A stretch of DNA of 64,000 bases from Enchytraeus crypticus. Lineage: Eukaryota > Annelida > Clitellata > Enchytraeida > Enchytraeidae. The DNA is taken from assembly GCA_905160935.1 (NCBI GenBank), contig CAJHZI010000518.1:507001-571000 (forward strand). Direction: 5' to 3'. A program made the translations under genes and the position numbers. Shown in pieces: positions 1 to 64,000 of the stretch; position 1 is the first letter of the stretch, and each line of letters begins with the position of its first letter. The notes under the pieces were generated by a model. It had not been told where the DNA came from. It did not search any database and saw only the letters and a list, made by a program, of their open reading frames with translations.

Positions 1-808
1 TCTGTCAGGTCTAGGGTGCGTCACATCGGCAGCACACTGCACGTACTGCTCAACGTTCACTTGTGATTTGTAGCCACTGTGATAGTGAGCACGACACGGG
101 CACGCTACCCTCAGGACGTCTTCTAGCGCTGGATAGAGGTGATCCCGCCAGTCTGAATGCAGCTTATGACCATTGAGCCTCTCAAGATTGGGAGCCCCAG
201 CTGTCAGCAAGTGATAGAGACAGGTAAGACCTCTGATGAACTCTGAAGTGGTGGCGGGACTGGAAGAGAGAGGACCGGACCAAGGTCTACACTCTATCCT
301 CAGCGACCTCAGGGCAGGAACGTCGAGCTCTGAGATGTAGAAACCTCTGCAGGGAGACACATCTAGCTGCATGAGAGATGCAGACTTGAAAGCATAGCCT
401 AGCAGCCCGTTACCACTCGCCGTCCAGATATCAATCCTCAGAGCTTTCAGGCGGGACAGCCCAGTGAGCACCTCAGAGATCACTGCGGGGTTCACTGACT
501 GATAGAGGAAGTAGTGCCTCAGGTTGAGCGACAATAGCTCAGTCAGCTTCATCAGACACTGAACAGACAGCAACGACCAGTCAAACGGCAGCTCGAGGTG
601 ACGAATATTCAGAGCAATGTGGACGAACGACTGAAAGAACTTGACGAAGTGCCGCTGGCGGTTTCTAAGTCTCTCTGAAGACTGCTGCGTAGGCAGGATC
701 TCCGAGGACTGGTGCGGCTCCTCGTCAGTCATGCTGTTCCAGATCAGCCGTGCACTTCTCAACTCTGAGCAGCGTGTCGTCAAGAACGACAACAAAGAAC
801 TCAGGAAC
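1..808 (-). CDS. F-box protein exon 3, leucine-rich C-terminal part (partial)
   Basis: Open for 269 codons from the acceptor cttgttacag|GTTCC at 808 to the window edge with no stop. Base composition is clearly richer in GC than the surrounding introns, as expected of a real coding exon. Leucine-rich stretches recur (LNIRHLELPFDW, LKALRIDIW, YISELDVPALRSLRIEC). The end of the protein lies outside the window. Confidence 0.8.
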
Positions 809-3800
809 CTGTAACAAGAACAAAGCGCTCTATTATCATCATCATCTTCCCTTGAATCCCAGTTTAACTAGGGTCGGGATATAAACAGACTGTCTCTAAT
901 CCGCTCTATCCTACATCATATTATCAGTCAATCCCCTATTTGATACTTTTATATTCGTTTATAGCGCTTTATAGCAGCTTTATAAGCGCTTTATAACATC
1001 AAGAAAGAATTGAGGAAACTACTGGAAGTTAAACGCCACAAATTCAATATCAGCAATAATACGACAGAGCTAAAGAGCTTTAAAAAGAACAGATCGCTCA
1101 AAAATATCAACTAAGAACTTACAACGAGAACACGTTCATTAACAGCAACAGAGAGTTACGGAATATACAAAAATAGCAGAACACTCAAAAACATCTACTA
1201 ACAGCTGAAGAACTTACATCAAGAAATAGACATTCAATAACATCAGCAAAGAGATGAGTAACTAAATCAGCACAAAAAGCTAAAAGACTGCCTTAAAAAG
1301 TTTGGTTAATGTTAGTCAACTTCTATTGCATCAATCACAGTAAAGCGATAAGTCATGTTTAGGATTGTTACTAGTACTTACGAAGATATCTTAGAAACTG
1401 CTTAGTCTCTAAACATAATTGCAAAGTACCAGTATATCAATAGTCCTGAATGAATGGAATCTAATTCAAGCAGCCTACTAGTAGGCAACTAGCCTATAAT
1501 CAAACAGATGACCTACTAAATTAAAAAATATACATGTATTACATGCAATAAATAGCTATAATTAAATTAAAGGATGTACACCATGTATCATAATTTTATA
1601 TAGCCTAAAAGATATTTCTTCAAAAAACGTTTGTTTCATTAATTTATTTTACACTCTAACACAGGCGTTATATATCTAGTAACAGCATACACTACATAGA
1701 CCGTTAAATCTTTGTAATAGTGTGAAGTGAAATTTAAACAGAATATATGACACACTACTAGTAATAAAATGCAACACACATCATGCTCACGCAAAGAAAA
1801 TGTGCCAAACATTGTAAAGAAATAACAAATAAGCTACAAAACGCACGCACAAGACAATTAACTAGCTTTTCTCTCGATAAAATATCAACGAAGAGCTAGT
1901 CCATAATTTGAGCAATACACCTACTGATCTATTGCAGGAAACCAAACCGATCACGCAAAATGGATTAGCCAAAATGGTAACAAAAATTTAAAAATAAAAA
2001 TAGTGAAAATATAATAGAGAAGAGTAACGTAATGTTTCAGGAATTAGCCGAGCAATGCATTCTCCTCAGTAGATAGAGTGAAATTCACTCTATTATGTGA
2101 AATTATTGCATCATGTAAATAAAAAAATCGAGATTCCAATGAACAAACTCAAGCCACTTACCCGTTATTATGAAAGTAGATGTCGAAAATAAAGCAGAGA
2201 CGATAGACTGGCGGGTCCAAGGCAGACAAATGACTGAGCAAAGAGCACAATCGGCGACTGTACTCATCAACAGATTCGTATTCAAGGAGCCCACGCTTTC
2301 CATATTGATTAGTCCGCAGACCTAGATCAACGTTCGACCAGACGACAGGTGAGAGCAGCAATTTCCGCCACTCTCTGCATACCTGAGACAACAACAACAA
2401 CAGTAAAATAATCTGCATACCTGAGACAACAACAACAACAACAGTAAAACTCTCTGCATACCTGCAACAACAACAACAACAATAAAACTCTCTGCATACC
2501 TGAGACAACAACAGCAACAGTAACTCTGCATATCCCAACCAACACTAACAACAACAGCAACAACTCTCTGCATACCCCAACCAACAACAACAACAACAGC
2601 AACAACAGTAACAACTCTCTGCATACCCCAACCAACAACAACAACAACAGCAACAATAGTAACAACTCTCTGCATACCCCAACCAACAACAACAACACCA
2701 ACAACAGTAATAACTCTCTGCATACCCCAACCAACAACAACAACACCAACAACAGTAATAACTCTCTGCATACCCCAACCAACAATAACAACAGCAACAA
2801 GAGTAACAACTCTCTGCATACCCCAACCAACAACAACAACAACAGCAACAACTCTCTGCATACCCCAACCAACAACAACAACACCAACAACAGTAATAAC
2901 TCTCTGCATACCCCAACCAACAATAACAACAGCAACAACAGTAACAACTCTCTGCATACCCCAACCAACAACAACAACAGCAACCATAGAAATACCTCTG
3001 CATATCCCAACCAACAAAAACAACAGCAACAGTGACAACTCCCTCCATACCCCAACCAACAACAACAACAGCAACAACAGAAATACCTCTCTGCACACCC
3101 CAAAGCCAACAACAAGTTACAACAGCAATAACTCTCTGCATACCCCAACTAACAACAACAGTAACAACGCCTCTTAGCATACCAGAGAATATAAATATAG
3201 GATAGATTAAATATTGTTGGGAAATTTTTTGTTCCTATGGTTACACACCACATACTATAGGTGCTACAGAGTTTTCTTGCTTAGTTTCTGTTTTTAGTTT
3301 TCATTACTTCATCATTTCCGCTTGGTGGTTATTAGTAATAGTTGCTTTAGACAGCACACAGCTTGTAACCGGCATGACTAAGACTAACCTGTATTATCAG
3401 TAACTTATGAGCATGAGAATCTTTGGACTGGTTTTCTGGATTTTGAAATTATCAACATTTTGGACTTTCGTAGTACTCTAATTGTTGTTATAATAACCTT
3501 CGAACAACCTTGGAATTTTTCATTAAAAGCTGCCACCAATCGGGCTAGCAAGGAGATCACCCGTCCTAGTACTAACCAGGCCTGACGTAGCTTAATTTCG
3601 TTCAGTGACTTGCAGCTAAGTGAAGTTAAGTTAAATCCCACCCCTAATGTGTGTGCATTGTGTGAAGATGATAAAACTACATGCCTTTTGCACCACCGAC
3701 AGAGTTCCTTGCTTTTTTATTTATTTCATGATATTTGCTATTTTTCATTTTAAACAACGAATTCTTTTTCCCTATAATCATATTTGTTTTTGCTTTAATT

Positions 3801-6800
3801 TTTTTCACAACTGCATTAATTACATTGTGTAGATATACTAAAGAAAAAGAGATAAGATCGTTAGCATTGCTCGTGTTATTGGTAAAGTTGGTTTGTAAAT
3901 CAATCACTACGACTTTAATGTCCCGTTCCTCACCATAAAGCAATGTCACGGACGTCAACGTAAACTATTACTGAGAATTAAAGAGTCCTCATCATGACTC
4001 CAATTCACTATCAGTCACGTTTAACTAAGACAATGTACGCAATACAGCGACGACAACAATAACAACAGAAAGTAAATGCAGTGATAGAAACACCAAAAAG
4101 ATATATTGCAATAGAGTGACAACAACAAAACAACATCAGCAACAACAAAAGAGATTGTAATACAGTGATAACAACAAAACAACAACAACAGATAGCGTGA
4201 TACAGTGACAACAACAACAGAGAGTGTAATAGCCTACAGTGATATCAACAATAGAAAATGTAATATACAGATATATAGTAGTAACAGCATTAACTGCAAC
4301 AGTTTCTGAAAGACGACAGCAATACGTTATCATTACTAGCATCAGTGAAGGTGGGTACAGTGGGTGCAGTAATATACAATAGATATATGAAAGGGCTAGC
4401 GAGCCTAGTGTAATAAACGAAACAAAAATAAAGAGATTTAAAGTTTGTAATACACGAATAATAATACAAATTACGCTAAAACAGAGTATATAATGTGATG
4501 TTGATAAAGATGACTACAACATAGTCGGACTTTAGGAAACCATACTATTTTCTCCATGCCGTAAGTTAACAATAAAATAATAACACAACAGTAACAACAA
4601 TAACGTTATTGCAGGTGATGGCAACACCATCAGAACGTCAAGGTATAACATCTACATAAATAAACAACAATTATTGATATACTGTATATTGTCATTGCTA
4701 AAATTATAAATACAAGAGGAAAACAACTAATTTGAGAATATTACTTAATGCATTACAGTTACATTCGAAAACACAATGTCAAAAGTAATATGAATAACAC
4801 ATACAACAATATTAGTTTTCATTTATGACGGGATAACATTAGTCAATTAAAAAATAATAGTAAAAGAATCGCAAAGTACTGACAACAGCAAAACAGCATA
4901 ATTATATTAGATCAACAACATCCACTAAAGTTAGATAAAGTTATTGTTTTTAATAATGGCAAGCTAATAATTTTAGAACGTCTAAAACCACGCGCCTGGA
5001 GTCTTTTGTCATTATGTGCATTCAGTCAGCAGAGAATATCTGGAACTGACTATTTTCTGTGAAAAGTAGGTCTACCATGCTTTGAGTCTCCTATTGTTTC
5101 TAAAAAAATTTAACTCATTTTTGTTATATGAGAGCTAACAAGTTACTATTGATTTGCGAGATAAACGTAATTTATTTTGAGTCAACAAAGTTGCCTAGAG
5201 CTCGATAGGTAGAAACAACCTGCTGAACTGTACGAATATAAAACTCGTGCAACGGTTGTTGCTGCAGAACTGCACGAATAAAAAACTAGTGCAGCGGTTG
5301 TTGCTGCATAACTGTATTAATAAAAAACTAGTTCAGCGGTTGTTGCTGCATAACTGTATTAATAAAAACTAGTGCAGCGGTTTGACACCAATCAACAAAT
5401 GACTTAAATCATGGAGCTTAGCATTGCACATTTAAACAAGTCTAGTATAGAAACGCAGAAGCTCATTCTGAGCCGATTATAAGCGTTCCTAGATGAAAGC
5501 ACTCATGAAAATTACAATTTCTTTTAATTAAACCTATTTGAGGAACAGAACAACCGCGAGTTTGTTGTTTTGTTAGGGAAACATTGCCCTCATCCTCTGT
5601 TGAGGTCAGTGAATACAGGCCAGGTAAACATTAATCATATCACGCTAGCGGACCAGCACAGTATGAACTGAAATATTATAACCCAGTTCTCCAAAACGTA
5701 AACAGACTTGCACAATTCAATCCGCTAAATTCAAAGAATAATACATTTCCGAAATGTAGAAATAGGCTAAACATAAAGCCTATTTTAACAGCAGTTTCAT
5801 ATCTCTGAAATGAACTCGGAACACTTTCGTTTAAATACAAGTTTAAAACATTTTTATTTAGTGGAGTGGATTGAGACTAGTGTGCTGCCTTCTTTTCCCG
5901 TACCTACGATTGCAAGTGTTGGTTACACACATCGGTGCACAGAAGTGCATACTACTACTACTCTCGAAAGAATGTGAGTTCCAAGCAAGCCTAGAATTTG
6001 AATCCTGCATCTACTGATCTGTAGTACGAAATCTGTCTGATTTTGCTCAGACCCAACCTGACCACAGAGTTCAATGGAGTTACATCAAGTGCTTGACTTT
6101 AGTGTTATTGATTCATTTAAATTTAACATCATTTTTATTTTGAAAGCAGATTCAGTTCCTAACACCGCTATAGAAATTATATTGTTAATGTAATTACTGA
6201 AGTAATTGCTAATTATATTGCCAATGTAATCCTGGGCTCAACCGTTACTGGCATCGCTTTCGAGTAAAGAAACTAACTAACATTAGCTTTACCAGCTTTG
6301 CTTTTACTAAATACCGTCACACGTTTCATCTAATTACGCGCATAGGTCTCTTACACGGCGGGATTAGCGCACTTGGTTTAGTTGCGCGTCAATTATCGAA
6401 GTTAAGCTGCATCGACCTCGGTTAGTAATTTGTGGGTGACTACCTTAGAAGACCGAGTGTTGGTAAAAGCTTAGGAAAGAAAAAATCCCAGGATGATGGA
6501 AGGTTATTCTTAAATCCGCGCCAGCTGCAATTGATGCTCCACAAAAGGCAACGATTACTAATAACCATGGAGAGGAAGGAGGAAATGGGTCTTAAACAAG
6601 CACCTGTGCTTCCTGACCCAGTGTGCCGTTATGTAACTGCTATCTCTGTAAATCCATATTAGAGCTACACACTTCAGTCTACAAATTTGAAAGCATCATC
6701 CTAGGCGGAAAAATTTGATGAAGCATACTAAAATGTTAACTTCTAAATACTATGTATATATTCCACGCTTATACAAACATTATATTGACATATATTTCAG

Positions 6801-9179
6801 AATTTATTAAAAGTTAACCCACAATACTTAAAATAACAGGACAGCTTAGATCCAATCATGCTGGCAATACGGCTTGTGGCATTCATTGTTTAATCATTGC
6901 TGCAGACCGTAAACTCATGACGCAATGCTGACCTCAGTTCTCTAGTGCAGAATTTATGCCGCTCGGTCTCTAATGTTTACACTCGTGTATCAGCCAGACA
7001 CCTACCAACTCTTACCACTGCCTTCTTGAATTACATGTGTCACACAAGCGTCGACACTTTAATTACTATTTTATTCTATACAGCAGATATGGAAATGGCT
7101 GATTTCAATAACTTGACAGAGCGAGATGAAGACTCGTACAATCTAGACTCTCCATCATGCTCTGAAGCACTAAATCGTCATATACTAGAAAAATTACTAC
7201 CAATACTTATATCACTGGTAGCCTACTTCAGCAAAACAAGCAAAGAGTAGGGAATAAGAGTTATGCAAAAAACAGGACTGGTCCATTAGCATGAATTTCG
7301 ATCAATAAAACAGGAAACATTCTACAGAACATTGGTCCACTTTCATTCAGATTAGCAGAAATATGAAATGCAGCACGTGCCTACTCTTATCCGAGTTAAC
7401 GCGCCACAGCATGCTATGTTCTCTTCATGTCTGACATGTAATACTATATAATAGAGATGTGATTCAATAGCTATAGTAGAATACCTGGTACTGTTAATTA
7501 GAAGTGCTCAAAAGAGTTCTAGTCTCGAGGGAAAAGGATCATAAACAACGTTACACTTAATCAATGGTCAACACTCATTCTGTTTATAGCTCTAGGCTTT
7601 GCTTTATTAAAAAATCTAATACTACGGAGGATGCGATAGCGATCATTGGACTATAAAAACAATGCATATCACAATATCATGTTAGCAGCTCGATATGTCT
7701 ATGAGAAAAATCAACTAGAGTCTATTGAAACGGCTCGGCTCTAGGAGGTTTAAAAGTGCCACGGCTCAAGTACTGCTGTGTAATCAGACAGATGCACATA
7801 TTCGCAAGTTCGTAGCTATGTGCATATCGGCTTAGAAGATAAGGAAAGCTGTGTAATAATTATTGTAGCCTATAAAGTATGCATTGGCTGAATAATTCCA
7901 ACTCATTTCATTTTCATTTCATTCTCATTTCATTTTCAGTGAATGTCATTGACAGTTCGTTGAATAAAAATTTCCCATCCCAGAATCTTTTTATGAAAAA
8001 AATGGTAAATGCCACCTTCAAAGGTAACTTTCAAATGTAAACGCGGGAATTTATTAAATTAGCACGGCAAAAAATGTGCCAGTTTAATACATTCCAGCGA
8101 CCATTATGAACTAATCAAACAAATTTAAGTTCTTTAAAGCAACTACCGCTAGTTCAAGAATTCAGTGAATTATTGAACTAGCGGCGCCATGTAACATTTA
8201 GCATTACAAATCAAATCAATCAATCTAATTAATTAGCCATCATTTAGTTACTCATGCCTACTAATTATGTAAGGAACTATTAAAATGCATGTATAGAATA
8301 GTATATGCACACTAAACTTTTCGATACAATCACAAAATCGATTAATTAGTTGGTTTGATTTTGATTAACTTCCCGCTTTTACGGACTCTGAAGTGGCTAG
8401 TGAGACTGTGAGAGCATAGGGATATTATACGATCACAGAGAGTGCTGAAGGCATTCACAACACCACACGTGTCACAGTCCGCCCGACTATTACCCACGAT
8501 TATTAATATTATTAAGATTACTATGACGAATACTTTGATTATAACTATGATATGAATATGATAGGACGATGATGATTACTACGATTATTATGATTACAAT
8601 TATTATGAGTAATATTAAAAAGTCCGCTCAATTACAACAAATGTAGTTTTTTAGGTTTCTTAGGTTTTGCTACAGTTGCAACTTACATATCTTAATGAAT
8701 GTTAGAAATCCTGGTACCTTTGAAACCCTAATAGAAAAATGATAAATGCAATATTGCATTATTGGCTTCATTAAATTTCATTAATAGTTTAACATATATA
8801 ATTTGTAACAGTTATCAAAAGTTAATGTAAAATTCTCCGATTTAAATTTGTCAAATTTTCAAAAAAATTTGAATTTTGTGATGTAAAAAACCTAAAACAC
8901 ATACTTTGGGTTTTTTTAAACCTATTTTTGCCATCCCTGGTTATATAGCAATTGGTAATAATAATTTTTGAGCATATTTTAAAACAATGGTTTCTTACAG
9001 CGACCCCCAATTATTTTTTTGACTTCAGGTGGTGATCCTGAATTTTCTTAGTACTTTGCTACTGTACTTTGTTAATGTATTTTGAGTACTTTGCCAGTTT
9101 TTGGACTAATTAACTACTTTGTTACTGCAATATACATGACTATGTTGAATATAAATTTGTTAACTTATTTATATCATCA

Positions 9180-9237
<58 letters not shown>

Positions 9238-12200
9238 TATACTATACTGTACAACATATATTTATGGTGCTTTATAATACTTAAAGTAATGATCCTTTAT
9301 ACACAGACAATAATATCCGTTATGCACAGGTAATGTGCACATATTGCTACTAGTCGTAAAAATGTGCTTTTTACAGCACAATTTACTAGCAGACGAAGAC
9401 CCTTATAATTCAGTCCGGCGACCCCTTGAGGGGTAGCGACCCACGTGTAGGAAACCACTGTTCTAAACAAATGTTTATAAACTGTTTCTTTTTTGTTTTA
9501 AAACACAAAAACAATACAAAAACACAAAATATTTTATAAAAAATATGTAAGTTCTTTTTGTAATTTGTGTCCAATCACTGATGAAAGAAAGCAGCTGGAT
9601 TAGGTTTGAGAAAGTGAGACTGACTTCTAACATTCAGGAATCAGGATAATCTGGATTCAAAAACACCACTCATGAGTCACATAACCAAGAAATATTCTAT
9701 ATTAGAACTGCATTACGAATTTTTCATAATTAATGATAATTCTTCTTCTCATCTCTAAGTGCCGTGCCTGTTCCAAGCCTGGGTGGTCATGATCGTATTC
9801 CTCCATATGTCTCTGTTCATTGTTGCTCTGATCATCTCTGTTTCAGTTAACTGCATCCATTTGCTAAGACTCTTAATAAACGTCATTCGTTATCGACCCT
9901 TGCATCTTTTTCCTTCTATTATTCCCGTCACTACTTAATACGCAACACTACTATAATGATAATTAGTTATTTGCAAATGCTATACAATACAAAAGAAACA
10001 AAACATTTATTTTCTAGGAAAATATTTTTTAAATGTTTTATTGTGCTAACGGTATTCATGGTTTTAAACAAAAGAAATTTTTAAAAAAACATTTGTTTTA
10101 AAACAAGCTAACATATCTAACATTGGTGTCATAGTCTGATAGCCATGGTTGTAAGATGGCTATACCTGTATCTCTAGCAGACTTGACATCCTGGTATGAC
10201 ACTATAGGTTCAGTAATAAGATGTGCCCAATTTATGTTATCAAGCGGCAACTAGAGATGGGAATTTTATGAGTTTTCAGAGTTCGGTTCGGTTCGTTGAA
10301 AATGAAAGTTCGGTTCGGTTAGCAGTTGACAATTTGAGAGTTCGGTTCGGTTTGTTGAAAATGAAAGTTCGGTTCGGTTCGGGTTCGGTTAGAACAAGAG
10401 TTCGGGTTCGGTTCGGGTTTGGCTTGCATTCCACCTCACAAGAATTCGATTCGAGTTCGAAATGGTTTGGATAATGTTGCAAATTTTTAACATTGCTTAT
10501 AATAATCAAGGTTATGATAAACATGTCTAAAATGGTTTATGGTAAATGTGCTTAAAGAAATACATTAAGTCATAATAACTGTCACATTTTTACCTGAGTA
10601 AAAATATGACAATGAAAATTTAGAGAAGTGGTATATATTCGTTTACATTTCTTAAAATATTGTAAGTTGACCAGCAAATGTTCAGAAAATAGATATTTAG
10701 CTTAATTACCGTATCTGAAATATTCTCCTTCATTACAACCAGCAAATACTTCATCAATTTAAAAATAAATTTTGTCACTAGGCCTATTAGAAACATTAAG
10801 TGGAAATGTCTTGGCTTAAATTTGATCCAATATTTCAGAGACAAAGTGCAATTTATAATCGTAAAAATGTCAAATAAGGACGATTTGGTAAACACGTGTA
10901 CTTCCACAGAAAAATAATCATAATATATATCGTTTGCTATCAACTGAACCAGTAATAAACTTCATAATTTACCTTAGAGTTTCAAATTTGAAACTCTCAC
11001 GACAATTATGAAGTTACGAGAATAGTTATGAAAATTAATGCATTGCTTTGGTGCAAAATTATTTACTCCAGATAGCCGTAACACATGTAAAATGCCATAT
11101 ATAATTATTTGTAAATCTGACTGCAATAATATTAAAATGGCACACTAGAATTAGTCAAATTTCATAATTTGAATTTAATAAAAACAGATCTCTCTAGCTT
11201 GAGTCAAGCATTTTCAGAGATGTGAGGACTGGGACTCGGAAGAGACTCTAATTTACAAATTGCGGACAAGTACTTAGATTTTGAGTCCAAGAGTCCATCT
11301 CGAGTCCACTTAACACTTCCTTCCAATTATACTCATATTCTAAGCTAGAAACTTAATTATAAAATTGAATGCGATCTTAGCATACACACAGTCTACAGTT
11401 GAGACCAAACGCTCGACTCTACGAGTCTTGATTTTGACTCTATAAAAGGACTGTAACAAATATAATATAATGTAACAGTGCTCACTAACCTGCTAAATTC
11501 TTGTAACTGCAGTGGCAAGTTTCATACAGGTATTCATCGAAATAATATTCCATATTAAATTGTGAGTTGATTTGTTAAATAAGCAAATATTTGCACAAAA
11601 TTGATAGATAGCTATAATCACATATCAACTTTGGCAAGTGTCCGCTTAATATCTATAGTCTGATCCAGTAATTCTTTCATAAATTCGGAAAATGTTTCAT
11701 AAAACGTTGGGTATTATTACTATTATTAATCAATTGAATATCACTACAGGTATTATTATTACTATTACTACACTATTATTACTATTATTATTATAAACAT
11801 AACGGCACACTGGATCAGGAAGCACAGATGCTTGTTTAAGACCCATTTCCTCCTTCCTCTCCATGGTTATTAGTAATCGTTGCCTTTTGATGGCGCATCA
11901 ATTGAAGCCGGGGCAGATTTAAGAATAACCTTCCATCACCTGGGATTTTTTTCCTTCCTAAGCTATTACCAACACTCGGTCTTCCAAGGTGGTCACCCAC
12001 AAAGTACTAACCGAGGTCGATGCAGCTTAACTAATTGATAATTGACGCGCAAATAAACCAAGTGCGCTAATCCCGCCGTCTAGTGCGCTAAACCCGCTGT
12101 CGTAATAAATTTTACTACTATTATTACTACTACTACTGCTACAATGGGCCCTTAACTATTATAAAAGGAGTAATTCAAGCGAAGAATTTTCTAATTGTTA

Positions 12201-15200
12201 TCCCTGCAGCGAGGGGATGCACTCTTCGAGCTGGCCCTCAGTCTAAGCAGCTTGACTTGGGGCTGACGTAGCCCTCAGAGTTAAAGGCCCCGGGCAGTTG
12301 ATCGCTAATATTACTATTATTATTATTATCATTATTATTATTATTATTATTGCTAAGTCTACAGGTTGCATTCAGAAAATTCTAATTAAATTATTTATTT
12401 TTTAAATAATAAATAATAGTAATAATAATAGTAATAATAATAATTAATAATAATAATAAATAATAATAAATTATTAATAATTTTTTTCATAATAATTATT
12501 TATTCACTAAATTCTTTTAAATACATTACTTATTAATTATTCCAAGGTGTTTGGTTGTCTTGAAATGAGCCAAAGCTCTAATAAACTTAACTTAAATATA
12601 CTGGCTTGTAGTATATTGGTTTATTTCACTGACAAAGTTACATTACTTTTTCTAATTTCTGCAATTCACGTGATTGAGTTTGTTTCAAATAAGAAAAGTG
12701 AGAGTTATAAAAGAAATTCATGACAAAATACTACCAGAGCAAAATATATCTTTAGCTGAGAAAGATTAAATTAAATGTAACATTTACGAGGTCTCATCCC
12801 GGAGCCTTTGCTCTCGGTACACATGTTATCAGTAGATTTTCGTAAATATAAACACATGAATAAGATAATTTGACTAAATTGAAAAATTAATTTATTTCTA
12901 CATAGTAACACAATAGTTACATTTAAATGACGGCAAACTATTAATGGCAGTTCGATTGACTTTTGTTAATCAATCGTTCTTGCAATTAATTCATTACCTT
13001 CTGAATAAACTACAATGTTATGGCTAGAGTCAGTGGCGATGTTGGTAAGATATTCAACCACGGCTCGATATGTGCGGGGTTCAAATCCTGGGCTCGCCCT
13101 TCACAGACATCGCTTTCGAGTGAGGAAACTGACTTTAACATTAGCTTTATCAGCTTTACCAGCAGTAATGTGTAGTGTGTAAAATAATTTCAATAGTCAT
13201 GAGAAGCACGTACCATGCAGAAAACTCTTAGTAAAAGGCAGAGAAAACATTACTTCGCTTTAGCAGGTAGCAAGAGAATTTCCGTATTCGGCTGCTTCAG
13301 AAATCTTACCCAAAGCCAGTTAAATACCATGATTCATGTTACCGAAGGTGCACAAAAGTAAAGACATTACATTCCGTTTTATGATGGCAATCCTACCAAA
13401 CTAACAGTACCTAAGAGTCGAGTATTATTTTCACAGCTTTAAGATTTCTCAGAGAAGACTTCAAATTAAAAACTAGTTGTAAAAGCATTTAGTTCTGTGG
13501 GATTCATGCCAAATATCATTATTTAATAAGCCATATTAATTTTAACTGTAAGTAGTAAATTTGACTCCAGTTTTTAAAATCAGCATATTCTGCTGTTGTT
13601 AAATAAAAACTCGATATATAATTAATACAACTTATGATTACATCAGGCATTCAACTTAGTTATTTGTGTGTATAATATCACTTTGTATATGGTATATACC
13701 CCAATATATTTTAATTACACTAATAAATATAACATCAAAATTGCTTTTTATGCCATTCTTTTTAAATTTGAAATTTAGTTCTGACATATGAGTGTCTGAA
13801 ATACCAGTGATTTTTGTAATGCTCTCTCTCTCTCTCTTAGTGCACTGCCTACTACAGGTTTATAGTATATAAAGTCTCCACTTTTCTTGATCTTCCACTT
13901 TCCTCTTCATGTCCACATATGAGTGGATCTTAAAAATCCGATGCCTCTAGTTTCCTGATATTTTCTTTCCTTGATGTCCATGTTTCATATTCATGTAATA
14001 GCGTGGTTCATACCAAGGATTTCGCTATCTTTATCTTAGTGTCTTTCTTTAGGCTTTTGTTAACAGTTCTTTCCTATTATCGATGACTTCTTTTGCTTGT
14101 GCAATCCTGCTTTATATTTCAGTCTCACATTTCCCATCATCTGTTATAGCATGACCTAAATATTCAAACTCCTTACCTGTTCCCATTTCGTAACATTTTA
14201 TTATAATATTGACTCCACCTCTATTCTGGGATACTCAAATCACTTTTGTCTCTTTGAAGTTAATCTTCATTCCATATTTCAATGCCATATCATTCAGATT
14301 ATCCATTATCATCTGTAGACCAGTCTCGCTTCCCGCAACCATTTCTTTGTAACCCTACCATTCCTTTGTATCGATATCTGTTATTAATTTTAAAGTTTGT
14401 GTCGGAACCAGCCTTAGCTGAGTATATGCTGTTAGATACTGTAAGACATCTAAATGCAAAAACTAATATATATTTGTATTGTTCTTACTATCTTTATTTT
14501 ATGTCAGGCTGGCGAAGAAGAAAGGAACTTCAAGAGTTCAGTTCAGTTCGGACGAAGTCAGGGTTCGGGTTCGGTTCGGGTTCGGCCAGAGTCTGGGTTC
14601 GAGTTCTGTTCGGGTTCGGCCACAGTCTGGGTTCGAGTTCTGTTCTGTTCGGGTTCGTCCACAGTCTGGTGGGTTCGAGTTCTGTTCAGGTTCGGCCAGA
14701 GTCTGAGTTCGGTTCGGGTTCGGCCAGGGTCTGGGTTCGAATTCGACCAAAATTCAAGATTTTTGGGTTCGGTTCGGGTTCGGTTCGATTCCCATCTCTA
14801 GCAGCAACCAGTAGTCTAGCTAAGGCTAAACACTAGTAAAGTGGTACTGAGGCTCTCTAATAAATCGAAAATTTTTGCTCTTTATTAATAGCCTATGAAC
14901 AATTCTAAGGCCTATAGCCCTATACTGAAAAAAAACTTTGCATATATAAGATTTTTTTAGATATTGATTATTGCGTGCTACATTAGAAAAACGTCACCTT
15001 AGGATTGAGAGATTAGAGTTCAAATCTAGGTTCAATTAAAATTGACCACTTTTCCTAGATGTGCCTTTTTTGCACACAGGTAATTGGAAGTTACCATGAA
15101 GTAACTAGAAAGGACAGAATGGAAAATGAAACTTAGGGGAGGATGAATTTGAATGCTGAGGGAATCCAGGATAGGTTGGCACAGTCGAGATTGAGATGGT

Positions 15201-16371
15201 GTGGGCATATTGTGAGTAAGACAGATGAGGATGTAGTAAAGACAGTTTGGAGGGAAGAGCTGGATGTTAAGCTAGAGAGATGCGATAATTAAGAAGGTCG
15301 TGAAAGAGAGGGGATTCACTGACGATATGGTGTGGGACAGAGAGGACTAGAGAAAGTCTAATCGTATCCCGACGCTGGTTAAAGTGGGATTTAAGGGAAG
15401 ATGATGATGATGTTAACAAATTAAAACTACTCCTATGACTGTCATTTTTACACTTATTTAATATACTTTATTCGTTACTTAGTGTTACAGGGTTGTCCTT
15501 CGTCATAGAAATTAATGTTGAATATTCAGTGTTCTACACACGACAACGGCCAGTCAGGAGTGAAATTCAACTCTGCATAGCTACAGAGGGACAGACAACG
15601 ACATGCATACCCATGAAGAGTAAACCTTTCAGACATACGATTCAAATATAGGCAATGCAACACTGGAAATATCTAGCTAGAAAATTTTAGTATTTATCCA
15701 CTGGCTGGAGCCAGTGGCGAAGTCGGTAAGATATTCGACCACGGATCAGTAGGTGCGGGTTCAAATCCTGGGCTCGCCTGCCACTGACATCGCTTTCGAG
15801 TGAGGAAGCTGACGTTAACCTTAGCTTTACCAGCTTTACCAACTGCAATATTAAGAATGAGGAGGGCAAAGGTGACATAAACTGGCTTACAATCCTAACA
15901 CTAACAATGTACCGTAGGCCTCTCAAAAAAAAAATTTAAATAAAAAAAATTCATATAAATATTAATACCATGGAAAAAAAATCTACTCAATTTTTAGGAA
16001 CTTCAAACATTCACTATATCATAATATGCGTCATTTAGTGTGGACTAATTATCTGAAATTTTAACTGTCTTGTCCAATTTTTGTGGAATTGCTCTGGCCT
16101 AAACACTAACATTTCAAATAAATTATTTAAAACAGCAGATATACAGAAAAATTACCTGGGAGGCAATGCCCTTCTGAGGAATGCTGAGATGTGACAATAT
16201 CATTATTTTGCAGATATCAGGTAGAGCATTAAAAGAAGTGCCGTCCTGCTGCCTCAGGGCAATTGACTCATTCTCCCGTTCCACTTCATTAACAGGTTCC
16301 ACTTCATTATCATCAAGCACTAATTCTTCGTTCTCTTCCAAGTTCTCGGACTTTTCAAATACGTTTCCCAT
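1..16371 (-). CDS. F-box protein gene, 3 exons, truncated at left edge
   Basis: Predicted substrate-recognition subunit of an SCF-type ubiquitin ligase. Three exons join in phase: 16156-16371 (72 codons, starts MGNVFEKS), 2162-2382 (221 nt) and 808 down to 1 (open to the edge). 415 residues are visible. Residues 1-46 are acidic (many E, D, N). Residues 48-92 form the F-box: ALPDICKIMILSHL, then VCREWRKLL, then SPVVWSNVDL, split by intron 1 exactly between SQ and VCREW. After it come leucine-rich segments (HLELPFDW, LLSLNLRHY, LKALRIDIW, LRSLRIEC) resembling an LRR-type or similar F-box partner-binding region. Borders: CAG|gtaat, cag|GTATGC, GG|gtaagt, cag|GTTCC. The next upstream in-frame start-like codon is GTG, so I took the first ATG. 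The partner protein is unknown; F-box identity is firm, the LRR class is inference. Confidence 0.82.
809..2161 (-). other. Intron 2 of the F-box gene
   Basis: AT-rich intron without coding signal. About 838-905 carries a tail-like fragment (run of tcatcatcatc, then cccagtttaactagggtcgggat) also seen near 15375-15415 in reverse complement and at 25391-25470, so a LINE 3'-end remnant. Nothing else is recognisable. Confidence 0.6.
2162..2382 (-). CDS. F-box protein exon 2 (second half of F-box)
   Basis: 221 nt. Starts VCREWRKLLLSPVVWSNVDL and ends ...DIYFHNNG at the consensus donor GG|gtaagt. The acceptor is tctcag|GTATGCAG. It leaves two bases of a codon, completed by the first G of exon 3. 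The acceptor is the innermost unit of a minisatellite that extends to about 3185. Confidence 0.85.
2373..3185. repeat. Minisatellite made of the exon-2 splice-acceptor region, about 19 units
   Basis: Units of about 35-52 bp, each with (CAA)n/(CAACAG)n followed by ctctctgcatacc. On the minus strand each unit is a TTG-rich tract followed by the first ten bases of F-box exon 2 (GTATGCAGAG). The four units nearest the exon keep a usable cag before GTATGC (exon starts at 2382, 2420, 2461, 2499). From 2526 onward most have ggg instead, so the AG is lost. Long Val/Leu/Cys-rich ORFs over the array are artefacts of the triplet repeat. Confidence 0.85.
3190..5215. other. Intronic AT-rich sequence with degenerate CAA-rich tract
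   Basis: Part of F-box intron 1. About 4025-4225 is rich in acaacaacaa triplets, perhaps a decayed relative of the 2373-3185 array. Apart from the 5S-like SINE at about 3500-3640 I see no coding or structured feature. Confidence 0.5.
3500..3640 (-). mobile_element. 5S rRNA-derived SINE fragment (diverged)
   Basis: Reverse complement reads aagctacgtcaggcctggttagtactaggacgggtgatctcc, which follows the 3' half of eukaryotic 5S rRNA including its internal promoter (AAGCUAAGC...GGUUAGUACUUGGAUGGGAGACC). It keeps ggcctggttagtacta, closer to 5S rRNA than the other copies in this window. Confidence 0.65.
5222..5385. repeat. Tandem repeat, about 53-bp unit, 3 to 4 copies
   Basis: Unit contains gcagcggttgttgctgca, aactgtattaataaaaa and ctagtgcagcgg. 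Copies differ at a few positions. Intronic; no function visible. Confidence 0.8.
6226..6300 (+). mobile_element. tRNA-related SINE family A, 3' tail only
   Basis: Matches the family-A 3' part: cctgggctc..., catcgctttcgagt, aaactaac, attagctttaccagcttt. The tRNA-like head is absent. Confidence 0.6.
6356..6632 (+). mobile_element. 5S rRNA-derived SINE, full copy
   Basis: Begins cggcgggattagcgcac, then a 5S-like region (gaagttaagctgcatcgacctcggttagta...gggtgac...ccttagaagaccgagtgttgg), then a body shared with 11798-12110 and 35315-35592 (cttaggaaagaaaaaatccca, catggagaggaaggagg, acctgtgcttcctgaccca, gtgccgttatg). The 5S-like segment carries the internal RNA polymerase III control region, which is how SINE3-type elements are transcribed. 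Confidence 0.8.
7255..9740. other. AT-rich intronic stretch, mostly featureless
   Basis: I see only short simple sequence: catttcatttt pentamers at about 7907-7940, att/gat-rich sequence at 8495-8610 and a pure (TA)n tract at 9182-9233. No gene or mobile element is recognisable. Confidence 0.5.
9182..9233. repeat. (TA)n microsatellite
   Basis: Uninterrupted TA dinucleotides for about 50 bp. Confidence 0.95.
9745..9945 (+). mobile_element. Dispersed repeat family F copy
   Basis: Shares a run with 55895-56095 (gtgccgtgcctgttccaagcc, gtcatgatcgtattcctcc, gtctctgttcattgttg, ttaactgcatccatttgctaag). No coding capacity. Superfamily not identified. Confidence 0.65.
11210..11450. mobile_element. 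Possible remnant of another hAT-like element with GACTC subterminal repeats
   Basis: cagagatgtgaggactgggactcgg followed by repeated gagtcc/gactc motifs (gagtccaagagtcc, cgagtcc, cgactctacgagtc). The arrangement, a short terminal motif then a repeated subterminal hexamer, resembles the hAT-like copies here, but I found no second terminus or target duplication. Confidence 0.35.
11798..12110 (-). mobile_element. 5S rRNA-derived SINE, full copy inside the hAT insertion
   Basis: Reverse-oriented copy of the same family as 6356-6632: cataacggcacactgg..., ccatggttattagtaatcgttgcc, then aacactcggtcttccaaggtggtcacccac, gaggtcgatgcagcttaa and aatcccgccg. The outer end is partly duplicated (gtgcgctaatcccgccg, then gtgcgctaaacccgctg). 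Confidence 0.8.
13024..13163 (+). mobile_element. tRNA-related SINE family A, full copy
   Basis: A box-like gtggcgatgttgg, B box-like ggggttcaaatcctggg 55 bp later, then the family tail catcgctttcgagtgagg...attagctttatcagctttacc. Box spacing and sequence fit a polymerase III promoter from a tRNA; the acceptor stem does not pair as in a real tRNA. Confidence 0.75.
13823..13930 (+). mobile_element. SINE-like dispersed repeat family D
   Basis: (TC)n then ttagtgcactgcctac, caggtttatagtatat, ccacttttcttgatcttcc, cttcatgtccacatatgagtgg. Related copies: 41806-41903 (minus), 52145-52256 (minus) and 61584-61690 (plus). Confidence 0.65.
13950..14335 (-). pseudogene. LINE reverse-transcriptase 3' fragment carried inside the hAT element
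   Basis: Reverse complement encodes parts of the same degenerate LINE protein as 22215-22690 (region around YLGHAITDDGK and IAQAKEVIDNRKELLTKS) with stops and frameshifts. It occupies the same internal place in both hAT copies, so it was captured before they spread. Confidence 0.65.
14535..14800. repeat. Subterminal (GGTTCGG)n array of the hAT-like element
   Basis: Repeats of ggttcggttcgggttcgg mixed with gccagagtctgggttcgagttctg units, ending in the terminus gattcccatctcta. Overlapping ORFs in three frames (Val/Arg/Ser/Gly-rich) are artefacts of the hexamer repeat. Confidence 0.8.
15130..15415 (+). pseudogene. LINE 3'-end fragment with (GAT)n tail
   Basis: Encodes a degenerate LINE C-terminus (SRLRWCGHIVSKTDEDVVK, later STOP-broken) then gtctaatcgtatcccgacgctggttaaagtgggatttaaggg and a gatgatgatg tail. 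The same end sequence recurs in reverse complement at 838-905, and in part near 25391-25470 and 26480-26515. Confidence 0.65.
15703..15842 (+). mobile_element. tRNA-related SINE family A, full copy
   Basis: ctggagccagtggcgaagtcgg (A box-like), gcgggttcaaatcctggg (B box-like), tail catcgctttcgagtgagg...agctttaccagctttacc. Confidence 0.78.
16156..16371 (-). CDS. F-box protein exon 1 (acidic N-terminus and first half of F-box)
   Basis: 216 nt, 72 codons from ATG at 16371 to the donor CAG|gtaatt, phase 0. Encodes an acidic leader followed by FNALPDICKIMILSHLSIPQ, the conserved first helix of an F-box. The sequence just upstream reads like a splice acceptor (ctgcag), so a 5' UTR intron is possible. 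Confidence 0.8.
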
Positions 16372-17464
16372 CACTGCAGGTAAAAGAAATCGAAAGGAGA
16401 TCTTGAAGTGTCACAAGATCCAAAATCCTCAACTTTTAACTGATTTAGCCAGAAACGTTCTTCACTCATTTGCTATCAGATTAATCCTTCAATCATTTGT
16501 TATAATTACAAGAGCTCTAAGTTTTCAATCATTTGTCATAATTATCCCCAAGTTTTCCCAATGTCTGGCCATTTAAATTCTTCACTCATTTGATACCAGA
16601 CAGAGTTTTCACCTAATTTTAATAGACTGATAACAATTCAGATATAAAAAGTGTCAATCACAAAGACATAATGTACTTCCATAAACAAATTCATAACTGC
16701 TATAATCAATCAATAAAAATCATCATCAAAACAAGATTAAAATAGAAGTAATAGACATAGGCTCACTGTACAAGTGTTTAGAAATTTTTAATAACTGTAA
16801 TCAGTTGAAGAAATAACAAAACAGAATAAGCTGATGATATAGTCCTAAATTCTGGTCAAAAGATAAAATAAAATACATCTATGCACATTAAACTATTCAG
16901 TAACGACAAAAATTGCCTAAGTTACTAATTTATTTTAGTAGTTAATAATTTGCTATTGCAAATTATAGATGCAATAGCTTCTACCTAGAAGTAATGTACA
17001 CCCCATTATTAGAGTGGTCCAGTGTATAATGGAGGTAATTGTTTTAAAACATTTTAAAACTTGTAATACATTTCAGTTGATCCAGAAACAATAAAAATGT
17101 GAAAAATGAAAATTGGATAATACATATTTAGAACTTGCTCAACTAGCTTTAAGATTTTCATTATATTCTGCATTTTTATAGCTTGGCTGTCTGTTTTGTG
17201 AGTCGATGATTAAATTTCATGGGATGCTAAGTTGCCGTATCAAGTAAATATTATTAATTAGAATCTTGTGAACGTGGAACAAGGAATATTGTTACTCGCA
17301 AGGCTGCTGCTGCACTCCATAGTATGGAGACTAGTGAGCGGAGACTGGTGAGCGCAATACTGGACACACATTAACTGCCATAGATTCAACGAGCCGGCTT
17401 AAACAAAATGTAGACCAGTTTATCATCAGTCACAGGCCATATTGTATGCGCAAATTTTAACCCT

Positions 17465-17564
17465 GGTAAAGCTAATATTAGCGTCAGTTTTCTCACTCTA
17501 AAGCGATTTCAGTGAGGGCGAGGCCAGGATTTGAACCCCACACATACTGATACGCGGTCGAATG
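17465..17564 (-). mobile_element. tRNA-related SINE family A, partial
   Basis: Reverse complement has the B box-like ggggttcaaatcctggc, the tail catcactgaaatcgcttt-like region and gctttacc. The A-box end is truncated. Confidence 0.65.
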
Positions 17565-18964
17565 AAACACCATGAAGAATTTAGTGCGGAAACTAAAGGA
17601 GACATTTAATCCCACTGTGTTGTTTATTTTCCATTGGGATGAGAAGATCCTGCTGGCAGAAATCGTGTTGATGAACTATCCATTCATTTATGTAATGTAA
17701 TTGTTATCAGCCACAAAACTTCTCCATGAAGCCACTCTTACCACGACTCATGACTATTGTGGATGGTATGAATGAAAGAGGATTGCAAGACCAAATAAGA
17801 TGGTTATGTTTTGATACAACATCCTGTAGTACTAGGGCACGATGAGGAGTTTGCTTCTGACTGGAAACTGAATTAGAGTGTCCACTTCTGATCATTGTCT
17901 GACGACAACATATTGCTACAATAATGTTCGAAAGAGTCCAGCCTCCATGACACTTCGAACTCTCCAAACACGAAACTTCCCAGCCATTTTTGTGAATATT
18001 GGCCTCAAATTAATGTAACTGACTTCCTCCCTATCATAAACGACGAGAACAAAGCAATGATAGTGACTCCTTGGAAGAATGACATCATATAGTTGACACT
18101 GGCAAAACTGAAAGAGTTTTAGCCATGTGGCGATTATATGGAACTAACCATAATTTTCCTGGGAGCCAATCTTCCACGCAGAATACATTTCCATGACTGC
18201 TGGACAAAACCTACCCTGACAAACCCCTCACGACAAAACCCCTGCTAGGATAAACCCCCCTCCGACAAATCCTCCCCTATTAAACGAGTAATTACTACAG
18301 TTGACTATGTCTGTCTAGACCTTTTTTCAAGGATAGAACATGGAAATGGTCTTTCTGGTGGATGAGTCCTAAGTCAGTAGAGTTTGAGAAGCTATTTAAA
18401 GCAGTCAGAGTTATAAGCAGACTTGTAGTTATGACTAAAACTCTGAGATGAAGACAAAGACCAGACCCCTCGAGACCAAGACAGGACCCCTTGAGACCAA
18501 GTCCAAGACCAGACCCCAAGAGACCAATACCAAGAACGGATATGAGGATGACGATATCACTTCCAAGACTAACTGAATATGCAAGGGTGATAATACGGGC
18601 ATTATATCCAAAGCACATAGACACTTACAACCAGATTAAAGATGCATTATTACATGAATGTAAATAGGTAACGTACTTCTTTGAGATATTATCTAGATTG
18701 TTGCAAGGTATCAAATTTTGAATTTTGATACTTTATGTGAGCTACTGATCTGAGATAACTTAAAGGACACATTGCCAATTTTAGCTAAGAGATATATTAC
18801 GGATAAAGAAACCAATTGCCGGTACGAAGCGGAGAAATTAGTAGAGTTCACCACCCCATCAAAAATTAGTCCTTTAGTATTTGGTAAAAGTTTGATTTGA
18901 AAATATTAACAATAGCCTGAGATATTCAAGCTTTTGCAGGTGTAATATTTTTTAATTCACTCTC

Positions 18965-18966
<2 letters not shown>

Positions 18967-19032
<66 letters not shown>
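18967..19032. repeat. (TG)n(TA)n compound microsatellite
   Basis: Run of tgtgtg followed by uninterrupted tatata. Confidence 0.95.
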
Positions 19033-19039
<7 letters not shown>

Positions 19040-19799
19040 TTAAAATATTCATATTTCTAAACACCGCCAACAACACTTACAGGGCCATTGTCGTTAATAA
19101 CAACTTCGAGGGCTATTGAGCAAAATCCAAGCCGAAGTGCAAAATAGGGTCCAAAAGTGGAGTATGATAAAAAAAATATAGAAAAGCAATTCTAAATCAC
19201 GATTTAAACATTAAAATTCACGATTGTAACAATTCACGATTGTTATGAAGCAGCAATAGGCCTACGTAAAGATTTCACAGAGATTAAAATCAGGCTACTG
19301 AACAAAATCGGAATTAATAATCCTCGATAATCTACGTAGATCAAATTAAAAGCCCTGAGATTAGGATTAATCCTCGTAAAGTAAAGATTTATTAGAAATT
19401 CATCGCTATTAATTAACACAATTACGTATTGATTAACTTTATTTAGGTCATCACCAGCGGAAGTGACAGTGTTAACAGATAAAAAAAAGACTTCATTCAA
19501 GTTCATAGCAACCTACCTGCCAAATTCTACATGTATATCTTGTTTGTTATAAACGTTAAATAGCAACAAAAAGCAATTAAATAGCAAATAACGTAATTAG
19601 AGTGCTACTGTGCTGTTATCGTCCGTGACAACATCGAATACAATTGCGATATATCCAAGCTGGTAAGTAAAAAATAAGCTTCAAAACTGTGCAAATGGCT
19701 TTACAATACAGAACTGAAGTCTTCTATTACAGAAGAAGATGTCATTATGACCTCAAAGTTCTCAGAGCAACGTAAATCAGCAGTATATTGTACCAATCG

Positions 19800-20030
19800 C
19801 ATTATAGGTTTAATTAGGAGAACTATAGAGAATCGCATTAAGGGTGTAACAGTTATGGTTTATCGTGGGTTCGATTCCCATCGGCGCCTATCTGAAAGTA
19901 AAATCTCGGATATTCACTGGACTGGTTACGCGGAAAATGGATTAAATTTCCTAACGGTTTAAACATGTGGTAGTAAAAAGTGATAGATATCAACATAGTT
20001 GATCATTTCACTGTAATGCATGTTTGCTTA
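19800..20030 (+). mobile_element. tRNA-related SINE family B
   Basis: B box-like gtgggttcgattcccatc, then tctgaaagtaaaatctcgga, actggactggttacgcgg, and the tail gtgatagatatcaacatagttgatcatttcact. Five copies lie in this window. The promoter is tRNA-like but the body is unrelated to family A. Confidence 0.75.
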
Positions 20031-20034
20031 AATT

Positions 20035-20300
20035 ATATAAAGCAACAGTATTGCCTAAATTAAAATATTGCGTCAAGGCGCTAAGACCTTTTCAGGATAG
20101 ATACTGATTGTGTGGAAAAAGTTCAAAGGAGAGCAAATATTGCTGATTGCTGAATGATTGCTGAATGTAGAGGTCAAAATTATGAATCTAGCTTAAATAT
20201 CTTAGGTCTGATTAGTTTAGTTTAGAAGATAGACATAACAACTAGAGGGTATTTAATTAGGCCTATAAGTGTCTAATTAATCGAAAGTCTCAGTATAGAT
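20035..20300 (+). pseudogene. LINE 3' fragment
   Basis: Degenerate translation resembles the C-terminal part of CR1/Jockey-type LINE proteins: LPKLKYCVKALRPF, EKVQRRAN, SLNILGLISLEDRH. Stops and frameshifts throughout. Confidence 0.5.
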
Positions 20301-20392
20301 TGGGCCTAATCATTTCACTCTAGAACAGTGATATTGCACTAAGAATGTAGTTCAATTAAGCTATACCTTAATTTTAATTTATTCCTTAATTT

Positions 20393-20763
20393 TGTCGGAA
20401 AGTTATTCAACCGCGGATCAGTTTGTGCGGGGTTCAAATCCTGGCTCTCTCGTCACTGACATAGTAAAAAATGTAAACACGCATTATAGTGAATAATCAA
20501 CTATGTTGATATCTATCACTTTTAAAACCACATGTTTAATCCATTAGGCAAGTTAGACCATTTTCCGTATAACCAGTCCAGTGAATGTCAGATGTCAGAG
20601 ATTTTACTCTCAGATCAGTGCGACCGGGATTCGAACCCACGAGGGTTCAAATCACCTTAGGATTTGCCATTTAAAACTTCATGACGTTACCCCTACGCTA
20701 CTTAGACATTCTAATAGCTTTCGAGTGAGGAAACTGACGTTAACATTAGCTTTACTAGCTTTT
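20393..20763 (+). mobile_element. SINE family A split by a family-B SINE insertion
   Basis: Head of family A at 20393-20462 (ttcaaccgcggatcagt, ggggttcaaatcctgg, gtcactgacat) resumes at about 20713-20763 (agctttcgagtgaggaaactg...attagctttactagctttt). The gap is filled by a reverse-oriented family-B copy, so family B was active after this family-A copy had landed. Confidence 0.75.
20464..20712 (-). mobile_element. SINE family B nested in SINE family A
   Basis: Reverse complement of the family: gatatctatcacttttaa, gttcgaacccacgagg-type B box (gattcgaacccac), ctacgctacttagacatt. Inserted at the gacat/gcttt junction of family A. Confidence 0.75.
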
Positions 20764-21750
20764 AAAAAGTAGTTCAGCCAAACTATTTTAAATTGTTAAC
20801 TTAGAAATAGTTCAACTAAATTATTTTTTTAACTAAAAATAAGTAGTAAAACTAAACAATTTTTAACTAAAAAAAGTAGTTGAGCAATGAGCATAATATA
20901 GGCATATAAGCTTACTTAACTTATTTATTGTTTACAATTTCATTAATAAAAAATTGCATCATAAGTATTAATTAATTATTACTGTCAATAGACTTATATC
21001 AGATGTTTAAAATCACTATTGCTAAATGCGTCACTTGGCAAGATCGTGTCTATATACTGTATACTGTAGCCTATATGGCTTATTAGTTACATATTGTAAA
21101 TATCTGACTGGGGTCAGAATTGTTTTGGATGGAGGTCGATTGGACACTGGATTTCAGTAATTTTCGGTCAAATGATAAAATCCGACACCCGCCTCTAATG
21201 CTATTTTGGGGGAGGGGCTGAGTTCTTGCTTGAAAAGGTCAATCCCACAACCGCTCCACCCTCCGCCAATTTGTACCATGATTGTTGATTGAAGTATAAA
21301 TTACTTATGATTAAGGAAATTAGTTGAAGACTTGATATTTCCGCTAAGCCTTCTATTTAGGCATAATCGGCACATTAATTGCTGTAAAGTTTTTGCTTTC
21401 ATCTTTTACTTTAGTGTCAATGTAATTAATACCGCAGCACAATGTAGCCTAACTGTTCATTTTCTTATTAATTTGATAGGCCAATTGCTCAAAAACGCAT
21501 GTTATGAACACCTTTTAAAACTAATGCAATTTAAATTCACTAATAGGCGGTCTATTTAGCCTATTTATTTTCCTATCAAAATCTAGCCTTAAGCGGTCTT
21601 TAGACAAAAGCCAAATATCGATAACTACAAAACTGAAGTCTGCGAATACATGTATGCGAGAATTAATTTAAGTGATGAACTTGTCACAGACTCATGAACA
21701 GTCGAGATTAAGATGGTATGGGTCATATAGCGAGAAATGCAGATGAGAAT

Positions 21751-23395
21751 TAGAGATGGGAATCGAACCGAACCCGAACCGAACCCTAAAATCTGGAGTT
21801 TTGACCGAACCGAACCCGAACCCAGACTCTGGCCGAACCCGAACCCTGGCTTCGCCCAAATCGAACCGAGCCGATCTCTTGAAGTTCCTTTCTCCTTCGC
21901 CAGCTCCAGGAGAAAAGAAAAAATTTCTTTTCAGATATTTTTCAAAGTCTTCATTAAGATATTATGAAGAATGATTGGCATTATATAAATATAAAAAATA
22001 AATATAAATATAAATATAATATTAAAAAAATAAAAAAATAAAAAATAAATATAATAAATATAAATAAAAATATAAATGTAAAAGAACAATGCACATAGGC
22101 TATTACTTTTTGTATTTACATGTCTTACAGTAGGCTATCTAACGGCATATATCAGGTAAGGCTGGTTCCAACACAAATGTTAAAATTAATAACATATAGT
22201 GATATAAAGGAATGGTAGCATTACAAAGGAGTGGTAGGGGGAAGCGAGACTGGTCTTCACATGATAATGGATAATCTGAATGAAACGGCATTGAAATATG
22301 GAATTAAGATTAACTTCAAAGAGACAAAAGTGATTTGAGTATCCCAGAATAGAGGTGGAGTCAATATTATAATAAAATGTTACGAAATGGGAACAGGTAA
22401 GGAGTTTGAATATTTAGGTCATGCTATAACAGATGATGGGAAATGTGAGACTGAACTATATAGTAGGATTGCACAAGCAAAAGAAGTCTTCGATAATAGG
22501 AAAGAACTTTTGACAAAAAGCCTAAAGAAAGACAATAAGATAAAGATAGCGAAACCCTTGGTATGGACCACGCTATTATATGAATGTGAAACCTGGACAT
22601 CAAGGAAGGAAAATACTAGAAAACTACAAGCCCTGGAAATGTGGATATGGAAATGATTGAAAAGGATTAGCTGGACTCAAATAAACTATTACTTTCAAAT
22701 TTGAAACCCTAAGGTAAATTATGAAGTTTGCTACTGGTTCAATTGATAGCAAACGGTATATATTGTGATAATTTTTCTGTGGATGTACACGTGTTTACCA
22801 AATCGTCCTTATGTGACATTTTTATGTTAATAAATTGCACTTTGTCTCTGAAATATTGAATCAATTCTTGCCAAGACATTACCATTTAATTATAAACATT
22901 TCTAATATATAGGCTTAGTGACAAAATTTATTTTTAAATTGATAAAACATTCTATTTGCAGGTTATAATCAAGTAGAATTTTTCAGATTCAGTAATAAAG
23001 CTAAATATCTTTTTTATGAACATTTGTTGGTCAACTTACAATATTTTAAGAAATATTCAAATGTAGGCTACAGGAATAAATACCACTTCTCAACTTTTTT
23101 TACTAAGGTGAAAAATGTGGCAGTAATTATTAATTCATGTATTTTTAAGCACGTTTACCATAAACCAATTTAAATATGTTTATCATAATCATGATTATTA
23201 TAAATAATGTTAAATAATTGCAACATGATCCAAACCATTTTGAACTCGAATCGAAATCTTGTGAGGTGGAAAGCAAGCCGAACCCGAACCGAACCCGAAC
23301 CCTTGTTCTAACGGAACCCTAACCGAACCCGAACCGAACCGAACTTTCATTTTCAACAAACCGAACTCTGGAAATTCATAAAATTCCCATCTCTA
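21751..23395 (+). mobile_element. Complete non-autonomous hAT-like DNA transposon, copy 1 (1645 bp)
   Basis: Starts tagagatgggaat, ends attcccatctcta: 13-bp perfect inverted termini. It is flanked by an exact 8-bp duplication atgagaat (21743-21750 and 23396-23403), the size typical of hAT insertion. Subterminal (CCGAAC)n arrays lie at both ends (about 21763-21860 and 23275-23345). The interior holds a captured LINE fragment, AT-rich filler and no transposase gene. The perfect duplication suggests a fairly recent insertion. Confidence 0.9.
22215..22690 (+). pseudogene. LINE reverse-transcriptase fragment inside the hAT element
   Basis: Encodes the end of a LINE RT and connection region: GSETGLHMIMDNLNETALKY, then KEFEYLGHAITDDGKCETEL, IAQAKEVFDNRKEL and LLYECETWTSRKENTRKLQ, with an internal stop near 22338. 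The longest open stretch is 22387-22656. It shares its layout with 41160-42330. Confidence 0.7.
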
Positions 23396-23515
23396 ATGAG
23401 AATGTAGTGAAGAGAGCTTGAAGGGACGAGGTAGAGGTTTAGTTAGAGAGAGGTAGACCACGATTGAAGTGAGATGCGGTGATTAAAACAGATATAAAAA
23501 CAATATGGGATTGAC

Positions 23516-24204
23516 CAGGGGCGGATCCAGGAATTTTTTAAGGGGGGGCCCGAATTTGTTTTGAGAATGTACACATTTTTTCTTACCTTTTAGCCATCAG
23601 AAAAATGCTGTAGGGGGGTGGTGGGATGGGGGCTTTTAATGTTCTCACCACTGAGCTCGGCTAGTAGAGTGTGTGTATATTACCCCCACCCCCCCCCCCC
23701 ACTCATACCCGTACTAAAGTGAGAGGAAAACCTAAAATGCCTAAAATCCTTCATTTGTTTTGGAAAAAATTAGGTTAATTTTTTCACCTCTGAAGAAACT
23801 CAGCGGATCTGGACGAATTGCAAAAGTGCCCTAATTTTGGCTGTATGAAGGGCTTAAGCCCCTCCCAGCCAAGGCTGCTTGCACCATTTCTGCGGGACAG
23901 AATTCACATTTTTACTAGCACCCTTTTTCCAATGGTCAAAGCGAAAATAGAGAGCTAGTGAAACGGTCAACATTTTTCGGGCCCCCTTCCATTTACAGGA
24001 CTCCTAGTATACAAAATATGGGCCCCGAGTCCCATATTTAAAAAAATTTGATCCAGTGAAACTGAGTTCCCTCTCGTACCCCCCCCCCCCACATCCTAAC
24101 GACGACCCTTACAAACATACTGATACGTAGAAATTGCCATAGAAACAATGAAAATATAGTGTGAAATTTTTTATCGTCCTGGGCCACCCCTGGATCCGCC
24201 ACTA
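23516..24204. mobile_element. Non-autonomous TIR DNA transposon (CAGGGGCGGATCCAGG ends)
   Basis: Left end caggggcggatccagg, right end cctggatccgccacta in inverted orientation, with flanking near-identical octamers ggattgac / gaattgac. G-runs follow the left end and C-runs precede the right end. No transposase ORF. The 8-bp duplication fits hAT or P-type elements; I cannot separate them without a database. Confidence 0.75.
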
Positions 24205-24569
24205 GAATTGACTGATCATACGGTAGCCTATGGGTAGTAGAGGAGTGGAGATGGTCTATTCGTATCCAGTACGTAGGCCTACTAATAAAAGTTTGAATCT
24301 TTCAAAATCTTTTTTCACTATTTTTAAAGCACTTTTAATTTAGAAAAATTTCGTGCAGTCCGAGAAGTAATACGGAGCTATAGTTGCCTGTTTGATGTCG
24401 CATGTTGCAATTTATGAGTGAGAACCAGATGAAGAACATTTTAAATTTAAGGCATTCTCATATCTGAAGATAACCGACTTAGTTGAATTCTCCTATATGT
24501 TAGTATAATATAATAATTTTAGTAAACTCACATTTTGAGGCGCTTTTAAAATTAAGTTAAGTTGAAGTT

Positions 24570-24805
24570 AAACGCGTATTGTAATGAAATGATCGTCAAC
24601 GATAATATCTAGCACTTTTAATGCCACGTTTAACTACTGTAGCTATCAGGTAGGTTTAAAGAATCATTCATGCTACATGCTATAAACCCTGCGAATATCC
24701 CATATTTTACTCTCTGATCAGCTCTTACGGGAATGACCTCTGAAATTTAGGATTTAAAATTTCATGACGTTGCCTAACTCACACACTGAGCTATTTAGAC
24801 ATATT
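24570..24805 (-). mobile_element. tRNA-related SINE family B (diverged)
   Basis: Contains gatcgtcaacgataatatctagcac, attttactctctgatcagctc, ttcatgacgttgcctaac and gctatttagacatatt, matching the reverse-oriented family-B copies at 20464-20712 and 41392-41632 but with many changes. Confidence 0.6.
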
Positions 24806-25162
24806 AAAAATCAATAATGTACTTTTACGGGCAAATGCATTTGGTTAATGCATAATGTACTATTACTGGATATATTGTCATGTATATATGTAATTGCACT
24901 TACGTCCCTTTCGCGTTCTTTATGGCTTTTGAATGGTTGTTATTTCAACTTTCTTAAAATAAAAAAAAAAAAAAAATATCTTATCTATATGTATAACGTT
25001 TCTTATCTAACAAGGATTCCAATTGCATCCTTAAATTGTGAAAGCCAGAAGTTATTATAGCCAGAATAATACAGCGAATTCATGTCATTCAATATTATTC
25101 GCTTATTATGAGCTAATAGAAAGCCTATGTTGCTACTAGGAGCTACAGGTAAAGTGATTGAG

Positions 25163-25345
25163 CTAGTATTTGAATAGGAAGCTAAGCAGGAGAGTGATGA
25201 GAATGGCTGACGGTAGCAATCTGCTTCCTGCATTGTATTTGTTTAGCGGTGTGATGAGGCAGCAGCCCAGCCTCGCTCCAGCATTACCAGTCGTATTACT
25301 TGTAGGAGCGTTGCCCTTTCCCAAATCATCCTCCATCTCATGAAC
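25163..25345 (-). CDS. Tandem SOD exon 9: end of domain 2 and GPI-anchor signal
   Basis: 183 nt including TAG, acceptor cctgtgccag|GTTCATG. Encodes [29 protein letters not shown], then a spacer with small residues (NAGS) and a hydrophobic end [18 protein letters not shown] with almost no cytoplasmic tail, typical of a GPI-attachment signal. A single-pass membrane anchor is the alternative reading. Confidence 0.87.
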   Translation of the reverse strand, partial: VHEMEDDLGKGNAPTSNTTGNAGARLGCCLITPLNKYNAGSRLLPSAILITLLLSFLFKY

Positions 25346-26753
25346 CTGGCACAGGCAAGACATCAAATAAATAGGGTTTCTGAATAACTATATTGCATAT
25401 TATCATCATTATCATCCTCACTTAAATCCCAGTTTAATCAGGGTCGGGATACGAATAGACTTTCTTTTATCCATTCGTTTAAGTATAAGTATTGCGTATA
25501 AGTTTACATTTTTGTAACAACTAGATAGTCATTCAGGATGATATCTATCACTTAATACCTTGTTTAAACCGCTTCAAAGTCTATTGTGAAATGCATAATT
25601 TTCTATTTTTCTTTGGTTGCACACATGCCGTTACGCTACTACTATAGTTTCCTGGTTTAAGTTTACCTTTTGTGATTCTTTTGTAATTCTCTGTTTTCTT
25701 GATTATTAATAATCGTTGCGCTTAATCGATTACGAGCAACGCAGTGTAATATATAGCACTGAATAACTTTCCAACACCCTGGGTTATTTATTCAAACCTG
25801 TCACCACTTGGTTTTTCAAGGTGGTCACGCACCCAAGTGCTCACCGGGCCCGACGCTTCTTAACTTCGTATATTACAGGCAATCTCTCAATAATGGGCAA
25901 AATCCATTTACTCCTCCCCGTTGGTGAATAAAAATTTACCGGTCCTGATAACATTTGAAAGTTCACTGATAAATTTGAAAGTTCACCGATAATATTTCAA
26001 CGTCTCATCAGCTGCTAGAGCTTATTCTACCTCAGGATGATTGGCGTGCAATTTCAAATGATACCTTCACCACAAGAAACTTTGCACTTTTTAGCAGTTT
26101 TAAATTAAATGTAACAAATTAAATTACATAGAACCACAGTACTCAATTGAATAACTTATGGTCAACTTCCACAATAAATTTTGTGATGGAAAAGCGAAAC
26201 TGATCTAATAGGAAATTCAGAGCAGATTGGTAATCAGATTCTATCACAAAACTATCTTTCATTCCTCCCTTAATCATATGATAATCTTGATGCTATACTT
26301 CTTAGTCCCTGCCTATGGGAACAATGCTATTGATCTCATGGAATGAAAATAAGACAAAATCAAATGTGTTAATAAATCACAATAGTTCAGTTGCTATTGC
26401 CAATTGGTGAACAGGTGACATAATTTTTCCTCTTCTTAGTATTCTCTCGTACGTATTTATTTTCAAAATAAAATAAGTTTGGGATTAACGGGAGGAAGAA
26501 GTTGATGATGATGATAAAAATAAGTTTGCGTATCATATTCTATTAGTAATCATACAGTTCTCCAACCGCTGAATCGCTGGTACGCTATCGAGCAGATTAC
26601 TAACGTTAAATCAGTCCTTTAGGTTATATATTATTCTCTAACATCGATTTCTGCAGTTTACTATTATTCTGTTTACTGGTTTAAATAAGGACTGCGCGGC
26701 TAAATTTAAACAAAGTATTAGTAGCGATATTATATTCCTTCGCTTTATCTCTC

Positions 26754-26795
<42 letters not shown>

Positions 26796-29682
26796 ACTCG
26801 CTAGTGTTCTGTAAGTGGCAGTTTCAAGGTCCACTTGCGTATTCAGAGTCTGCTTTTACGCTTCATAAAGGGCACTCCGTAAATCAACAAATTATTAATC
26901 CCTTCACAAAGGCTATGCCTTATGCATACCTCAAGTAGCCTCTAGTGTGATAAAATGGCTTCTGAGATGATCTCCCGTTACCTTCCTCTGTTCCTCTGTA
27001 TTTTGCTTAGTAGCCTCTCACGAAATGTACATTAAAGGTTGGACTATTCTTCAATGTCCCGGACATTACACGGTGATATATATATCATTACGTGATATTA
27101 ATTGCTTATTTGTTTAAACGATTATGATTAATTATTTAATTTCTTACCACAATTGGTTTTCCAAGGACAGAGTTCTCACCAGTCAGACTGATAAGCCAAT
27201 CGGATATTATAACAGCAACATTACCGTCAGCATCCGCCTGAATATTACCCAAGTCTCCTGTATGTCTGTGGAAGCAAGATAAAATATTTAATATTCTCCA
27301 AGGGATGAAAATTAACAAAATCAAAGTTAAAAAACACTGCAATTTTAAATTAAATCTGATATTCCATGTATTTAGTTTACGGCACATTCTACAACAGAGC
27401 ATTGAATGCAAGATATCTACATAAATTTCATTGATTTCAAGAAAGCGTTTGACATCATCCAGAGAGATACTTTATGGAAAATAATAAAAAGCTATGGAAT
27501 TCCTGGGAAATTCACAGATTTTTTAAAATTATTATCTAAAAACTCGTCGTGCAACATAAGAACACAAACGGGGGTCACTGACTCTTTCAACATTGTGACA
27601 GGAGTTAGACAGGGATGTATTTCATCACCATTTCTTTTACTTCTAGTGATTGATTCTGTAATGAGAAAGGCTTTTGAAGAAAGAGAATGGGGAGTAAAGT
27701 TGGGTCATAGGAAATTAACTGACCATGATTTTGCAGACGATATAGCTTTACTAGCAAACAACAGTCATAAACTGCCAGAAATGACATCAGCATTAGAAGA
27801 AATTGCTTCGAAAGTTGGATTAGTAATTAGCACTGAAAAGACAAAAATCCTCACAACTCCAGAGACAGACATATTCACGATAAGAGTTCATCAAAGCGAG
27901 GTTGAAAGGGTAAAAAAGCTCAAGTATCTAGGCAGTACGATATCGCAAAGTGGATCAAGTGAAAGAGATGTGGAGTGTAGAATCGGTAAAGCATATGACG
28001 TATTCCAAAAGCTCAAAAGCTCCAGTATATTTGGAAGAGTAATAAAATTGAGAAGCAATTAAAGATAAAAATTTATTCAACAATTATTCAACCAGTTTTA
28101 ATGTATGCATGTGAAACCTGGGAAAGTACTAATAAAATAAAGCAAAAATTAAACTGTTTTTAACAAAGATGCCTCAGAAGAATTTTAAATATCCATTATT
28201 GGGACCATGTCAAAAATGAAACAGTACTCGAAAGGAGTGGACAAAGAAAATTAGATGAAATAGTTTCTGAGAGAAGGTTGAGGTTTTTAGGTCATTTACT
28301 GAGAATGTCTGAGGATATATACGCAAAGACTGCAGTTAACTGAAAGCCAACTCAAGGAAAGAGGAAACGAGGAAGACCTAGAAGTACTTGGCTAAATACG
28401 ATCAACATGAGAGCATTTAAACATTTCATGAGAAGACGCTGTGAAGTTTGCTGATTATAGAAACGAATGGAGGAATGTTGCCGCCCTTCGTTCTGTACAG
28501 AACTCAAGGAACTGATGATGATGATGCTGATGATATTCCTGGTATCGTTTTGTTTATTCCATGCCATGCAGTACAAAGTGTGCGGCTTGGATTAATAATA
28601 AACTTCCATCACCTTGAGAATTTTATTCAAACCTGTCAGCACTCGGTTTATTTATGTTTTCTGCTCCGACAATATGAAACTCTCTGTCACAAGATCTTCG
28701 ATCTTGTCACAAGATCTTCGATCTTGTCACAAGATCTTCGATCTTGTGACAGAGAGTTCCATATTGTCTTGTGACACTCGGTTTATTTATGTTTTCTGCT
28801 CCGACAATATGGAACTCTCTGTCACAAGATCTTCGATCTTGTAATCGTATTGATACTTTCCTTGGCAATCTAAAAAAACATCTTTTTCCGCCATGGGTCA
28901 AAATTTTGACCCGCTTGCCTTGTATCTTGGGCTTGCACTGTTTTGATCTCGCTTTCTCTTGTGGTCTCTTAGTACTTAGTCGTGTGGTGCTTTGGCGACT
29001 CTTTGTGTAGAGTCTGCAAGAGACGTACCTGACATTGTCTTATGCGAGGAACCGTACGTTACATTCTTATTGAGAGATTGATTCATCCTAAACAATATTA
29101 TTTGAAAGTCAAGATACCCGCGCACTGGTCACATAATTAAGGTGACTTCATGAGCACGAACCTGTTCTGTATGGAGTCATAGGGAGCTCCATGTAGAGTC
29201 TGAAGGAGGTTGAGGTGACCGGCAGCCTCGTTACACTGGGAGCCTATGGAAGCATTGGCGTGCACGTGGATCCCGTGGAGTCCTACTGGAGTAAGCTTGT
29301 TAAGAGTTATATCCAAAGTCACGTTACCTCCTTCAGCCTATTACCAGCACATGTATGTTTTTATCAACAACATCTATACAGGCAAGTTTATTAACAACTT
29401 CTAGATGTATACAGGCAAGTTTATCAATAACATTTATACATGCACGTTTACAAATAATATCATAAAGGTGTGATTATAAACAACATTTATACAGGTGTGT
29501 TTATCAACAACATCAATACAGGTGTATTTAACAACACCACCAATACAGGTGTGTTTATCAAAAACATCTATACAGGTGTGCTTTTCAACATTGACTATAC
29601 AAGTGTGTTTATCAGAAACTTATATACAGATCTGTTAATCAACAATATCTATGCAGTATGATATTAATATTGTCTATATATT

Positions 29683-29732
<50 letters not shown>

Positions 29733-29813
29733 TATATATATCTATAATTTTCCTCTTTAATATATATAATATATATATACTTGCATATATATATATACAT
29801 TATATATATTTAG

Positions 29814-29903
<90 letters not shown>

Positions 29904-30953
29904 TCATGTGCATGTATATACCCAGCTTTACTCTTTAAGCCTTCATTTGTTTGCTATTTCTAATTTATATTAGTTTTGAATTTTATTTTTATACACTCGT
30001 AATTACCGGATTTCTTTTGATTTATTTGCATTCATTAACTAATATTGAAACATATATTGGTAAGTGTAAAAATAAATTATAAGTCACTACCTGCTGAGAT
30101 ATTGCGGCGGAATGTTGTACATATTTATTAAATTCAACAACTGCAGACACATACCGGTTGGGAAAGGATGATGGAGCCTGAGACATCCCCCACTCCACTT
30201 CCGCTATTTATAGAACATAGCGCATACTTTATACTCTGTCCCAATGCCTGACCTGTCGATTAGAAACAAAAGCCACTCTATATATAGTAACCCTTGCGCA
30301 GCCATTAATATCATTTTTCAAACCGCTTTACGGTACTTATCCATAAAAGCTGTTATCGTAACTAATGAGAATATCTTCGATGAAAACTTCCACGTTAAAG
30401 CCTTCAGCAGATATGGTCTTACCTGAGACATAGGCCCTACATGTACGATGAAACTACTGTGTGTCTAGTATTGTGTGTACTTTATCTCTCAGTCTCAGGT
30501 CTACATAAACTACTGTACATGGGCATGCATGGGGTTGTCGTATTCGTATTTCTTTTATTCCTGATCTGAAAACATTACGCATACACCCATACGCCTATAT
30601 GGACTATAAATTCCAGGCAGAAAATGTAAAAATGTATGCAGGATGAAAATGGCACTGTGAATATTGTTGCTGCGTGAAACTAAAAGGAATCAAACACTCA
30701 GTTATAAGTCTTTCTCAGATAGAAGAAGAAGAGACATAGGTATCTATGTCTCTACTTGAATCCCTGGACTCGACAACCGATGAAGAACTATCAGAAAATT
30801 AAAAGAATTAATACAATTAAAAACTTAGTACAAATATGTGTTCGTAGTCAAATGTTTACCTATTAAATCGCTTTTGTTACATAATGTTTTGCCATCTATC
30901 TCTAAGTTAATGCAGACGCTGAGCGAAATTTAGACATCTAGCCTACTTTGTGA

Positions 30954-31000
<47 letters not shown>

Positions 31001-33701
31001 ATTGCTTTGATATACCATTATTCTTGGGGGATTCTGCTTATGATCGACGATTACTAATATAATATATGTTAATTCATTTATCTTCTCTTCAACTTAGCGG
31101 ATGTGGCACTCATTCAACCATTGCTTAGCCATCACTTGCCTATTTACTGCGTTACGAGTTGTGTTATAGCGAGCATGGCCGAGATTATTTAAATTTGCTG
31201 TGAACTTCGGCCGAATGGTAGTTTCTATTCGGCCGACAACATACATGTTTGTGAAGTGAAATTGTTACGCCATATACCCTCTCTTAATTAATAAAAAATT
31301 ATTACAATTAATTAATTAATTATTAATTTATTAATAATTTATTTATTAGACGATTTTTAGTTTAAATTAGTTTATTTGATGGTTTATCCGCTGTTTCTGT
31401 CATTCCTTTCGTTTTAATTCTCATATTTTGTTCTGTTCTTTTGAATTTTGGTAAATAAAGACCACATATTTTAGTAATAAATTGCAATTAATAAGTTAGT
31501 TAATTATTAATATAATTTTGTAATGATTAATATATGCAGAGATATATGCTTTTAACTTGAATTCAAGCGTCAGTTTCATCACTCGAAATGAATTCGGGAC
31601 TGACGTCACGACAAATTTACTGATATCCGGTCAGCAGTTTAACATAGGCTCAGCGTTATGCCGATTTAAGGACGGGTTAATCACATCAATCACGCAGGTG
31701 CTGATGTCGCCGATCAGAGATCAATGAATTAACTGTTTCATCATTATATCAGATCTTGAAGCAATGTTGATAGAATGGATAATTGATCTCAAGTGTTGAC
31801 CAATTCAAGTCCTACAGCGCTAAGTAAGAGTCAGCTGAGTATTGAAATCATGCTACTATATTAGAGCAGACAGTATTATTCAGGCTAGCACTTAATCCAG
31901 TCTACGTGTCCGGGAGCGCGTGCTTTAATATTGAATCAACATCAAAATCTTATCCGATCACTTATAGAATAACTCTTCAAATTTCTTATACAATCATATT
32001 TCTAATGTCAGGACTACTCGAGTTTACTTCATTACACAATTGGGCCTACAATCCTACACGAACGTGTATATACTAACAATCACTTTCAACAGCATCAGAA
32101 TGTAAGCATTGCCACCGCACGTAAGCGCTATCTTAGAGAGAATTTGGTATAAATTTATGAAATTGTTAATTAAATAAAAAACACTTACTTTATAGTGTTT
32201 TATTCAAAAATACAAACCAGTATAGTTAGTTAAAAACTAAAGTAATTCTAAAACTTACCAATTCAAGCATTTAACTAAGTAAATCGAACTATGAAAAATG
32301 TGAATAACTAAAAAAAAGTTTAAAAAACGATAGCAATTTCTCAAAAAATAGTTTTATTCCTCTGTAATTTCCTAATGAGACGACGAGCGCTCAAAATGGC
32401 TCATAATTATCCTGAAAAGCAATATAATTAGGGCACCTTCAGCTTATCGGTATCAATTGTAAGCATATTACTTTATTGGTTAATTTGTTTCAGATTCTCA
32501 TTTATTTAAATGACTTGAGCGTTTTAGTTGCCCTGAAATTAATTCCGTTTTCTTATTCGCTATTGATGCGAAGTATTTTTGCTGCTTTAAATTTCTTATC
32601 TGAATGTGACGCCCTTCAAAAAGTTATTGCATTCTCTTTGCTCTACTCAATGCCATCTTGGGCTTTATGAAAATAAATACCAAGCAATTTATTTTTCTAG
32701 CAAGAGGATTTTATTCACAAATAAATTCTCTTCCTTTGGCAAAAGTTAAGAAAAACTTAAGTTACAGGTTCACAATTATCCGATAAACAATTAGGCCACC
32801 TTCAGCTTATCAATTACATTTTTAAGTGTTTAACCTTATAATTAATTTGTTTTATCTTATCAGCGATCAAGATGCAATAAAGCGGATGTATATACCTCAC
32901 ACAGGCTCTGACAAAAATATCTTAGGACTATTTGTTTTGTCCCTCTATAGGGCATTAGCCTATCCCTATATGGTATATGGTATAGCATTTATTAACGTTC
33001 ATTCTGTACCCACTCTCTTAAAAACTTCTTCATTTGTAACTTCTTGGGTCCAGCTAATCTTTGCCAATCATCTGTGGATATGGAGCAAAATGGGAAAGAC
33101 TAGCTGGACCCAAAAAGTTACAAATGAAGAGAGTGGGTACAGATAGACATTTGATAAAAGTTATAAAAAAAGGAAGAAAAATTGCATAGGACGTGGAAAA
33201 TATCAGAAAATTAAAATATAAAAAATAGGATAAATATCAGAAAAGTTAAAACTTAACGTAAATGCTAATCGAGTATAGTGCATAGAATTCAGCTGACACA
33301 TCATGAAATATTGTCTTGTTGAGAGAATATTAGCCTAGGAGTAGGCGTATAAAATTTATTGGAGTTGTAACCTATTGAAACGTAGAAGTTAGAAGTCTAT
33401 TAGATATATGAACTCACCTGATAGATATCCTGCAGCAATCATTAACACTACAACCTGTGAACTGTGAACAAAACTTCCCATTCTAGATGATCCGGAGATA
33501 AGTGCATGCGAAGAAAATAACGCTTAAAACCTGTATAAGATTGTAAAAAATAATCTTTATTATAGATTAGGTCAAATGTATTTTCTTGGTCCATAACATA
33601 CATGCAGAATGTCAGATTGCATTATATACAGAACATTCAAAGCTACATGTATAATATACTGTACAAAGCTTGCTGATAGTAAATATGCACACGCATAATA
33701 T

Positions 33702-33789
<88 letters not shown>

Positions 33790-34880
33790 AATTTTGTGTG
33801 TGTATGTATATATATATATAAGACAACGCACAGGCTGCAGCCAGTGGCGATGTCGGTAAGTTATTCGACCGCGGATAAATATATGCGGGGTTCAAATCCT
33901 GGGCTCGCCTGTCACTGACATCGCTTTCGAGTGAGGAAACTGACGTTAACATTAGCTTTTCTAGCTTTATATATATATATATATATATATATTATGTATA
34001 TGGTGCTCATTATAAATGATCCCTAGCGCAATTGCGATAACTTTGTCAATTCTTGCTATTATGGCATGACATTCTTGTTGACTGTATAGGAGGTATATTT
34101 TCACAAGCTCACCAAATTTTGTATTGTAGAAATATTTTGAAACCGGAGTTATCGAATTTTTACGACAAAAATTGATTTCTTTAATTGAAGTTAGATACTT
34201 ATCAAATTACCTTTCGCGAGTCAAACGGTCAAACTGTTGGGCTGAGACGTGGCTCAGATCAGTTAATAAACACTGCGAGGAAGGTAGGAAGGCTTCTGAG
34301 CTAGATTTTCTATTGTTGATACACAATAGCAACCAAGGATTGAAATTCTCAAGCATAATAATGCTTTTAGCCTGAAGACCGAGTATGAGATATCATACAT
34401 TCAAACCCAAGCCCAGAACATAACCGAAGTAAAGGCTTCAAGGGATCTGGAAAGACCTACCACAGCAGTCCACTGGCAGAGCATTTATAATTGTTAAGAA
34501 AAAGCAAACTACTTCTGACTTGAATCAAAGCTCTGGTCGCTCATTTCGTGTACAAAATGTGCCACAATATCAGAGTCGTCATCATCTTACGGCCTTCTCA
34601 GGGTCAACAATTTTTCAAGTAGAGGCCTATTGACTGTAATTGACATTTCACGTTGCATGTTACATGAAAAATAAATTTGTTTGTAAAACATGGATACATG
34701 GATAACTCCGGTCCCGTTCAAAATATTTCCAAAAATTATGGCGAGCTTGTGAAGAAATTTCTCCTTTTCAGACGACTTGCATTTAAAGAGAAATAGCAAG
34801 AATTAACAAAGTTATCGTAATTTTTCTAATGGATTATTTTTTTAAGGCGCAGCCTGTATATATATATATATATATATTTG

Positions 34881-34916
<36 letters not shown>

Positions 34917-37900
34917 CATATATATATATTATATATATATATATAATATAGTATACAGTATATACATAGATATATAGTATGTTATTCTATGATCTTCTAC
35001 TACACGTGCAGGCACCAGTTGATCAATTCTTCAAACAACCCGGACATAACACGGGGAAAGATAAATGTGAACTATTTGCAATATAAAATAAAAATATTAA
35101 ATGTGCCCATGTGTAAATGAGTACAATTGTCTTTACCATATATATCTTATATAGACATTAGTATTGAACAATTATGACAGCCGAGTAGTACATCACTGGT
35201 TTCAATAAATTTTATTAATGTAGGTGTGCTTCTAAGGAAACTACAGTACCGAAGCTATACAGAAACTATGATGGTACTAGATAACAATCAAGTTATTGTT
35301 ACATTGCTATTTTCACGGCGGGATTAGCGCACTTGGTTTAGTTGCTCGCCAATTATCGAAGTTAAGCTGCATCGACCTCGGTTAGTACTTTATGGGTGAC
35401 CACCTTGGAAGACCGAGTGTTGGTAAAAGCTTAGGAATAAAAAATCCCATGGTGATGGAAGGTTATTCTTAAATCCGCGCCGGCTGCAATTGATGCGCCA
35501 TCAAAAGGCAAAGATTACTAATAACCATGGAGAGGAAGGAGGAAATGGGTCTTAAACAAGCACCTGTGCTTCCTGACCCATTGTGCCGTTATGTTATTGC
35601 TTTAGGTCCAAAATCTACGGGTATGTTTAAGTCTAGAAATCTTGCGGAAGATTGGTCAATATTTGACTTTAAAGCTGATAAATACTACAAATTAATACTT
35701 ATCTATTGTTATTATACTTATCTATTATAGTGGTATTGATCAAGTCATTGTCAAGCCAATAGTACATTACATTTTTCATTTCAGATTATGATCTCAGAGA
35801 TTTCGAGCCTTCATAATTATCTGTGAAAAAATCGAAAAAACTGACATTTTTCCTAAAAACATAAAAACAATTTTCTTTAAAGAAGTAAGCTTTTTCCACC
35901 CCTGATGACAGCTTGTAGGCTATTGATCTCTCTGCTTAGCCGTTATGTAGGTCTCTTTAACTCAGTGAATACCCTTTCGTGTGAACAAGTCTTCGAAACC
36001 TTTCTTCTCAAAAAAGATATGTGAAAATATGATAAATTTATCGACCCTTTCATTTCTATTATTTGTTAAATATACACTGTGCTTGGAAGGGAGTATTTGA
36101 ACAAGATATATATTATTCTTTAGGATTGAATAATATTTTTTTCGTTGTCTGTTCTATGTTGTAAATGGGCCTAAGTAGTAGGCCTACCTGAGAATTGCAA
36201 TGGAAAAACCTGAGGCCACATTTGTTTTAAGCTAAAGGTTACCGGAAGATGTTGTACAGGAATTATCTGCGTAATGGCGTCAAACTATCACTAAAATGAT
36301 ATGATGCGCTCCTTAGTGAGAAATGAAAGTAGACAATGAATAGGATTTTTCAAATTGACCCTAATATTTCGAAATAGGCCTACTAATGAAGATGAGAGAA
36401 ATGCAAATATCATTATAATACCAGTATTTACTTACCGGTACCAATGTAACTTATTTAGTGTACCAATATTTAAGCAGCTATGACCTTTTGCAATAAATTA
36501 ATCAGGCAGAAAATTCTATAGTAACTCTTAATTTCTAATATCACTATGGTGTCTTTGTAAACTTATACATTATACTGTAATTACATGTAGGTAGATAGAT
36601 ATTAGTGATATACATGTAGGTTAACAATATGATACATTTTACTTTACAGTGCTAATCTAGAGAAGGCCAATGATAATACATTATAAAAGTAGTCAACCTT
36701 TTAATCGTTTCACTAGCCTATATACAGTATATATATATACTGTACATGTAGGCCTACTACCACTAAAGCACGTAGATATTTATTTGAAATTTTTAGATGA
36801 CTTTAACTGACCTTGTACAAACTGAATAATTTAGACATTCTACGATCATTCATGATCCATTCTTAGATTTCCTATGAATAGGAGGTTACTCATATCTACT
36901 GCCAAAATACTATGAGATTTTATATCCACAAATATCTTTCAATCTAACTAGTAATTCAATTTCCTGAAAAACTCAATTAAATTTTTTCTCTGTATGCCTT
37001 ATGTCTGTCTGTTGAACCTCTTGCCTTAGACATTGAATTTAATTGTTTCATATCTCCTTTTCTCTTCGACATTTGACTTTTTGTATATCCGCAAGGTCTG
37101 TTAGTCATACACGATGCGATGATACAGTAGTGTGTTTGTAGATAATAGTGGTATGATTTAGATCCGAAGTCCATAAATCATAAGCTAAATCATAGTATGA
37201 TTTTTTCCATTATTCCACAGAAAACTCTAAGATCACTTTTACTACAAAAACGATGCTAAATTCATATTGACTATTAGATTGTCTTCATTGGTTTTACCTC
37301 TTCCAAGATCTTTTGATACTTCGCTTAACTTGAATTCTTTGGTTATGCTAGTTGCAAGATTCTGGTTCAGGTGCGGCAAAGGAAGACAATCAATATACAT
37401 ATAGAAAGAGTAAGGAGTTAACGAAATACATTTTTATTGCATGCTTAGATAAACGATATACGAGTCTTGAAATCTGACATTAGACCGAGAGTCCTTTATT
37501 TTATTTTATTTATTTATTCATTTATCACACGCATTCCACATGAGCTACATGACAAATGTTCAACCATAGAAGAAAAAAGTGTATGAATGGAAATAAAGGC
37601 CTTGGTGAGGCACTTACATATTCCGAGAGGATAAATCGTAGGAACCAAATTATATGCGCATTAAAACACATATCAGATAAATTTAGTAATTTACGCTTAT
37701 TCCATTGAGTCTCTTAAAACAGTTGAGAGATAAATAAAAGTTAAAAATTACAGTGAATTATATGTGAAGTTACAATCAAAGGTCCTTGATTACCACTAGC
37801 AAATATCACTCGAATTTACTTGATGATTTAGAGTAATATAAAAGCAACAGAATAACGCACTTAGCTTGAACGAGAACAATAAGAGGTTATATATATTGTC

Positions 37901-40900
37901 AAAGCGAGTAGCAATTTCTTATAAATTTGCTAAGACCAGTTTCGTAACTTTCGTTAAGCCTTTTCTTAAAAGAATTAAAAGAGGGGCAATCGATTAACAT
38001 ATCTCAGATGATAACTAAGTTAAATTCGATATGAAAGATGTTCATAGTTACACCCGCACTGTTACATTTGCTTACGTATAGAGCTTACACATAGAAGTAA
38101 GTATAGAAAGTAAAAGTAATAGTAATAACCATGCAGATTTAAACAGATAAATAGTTAAATCTCGTTTTTGAATCAATAATTATATAAAAAAAATAAATGA
38201 TATAATTTCCATAGTGGAGAGAAATGCAGGAAAATATTAATTTCATCAAGCATCTAAAATTGTTCCTTCATGTCATTCAATCTTTTCATGAACATCTTAT
38301 AAGCTCTGTATCTTGTTGCAAGAATTTTTATAGTTACCGTCAAATTCGGGGAGGGGATATAGAGTAACGATTAATGTGTTTGTCTTGGATTCAAATGGCC
38401 TGGTTGTAAAGACCAGGTCAGTCTAAATGATGGATTTCCCCTTTGGTCCTGGGAATGTTAATCTTGTATCGGAGCTTGCTGCCGGTTGTCTCTATCACCG
38501 ACCTTCTTCAAACAATCTGTTATATCTCCTTTGCTAAAAAAACGCCTTCTCTACCAAAAGATGATCTTTCCTGTTCTATCTCCAATCTTAACTTCCTTTC
38601 TAAACTTCGTGAAAAGGTAATTTACACCCGTTTATGCACTCATCTTGATTCTTTCCCTTCTCTCTCTCATTATCAATCTGCCTATAGAAAACTCCGTTCT
38701 ACTGAAACCGCTCTTCTTCGTATCCATAATGATATTAGCTTGGCCATGAGTAGTAAACAGGTTTCTGCCTTTGTCCTTTGTTCTTCTAGATCTCTCTGCT
38801 GCCTTAGATACAATTGATCATGGCATCCTAATAATTAGGCTTAAATCCTGTTTTGGCATTTCTGATTCTGCTTTTTCCCTTCTCACATCAAATCTCTCAT
38901 GTCGCACACAATCGGTCGTTAGTGGTCAAAATCGCTCTTCTGAACTACCCCTCCTACGCGGTGTTCCACAAGGTTCAGTATTAGGTCCATTACTCTTCTC
39001 TTTATATATCAATCCTCTTAGCTACCTGCTTGCTTAGTCCTCCATAAATTTTCACTTCAATGCAGACGACACACAACTATATATTTCCTTTTCTAATCAT
39101 GATTCCGATCAGAAACTAACTCATCTCTGATCCATTCTAGACCAGATTTATTCCTGTTTTAGTGCTAATTGTCTTGCTGTTAATCCTTCCAAAACTGAAT
39201 ACCTTTTAATTGCCACTCCTTTGCAAAAAAGGAAAATTACTAATAACTCTGTTAATTTTCTAAATTTTGTTCTTTCCCCTGCTCGATCAGCCAAAAACCT
39301 GGGTGTTATCTTTAATGAAAAACCTTCATATCAAATCCAACATCTCTTCCGTCTGTCGCGCTACTTTCTTTTAGATTCGTCAGATTAGGCAAATACGTCC
39401 ATCCCATGCCAGAAATTCAGTCACAATTCTTGCAAATTCTATTGCTCATTCTAAGCTTGATTACTGCAATTCATTATTATATGGATTGCCTTCTTCTTCT
39501 CTCAACCGCTTACAGCATGTCCAAAATTCTCTCGCACGTGTTGTTTGCAAGTCCTGTAGACTTCAATCTCACTCTCTTTCTCTACTTCGCAATCTTCACT
39601 GGCTCCTGTTAATCAATGCATAAAATATAAATTAGCTCTGTTACCTTTCCAAACTCTACGATTTGGGAAGCCTCCTTTCTTATCTACAACTCTTCTTCCC
39701 TATTGTCCTTCAAGTGCACCTAGTTTCACTGATGCTAATCTTTTCTCTTTCTCTGTTACAAATATTCTCACATCTTCGGGCAGACGTTTATTCTCCTATG
39801 CATCACCAACGATCTGGAACTATTTACCTACTAATCTTCGCTGTTGTCCTTCTCTTTCAACTTTCTCTGGCAAGCTTAAGACACATCTTTTCCCACCATA
39901 GTCATACCAAATCTATCCCGACCATTTGATAACCGGACCGGCTTTCACTTAGGACCTTAATTTCTTCTCCTCAGCATACTTATTTTGCAGGTTGGTCTGT
40001 GTAATTCGATCTGTAGTGACGTGTGCTGAGGGGACGTCCCTGATATCATCCTTGGATGAGAAAATGGACGTTAAACTTTTATTATTATTATTTTTGTTAT
40101 CATTATTATTATTATTATTATTATCAACAGCAAAGCTTTAATTAACAATGGAAATTATTAATAATAACCTGTCAGGAACCTTTCAAGTGGTCTCGAAGAC
40201 CGGATACCGGTCATGAGATCTCTATAAAAATTGTCGGAGGTTACTATTATTATTACTGAATATTCAACGTGGTCTGATTTATGTAAGTGTAATGTTGTTC
40301 CTGAGTTCTTGATAATCTTCCAGTATTGGTGTTTCATTTAATTGTGCAACATGCTGAGAGGATGAGTATAACCTTACAGCTGTACTGAGTAGTCTAGAAG
40401 TGCAATGGTGTATCCCCTGATATCGTACAGGTCAGATATTAAATAAATTCGTTTACTAAAAGTTCAATAACTTGGGCAATTATGAACATATCAGCACGTA
40501 TTTTACGTCGTTTTGAAAAGAAATGATTGTTCTTCAAAATAGCGGAAGCAGAAATTTTATGCTACATGTTATCTATTATTTTAATAGAGATAATTTTACG
40601 CTGCATGTAACATGCTCGTAATCCTGTAGCCTACTGAAATTTTTTATCTGACCCCACTCCTATTCGTAAAGCTATAAAGTTCACATTATTAAAGATATTC
40701 AAACGAAATTTCAATATATTTGGGAGAATTGGCTGCAATTTACAGTCAAGTACTGTAAATTTCAAGAACATCGGTCACCTCCCTACGATTGTATTGTAAA
40801 ATTAATGTGGGGTCTCAGTTATAAAAAAAACACAGTGTACATTGATATACTATATATAACAATAATATTTACTGAAAATTTGACCATTTATACTAAGAAT

Positions 40901-43900
40901 TGTTTATTATATTAGTTTGACGTGGAAACAAAAACTCTGGAAAAGTGTTTTTCTTGATAACTTTAATTATTATGAAAATGTGAATAATTTTTATTTTTCG
41001 GGGTGGAAAAATCTAAATTTATTCGACGTGGAAGTAAATAATGATTTTTTACAATTAATTAATAGCAAGTTACAGTCGATGATCAGATGTTGATGTCGGA
41101 GAGAGAAGACTAATTTTAAACTTCTACTTGAATAAAAGAGCACTAAACAAATTCCAACGGAAGAAATCATGGAAGAAATGGAAGAAAGAATAAAAGTAGG
41201 AAGAAAATGTTTACATGATGTAAGATTTACAGATGACCAAGGCTTGGTAGCGGGCAGCGAGACTGGGCTGCAGAAGACAATGGATAGGCTGATTGATACG
41301 GTATTGAGATATAGAATGAAGATTAACATAAAAAAAACGTAAGTGATGAGAGTGTCCCAGAATAAAGGTGAAGTCAACATAACAATAAAATAAAAAGTAA
41401 ACACGCATTATAGTGAAATGATCAACTATGTTGATATCTATCACTTTTAATACCACATGTTTAAACCGTTAGGCAATTTAGTCCATTTTCCTTGTAACTA
41501 GTCCAGTGAATGTCCGAGATTTTACTCTCAGATCAGCGCGGCTGGGATTCGAACCCGCAAGAGTTCAATTCACTTCAGGATCTGCCATTTAAAGCTTCAT
41601 GACGTTACCCCTACGCTATTAAGACATTCTAAAATGTACGTAATTGGAACATACAAGGAGTTCTAAATATTTAGGTCATACTATAACAAATGAGAAAGGC
41701 GTATTGAAGGAAGCTGGGCCCACCTCGTCATTTGCAGAATCCCCCAAAAGCAATGGTATATCAAAAGGAATGTTATCGATGATTTAAAGGTCCACTAGTT
41801 TGTGTGTATGAAGAGGAAAACGGAAGAGAATGATGAGTGCAGGCGTTATATACCATGGACCTGCCAGTAGGCAGTGCACTAAGAGAGAGAGAGAGAGAGA
41901 TAACAAATGATGTGAAACGTGGGACTGAAATATGTAGGAGAATTGCAGAAGCAAAAGAGGACTTCCGTAATAGTAAAGAACTTTTAACAAAAAGTCTAAA
42001 GACACGAAGATAAAGATAGTGAAAACCTTGGTATGATATGATATGACCACGCTTTGATATGGATGTGAAACATGGGCCTTGTGAAAGGAAAATTACATGT
42101 ATAGGCTTTGGAAATGTGAATATGGAGAAGAATGAAAAGGATTAGCTGGACTCTAAAGGTTAAAAATGAGTAAGCTCTGGGGAGAGTTGGTACAGATAGA
42201 CAGTCGATAGATGTATTAAGAAGTAGGAAGAAGAGTTGGATAGGAAACATTCTAAGGGGGAAAAGTATACTAAAAGAGGTCATAGTAGGTAATTTTATCC
42301 AAGACAATCGAATGGTTAATGAAATCCATAGGGTAAAGACATCATCACAAAATCTAAATAAAATTCCCTTTGGCATTGCATCCACTATTTATTTTTCTAT
42401 CGAGCTTTGAATTTAATACTGTGTAATATTTTCCTTTTCATCTCTGAAATTATGCAATATCTTTATTTGATGCTTCTATAAAAAGCTAATAATAGGAAAA
42501 CTAAAATATGTATAATAAAAAACAAATCAAACAAATGTCAGAGATAATTTACTCGAACCTTGTTTTACATTAATTATTCATTAATTGAAATTAATTTGCT
42601 TAAGTCGATCTTAAGCAAAGGATTTAGAATATTGTATGCTTAGGGTCTTCTAGAGATAGAACGTTTGGCTAGAGATAGAAGCTAGATTCTAGAATCTAGA
42701 GACAGAATGTTTGGCTAGAAGATGCTTTTTTCCTATTCCTTCTGCTCCTCCTGAACTTTCTGACTGGAGTCACAGCCTGTCTAATCCTCAAGTCGTTGTC
42801 ATGTACCTCACCGATCAAGCAGCATCCTACTCTCCCTCCTGCATTTCCCGTCGTTTTGCTCGTAGGAGCACCGCCTCTACCCAGGTCATCCTCCAAATGG
42901 TGGACCTGTGCAGACATCACCAGCAATACACGTTGAGTGAATAATTGAATGTCTTTAATAGCTTAGAGGTAACGTCATTAAGTTTTAAATGAGAGATCCT
43001 GAGGTGAATTGAAACCTTGTGGGTTCGAATCCCAGTCGCGCTGATCTGAGAGTAAAATCTCGGACATTTACTAGACTGGTTTTACGGAAAATATTCTAAG
43101 TTGCCTAACGGATTAAACATGCGGTTTTAAAAGTGATAGATATCAACACAGTTGATCATTTCACTATAATGAGTCTTTACTTTTTGCACGTGCAAATTTA
43201 AGTGACTCTCCTAGGATTCTGCAAATACTATTTTTCAAATATTATTATTCTGCAAATATTATTTATAGAAAATTATTATTCGCAAGAAGGCTAAGTGTTC
43301 ATGAAGGCTAATATATTGTACGTATTGCTAATGTATTGTTCGTTGACTGACTAATAATAGGAAAACTAAAATATGTATAATCAAAAACAAATCAAGCAAA
43401 TGTCAGAGATAATTTACTCGAACCTTGTTTTACATTAATTATTCATTAATTGAAATTAATTTGCTTAAGTCGATCTTAAGCAAAGGATTTAGAATATTGT
43501 ATGCTTAGGGTCTTCTAGAGATAGAACGTTTGGCTAGAGATAGAAGCTAGATTCTAGAATCTAGAGACAGAATGTTTGAATTGACTATTCAATGAACATG
43601 AAAATGCCCGATTAAATAAAAATGTGTGCAACATTACAACATGTCAATGTTATTTGGATTTCACTAGTTTATTAACTGTGTCTGTCGTAACCAGCAGCAA
43701 CACTTAGTTACCATATCGGTAAAAATTGCATATGATATTTTCAAGACATTAGCAGGAAGAGCTGGCATACTGGAAGAACAGAAAAAATGTAAATGAATGA
43801 TTATTTAATTTCTTACCACAATTGGTTTCCCAATGACAGAGTTCTCACCGGACAGACTGATAAGCCAATCGGATATTGTAACAGCAACATTTCCATTAGC

Positions 43901-46900
43901 ATCAGCTTCAATGTTGCCCAAATCTCCCGTATGTCTGTGGATTCATTCAAAATTCAATAAATCTATCAATAGATAATGAATTAAATCGTCACTCTATTCA
44001 AAATGTCATAGTAGAGCAAAAGGATCGACGTAATTCAAGTTGCGTAAAATGACTCAAAGTTCAAAGCTTATGTAGCATATAGATTTTGACTGTTTAGATT
44101 AAGAGCGGCCTATACATGTACAAGACACCAGTAACGCATAGCAATCATAGCCACATAGCTTCTGGCAAATGTATAGCTACATAGCTTCTGTCACACATAG
44201 TCACATAGCTTATGGGACATACATAGCCGCATAGATTCTATCATACATAGACAATAGCTTCTGGGACATGTGTAACTTCATAACTTCTGTCACACATAGC
44301 CACATAGTTTCTAGGGCATGCATAGCTGCTCTGTCACACATAGTCACACATATGTGTGACAGTCACACATAGTCACACTATGTGAATATGTGTGTGACAG
44401 AAGTGTCACACACATATTCACATAGCTTCTGTCACACACATAGTCACATAGCTTCTGTCACACACATAGTCACATAGCTTCTATCACACATAGCCACATA
44501 GCTCTGTCACACATAGCCACATACATGTAGCTTCTGTCACACATAGAGTCACATAGCTTCTGTCACACACATAGTCACATAGTTTCTGTCACACACATAG
44601 CCACATAGCCATTGACAGACTGACATCGTCGATATTGTGACTTGAATGACAAAGTCATCGTAACCCCTGAACCAGTGTATTAAGTTTAGGACAGAGCCTG
44701 CTTTAATCGCTTAAAAAAGATCTTAAAGTTTATTGTGGCTCGGGTGCCTGAAAATAAGATCTAAAGAAGATAACGTATAGCTAAAGGTTTGAAGAAAAGC
44801 GAAACCTATTTTCCTTGGGGTCATAGGGAGCTCCATGTAGAGTCTGGAGGAGGTTGAGGTGACCGGCAGCCTCGTTACACTGGGAGCCTATGGAAGTATT
44901 GGCGTGTACGTGGAACCCGTGGAGTCCCGATGGCTTGAGACCATGAAGAACTACTTCCAAAGTTACGTTAGCATCGTCCGCCTAAGTTAAAAAGTGATGC
45001 AACAAGATAAATCTATCATCAGCTGCAATTGAGTTCATTCATTCTTTAAACTGAACGAATTTTAGTGTACAAAATCAAATGACTTTCAAGAATTTACAAA
45101 GTATCAGAGGATATTAGCGATGCAGATATCTGGGCCCCTTGCACTGTTTCAAATAGCACAGATTATTTGGTTATATTTTCAAGAATTGACGTGAACTTCG
45201 CTTATATTTTAATTATGCAAAAAAATACATTAGAATTTGCATAATCAAACTTAATCAATAATCAGTACAATTTTAAAGTACGAAGCGGTATACAAAGTTA
45301 TTCTTGTGTAGATATATAAAAGTATTTTGTAATTGTTTAGTGCCATTTTAAGGAAATTGCTTAAAAACACAAATTCTGAAAAAATTTAAGTTGTCTTCTA
45401 TATGCACTTGTCCTAAGTAGCCTATTAGTAAAAAAGATTTTCCTGCCTAACGATGAATACACTCATCATCAGCATCTTGCATTGTAGTTTAGATAAGCGG
45501 GGGATACGAATAGACCTTCTCCGCTTCTCTGTGTGGAGCGCGTAATTTTTCCATTCGTTTTAGAAAATTTTGTAGCTTCCATGTATTTCTGGAGCTCTAC
45601 AACCGAATGCCTTTTCTGACGCTGGTTGGATCTTAGTGCTTTATCACCTTTTACGACAGTGCAGTCAACGGCTGTTCTAACCACATCAGAAGCCATTTGA
45701 TTTCCCATGCTATAGGCTACGTAATGTATGGGTGAGATATAATCCTTTTTGGAAGGGATTGACTTGTTGATCTAGAGCCCTTTTTGGATTGTCAAAAGCA
45801 GACTGACATAAACCGCTCAGTGTGTGGCCCTGCCACTTGGCAGACAAATTGAGAGAAATAGATTTAGAACGGCATATACATGTAGCAAGCAGATTTCATA
45901 ATAACCGCTGGTTGATGGACATTAAAACTTTTGAAAGCCGCAAATAATACCAGACACTGAATCTTTTTACATCCCCAGCAAATACCTGAGTAAAAATTAA
46001 TCTTCTTTCCTGATGGCGCATCGATTCAGTACTTCTATAACTAAAACTACTGCTATTAATACTACTAATTCAACCAAAACTTCTGCTATTAATACTACTA
46101 ATTCAACTAAACTACTGCTATTAATACTACTAATTCAACTAAAACTACTGCTATTAATACTACTAATTCAACTAAAACTACTGCTATTAATACTACTAAT
46201 TCAACTAAAACTTCTAATATTAATACTACTAATTCAACTAAAACTTCTGCTATTAATACTACTAATTCAACTAAAACTACTGCTATTAATACTACTAATT
46301 CAACTAAATACTACTGCCATTATTACTACTAATTAAACTAAAACTACTGCTATTAATTCTACCAAATCAACTAAAACTACTGCTATTAATACTACTATTA
46401 CAAGTAAATCTCTGCTGCTATTCTGCTGCTACTCCTTCTATTACTAATAAAACTACTGCTATTAATACTACTAATTCAACTAAAGCTACTGCTATTAATA
46501 CTACTAATTCAACTAAAACTACTGCTATTAATGCTACCAAAACAACTAAAACTACTGCTATTAATACTACTATTACAAGTAAATCTCTGCTGCTATTCTG
46601 CTGCTACTCTTTCTATTGCTGCTGCCGCCGCTACTGGTGCTACTGCTGATGCTGCTGATGCAGTTACAACATCAACTCAAAAGTTGATGTTTAAGTGAAC
46701 TTGTCCTTTACTATATACACGTAAGTCTAGGTTATAGTAATCCAGATAGCCTACCGCTTGAGCGAGGAAGATGGATCCATGTACGGATCCTGCTCCACTT
46801 CCGCTCTCAATGACACAGGTCGCTCGTATTTCTCCTCGTCGTCCAAACCACGCGTCACCTGCTCAGCGATGTGTTCAAACATACAGACGTGAGCGCATGC

Positions 46901-47537
46901 TGGGTTACTCTATTCAATACTTTAGCTAATCGAGGAGTGTAAAAATAAGATAAAACTTAGGCAAAAGGTTTCACAATACAGATATCTTGCTAAAGGGTTT
47001 AAGAGTATCGGCTATTGAAATGAAATCTTTTGATAAAACAATTTTTGTGATAAGGGATGGCAAAATAGCTAGAGGTTAGAGCACCAGATAGCGTAGTTAA
47101 TGGCCATTCCTGGGACCTTAAGGTCATTCTCAGTCGAGACGTTCAGAGAGTAAGACCTCTGTAGTTCACAGGACTGGTATCTGAACCGCTGAGCACAAAA
47201 ATGATTTATTGTTCAGCATATAATTATTCTCTATGTTAGACCATTGTGTTATTAATAACACAAGTTTATGTTAATGCTTATGTTAGTAACACCAATTGTT
47301 TAAAGTTAATTAATAGCACCAGTAACTTAACGTTAACTATTAACATCAGTTAATTAACACCATTTATTTATTGTTTATTAATAACAACAATTAGTTCATG
47401 TTAATTAGTAACACCAGTTTATTAATACTAATTAGTAACATAAGTTAACTGATGTTAATGAGTACAATTGTAACTATACCTGACAAAAAGGTTGTCGCCG
47501 TTACTAATAGAAATGTCAATGCCTCGCAACCTCTCAT
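25163..47537 (-). CDS. Secreted, GPI-anchored tandem Cu/Zn superoxide dismutase, nine exons
   Basis: Predicted to dismutate superoxide to O2 and H2O2 outside the cell, held at the surface by a lipid anchor. Exons (minus): 47480-47537, 46755-46858, 44806-44981, 43817-43934, 42812-42905, 30155-30252, 29162-29337, 27148-27265, 25163-25345. They join in phase to 1125 nt, 374 residues. Residues 1-20 are a signal peptide ([20 protein letters not shown]). Domain 1 covers about 25-183 and domain 2 about 190-345. Each keeps the Cu ligands (H78, H80, H95, H154; H240, H242, H257, H316), Zn ligands (H95, H103, H114, D117; H257, H265, H276, D279), active-site Arg (R177; R339) and disulfide cysteines (C89/C180; C251/C342). 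Extra cysteines C34/C181 and C196/C343 could form a second bridge, as in other extracellular SODs. The C-terminus (357-374) is hydrophobic after NAGS, as in GPI signals. Domain content is firm; the anchor is inference. Confidence 0.9.
25700..25890 (-). mobile_element. 5S rRNA-derived SINE, diverged
   Basis: Reverse complement reads ttaagaagcgtcgggcccggtgagcacttgggtgcgtgaccaccttg, a 5S-like control region, followed by aaccaagtggtgacaggttt and ccaacaccctgg-type body. More diverged than 6356-6632. Confidence 0.65.
26747..27075 (+). mobile_element. Dispersed repeat family E
   Basis: (TC)n run, ctagtgttctgtaagtggcag, ttcacaaaggctatgccttatg, ggcttctgagatgatctcccg, gcctctcacgaaatg, aatgtcccggacattacacgg. 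Copies at 49022-49322, 56190-56495 and 63735-64000. The pair ctatgccttat / cctcttacgacac resembles conserved 3' modules of known invertebrate SINEs, but I cannot confirm this. Confidence 0.6.
27148..27265 (-). CDS. Tandem SOD exon 8: domain 2 zinc site
   Basis: 118 nt, acceptor ttccacag|ACATAC, donor GTG|gtaaga. Encodes [20 protein letters not shown] then [20 protein letters not shown]. The first ~17 intron bases after the donor are the same as after exon 4. Confidence 0.92.
27406..28520 (+). pseudogene. Non-LTR retrotransposon reverse transcriptase fragment in SOD intron 7
   Basis: Open for 218 codons (27406-28062) then degenerate to about 28520. RT motifs: [44 protein letters not shown] with the FADD catalytic pair, and [20 protein letters not shown]. 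Downstream frames give [32 protein letters not shown] and [13 protein letters not shown], the usual end of this LINE type. It is 5' truncated: the endonuclease and N-terminal RT are missing. It lies antisense to the host gene. RTE-like or CR1-like cannot be decided by eye. Confidence 0.8.
28600..28650 (-). mobile_element. 5S-SINE body fragment
   Basis: aacttccatcaccttgagaa and caaacctgtcagcactcggttt match the reverse-oriented body of the 5S SINE family (compare 11930-11985 and 25765-25815). Confidence 0.5.
28668..28768. repeat. 101-bp palindrome with three nested 20-bp palindromes
   Basis: gacaatatg...catattgtc ends invert almost perfectly. The centre is three head-to-tail copies of CACAAGATCTTCGATCTTGT, each itself a palindrome around TTC. 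A direct repeat (ggtttatttatgttttctgctcc) lies on both sides. Confidence 0.9.
28770..29080 (+). pseudogene. CR1-type LINE 3' end
   Basis: Encodes [17 protein letters not shown] then [15 protein letters not shown], the standard C-terminal signature of CR1/Rex-type LINE proteins (APxIWNxLP...FKxxLKxxLF). It continues as 3' UTR-like sequence (gcaagagacgtacctgacattgtctt). 5' part is missing. Confidence 0.65.
29162..29337 (-). CDS. Tandem SOD exon 7: domain 2 copper/zinc loop
   Basis: 176 nt, acceptor gtaatag|GCTGAAGG, donor AACAG|gttcgt. Encodes [20 protein letters not shown] with the copper pair in GIHVHA, then CNEAAGH and LHGAPYD. Same size as exon 3. Confidence 0.92.
29370..29650. repeat. Degenerate tandem repeat, about 32-33-bp unit
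   Basis: Repeats of the form ttatcaacaacatctatacaggtgtg, about eight imperfect copies. In intron 6 of the SOD gene. Confidence 0.75.
29680..29900. repeat. (TA)n microsatellite block
   Basis: Three TA tracts with short interruptions (atgtattatata, cttgcatatata, tacatata). ORFs of I/Y repeats here are artefacts. Confidence 0.95.
30155..30252 (-). CDS. Tandem SOD exon 6: start of domain 2
   Basis: 98 nt, acceptor ttttgtttctaatcgacag|GTCAGG with a good pyrimidine tract and branch-like ctaat, donor CCG|gtatgt. Encodes [19 protein letters not shown] then [13 protein letters not shown]. Phase 1 entry equals that of exon 2, so exon 5 splices into it and the two domains are joined. Confidence 0.87.
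33003..33145. repeat. Fold-back inverted repeat from a LINE fragment
   Basis: Left arm tctgtacccactctcttaaa... with tttgtaacttcttgggtccagct; right arm is its inverse (agctggacccaaaaagttac...gagagtgggtacaga). Arms are about 60 bp with a loop of about 30. The text matches the LINE stretch around 42140-42200. Confidence 0.8.
33830..33969 (+). mobile_element. tRNA-related SINE family A, full copy between (TA)n tracts
   Basis: gcagccagtggcgatgtcgg, gcggggttcaaatcctggg, and the tail catcgctttcgagtgagg...attagcttttctagcttt, flanked on both sides by TA microsatellite. Confidence 0.78.
34000..34855. mobile_element. TA-flanked element with long diverged inverted repeats
   Basis: Left arm about 34027-34165 contains gcgataactttgtcaattcttgctat, ttcacaagctc and gaaatattttgaaaccggagttatc. 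Right arm about 34690-34830 is the reverse complement with changes (tcgtaat region, gcaagaattaacaaagttatcg, gcgagcttgtgaag, ggataactccggt). Both sides abut (TA)n, so a TA-target MITE-like element is possible. No transposase. Confidence 0.65.
34985..35060 (+). mobile_element. Family E repeat, 3' fragment
   Basis: cttctactacacgtgcagg, then cccggacataacacgggg, matching the 3' end of the family-E copies. Confidence 0.4.
35315..35592 (+). mobile_element. 5S rRNA-derived SINE, full copy
   Basis: Nearly identical over its length to 6356-6632: cggcgggattagcgcac, gaagttaagctgcatcgacc, cggttagtactttatggg, gtgaccaccttggaagacc, then the shared body to cattgtgccgttatg. Confidence 0.82.
38420..40090 (+). 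pseudogene. CR1/Rex-type LINE, RT and C-terminus, broken by frameshifts
   Basis: Pieces in order: [92 protein letters not shown] and [13 protein letters not shown]...LKTHLFP. ADD of the RT active site is present (in another frame), so the copy is dead. The end is a 3' UTR-like run (ggacgtccctgatatcatcc) and an attatt tail. The endonuclease is not seen, so it is 5' truncated. Confidence 0.8.
41392..41632 (-). mobile_element. tRNA-related SINE family B
   Basis: Reverse complement: B box-like gcgggttcgaatcccagcc, gatctgagagtaaaatctcgg, acattcactggactag, gtgatagatatcaacatagttg, atttcactataatgcgtg. Confidence 0.78.
41806..41903 (-). mobile_element. Family D SINE-like repeat
   Basis: gtgtatgaagaggaaaacgg, ataccatggacctgccagtaggcagtgcactaagagagag, the inverse of 61584-61690. 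Confidence 0.65.
42486..42713. repeat. Direct repeat copy 1 of about 228 bp flanking SOD exon 5
   Basis: Runs from ctaataataggaaaactaaa to gagacagaatgtttg. Partner at 43351-43579 differs at only a few bases, so the duplication is recent. The two copies sit on either side of exon 5. Confidence 0.9.
42696..42811 (-). CDS. Possible readthrough tail of SOD domain 1 (basic C-terminus)
   Basis: If the exon-5 donor is not used, the frame stays open for 38 residues to TAG at 42696. The tail contains [13 protein letters not shown], strongly basic, recalling the heparin-binding tail of vertebrate extracellular SOD. An AATAAA on the minus strand (42462-42467) lies about 230 nt further on, but such hexamers are common in AT-rich DNA. 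The last codons fall in a duplicated non-coding segment (42486-42713), which argues for plain intron. An alternative isoform is speculative. Confidence 0.25.
42812..42905 (-). CDS. Tandem SOD exon 5: end of domain 1
   Basis: 94 nt, acceptor tgcacag|GTCCACC, donor ATCG|gtgagg, phase 1. Encodes [31 protein letters not shown]: the last copper ligand, the electrostatic loop and the conserved Arg. The reading frame continues past the donor to a stop at 42696, see the readthrough entry. Confidence 0.88.
42958..43186 (+). mobile_element. tRNA-related SINE family B
   Basis: ggtaacgtcattaagttttaaa, B box-like gtgggttcgaatcccagtc, gctgatctgagagtaaaatc, tagatatcaacacagttgatc. Inserted just upstream of SOD exon 5. 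Confidence 0.78.
43351..43579. repeat. Direct repeat copy 2
   Basis: Near-identical partner of 42486-42713; both include the internal near-palindromes ttgcttaagtcgatcttaagcaa and tagattctagaatcta. Confidence 0.9.
43817..43934 (-). CDS. Tandem SOD exon 4: domain 1 zinc site
   Basis: 118 nt, acceptor ccacag|ACATAC, donor GTG|gtaaga. Encodes [20 protein letters not shown], then [20 protein letters not shown], ending where the HTGDLGN zinc residues lead into the VVH copper ligand. Same length and borders as exon 8. Confidence 0.92.
44120..44615. repeat. Minisatellite, unit about 26 bp (cacatagcttctgtcacaca)
   Basis: About 18 imperfect copies of tagtcacatagcttctgtcacacaca in SOD intron 3, with an inversion in the middle (see palindrome 44378-44425). 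Confidence 0.85.
44378..44425. repeat. 48-bp palindrome inside the minisatellite
   Basis: Arms of 21 bp (ctatgtgaatatgtgtgtgac and its exact inverse) around a 6-base loop agaagt. Confidence 0.92.
44806..44981 (-). CDS. Tandem SOD exon 3: domain 1 copper/zinc loop
   Basis: 176 nt, acceptor aacttag|GCGGAC, donor AATAG|gtttcg. Encodes [20 protein letters not shown] with the copper ligands in GFHVHA, then CNEAAGH and LHGAP. Same length and phase as exon 7; the 3' part is almost identical to it at the DNA level. Confidence 0.92.
44982..46754 (-). other. SOD intron 2
   Basis: AT-rich; apart from the minisatellite at 46030-46640 I see no element. A 79-codon minus-strand ORF (45469-45708) has no recognisable domain. 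Confidence 0.5.
46030..46640. repeat. 33-bp minisatellite (ACT/ATT-rich), two blocks
   Basis: Units of about 33 bp: aaaactactgctattaatac then tactaattcaact. About nine copies at 46030-46395, more at 46445-46600, ending in gct-rich triplets. The T/N/S/K- and L/I-rich ORF here is an artefact. Confidence 0.88.
46755..46858 (-). CDS. Tandem SOD exon 2: start of domain 1
   Basis: 104 nt, acceptor gagcag|GTGACG, donor GCG|gtaggc. Encodes [14 protein letters not shown] then [18 protein letters not shown], the first strands of the SOD barrel. Homologous to exon 6 and two codons longer. The acceptor has a poor pyrimidine tract. Confidence 0.82.
47480..47537 (-). CDS. Tandem SOD exon 1: signal peptide
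   Basis: ATG at 47537, 19 codons plus one base, donor TCAG|gtatag, phase 1. Encodes [19 protein letters not shown], with a hydrophobic core as in a secretory signal. The phase matches the acceptor of exon 2. An acceptor-like tacag just upstream suggests a 5' UTR intron. Confidence 0.78.
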
Positions 47538-47766
47538 CCTGTAGAATCTGAAGAATCTAGAAGAGTCTATCTTGTATTTCTAAAGACAAAATACTCAGAT
47601 TATATACTTATATATATACTGTAGACTGCAGTGTAGACTGGGCATGAAATTGCACATTTAAAAAATGTATAAAATTACGTTTTTTTTAGCTAGTAGGTAT
47701 GATAAAATTATTGCATTTTCAAGTTAATTAGTCCATATAGTAGGCTAATATGATTAACTTCGACTA

Positions 47767-47769
<3 letters not shown>

Positions 47770-47849
<80 letters not shown>

Positions 47850-47912
47850 TACACAGTATATACATGTATATATATACATGTATATTTATATTATATATAA
47901 ACTGTATAGATA

Positions 47913-47955
<43 letters not shown>
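47770..47955. repeat. (TA)n microsatellite block upstream of SOD exon 1
   Basis: Two pure TA tracts (47770-47842 and 47916-47952) joined by tacatatacacagtatatacatg-like sequence. About 230-420 bp upstream of the SOD start codon. Confidence 0.95.
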
Positions 47956-47956
<1 letters not shown>

Positions 47957-48474
47957 TACTGTATATACATGTATATGTATAAATATTATATATAATTTTC
48001 AGTTCATAATATTATTTTGCCAAGAATCTGCATTTATTCTTTTCTTACTTATGAAGTGTTCTGCTGATTTAAAATAAATGACTGCATTAAGCTTAGTTAA
48101 GACTCAGAGACTATATATAAAAGCTTTTGATTGCAGTATTTTGTGACCAAATGTGTAGGCGATTATATACACTTTTAATTGAAATAAATATATACAGAAT
48201 AGATGTCACGAAATATACCGCATACCGCGGTGCATAGGGATGGGGTTGAAAGGCCGATCAATTAGGCCCCTATATAGAAATATAAAACATTCGTTTCTGA
48301 AACTATTTCCTTAACTTGAGAAAAGATTCGTTTGAATGTAGTTTAAATTAAAGGAACTGCTATCAATCTAAACTTCCTGCACTTCTCTTGAGCAATCGTT
48401 CTTTCTCTTATATGTTCCCTTAAATGTTTATTTCTATTTTTATTTGTCAGTAATTTTGTGTTGATGCTAAAATA

Positions 48475-48477
<3 letters not shown>

Positions 48478-48509
<32 letters not shown>

Positions 48510-48530
48510 CTCTCTCTCTCTCTCTCTCTA
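48478..48530. repeat. (TA)n(TC)n microsatellite
   Basis: tatata tract running directly into tctctc. Confidence 0.95.
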
Positions 48531-48539
48531 GCCTGTCAC

Positions 48540-48895
48540 ATCGATTTCACCCACAGTTCATGCTCCGTTATGCTACACGACAAACATATTCACTGTCACC
48601 AGGCGCCAAAGGGAATAGCGGCATATTTGCGCTGTGCTCCATTTCTTCTCTACATGAGAAACAGAGGGCGAACTTCAATTCTTCAATTGACCAGCGAGAT
48701 AACTGTCTCGGCTGCAATCAACTTATCTTTTAGCACACTGTCCATTCTTCAGACTCTCAATCCACTGGAGAGTATACTGACGTATGAACTGCACACCCGA
48801 GTGCTTTTCTGCTCAGGGAGCTCAGTTTCGAAGCCTACTGACTCTCTTTCTTCCAGTATTGATACTCATTTCTCTAGTTCTGGCAGAAGTTAAAC
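48540..48895. promoter_or_regulatory. GC-richer block upstream of the SOD gene, possible promoter or 5' exon
   Basis: Composition rises clearly above the surrounding AT-rich DNA for about 350 bp, some 1.0-1.35 kb upstream of the SOD start. It holds an open plus-strand frame of 107 codons with no recognisable domain. It may be promoter, 5' UTR exon or an unrelated short gene; I cannot decide. Confidence 0.25.
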
Positions 48896-49021
48896 AACGC
48901 AAGAATTAAATAAATAAGTTTTAAGCATTGTCCGCATTCTGCTCATAGGTACTTTCTGCTAAGAGTAATTTTCTGGAATATTCGTACTCTGAGAAGTGAA
49001 ATAAGTGTTTGAAATATCAAC

Positions 49022-49322
49022 AGATCTCTCTCTTTCTCTCTCTCTCTCTAGTATTTTGAATTAATGGCAAGTCCAAGGTACATAATTATACTCAAATTCT
49101 TCCTTCACGCTCCGTACATGCATATAGGGCAACAAATATTTCAACAAGTTAATCTCTTCATAAAAGACTATGCCTTATCCATACCACATTTAGCCAATAG
49201 ATTTGAAAAAAGGATTTCTGATCTGGTCTCTCGGTGCCTTCCTAAGTTCTTGCTCAGTCGCCTCTTACGACACGTGCAGTTAAAGTTTGGTCTATGCTTC
49301 AGTGTCCCGGACACAATACATA
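49022..49322 (+). mobile_element. Family E repeat
   Basis: (TC)n then ctagtattttgaattaatgg, gactatgccttatccatacc, ttctgatctggtctctcgg, gtcgcctcttacgacacgtg and gtgtcccggacacaataca. Confidence 0.65.
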
Positions 49323-49324
49323 AA

Positions 49325-51970
49325 TCTACAGGCTGCTAAAACTTTAAATACGTATAGTATAGGGCTATATGAATATAGACATTCGACCTATGACGAAATG
49401 ATGCAGTGAACGAGTCTTAAAATTTAAATGAGTAAAAACTAGTCAAAAGGAATACTCATAAGTTTAGCTTCCTTGCGTTTCATTGCACGGTATTTATAGA
49501 ATTTGAAGCTAAGATAGTGGGTCCAGGTAGCAGAAACTAAGACAGAGAAAATTTCATCCTGGCAGTGAAAATAATTGAGAGCAAAATTATAATATACCAT
49601 GTTTTTATGGACCCTAGAATGCCCAAACCAAATAAAATTAGGAATTTGAGAAACAATGCAATTAAATTACTTAATACGTTGGCAAACAGAAACTCCTGAT
49701 TGGCTGGTTTGGGGCAAAAATATTTTGCCGATGAACCAAATACTAGACAATATAATTTATATTAAAGGAACAGATAAATGAATACATTTCTTGGCAATTT
49801 TTTGATTCATTGAAGAAATAAAACAAAAACACCAAGTCATAATTGAGAATGACACAGTAAAGGTTTCAGTTGAACTGTCTAATTATTCAGCTACTAATTA
49901 GGCTATTTCTATATACATGTACGCTAGGCCCCAAAATATCTCACTAACTGAAGTTATATTATTAATCTTATCCACTACATTGTACACTATATTATATCCT
50001 AATCTTCATAAACTTGCAAGGAAATTCACAACGAACCTGATCACTGTGATGTCAGCGGCTTAATAGTGAGGGCACAGAATGCTTGTAAATATTAAATAAA
50101 GATTTATAGTAAACAGTTAATTAGTACTTATAAAATTTATACGCACCGTACTGCTGTAGATCCATAGAATTAATATATAATACTACTCACCATGCACTGT
50201 AGCCTACATGTATCGAGAATGCTGCTTTAGTTTGAAGATGTGACTTGAATTAGCTTTGTCAAACAAAGGCTGACGAAGCTATAATGTCGACTAAACATTA
50301 TTGAAAAATTCCAGGCCTAAATGTAGCTAACTAATTTTGTCTGTTTTATATCAGCTCTGAGTTTTTTCTCTCTTTATTAGTGTGCGAACTTTAAGCTTGA
50401 GGTAAGTTGTTCGAGCATATATTCTACAATCAATCTGAAGATTGATTGTAGAATAACTACTGTATCTAATCATAAGAAAAATCTTTAGCATTCGTAAAAA
50501 TATGCGAAATGGCTCAAACTGATTTCATTTTCATTTTAAACATTCGAAGTTTACGTCAATGACTAGCCGAACCCTTCAAGTCAAAAATAAATTACATATC
50601 CAAATGTGATGGAAACTTCGGAAATTATTTGAAAAATTCAGCACTAATCTTGTTCATATTTATGAATAATTATGAAAAATGAAAAATTTTAAATAACGAC
50701 TACTTATAAAACCTTCAACTTAATAAATAAGTTAATAATTTTTTATGAAATTGTTTATTTAGCTGATTTTGTACAACAGATAGTTAAGTTTTGATTTACA
50801 CAATTTGGCCGATATTGCAAACTCTTCAAATCGTTTCATTGTGTTAATATTGTATTAAAGTTGTATTAATATGCATTAATATATGTATTAATATATGTAT
50901 TAATACTATATTATATTGTATTAATATGTATCAATATTGTGTTAATATGTATCAATATTGTGTTACACGCAATAGATACTTCAACGTATGCATTATTTTA
51001 AATCAACCTTACTCATAAAAATAGCTTACAAGGTTCCTGACAATGCTGTTGAATGCTTTAATAGAAATATTTTTAAATTGAGAGATTCTAGTTTAGAATT
51101 ATTAATATTATTCAGTTGATACTTTTTAAATTATGTTAGATTAAATTTAAGATACTTCAATTAATTTACAAATTAGCAATATTTATATAAATTCAGGCAG
51201 TGCATTTGTATCTTACAAAGAATTATTGCCTGATGCTAATAATCAATCAACTTTTCCGTATAACAGAAATACTGTAGAAACGTATCATTCTGACAGTTGC
51301 ACAAGGTCTACATGTACATGCATGTACATGCGTATCAAATGGACCAATATAGACTAAGAGAAACCCGTAGAGTAATATAGCAGGATGTAAATTTCGTTTT
51401 AATTACAACCTGCATATTACTGTGCATGCCTAACTTTCTTCCTATCCATCCAAAGACTTCTTGAGTTAAAAGTATAAATATGATATTTAATGTACGTAAT
51501 CGATATACCAGAATATCAAAAACCTCAGAATTTTCAGAGTTCAAACGCCAAAATGCCTCGATTTGATAAACTTGATAAACACCTTCATACTTTTTTACTT
51601 TTATTTATATTTCTAGTTAAATACAGTTTTTATTGTTAGTTTATTAACTGGATTTTCAAAGTATTAATCAAGTATTAAAAATTAAAATTTGCAAAGGAAA
51701 TTCAAATTTCAGTCTAACAATAAAAACAACCCACTAGCACCTTAAAAACTAACATTCCATTAGCTTATCTTTAAAATCTGTCTCAACGATTGAGCTTAAA
51801 CATGAAGGAAGTCAAATAATAGTACTAAATTCAATAACTGACATACAAATGACAAATTTATCAGGGTGTTGGCTTGTCATTTGCGGAATTAAAAAATGCA
51901 AATAAACAAAGCATGACATTTAAGCAGTCATTATAAATATCGCTATAATAATCTGCCTAAATGAATTTAA
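49325..51970. other. AT-rich intergenic stretch
   Basis: No gene or repeat family recognised. Contains one perfect hairpin (50423-50454) and a run of attaatatgtatcaatattg repeats at about 50865-50965. Confidence 0.5.
50423..50454. repeat. 32-bp perfect hairpin
   Basis: 15-bp arms ttctacaatcaatct / agattgattgtagaa around the two bases ga. Confidence 0.92.
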
Positions 51971-52106
51971 TGCTTAGAAAATATGAATTAAAGAAGTTTA
52001 AGTTTGTATTGAATTAACTGGTAGATTAAATACAGAGTCACATTAAGATAGAAAACAAATATTAGTAATATTATAATAATAGATCAAAATATCAAATTAT
52101 TATAAT

Positions 52107-52124
52107 TGGGGGTTCGTCCGGGAT
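52107..52124 (+). other. Primer-binding site complementary to tRNA-Pro
   Basis: tgggggttcgtccgggat, 17 of 18 bases as in the classical tRNA-Pro site, two bases after the left terminal repeat. Confidence 0.75.
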
Positions 52125-52144
52125 TAGGCATGTTAGATGATTGA

Positions 52145-52256
52145 AATACCCACTCACACGTGGAAATGAAGAGGAAGGCGGAAGACACAGAAGAGCGGAG
52201 GCGCCATACACCATGGACCTGCTAGTGGGCAGTGCACTAAGAGAGAGAGAGAGATT
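52145..52256 (-). mobile_element. Family D SINE-like repeat nested in the LTR element
   Basis: ccactcacacgtggaaatgaagagg, accatggacctgctagtggg, cagtgcactaagagagag. The best-preserved copy of this family. Confidence 0.7.
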
Positions 52257-53012
52257 GAATAGCAATACTTTAATGGTCCATACCAAACAGATAAAATACC
52301 TAGATCTATCGACAGTTTGCACAGTTCAGTTCATGTAGTACATTTAAGTTTTAAGAAAATATTTGCCATTCTTAAAATGACTTATTACAATATGACGTCT
52401 TTATTCAATTAAAGTGTAAACCTAAATGCTTTCATCAATTATCACATGACATAACAAAATTATTAAATTCATGAATAATTTACATTTACATATAATATAT
52501 TAATTCTTCCTCTTACTGCAGCATATCAGTATAAATAAATTAAATAGGTCTACTAAATACATTTTAATTCATTATAATTCATAACCAGAGCAAGTAGTTA
52601 ATAAATAGTTTATAAAATACCGTTCTATGTATTTTACTGACTCTTTCATTCTCTTAGTATGAATCACTAATATCTCAAAATTTAAATTAGCATCCTTATT
52701 ATAACGTTATTTAGCAATTTCTACATGAATAAATCACATAATACTAATCATATAATGAAAATCATATAATTATAATCCCATAATTATAATCACATAATCT
52801 AAACATATGATCTTATAATAGGGTGGTTGGGTGGGGCAGGGCGGTTATAGAGTTTAGGTGGGGGGGGGGGGCGCGAACTTGAGAGGGGGGAACTTGAATC
52901 TCTGTTGTTATACGTCTCTCTCGCATCTCTCTGCTCTGAACTGAAGTTCTGACCCTCTGCAACAGAGTAGTAATCATCTCAATTAATCAAATGCTGTCTT
53001 ATTAACAGATGT

Positions 53013-53055
53013 GCATACATGTCTTACTCTATGCAATAGAGTAAGACATGTATGC
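53013..53055. repeat. 43-bp perfect hairpin inside the LTR element
   Basis: 20-bp arms gcatacatgtcttactctat and its exact inverse with a 3-base loop gca. Confidence 0.93.
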
Positions 53056-55470
53056 TATTTAATTATTGATTTTTGCAATAGTGTTAAAGCTGAATATTTT
53101 ATTATTTATATTTAATAGGCAATGTCAAATATATATTGAAAAGTGACAGATATTTTAAAAATGCTTATTGAATGCCAATTGATGGACTATATAAATGTCA
53201 ATTAAATACCTTTATTTATTAAAATCTAATATATATATATTTATTTAAGTTAAATTTGAGAAATGTTGTCTACGGTATTTATATGTAATTATGAATTACA
53301 TTGAGGACTTCTGAAAAATATTTTATTGATTGATATACTTTTGCTGTAACCTTGATTGAGTGTCTAGATTAAGGTGTTTGTAAAATTTAAAGATTATGTT
53401 GAATTTTAACAGGGCAATTGAATTTTGTATTTATTTTAAGAAGGTAAAATTTAGAAAAAGCCAAGTCGAGGCTTAACTGAGATGGATCTATTTTGAATGT
53501 CAAATCAAATATTGATGAAATTTACTGTTGTATAGTTTAAAGTTAATGTTCTGATGTTAATTGTTGAAGATTGTTACAGTAATTTCGTATAAATATGGCA
53601 GACGTGATTCATATATTTTATTTACTACAGCTATTGAAGATATTGATGTGAGATATAACTGTTGTGAACTGTTACATTTATGTAAGTGTCTAAATGACAG
53701 AGAATTTATAAAATTGGTTGAAAATATTGTTATATTGTTAAATACTCACGGATCATATTTGAGTTGTATAATTAATTGAAGATTCAAAGAATGGAATACT
53801 GAAAGTTCATTTCATTTTTGTGGTTAATTAATGAATACACAGTTGAACGTTGTAAATATAGAATTTTGAAGTATGAAGTTACAAGTTTGTTAATTTTGAA
53901 TGAAGGCTACAGAACTTTTGTATTGTATACTATGTATTGTATTTCGATATGGATTCTATGGAGATTTTGAAGTATACATTCGATTTGAAGTCGTGTTTAG
54001 AAATTTGTATTAGTTATTAAGATAGAGTGATATCATCTATTTAATTTGATAAGTGAGACATGGAACCTTAAATGGGACCTAAGTTCGTGGAGGTAATGTT
54101 GTGGTGCTGGTATTGTATTAACAAAAGTTTGATAGCGTAACTTTAAATATGAAAGTCGTGGGGGTAATGTTGTGCCGCATTAGTTATAGGCCTACTAGTG
54201 TTGTTGTTGTTCTATGTTTAAGGTGTTGACAAAAAGTCTTGTTTACGTCAATTTCTTTAGTGACGTGTTAACGAGATTTCCGGTTTGGGATTCTTCTTGT
54301 TGTTGATGACGTGTAACGTGTTGTGTGCAAGAGAAGCACGTGTTTTTAAGAGTTAGAAATAGTTTGATACATCGCTTAGGGGATGATGAAGTGTCAGAGC
54401 CTTCTGTGATCTCTGAGCTATCCAATGGAGAATTAGAAGATAAGTTGAATACTTTTGATCGTTATTTAGCGAAGGATTGTAGAGTGCTTGATGGTTGAAA
54501 TATTAATATTTCTGCGAACAGTGGTTTATAAAGTTTTAGTGCAGGTTATATAGTAATTAGTAATAAGCTGTAGAGGACAGCGTAGTTCCTTATTAAGGTC
54601 TACTTGAAAGCTTTACCTTTTTATTTCCTTAATCCTTAAATTAATATTGATTTGCTCTAGTCTCTAATTATAATTTCTCAGCGGCCTACACGTGTTAAAT
54701 GTAGAGTACTAGGTAGCGTTGGCTGAGTAGAGGCCAGGGTAACTAAATATTGTTTTTGGACCTTGTATTATTATCGTATTATTGTATGTGTCATTTCTGC
54801 GTTCGATATATATTATTAAATTAATTAGAAAATATGAATTAAAGAAGTTTAAGTTTGTATTGAATTAACTGGTAGATTAAATACAGAGTCACATTAAGAT
54901 AGAAAACAAATATTAGTAATATTATAATAAAAGATCAAAACATCAAATTATTATACCATTATGAAATATTTTTCTGCATTCCACAAAAATTAACATTAAA
55001 GCCATACATTCAGCGGACTCTTTTAGGTTGATCGTTGTTATAGTCAGGCCTTAACTGATGTGAATCATAAAGTCTGTATTTTATTTTTATCTCTGAAAAA
55101 CGTTGAAGAAATTCAGTGACAAGCAAATTATTCGCTGAGCTGCAGTAAAGCTTTTATCTGAGTTTTTATCTCTGCCAGAATTTATTCCACTGATCTTTGC
55201 AAGAATGTTTAGTTAGTACTGTATTGCGAAGTTCTAGGATTAAAGAACTAATTATTGGGACAAAGAAGCATTAAATGAAGCATAAAACTTGCTCTTTGCT
55301 TTCTAGCGTCTAAAATATTTTGTAATTTTAAAGAAATAAAGGTCAAACTGTTATCCATTTGTATTTTCAGATAGATGAAGATCTAACTGCTCTCCAGTGG
55401 CTATTGCTTATTTCGCCGCAGCAGCTCTGAGAATCTTGTTTCCTAGTATATAAAAGCCAAAATATGCATT

Positions 55471-55501
<31 letters not shown>

Positions 55502-55894
55502 CTTTCTTTCCCTTTCTCTCTCCTTCCCCTTTTTTTCTCAGCCGAGCTCTTTTGTCTGTCACATACGTCATAACTCAAAGATTGCGCACCATGTCTGTCT
55601 TCCAATCCACATGCAGGTTTTCAGGAAGAACGTTGTACACCCTTCTCATTCGATTATACTATTTGCCAAGTCTGTTTCAATTTTCTTGATCAGTAAATTC
55701 TTATTTCTAATAATAACGAATGTCATTTGTTAGTCTTAGCTTTTCACATTGCATTACTCACATGTAGTGTAGCGTAAAAATATAAAGAGAGAAGAGTTGC
55801 ATAGCCGGTGTTATGGACACCGATGGTTAGTGTTCACAGTGCACACCATTGGGTAGATAACTTCCAGAGGGCAGCTACTAGTCCGGTGAAGTCC

Positions 55895-56495
55895 TTCGTA
55901 CTTCTTCTCTTAGTGCGATGCCTGTTCCAAGCCTTGGGAAGTCATGATCATATTCCTCCCTATGTCTCTGTTCATTGTTGATCTGATCATCTCTTTTTTA
56001 GTTAACTGCATCCATTTGCTAAGACTCTTAATAAATTTCATCCGCTGTCAACCCTTGCATCTTTTGCCATCTATTATTCCTGTCACTACGGTATTTGCAA
56101 CTATTTTGTTCTGCATAATGTGTCCGAAAAACGTCATATGTTGTCCTTCGTACTACATATATCTTATTGATATGTTAACTCCCTCTCCATCTATCTCTAG
56201 TATTCTGTTAAATGGTAGTTTCCAGGTACATAATCCTATTTAGAGTCAGCTGCTTCGCTCAATAAGGTGTCTTTCAACGATGGACAAGTTAATCTTTTAG
56301 CAAAAGGCTATGCCTTATCCACACCTGAATGTAGCCCAGAGTTTGGGAATAATAGCTTCTGAGGTGGTTTCCCGTAAGAACTGAAACAAGAACTAATCAT
56401 GAACTGAGCTTCCACAGTTCTTGCTTAGCTGCCTCCAACGACACTGTAGCTTACGGTTGGTGTAGTCTCAGTGGCCCGAGCACAACACGGGAAAC
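55895..56495 (+). mobile_element. Composite repeat, family F joined to family E
   Basis: 55895-56095 matches 9745-9945 (tgcctgttccaagcc, gtcatgatcatattcctcc, ttaactgcatccatttgctaag). From about 56190 it continues as family E (ggctatgccttatccacacc, gcttctgaggtggtttcccg, ctccaacgacac, cacaacacggg). F and E may be two parts of one longer element. Confidence 0.6.
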
Positions 56496-57119
56496 CCGAT
56501 TCGTTGACTGTCGATCATATTATCTGCATTCATATGCACGTCCTAAAAAATTTCCTTTAATTAGATTGACTCATTTTTCTCCATGATGAAAAGTTTCACA
56601 TTGTTGATCTTTAGTGCTGCACTGGTTATCTTTATTATTATCATGAGATGGAGATCTGGTGCATATAGGTAAAGCGAACTAAACGAATATACAAATACAA
56701 ATGCACGTGCAAGACAAGATTTCTTTTCTGAGAAGAACTTCTTAAAATTGTTATCTGATATCAATCAGGCAATCTATTTAATTCTTTATTATTCCGAAAA
56801 CATAGAAAAACTTCCATAGCAATCTAATTGGGTAAGTAGATAAGTAGGTACAGCATTCAATATCTTGCATTTATCACAGTTATGAATTCTTGAAATTAGG
56901 TAGATCAGAACTTAATCTGGCAATTACAAAGATTTGACCAGCTTCGTCAGATTCGATCAAATACATGTACATACAGTAGAAGCCTGCGAGGTTCACTTTG
57001 AAAAACTCAGAAATAAGTTGTCAATGTAACAATGCAATTCAACGGTTTCTTAGAGCTTACTACCCAATAGGAAATCAATATCGAAAATAAATAAATATTT
57101 CTTAGAGCTTATTACCTAA

Positions 57120-57258
57120 TGGCTTGAGGCAGTGGCAATGTCGGTAAGATATTCGACAGCGGATCAGTATGTGCGGGCTTCAAATCCTGGACTCCTCCGT
57201 CCCTGACATCGCTTTCGAGTGTGCAAACTGACTTTAATATTAGCTTTACCACCTTTTA
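57120..57258 (+). mobile_element. tRNA-related SINE family A, full copy
   Basis: aggcagtggcaatgtcgg, tgtgcgggcttcaaatcctgg, catcgctttcgagtgtgc, attagctttaccaccttt. Confidence 0.75.
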
Positions 57259-58929
57259 ATAAGAAATAAATATCGTACTAAAACATATTAACTACAGTGA
57301 AATATTTTTGAAGTTGATAACTTGATAGCTCCAAATCGCTTAACGTCCTTTTAACCAAATTGACTAGGCTATTATTTAATAATTTTGTCGCATACTACTC
57401 CGTTTCTTAACGGTGTTGTTGTACTGAAGTTGTTGTAAAATTTTTATGTGAGATCTGGACGTCAAAGTATAGCAGTAGTGAACCAACTATTGAAGAATCA
57501 ATACTTGTAGGATAGCTGTTCAATCCGTTTGTGTAGAAAAGTCTTTAAATTAAATTAGTAACAAGTAGTAAATTAATGGAAGCTCAATTGATCATGAATA
57601 TTATGGTCTTTTATTGTGAAATTATTCCAAAGCATTCAATAATTATCTATTTAAGCACATGAGGTTTGAAAATGGCGATATAGTTACAGCGGCTATTAGG
57701 CCTATAATTATGTAATTCTAATTTCTGCTGACATTATGTGCCCATACATATGTTAATAATGTCGATTGAAGGAACAATAGTGTAGATAGAAATGATCGAA
57801 TCGAATGTTTCGGATCTAATCTTTATATTTGTTAGAAAATGTCATTGAGTTTTAATTACATGCACAGTATATCGAAGTCAATGTGCTATATAATATGGCC
57901 TGCCCGTCATTTAGCTTTTCTAATTTTCTTCACATTTTGTTATCGATCTCTGATAATGCGTATACATATTGCTGTGGCATGATAACCATGTACTTATGCA
58001 CTTAACTGATTACAAACATGTCTCACATTCGCGTGAGACATAACATTAGAGGCAATTGCATAAAACATTGTAATTAGTACTACGCATAGCCAGTTGATTT
58101 GTTATAAAATAGTAAAATCATATTATATTCTAATTGCATATTATTCAAGATTTTCTCTAGCAATAACTTTGTTTACTGCTTGCTTACTAGTAGTTTAGAA
58201 TGATAAACACATATCTTTATTCGAAATCAAGCAGTCAAAATCAGTTAGTCCCAGATATAGTCGTTGTAGGATAAAGTATATTTAAATATGTTTTAATTGA
58301 GGATATTGACACTGTCTAATGAACCATAATCATAAGTAGGCTGCATTGATTGTTCATAAATTCGATTCTTTACACAATTATATTATTTTACATAAGCATT
58401 TTAATTTTAATTTTATTATATTATTATTAAGGTAGTTCAATTTTGTTTATCATTATGTAACGAATTTTATGAAATTAATAAATATAATATTTAAGTTTCA
58501 GATATATTTAATAGAGTACCCGGCCGCTTCCCCTGGCCAATTCTTTTCTTTCCCTGTAGTTCGCAATTCATCCATCCAGGTCCCTCAGCTGAAATATCAT
58601 ATCATATTTTACAATTGTGAAATTTACATATTTGCTACTGCATTTACTTGTTATAACTAATGAGTTCACTAAATACTGCCTTTGAATAAAAAATACATAT
58701 AATTCCTTAGTGAAATGTAACCTCTGCAAATAAGGCAGATTTGTCATTTTTCAAATGATGCTTAAATTCTTTGATATTGCTTCATTATATTTATTATTCA
58801 TTATGTAATTCATTAACTTCTAAATCTGTTTCCAAATTTGTAAAATGTAATCTTAGAAACATTGAAATTAACGATTTATAAATAAAGTTAACTAATTAAT
58901 TAATTAATTGATTACATAGTAATAGTTTC

Positions 58930-60150
58930 TCATGCTTCTCATCCTTATGCCCTATCAGACTACCGTCCGATTTAAATAACGTCTGTTCTTTCACGCATTA
59001 CTGAACGTATCATCACTTCAAGATACATCTACCCGGCGCTCTTGTCTCCATCTCCAGACCTTGACTTTGCTAGCCAGTTTGCTTTTCGACCAACAGGTTC
59101 TACCACTGCCGCCCTTATCACTCTCTTTCACAAAATATCCTCAATACTTGAAGACCAAATGTTTGTTAGAGTGATAGCTCTTGATTTCAGTAAGGTATTT
59201 GATACCGTCAAACATTCCCAGATGATTTCAAAGCTTTGCAAGCTGAATATTCCTGAATCCGTTAATGGGTGGATTGCTAGCTTCTTATCTGACCGTTCTC
59301 AGACGACCATCTTCGAAGGTCAAATATCCTCTCCTAAAACAATAAATGCAAGTGTTGTCCAAGGCTCTACCATTGGTCCTCCTGCATTTACTGTTGTTTC
59401 TTCTGATCTAAGGACAATCCATTCAGCAAATTCTTTACTAAAATTTGCTGATGATACATATCTCATAGTACCATCATCACATTTACATTTAACTGAAGTA
59501 GAATTAATGAACTTAGAAAGATTGGCTTCAGTAAACAATGTACAACTAAACAGAAATAAATCTAAGGAAATAATCTTTAAGTCACCTAGCTATAAGCGTC
59601 AAACAATTGAATTGCCCTACTTAGCTGGAATAAAACGAGTCTCAAATCTCAAATGTTTGGGAGTCACAATTTCGTGTAATTTTTCCTTTTCTCCTCATAT
59701 ATCCAATCTTATATCCTCATGTTCGAGTAATTTTTGCTTTATACTCCTTGCGCACAAAAGGTTTATCAAATGAACTACTTCAGATAGTGTTCCAGGCTTC
59801 TACTCTTAGTAAATTACTCTACGCCTCACAATTTTGGTGGGGGTTTACTTCTGCTGATGACAGAAACCGCCTAGAAGCATTTTTAAGACGAGCAAAAAGG
59901 GCTGGTTTTTATAACAAAGAGCAAACTTTTGAGAGTCTCTGCATGTCAGCTGACAGTAAGCTATTTAGGTCAGTCTGTCATAATTCTGACCACTTGCTGG
60001 CTCCACTTATGTCCTCACTAAACCAACAGTCATATCAAACCCGAAGAAACGTTGCAAAAAGAACTTACGCCATACCAACAAAGCGTAGCTCTTTGAAAGA
60101 TAAAAACTTCATAACCCGCATGACATTAAATGATGCTATAAAACTATAGC
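58930..60150 (+). pseudogene. LINE reverse transcriptase and C-terminus with one frameshift
   Basis: A 243-codon frame (59042-59773) and a second (59748-60149) together give most of an RT and thumb/connection region. Motifs: SQFAFRPTGSTTAALITLFH, VIALDFSKVFDTVKHSQMIS, VVQGSTIGPPAF (degenerate form of the VxQGSxxGP motif), LLKFADDTYLIVPSS with the FADD pair, NRNKSKEI and NLKCLGVTIS. The second frame has LLYASQFWWGF. One frameshift near 59755 separates them. 5' truncated, without an endonuclease. Jockey- or CR1-like. Confidence 0.82.
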
Positions 60151-60679
60151 TAATTTAATCTTGGTTTATGCAAGATTAAATTAAAATGCATTGCTACTAT
60201 TTAGCGTGACTGTGTCATTGTCTTCTCGTATAATGTATGTTCGAATGAAACCTATCTGCGGTTGTTAGATTGTTTTTAAATAAACTAAGTTTTATTTATT
60301 ATATTTTAAGCTCAGTGGGAGGGTTAATCCATTTTAAATATCATTTAAACGCACTCCCTTCGTGGTTAAGAATTTATCATTAGAATATCGTATAATGACT
60401 TATGAAACATTATCTTTGACTATTGGTATCTAGTTATTATTGAACTTTCTATTTGCTTTTTGTTCCATGTATGTTTGTACGTTTTCTGCTGCATGTTAGA
60501 TTTCAAGTAATAAATGAATATAATAATAATGTCAGTACAGTATTATTAGTGTAGTTGACATTGCAAACTTATTAATTTCGTTATTTGTTTTGGTTCATCT
60601 GTGTAGCTGTCGAATGCATTTTCTTCGTACAGATCTCCAGACTTGAAAGTGCCAGTTGTAGAAAACATACACCGCACAT

Positions 60680-60748
60680 ATGAAGATGAATAAATTGTTG
60701 GCGTTTCTTGTTCATCTGCAGCTGCTTTCTGTCTATTCTACAGTACAG
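60680..60748 (+). CDS. First coding exon (signal peptide) of an unidentified secreted protein
   Basis: Open from ATG at 60680 for 23 codons to the donor GTACAG|gtaacc, phase 0: MKMNKLLAFL then VHLQLLSVYSTVQ. A basic start, hydrophobic core and small residues before the end fit a secretory signal. An acceptor-like cttcgtacag lies at about 60623-60632. No later exon could be recognised before the window edge, so the product is unknown. Confidence 0.4.
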
Positions 60749-61059
60749 GTAACCGACTTAAATCATTTATTATAGATCCAAGTAAATTCAAAAATAATGC
60801 ACTTAATAAGTATTTAATAGAGGTTAACGTTGAAATTAGTCTTTATAACGTAATTATTAGTCTGTAAAATAATAATATGGATGGTTTGGATGAAAATTGA
60901 ATTGATGCCCAATGGCAGTTTTTCTTACAGGCCCGCAAACATAACGACCATCCTATCTATGCAATTTGAAATCTGAGCAAAAGAACTTAAATAGTTAATT
61001 TGATTATTGATGACAGTAGACGAGTGGCGACATTTTAAACATAAATGTTGTGTGTATGT

Positions 61060-61107
61060 GTGTGTGAGAGAGAGAGAGAGGATTAGAGAGGATGAGAGGG
61101 AGGGGGA

Positions 61108-61157
<50 letters not shown>
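61060..61157. repeat. (GA)n microsatellite with (TG)n start
   Basis: gtgtgtgtgagagagag..., interrupted by ggatgagagggagggg, then pure gaga. Confidence 0.95.
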
Positions 61158-61160
<3 letters not shown>

Positions 61161-61583
61161 GGGCCTAGGCATGATCATCATCTTGTATAAACTTGGAGGA
61201 AAAATAAACAAATCTATTGAGGTTTCATTTTAAAAGCCAGCAAGTAAGTTGATGTCATGAAATGCATTTTTTCTTTATTTTCGTTGAAAATTCAAGGCTT
61301 CCAAATTTCTAAATTTCATGAAGCATAGATTTTTGTCTTGCCATCCAGTGTATTAAGCTTAGACTAATTTTCGGCATTCATAAGTCAAACTAGTAATGCA
61401 CATGCATTACTTATTAATTTATAAACCTGATAGTATTTCAATGAGAGAACTGTCAATAAATTTATAGCTAATTTTTCTAATATTAGGATGCAAAATTTGA
61501 TAAGATTCGTTGATTTTTCATAATTATATCCAGCTTAGAAAATTACTTTGATAATTATTTTTTGTTATTCGACATTTCTTTCA

Positions 61584-61690
61584 ATCGCTTCTGTCTCTCT
61601 CAGTGCACAGCCTACTGGCAGGTACATGGTATATAACGCCTCCACTCTTCTCAGTCTTCTGTTTTGTAAAAAGTATTTCCACGTGTTAAT
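61584..61690 (+). mobile_element. Family D SINE-like repeat
   Basis: ctgtctctctcagtgcacagcctactggcaggtacatggtatataac, gcctccactcttctcagtcttc, tttccacgtg. Confidence 0.65.
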
Positions 61691-61887
61691 TAAGCAGTTA
61701 AGTAAGCAACATGAAATTTACACGTTATTCGTAACTCTTTAGAAAAAATTTAACACAATAAATTCAATGATAATATGAAATTAATAACAGTACAGCGTTC
61801 TTTGTTTGTTTCAGGGTAAGCTTTGAAATATATTTTATTGAGCTGAAGGTATGTCTGTCACTTATCATTTATTTAATTCAATATAGT

Positions 61888-61944
61888 ACATAATATATAT
61901 ATATATATATTTATACATATATATATATATAAATTATATATATT

Positions 61945-61979
<35 letters not shown>

Positions 61980-62016
61980 ATATGTTTGTGTTATATATAT
62001 ATATATTTGTATATAA

Positions 62017-62060
<44 letters not shown>
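61888..62060. repeat. (TA)n block with ttta interruptions
   Basis: Several TA tracts broken by atttatacata, atttgt and gtttgtgtta. Confidence 0.93.
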
Positions 62061-62062
<2 letters not shown>

Positions 62063-62074
62063 GTGCATATACAT

Positions 62075-62720
62075 TAGTGATGCATAGACTTGGACTTGGA
62101 CTTGAACTGGGCTTAAGTTTCAGATTTTGAGGACTTGGACTTGGACTTGGACTTGAACCTCAAGGACTTGGACTTGGACTTGGGTGATGAGGACTTGAAC
62201 ACATAGAACATTTTATCAATTTATTAAAATGGCTATACTAGTTTTGGTTTAACAACAAGAATACATTTCCTTCCGAAACTTTATTCTGCTGCAATGCACG
62301 CCCTTGCTGTTTCAGCTGCAAGTGCAGCAGTGGAACGTGTTTTCAGTCAGGGCGGACATACAAGTCACATACAAGTTTAATCGAGACACCGGCAGAACAA
62401 CGATGCGACTGTAGTAGTTTCAGTGCAAATAGTCTAAATTTTACGATGCTACATCTAATTATAAAACTATTTGATTTTACTCAAGACTTCCGCAGCCAAC
62501 TCTCGTAAAACATCCTAATCTTAAAATTGAATTCAAAATCTCACTGAATGAATCTGAAAGTTGTTTACACGTTAATTTGTTACGCTGTAATTTATTTAAT
62601 ATAATGCACATAAAGGTCATCGACATTAACTTGAAGTCGACTTCAAAAAGTGTGTTAAGACAATTAACACATCCATTGACACGCAATGAATAAGGACATA
62701 CATGCAAGGGCGCTCGCTAT
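62075..62720 (+). pseudogene. hAT transposon remnant with (GGACTT)n subterminal repeat and dimerisation-domain fragment
   Basis: attagtgatgcatagacttgg then GGACTT repeats to about 62165. At about 62295-62360 the plus strand encodes HALAVSAASAAVERVFSQGG, the signature of the hAT C-terminal dimerisation domain (ASSAAxERVFS). It is followed by stops, so the transposase is dead. The second terminus was not found. Confidence 0.6.
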
Positions 62721-64000
62721 CTGGCTGAGAGTCTGAGTCGGTAGATATTCATTCTACTTTTCATTCAGTTTTGTACTTCATTTGAATGAACTATAGACAC
62801 TACATTGCGGTATAAAGTTTGAAAAATACAGCTAAGATATCATTTCCTTTATTTATAGCATATGCATGGGCCTAAAGTAAGCAAATACAGTAAAATATAT
62901 AGATATGTAATTCATATATTAAATAGGCCTACTTAATTGAGGTTTCGTACAGTTTATGTTTATTTTAAGTCATGATTTGAGAAAATTGCAAATGATTCTT
63001 CTTAATGCGAATTTAAAAAGTTTAAGTAAATGAATTTATACGTTAGGCCTAATTGTTTTACATAGTTCTTATAAATAGATTAATAAATACATAGATTTAT
63101 AAAACATCATAGTTATATGAGGGACTGCACTTTTGACCATTTTGTGCTTCTTGGGCAGATATCACTAATGATGAAGATGGTATATAATTGAAAACGTTTA
63201 TTAATGACAAATTCAAAAAAGAAAAATAATCCACTATAATTAATATAAGATGTTCTGAAAATTCATGGGTTTTCTAATTTTAAAAGTCCCACTTCGTGGA
63301 GGGAGTGCAGTACGTAGCCCACCCTCTCCCCGCACCCCACCCCCTTATACGATCAAAAGGAATCATATTAGTTCTACAGTGTATAGCAACTACACAAGCT
63401 CTAATCTTGTATTGCAGTATTTCTGTAATGGATTGCAAAGGGTCTTGATCAAGAACCTTTCTTTGTTTTTGTTACTGATGATATTTAAAAAAATTGTCCT
63501 GTACTACCTCTAAATTTTATTTAAATGACATTTTTAATGGTTTAAGATTCTTGAAATAAAGACGCAAACCTGTTAATTTATTGTGTGGAATTAAAATAAT
63601 GCAAAACATTGCTTGTTAAAATAAACCGTATAAAACTTGCCTGTTAAAAATATGTAAGTGCCCTTTTAATTCAGTATGTGCCTTTTTTCATAGCTCGCCT
63701 CCGCTGCCCTAAAGTGCTTCCTACGCCACTACAGTTAGATCAACAAGTTAGTCCCTTCACAAAGTCTATGCCTTATCCTTACCTTATGTAGCCTATAATT
63801 TGGAAAAGTATGGCTTCTGAGGTGGTTTCTCGTTGCCTTCTTCTGTTGGATGGATTAATTACCATTTAATGCTGTGGAAAATATTTCATGGTGAGGTGGG
63901 CCCCTCTTGTCATCCTCAGCTCCTGCCTTAGTCTCCTCTTACGTACACGCAGCAGATGGTTTGCTGTTGCCCTATTCTGTAGTGTTTCAATCACACAAGG
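62721..64000. other. Right-edge sequence without gene
   Basis: AT-rich; a C-rich stretch at 63315-63350; cttcctacgccactaca at 63718-63734 looks like a DNA-transposon terminus (inverse of tgtagtggcgtaggaag) without a visible partner. Confidence 0.4.
63735..64000 (+). mobile_element. Family E repeat, cut by the window edge
   Basis: atcaacaagttagtcccttcac, aaagtctatgccttatccttacc, gcttctgaggtggtttctcg, gtctcctcttacgtacacg. Confidence 0.6.

What the first reader, a model, noticed from the sequence alone, without database searches (positions are those of the whole stretch)
25163..47537. Complete two-domain Cu/Zn SOD gene predicted to be secreted and GPI-anchored
Nine exons spread over 22 kb join in phase to one 374-residue protein with signal peptide, two SOD domains each retaining every copper, zinc, Arg and disulfide residue, and a GPI-like end. 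Most animal extracellular SODs have one domain; the tandem SOD-repeat proteins known in animals are often described with metal-site losses. Two apparently active domains on a surface anchor is an unusual architecture.
Basis: partly seen in the sequence, partly recalled or inferred. Interest (0 to 1): 0.78.

Follow-up and report, generated by a model that had tools for sequence, protein, structure and literature searches.

The report
Tandem pair of extracellular SOD genes
The stretch read as one double-headed surface antioxidant enzyme is more likely two neighbouring, ordinary single-headed secreted superoxide dismutase genes of a small soil worm, one with a membrane-anchor tail and one with a strongly basic tail.

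Summary
They join to a 374-residue frame with two Sod_Cu domains, all checked catalytic and metal-site residues, a signal-like N-terminus and a hydrophobic C-terminus. The inference of one gene is weak. The 12.6-kb gap between exons 5 and 6 holds an overlooked candidate first exon (33481-33418, minus): Met, signal peptide and near-perfect donor, in phase for exon 6. None as good arose in 500 shuffles or 533 kb of background strand. Exon 5 runs on past the proposed donor to a stop at 42696, giving a basic tail (11 Lys/Arg in 38). That makes two five-exon genes of 221 and 212 residues, the size of the closest relatives and the layout of a third paralogue in the same genome. The assembly matches Enchytraeus crypticus. 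Best reading: tandem single-domain extracellular Cu/Zn SODs, B membrane-anchored, A secreted with a basic tail. A fused transcript is not excluded: the exon-5 donor is good. Two-domain SODs with both sites intact are already in databases, so the architecture would not be unprecedented.

The parts
47480..47537 (-). gene A exon 1: signal-like peptide [19 protein letters not shown], phase-1 donor CAG|GTATAG
46755..46858 (-). gene A exon 2 (alternative acceptor gives 46834-46755, same phase)
44806..44981 (-). gene A exon 3 (His46, His48, Cys57, His63, His71)
43817..43934 (-). gene A exon 4 (His80, Asp83); holds an internal decoy donor at 43848 scoring higher than the exon-5 donor
33418..33481 (-). 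gene B candidate exon 1 (not in the finding): [21 protein letters not shown], phase-1 donor CAG|GTGAGT, A at -3 and G at +4 of the ATG
33482..42695 (.). 9,214 bp between gene A stop and gene B start; holds a reverse-transcriptase fragment at 38750-39034 (E 8e-9) and a weak, below-cut-off one at 41136-41339 (E 0.008)

Best explanation
Two tandem, single-domain, secreted Cu/Zn superoxide dismutase genes on the minus strand of an enchytraeid annelid (very probably Enchytraeus crypticus). Gene A (47537-42696; 221 or 213 aa) makes a secreted SOD with a basic C-terminal tail. Gene B (33481-25163; 212 aa) makes a SOD with a hydrophobic, GPI-like tail. Both should dismutate superoxide outside the cell by ordinary Cu/Zn SOD chemistry; the tails would place the enzyme, B on the membrane and A by binding acidic matrix or cell-surface glycans. 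Shown: the exons, domains, active-site residues, the extra candidate first exon, the open tail and the single-domain paralogue. Inferred: secretion, anchoring, glycan binding, activity, and that transcripts follow the two-gene model.
For: Its join to exon 6 reads ..YLSGQ.., by eye like the ..LSG.. junction of gene A and the ..SGQ.. of relatives P0013, P0016 and P0121. Exon 5 is open to 42696 and very basic: 13% of 20,000 random 38-codon stretches (given strand of the loci only) are open, and 0 of the 2,667 open ones have 10 Lys/Arg in 12. Predicted lengths of 212-221 aa match ten close relatives (P0008, P0010, P0013, P0015, P0016, P0018, P0019, P0021, P0025, P0121: 204-246 aa, one SOD stretch each). 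The third paralogue (C793/C792) has one domain in the 20 kb examined on each contig, matching exon boundaries and a GPI-like tail on its last exon. Of 40 listed hits with a GCC[LVIA]I motif, only P0010 has a strongly basic tail (net +8), so such a tail is rare but not unknown.
Against: The exon-5 donor is good (9.68) and in phase; such donors occur at 0.26 per kb in background (0.010 expected in phase within 117 nt), though two others lie inside these genes' own 1,241 nt of exon (by my arithmetic about 0.06 expected in phase). At loose thresholds a signal exon is not rare: 0.44 per 12.6 kb at donor >=4.9, which is all that gene A's own exon 1 reaches, and 0.126 per 12.6 kb at donor >=10. Candidate exon 1 of B shows no significant DNA homology to exon 1 of A (local score 43; 200 shuffles mean 33, max 59). 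The last six codons and stop of A lie in a 228-nt local duplication. The basic-tail statistic was chosen after seeing the tail. AATAAA at 42467 is of little weight: by my arithmetic about one in three for 250 nt of such AT-rich DNA. No transcripts were examined.
Confidence: 0.75

Rival explanations
1. One nine-exon gene makes a 374-residue secreted, GPI-anchored protein with two active Cu/Zn SOD domains; the tandem copies fused by splicing around the old tail of copy 1 and the signal exon of copy 2.
For: Frame and phase join perfectly; the exon-5 donor (9.68) and exon-6 acceptor (1.0, among the two best of eight) are good; two-domain SODs with both sites intact exist elsewhere.
Against: Leaves the 33481-33418 signal exon unexplained; none of the ten closest full-length relatives taken for comparison is two-domain, and the 24 listed proteins with two intact domains are at most 49% identical, although one search admitted 206-654 aa; the paralogue is single-domain as far as seen; needs a 12.6-kb intron against 0.6-1.9 kb for the others. 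In-phase joining is not independent evidence, because any two copies of this gene share the phase-1 exon-2 acceptor.
Confidence: 0.15
2. Both: two genes that also yield a read-through, spliced chimeric mRNA encoding the two-domain protein in some tissues.
For: Candidate start exon, stop and exon-5 donor are all present.
Against: No direct evidence; the donor may be a decoy like those inside exons 4 and 8.
Confidence: 0.08
3. Gene A alone is alternatively spliced at 42812 to its own hydrophobic tail exon, as in Drosophila Sod3 and C. elegans sod-4.
For: Precedent in PMC4274663 (passages); a donor sits exactly at the end of the domain.
Against: 0 hydrophobic terminal-exon candidates in intron 5 against 4.6 expected by chance under the same filter.
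Confidence: 0.02

Closest known systems
Invertebrate extracellular Cu/Zn SOD with secreted and membrane-tailed forms (Drosophila Sod3, C. elegans sod-4; PMC4274663, passages)
   Same: Signal peptide, one Cu/Zn SOD domain, form with a hydrophobic C-terminal tail beside a form without it
   Different: There the two forms come from alternative splicing of one gene; here most likely from two tandem genes, and the form without the anchor has a basic tail
Vertebrate EC-SOD (SOD3)
   Same: Secreted Cu/Zn SOD with a Lys/Arg-rich C-terminus (human SOD3 as described in PMC4828634, passage), like the tail of gene A
   Different: Gene A's tail is not shown to be homologous or to bind heparin; the beetle enzymes of PMC4828634 lack such a tail
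[quoted passage not shown]
   Same: Extracellular, often GPI-anchored, repeated SOD domains
   Different: CSRPs have 4-12 repeats and lack the Zn site and loop VII (three-repeat candidates in Hyotissa, PMC12784942, passages); here two domains with Zn ligands and loop VII intact, probably in two proteins
Single-domain relatives from metagenome sets (P0008, P0121, P0013, P0016; no organism given)
   Same: 54-63% identity, signal-like N-terminus, GCCLI/GCCII end, GPI-like tail, 204-237 aa
   Different: Host organism unknown; one domain each

Membership tests
Sod_Cu (PF00080), active Cu/Zn SOD | Domain match above curated cut-off | tested here: met
   241.8 bits against cut-off 28.9, two stretches
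Sod_Cu (PF00080), active Cu/Zn SOD | All Cu and Zn ligands, catalytic Arg and disulfide Cys | tested here: met
   11 of 11 in each domain
Sod_Cu (PF00080), active Cu/Zn SOD | Superoxide dismutation | not testable with these tools
   needs protein
CSRP | Four or more Cu-only repeats in one chain | tested here: not met
   at most two domains
CSRP | Loss of Zn site and of loop VII | tested here: not met
   His71, His80, Asp83 present in both; the EDDLG..TGNAG loop present in both
Two-domain SOD in one chain (reader) | A transcript joining 42812 to 30252 | not testable with these tools
   no RNA data; competing exon at 33481
GPI-anchored protein (gene B) | C-terminal hydrophobic signal after a small-residue site | tested here: inconclusive
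   tail [25 protein letters not shown], best 10-residue hydrophobicity 2.93; no GPI predictor run
SOD3-like matrix-binding SOD (gene A) | Basic C-terminal tail after the SOD domain | tested here: met
   11 Lys/Arg and 3 Asp/Glu in 38 residues, under the two-gene model
SOD3-like matrix-binding SOD (gene A) | Heparin binding | not testable with these tools
   needs protein

The most novel reading that the evidence does not exclude
A tethered two-headed Cu/Zn SOD with two complete, apparently active metal centres is made at this locus, as its main product or by read-through splicing beside a secreted, basic-tailed SOD (A) and a GPI-anchored SOD (B). Annelids would then reach by splicing across tandem genes the placement that mammals reach with a heparin-binding tail and flies and nematodes with alternative tails.
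Probability: 0.23. Interest if true: 0.5.

Novelty: new member of a known kind. Interest (0 to 1): 0.27.

Why it matters
It shows how an in-phase join across tandem duplicates can pass for a new protein architecture; several database 'two-domain' SODs (P0017, P0002, P0001, P0125), by eye, carry an internal Met and signal-like stretch and may be the same artefact. If the two-gene model holds, a soil ecotoxicology model worm has an anchored and a basic-tailed extracellular SOD side by side, a simple setting to test how an extracellular antioxidant is placed.

Tried and rejected
Alternative hydrophobic tail exon for gene A: none found. CSRP: rejected on repeat number and intact Zn site. Mollusc origin (my first guess from the simple repeats): rejected; mitochondrial COX1 matches Enchytraeidae and Lumbriculus at 92-93%. 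DNA homology between the two first exons: not significant. Gene tree of A, B and the third paralogue: unresolved. The 228-nt repeat at the end of gene A as a dispersed element: only the two local copies were found in the genome, with that tool's filter. A looser first scan of intron 5 gave a second, poor candidate at 34010 in a microsatellite, and the same loose scan gave 0.16 per kb in intron 5, 0.24 in 47600-64000 and 1.04 in 100-25000; a similar loose scan upstream of the third paralogue gave nine rows, best donor 10.3. At low thresholds the scan is therefore not specific. Paper searches: 'two SOD domains' gave 0 papers, six like phrases gave 1, 'GPI-anchored superoxide dismutase' gave 6; most subscription papers are not in that library. 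Uniqueness of the gene B first exon in the whole genome could not be checked because the tool stayed busy; it has no second copy in the window or in about 282 kb of other loci held.
Full report
Source. The window is G000:C425:507001-571000 of a 524,188,772-base, 802-contig assembly. Its mitochondrial contig C802 is 15,205 bases, and its COX1 is 92-93% identical to Mesenchytraeus, other Enchytraeidae and Lumbriculus. The published Enchytraeus crypticus assembly is 525.2 Mb with 35.4% GC and a 15,205-bp mitochondrial genome (PMC8460440, passages). The species is therefore very probably E. crypticus. The main text of that paper holds no word beginning with 'superoxide' or 'SOD'.

Observation. The nine exons, their borders and the 374-residue frame are as reported. 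Pfam Sod_Cu matches twice and all 11 checked residues are present in both domains. The two halves repeat the same intron pattern: phases 0, 2, 0 inside each domain, with a phase-1 acceptor before each. This is a duplicated gene. Similarity is uneven: exon 3/7 after codon 18 has dS 0.18 (0.71 before it), exon 4/8 0.48 and exon 5/9 2.5, which would fit gene conversion in the middle exons.

The weak link is exon 5 to exon 6. Because each copy has a phase-1 acceptor at its exon 2, a phase-1 donor at the end of copy 1 will always join in frame, so the in-frame join is not itself evidence. I scanned the 12,559-bp gap for what a second gene would need. Under the stricter filter it is the only site with donor >=10 in the window on either strand. 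In 500 dinucleotide shuffles of the gap, 0 reached this quality, 1 reached donor >=12 and 15 reached donor >=8. In 533,036 strand-bases from 30 loci of the same genome none reached donor >=12; in 400,000 strand-bases of 20 of these loci 4 reached donor >=10 and 14 reached donor >=4.9. Gene A's own first exon has a donor of only 4.9 and would not stand out from that background; its place in the model rests on position and frame. Joined to exon 6 the new exon gives ..[19 protein letters not shown].., with the same Ser-Gly at the exon junction as gene A (..TFLSG..) and Ser-Gly-Gln as in relatives P0013, P0016 and P0121 (by eye).

At the other end, exon 5 does not need the donor at 42812. It stays open for 38 residues, [38 protein letters not shown], to TAG at 42696. 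Of 20,000 random 38-codon stretches (given strand of the loci only) 13% are open, and among the 2,667 open ones 1.65% reach a net charge of +8 and none has 10 Lys/Arg in 12. This measure was chosen after seeing the tail. The last codons and the stop lie in a 228-nt segment that has a second copy, 2 mismatches apart, 865 bp away in intron 4 and no further copy found in the genome. Without that segment the frame would still close within a few codons.

Against the two-gene reading, the exon-5 donor is strong (9.68). Such donors are rare in background (0.26 per kb), but these genes' own exons carry internal ones of 10.82 and 9.97 at 43848 and 27179. A decoy, or an occasional read-through splice, is plausible. 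The first exons of A and B show no significant DNA homology.

Relatives. A search admitting 206-654 residues (1,711 hits, 120 listed) and one admitting about 122-387 residues (5,987 hits, 120 listed) gave 202 different listed proteins. I took ten of the closest full-length ones as the comparison set: P0008 (63%), P0121 (62%), P0013 (62%), P0010 (59%), P0015 (59%), P0019 (58%), P0021 (57%), P0025 (56%), P0016 (54%) and P0018 (52%). All ten have one SOD stretch, are 204-246 aa and, by eye, begin with a signal-like stretch; nine of the ten have a hydrophobic tail, and P0010 has a basic one (15 Lys/Arg, 7 Asp/Glu in 64). Other near relatives left out of the set (P0122, P0123, P0124, P0126, P0152) also have one stretch, with short or hydrophobic tails. 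In the same genome a third gene is split over the start of C793 and the end of C792 (that they are one gene is inferred): one domain in the 20 kb examined on each contig, matching exon boundaries and a GPI-like tail on the last exon. Its own signal exon is uncertain. What looks like the cytosolic SOD1 lies on C13. In a maximum-likelihood tree of 33 rows, A, B and the third paralogue fall among these relatives (support 94/91, just short of the tool's mark; midpoint root) without resolving their order.

Multi-domain SODs are not rare in the listings: 46 of 202 proteins had two or more stretches, and 24 of these 46 kept all 11 residues in both domains, at 49% identity or less. Three of the 24 (P0017, P0032, P0035) also have a hydrophobic N-terminus and C-terminus. 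By eye, P0017, P0002, P0001 and P0125 have an internal Met followed by a signal-like stretch between the domains (sequences), which looks like tandem genes merged in a gene model. So the proposed architecture has precedents, and some of those may be the same artefact as proposed here.

Known systems. [quoted passage not shown] I found no separate hydrophobic tail exon in intron 5. A GPI-anchored SOD in an animal is already proposed in Brugia malayi, with Dictyostelium cited as a shown case (PMC6742230, passages).

Mechanism. Most likely both genes make ordinary extracellular Cu/Zn SODs that differ in placement: B held on the membrane by its tail, A diffusing or bound to acidic glycans by its basic tail. 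Activity, anchoring and glycan binding are inferences. Verdict: a real, intact tandem pair of known kind. A two-domain protein is possible (about 15% as the main product, about 8% as a read-through form; 23% together, as given for the novel case) but not favoured.

Noticed in passing
42486-42713 and 43351-43578 (-): A 228-nt segment in two copies with 2 mismatches, one in intron 4 and one covering the end of gene A; no other copy found in the genome. Recent local duplication or assembly artefact.
   Followed up: partly
L009 (C793:1-10000) and L010 (C792:119975-129974): A third extracellular SOD gene appears split over the ends of two contigs, suggesting C792 and C793 are neighbours.
   Followed up: partly
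L015-L019 (C361, C424, C796, C373, C166): Five nuclear contigs carry COX1-like fragments with stops, probably nuclear copies of mitochondrial DNA (one of the five is below the family's cut-off).
   Followed up: no
27406-28059 (+) in intron 8; 38750-39034 (+): Reverse-transcriptase fragments, probably of LINE elements (Pfam RVT_1).
   Followed up: no
exons 3/7 (44981-44806 and 29337-29162): Synonymous divergence between the two copies is far lower in most of exon 3/7 than in exon 5/9 (dS 0.18 against 2.5), suggesting gene conversion.
   Followed up: partly
L013 (C370) near 5369-5494 and 6978-7091: Weak Sod_Cu match (E 8e-4, below cut-off) and a weak tblastn match that may be the copper chaperone CCS; the name is a guess.
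   Followed up: no
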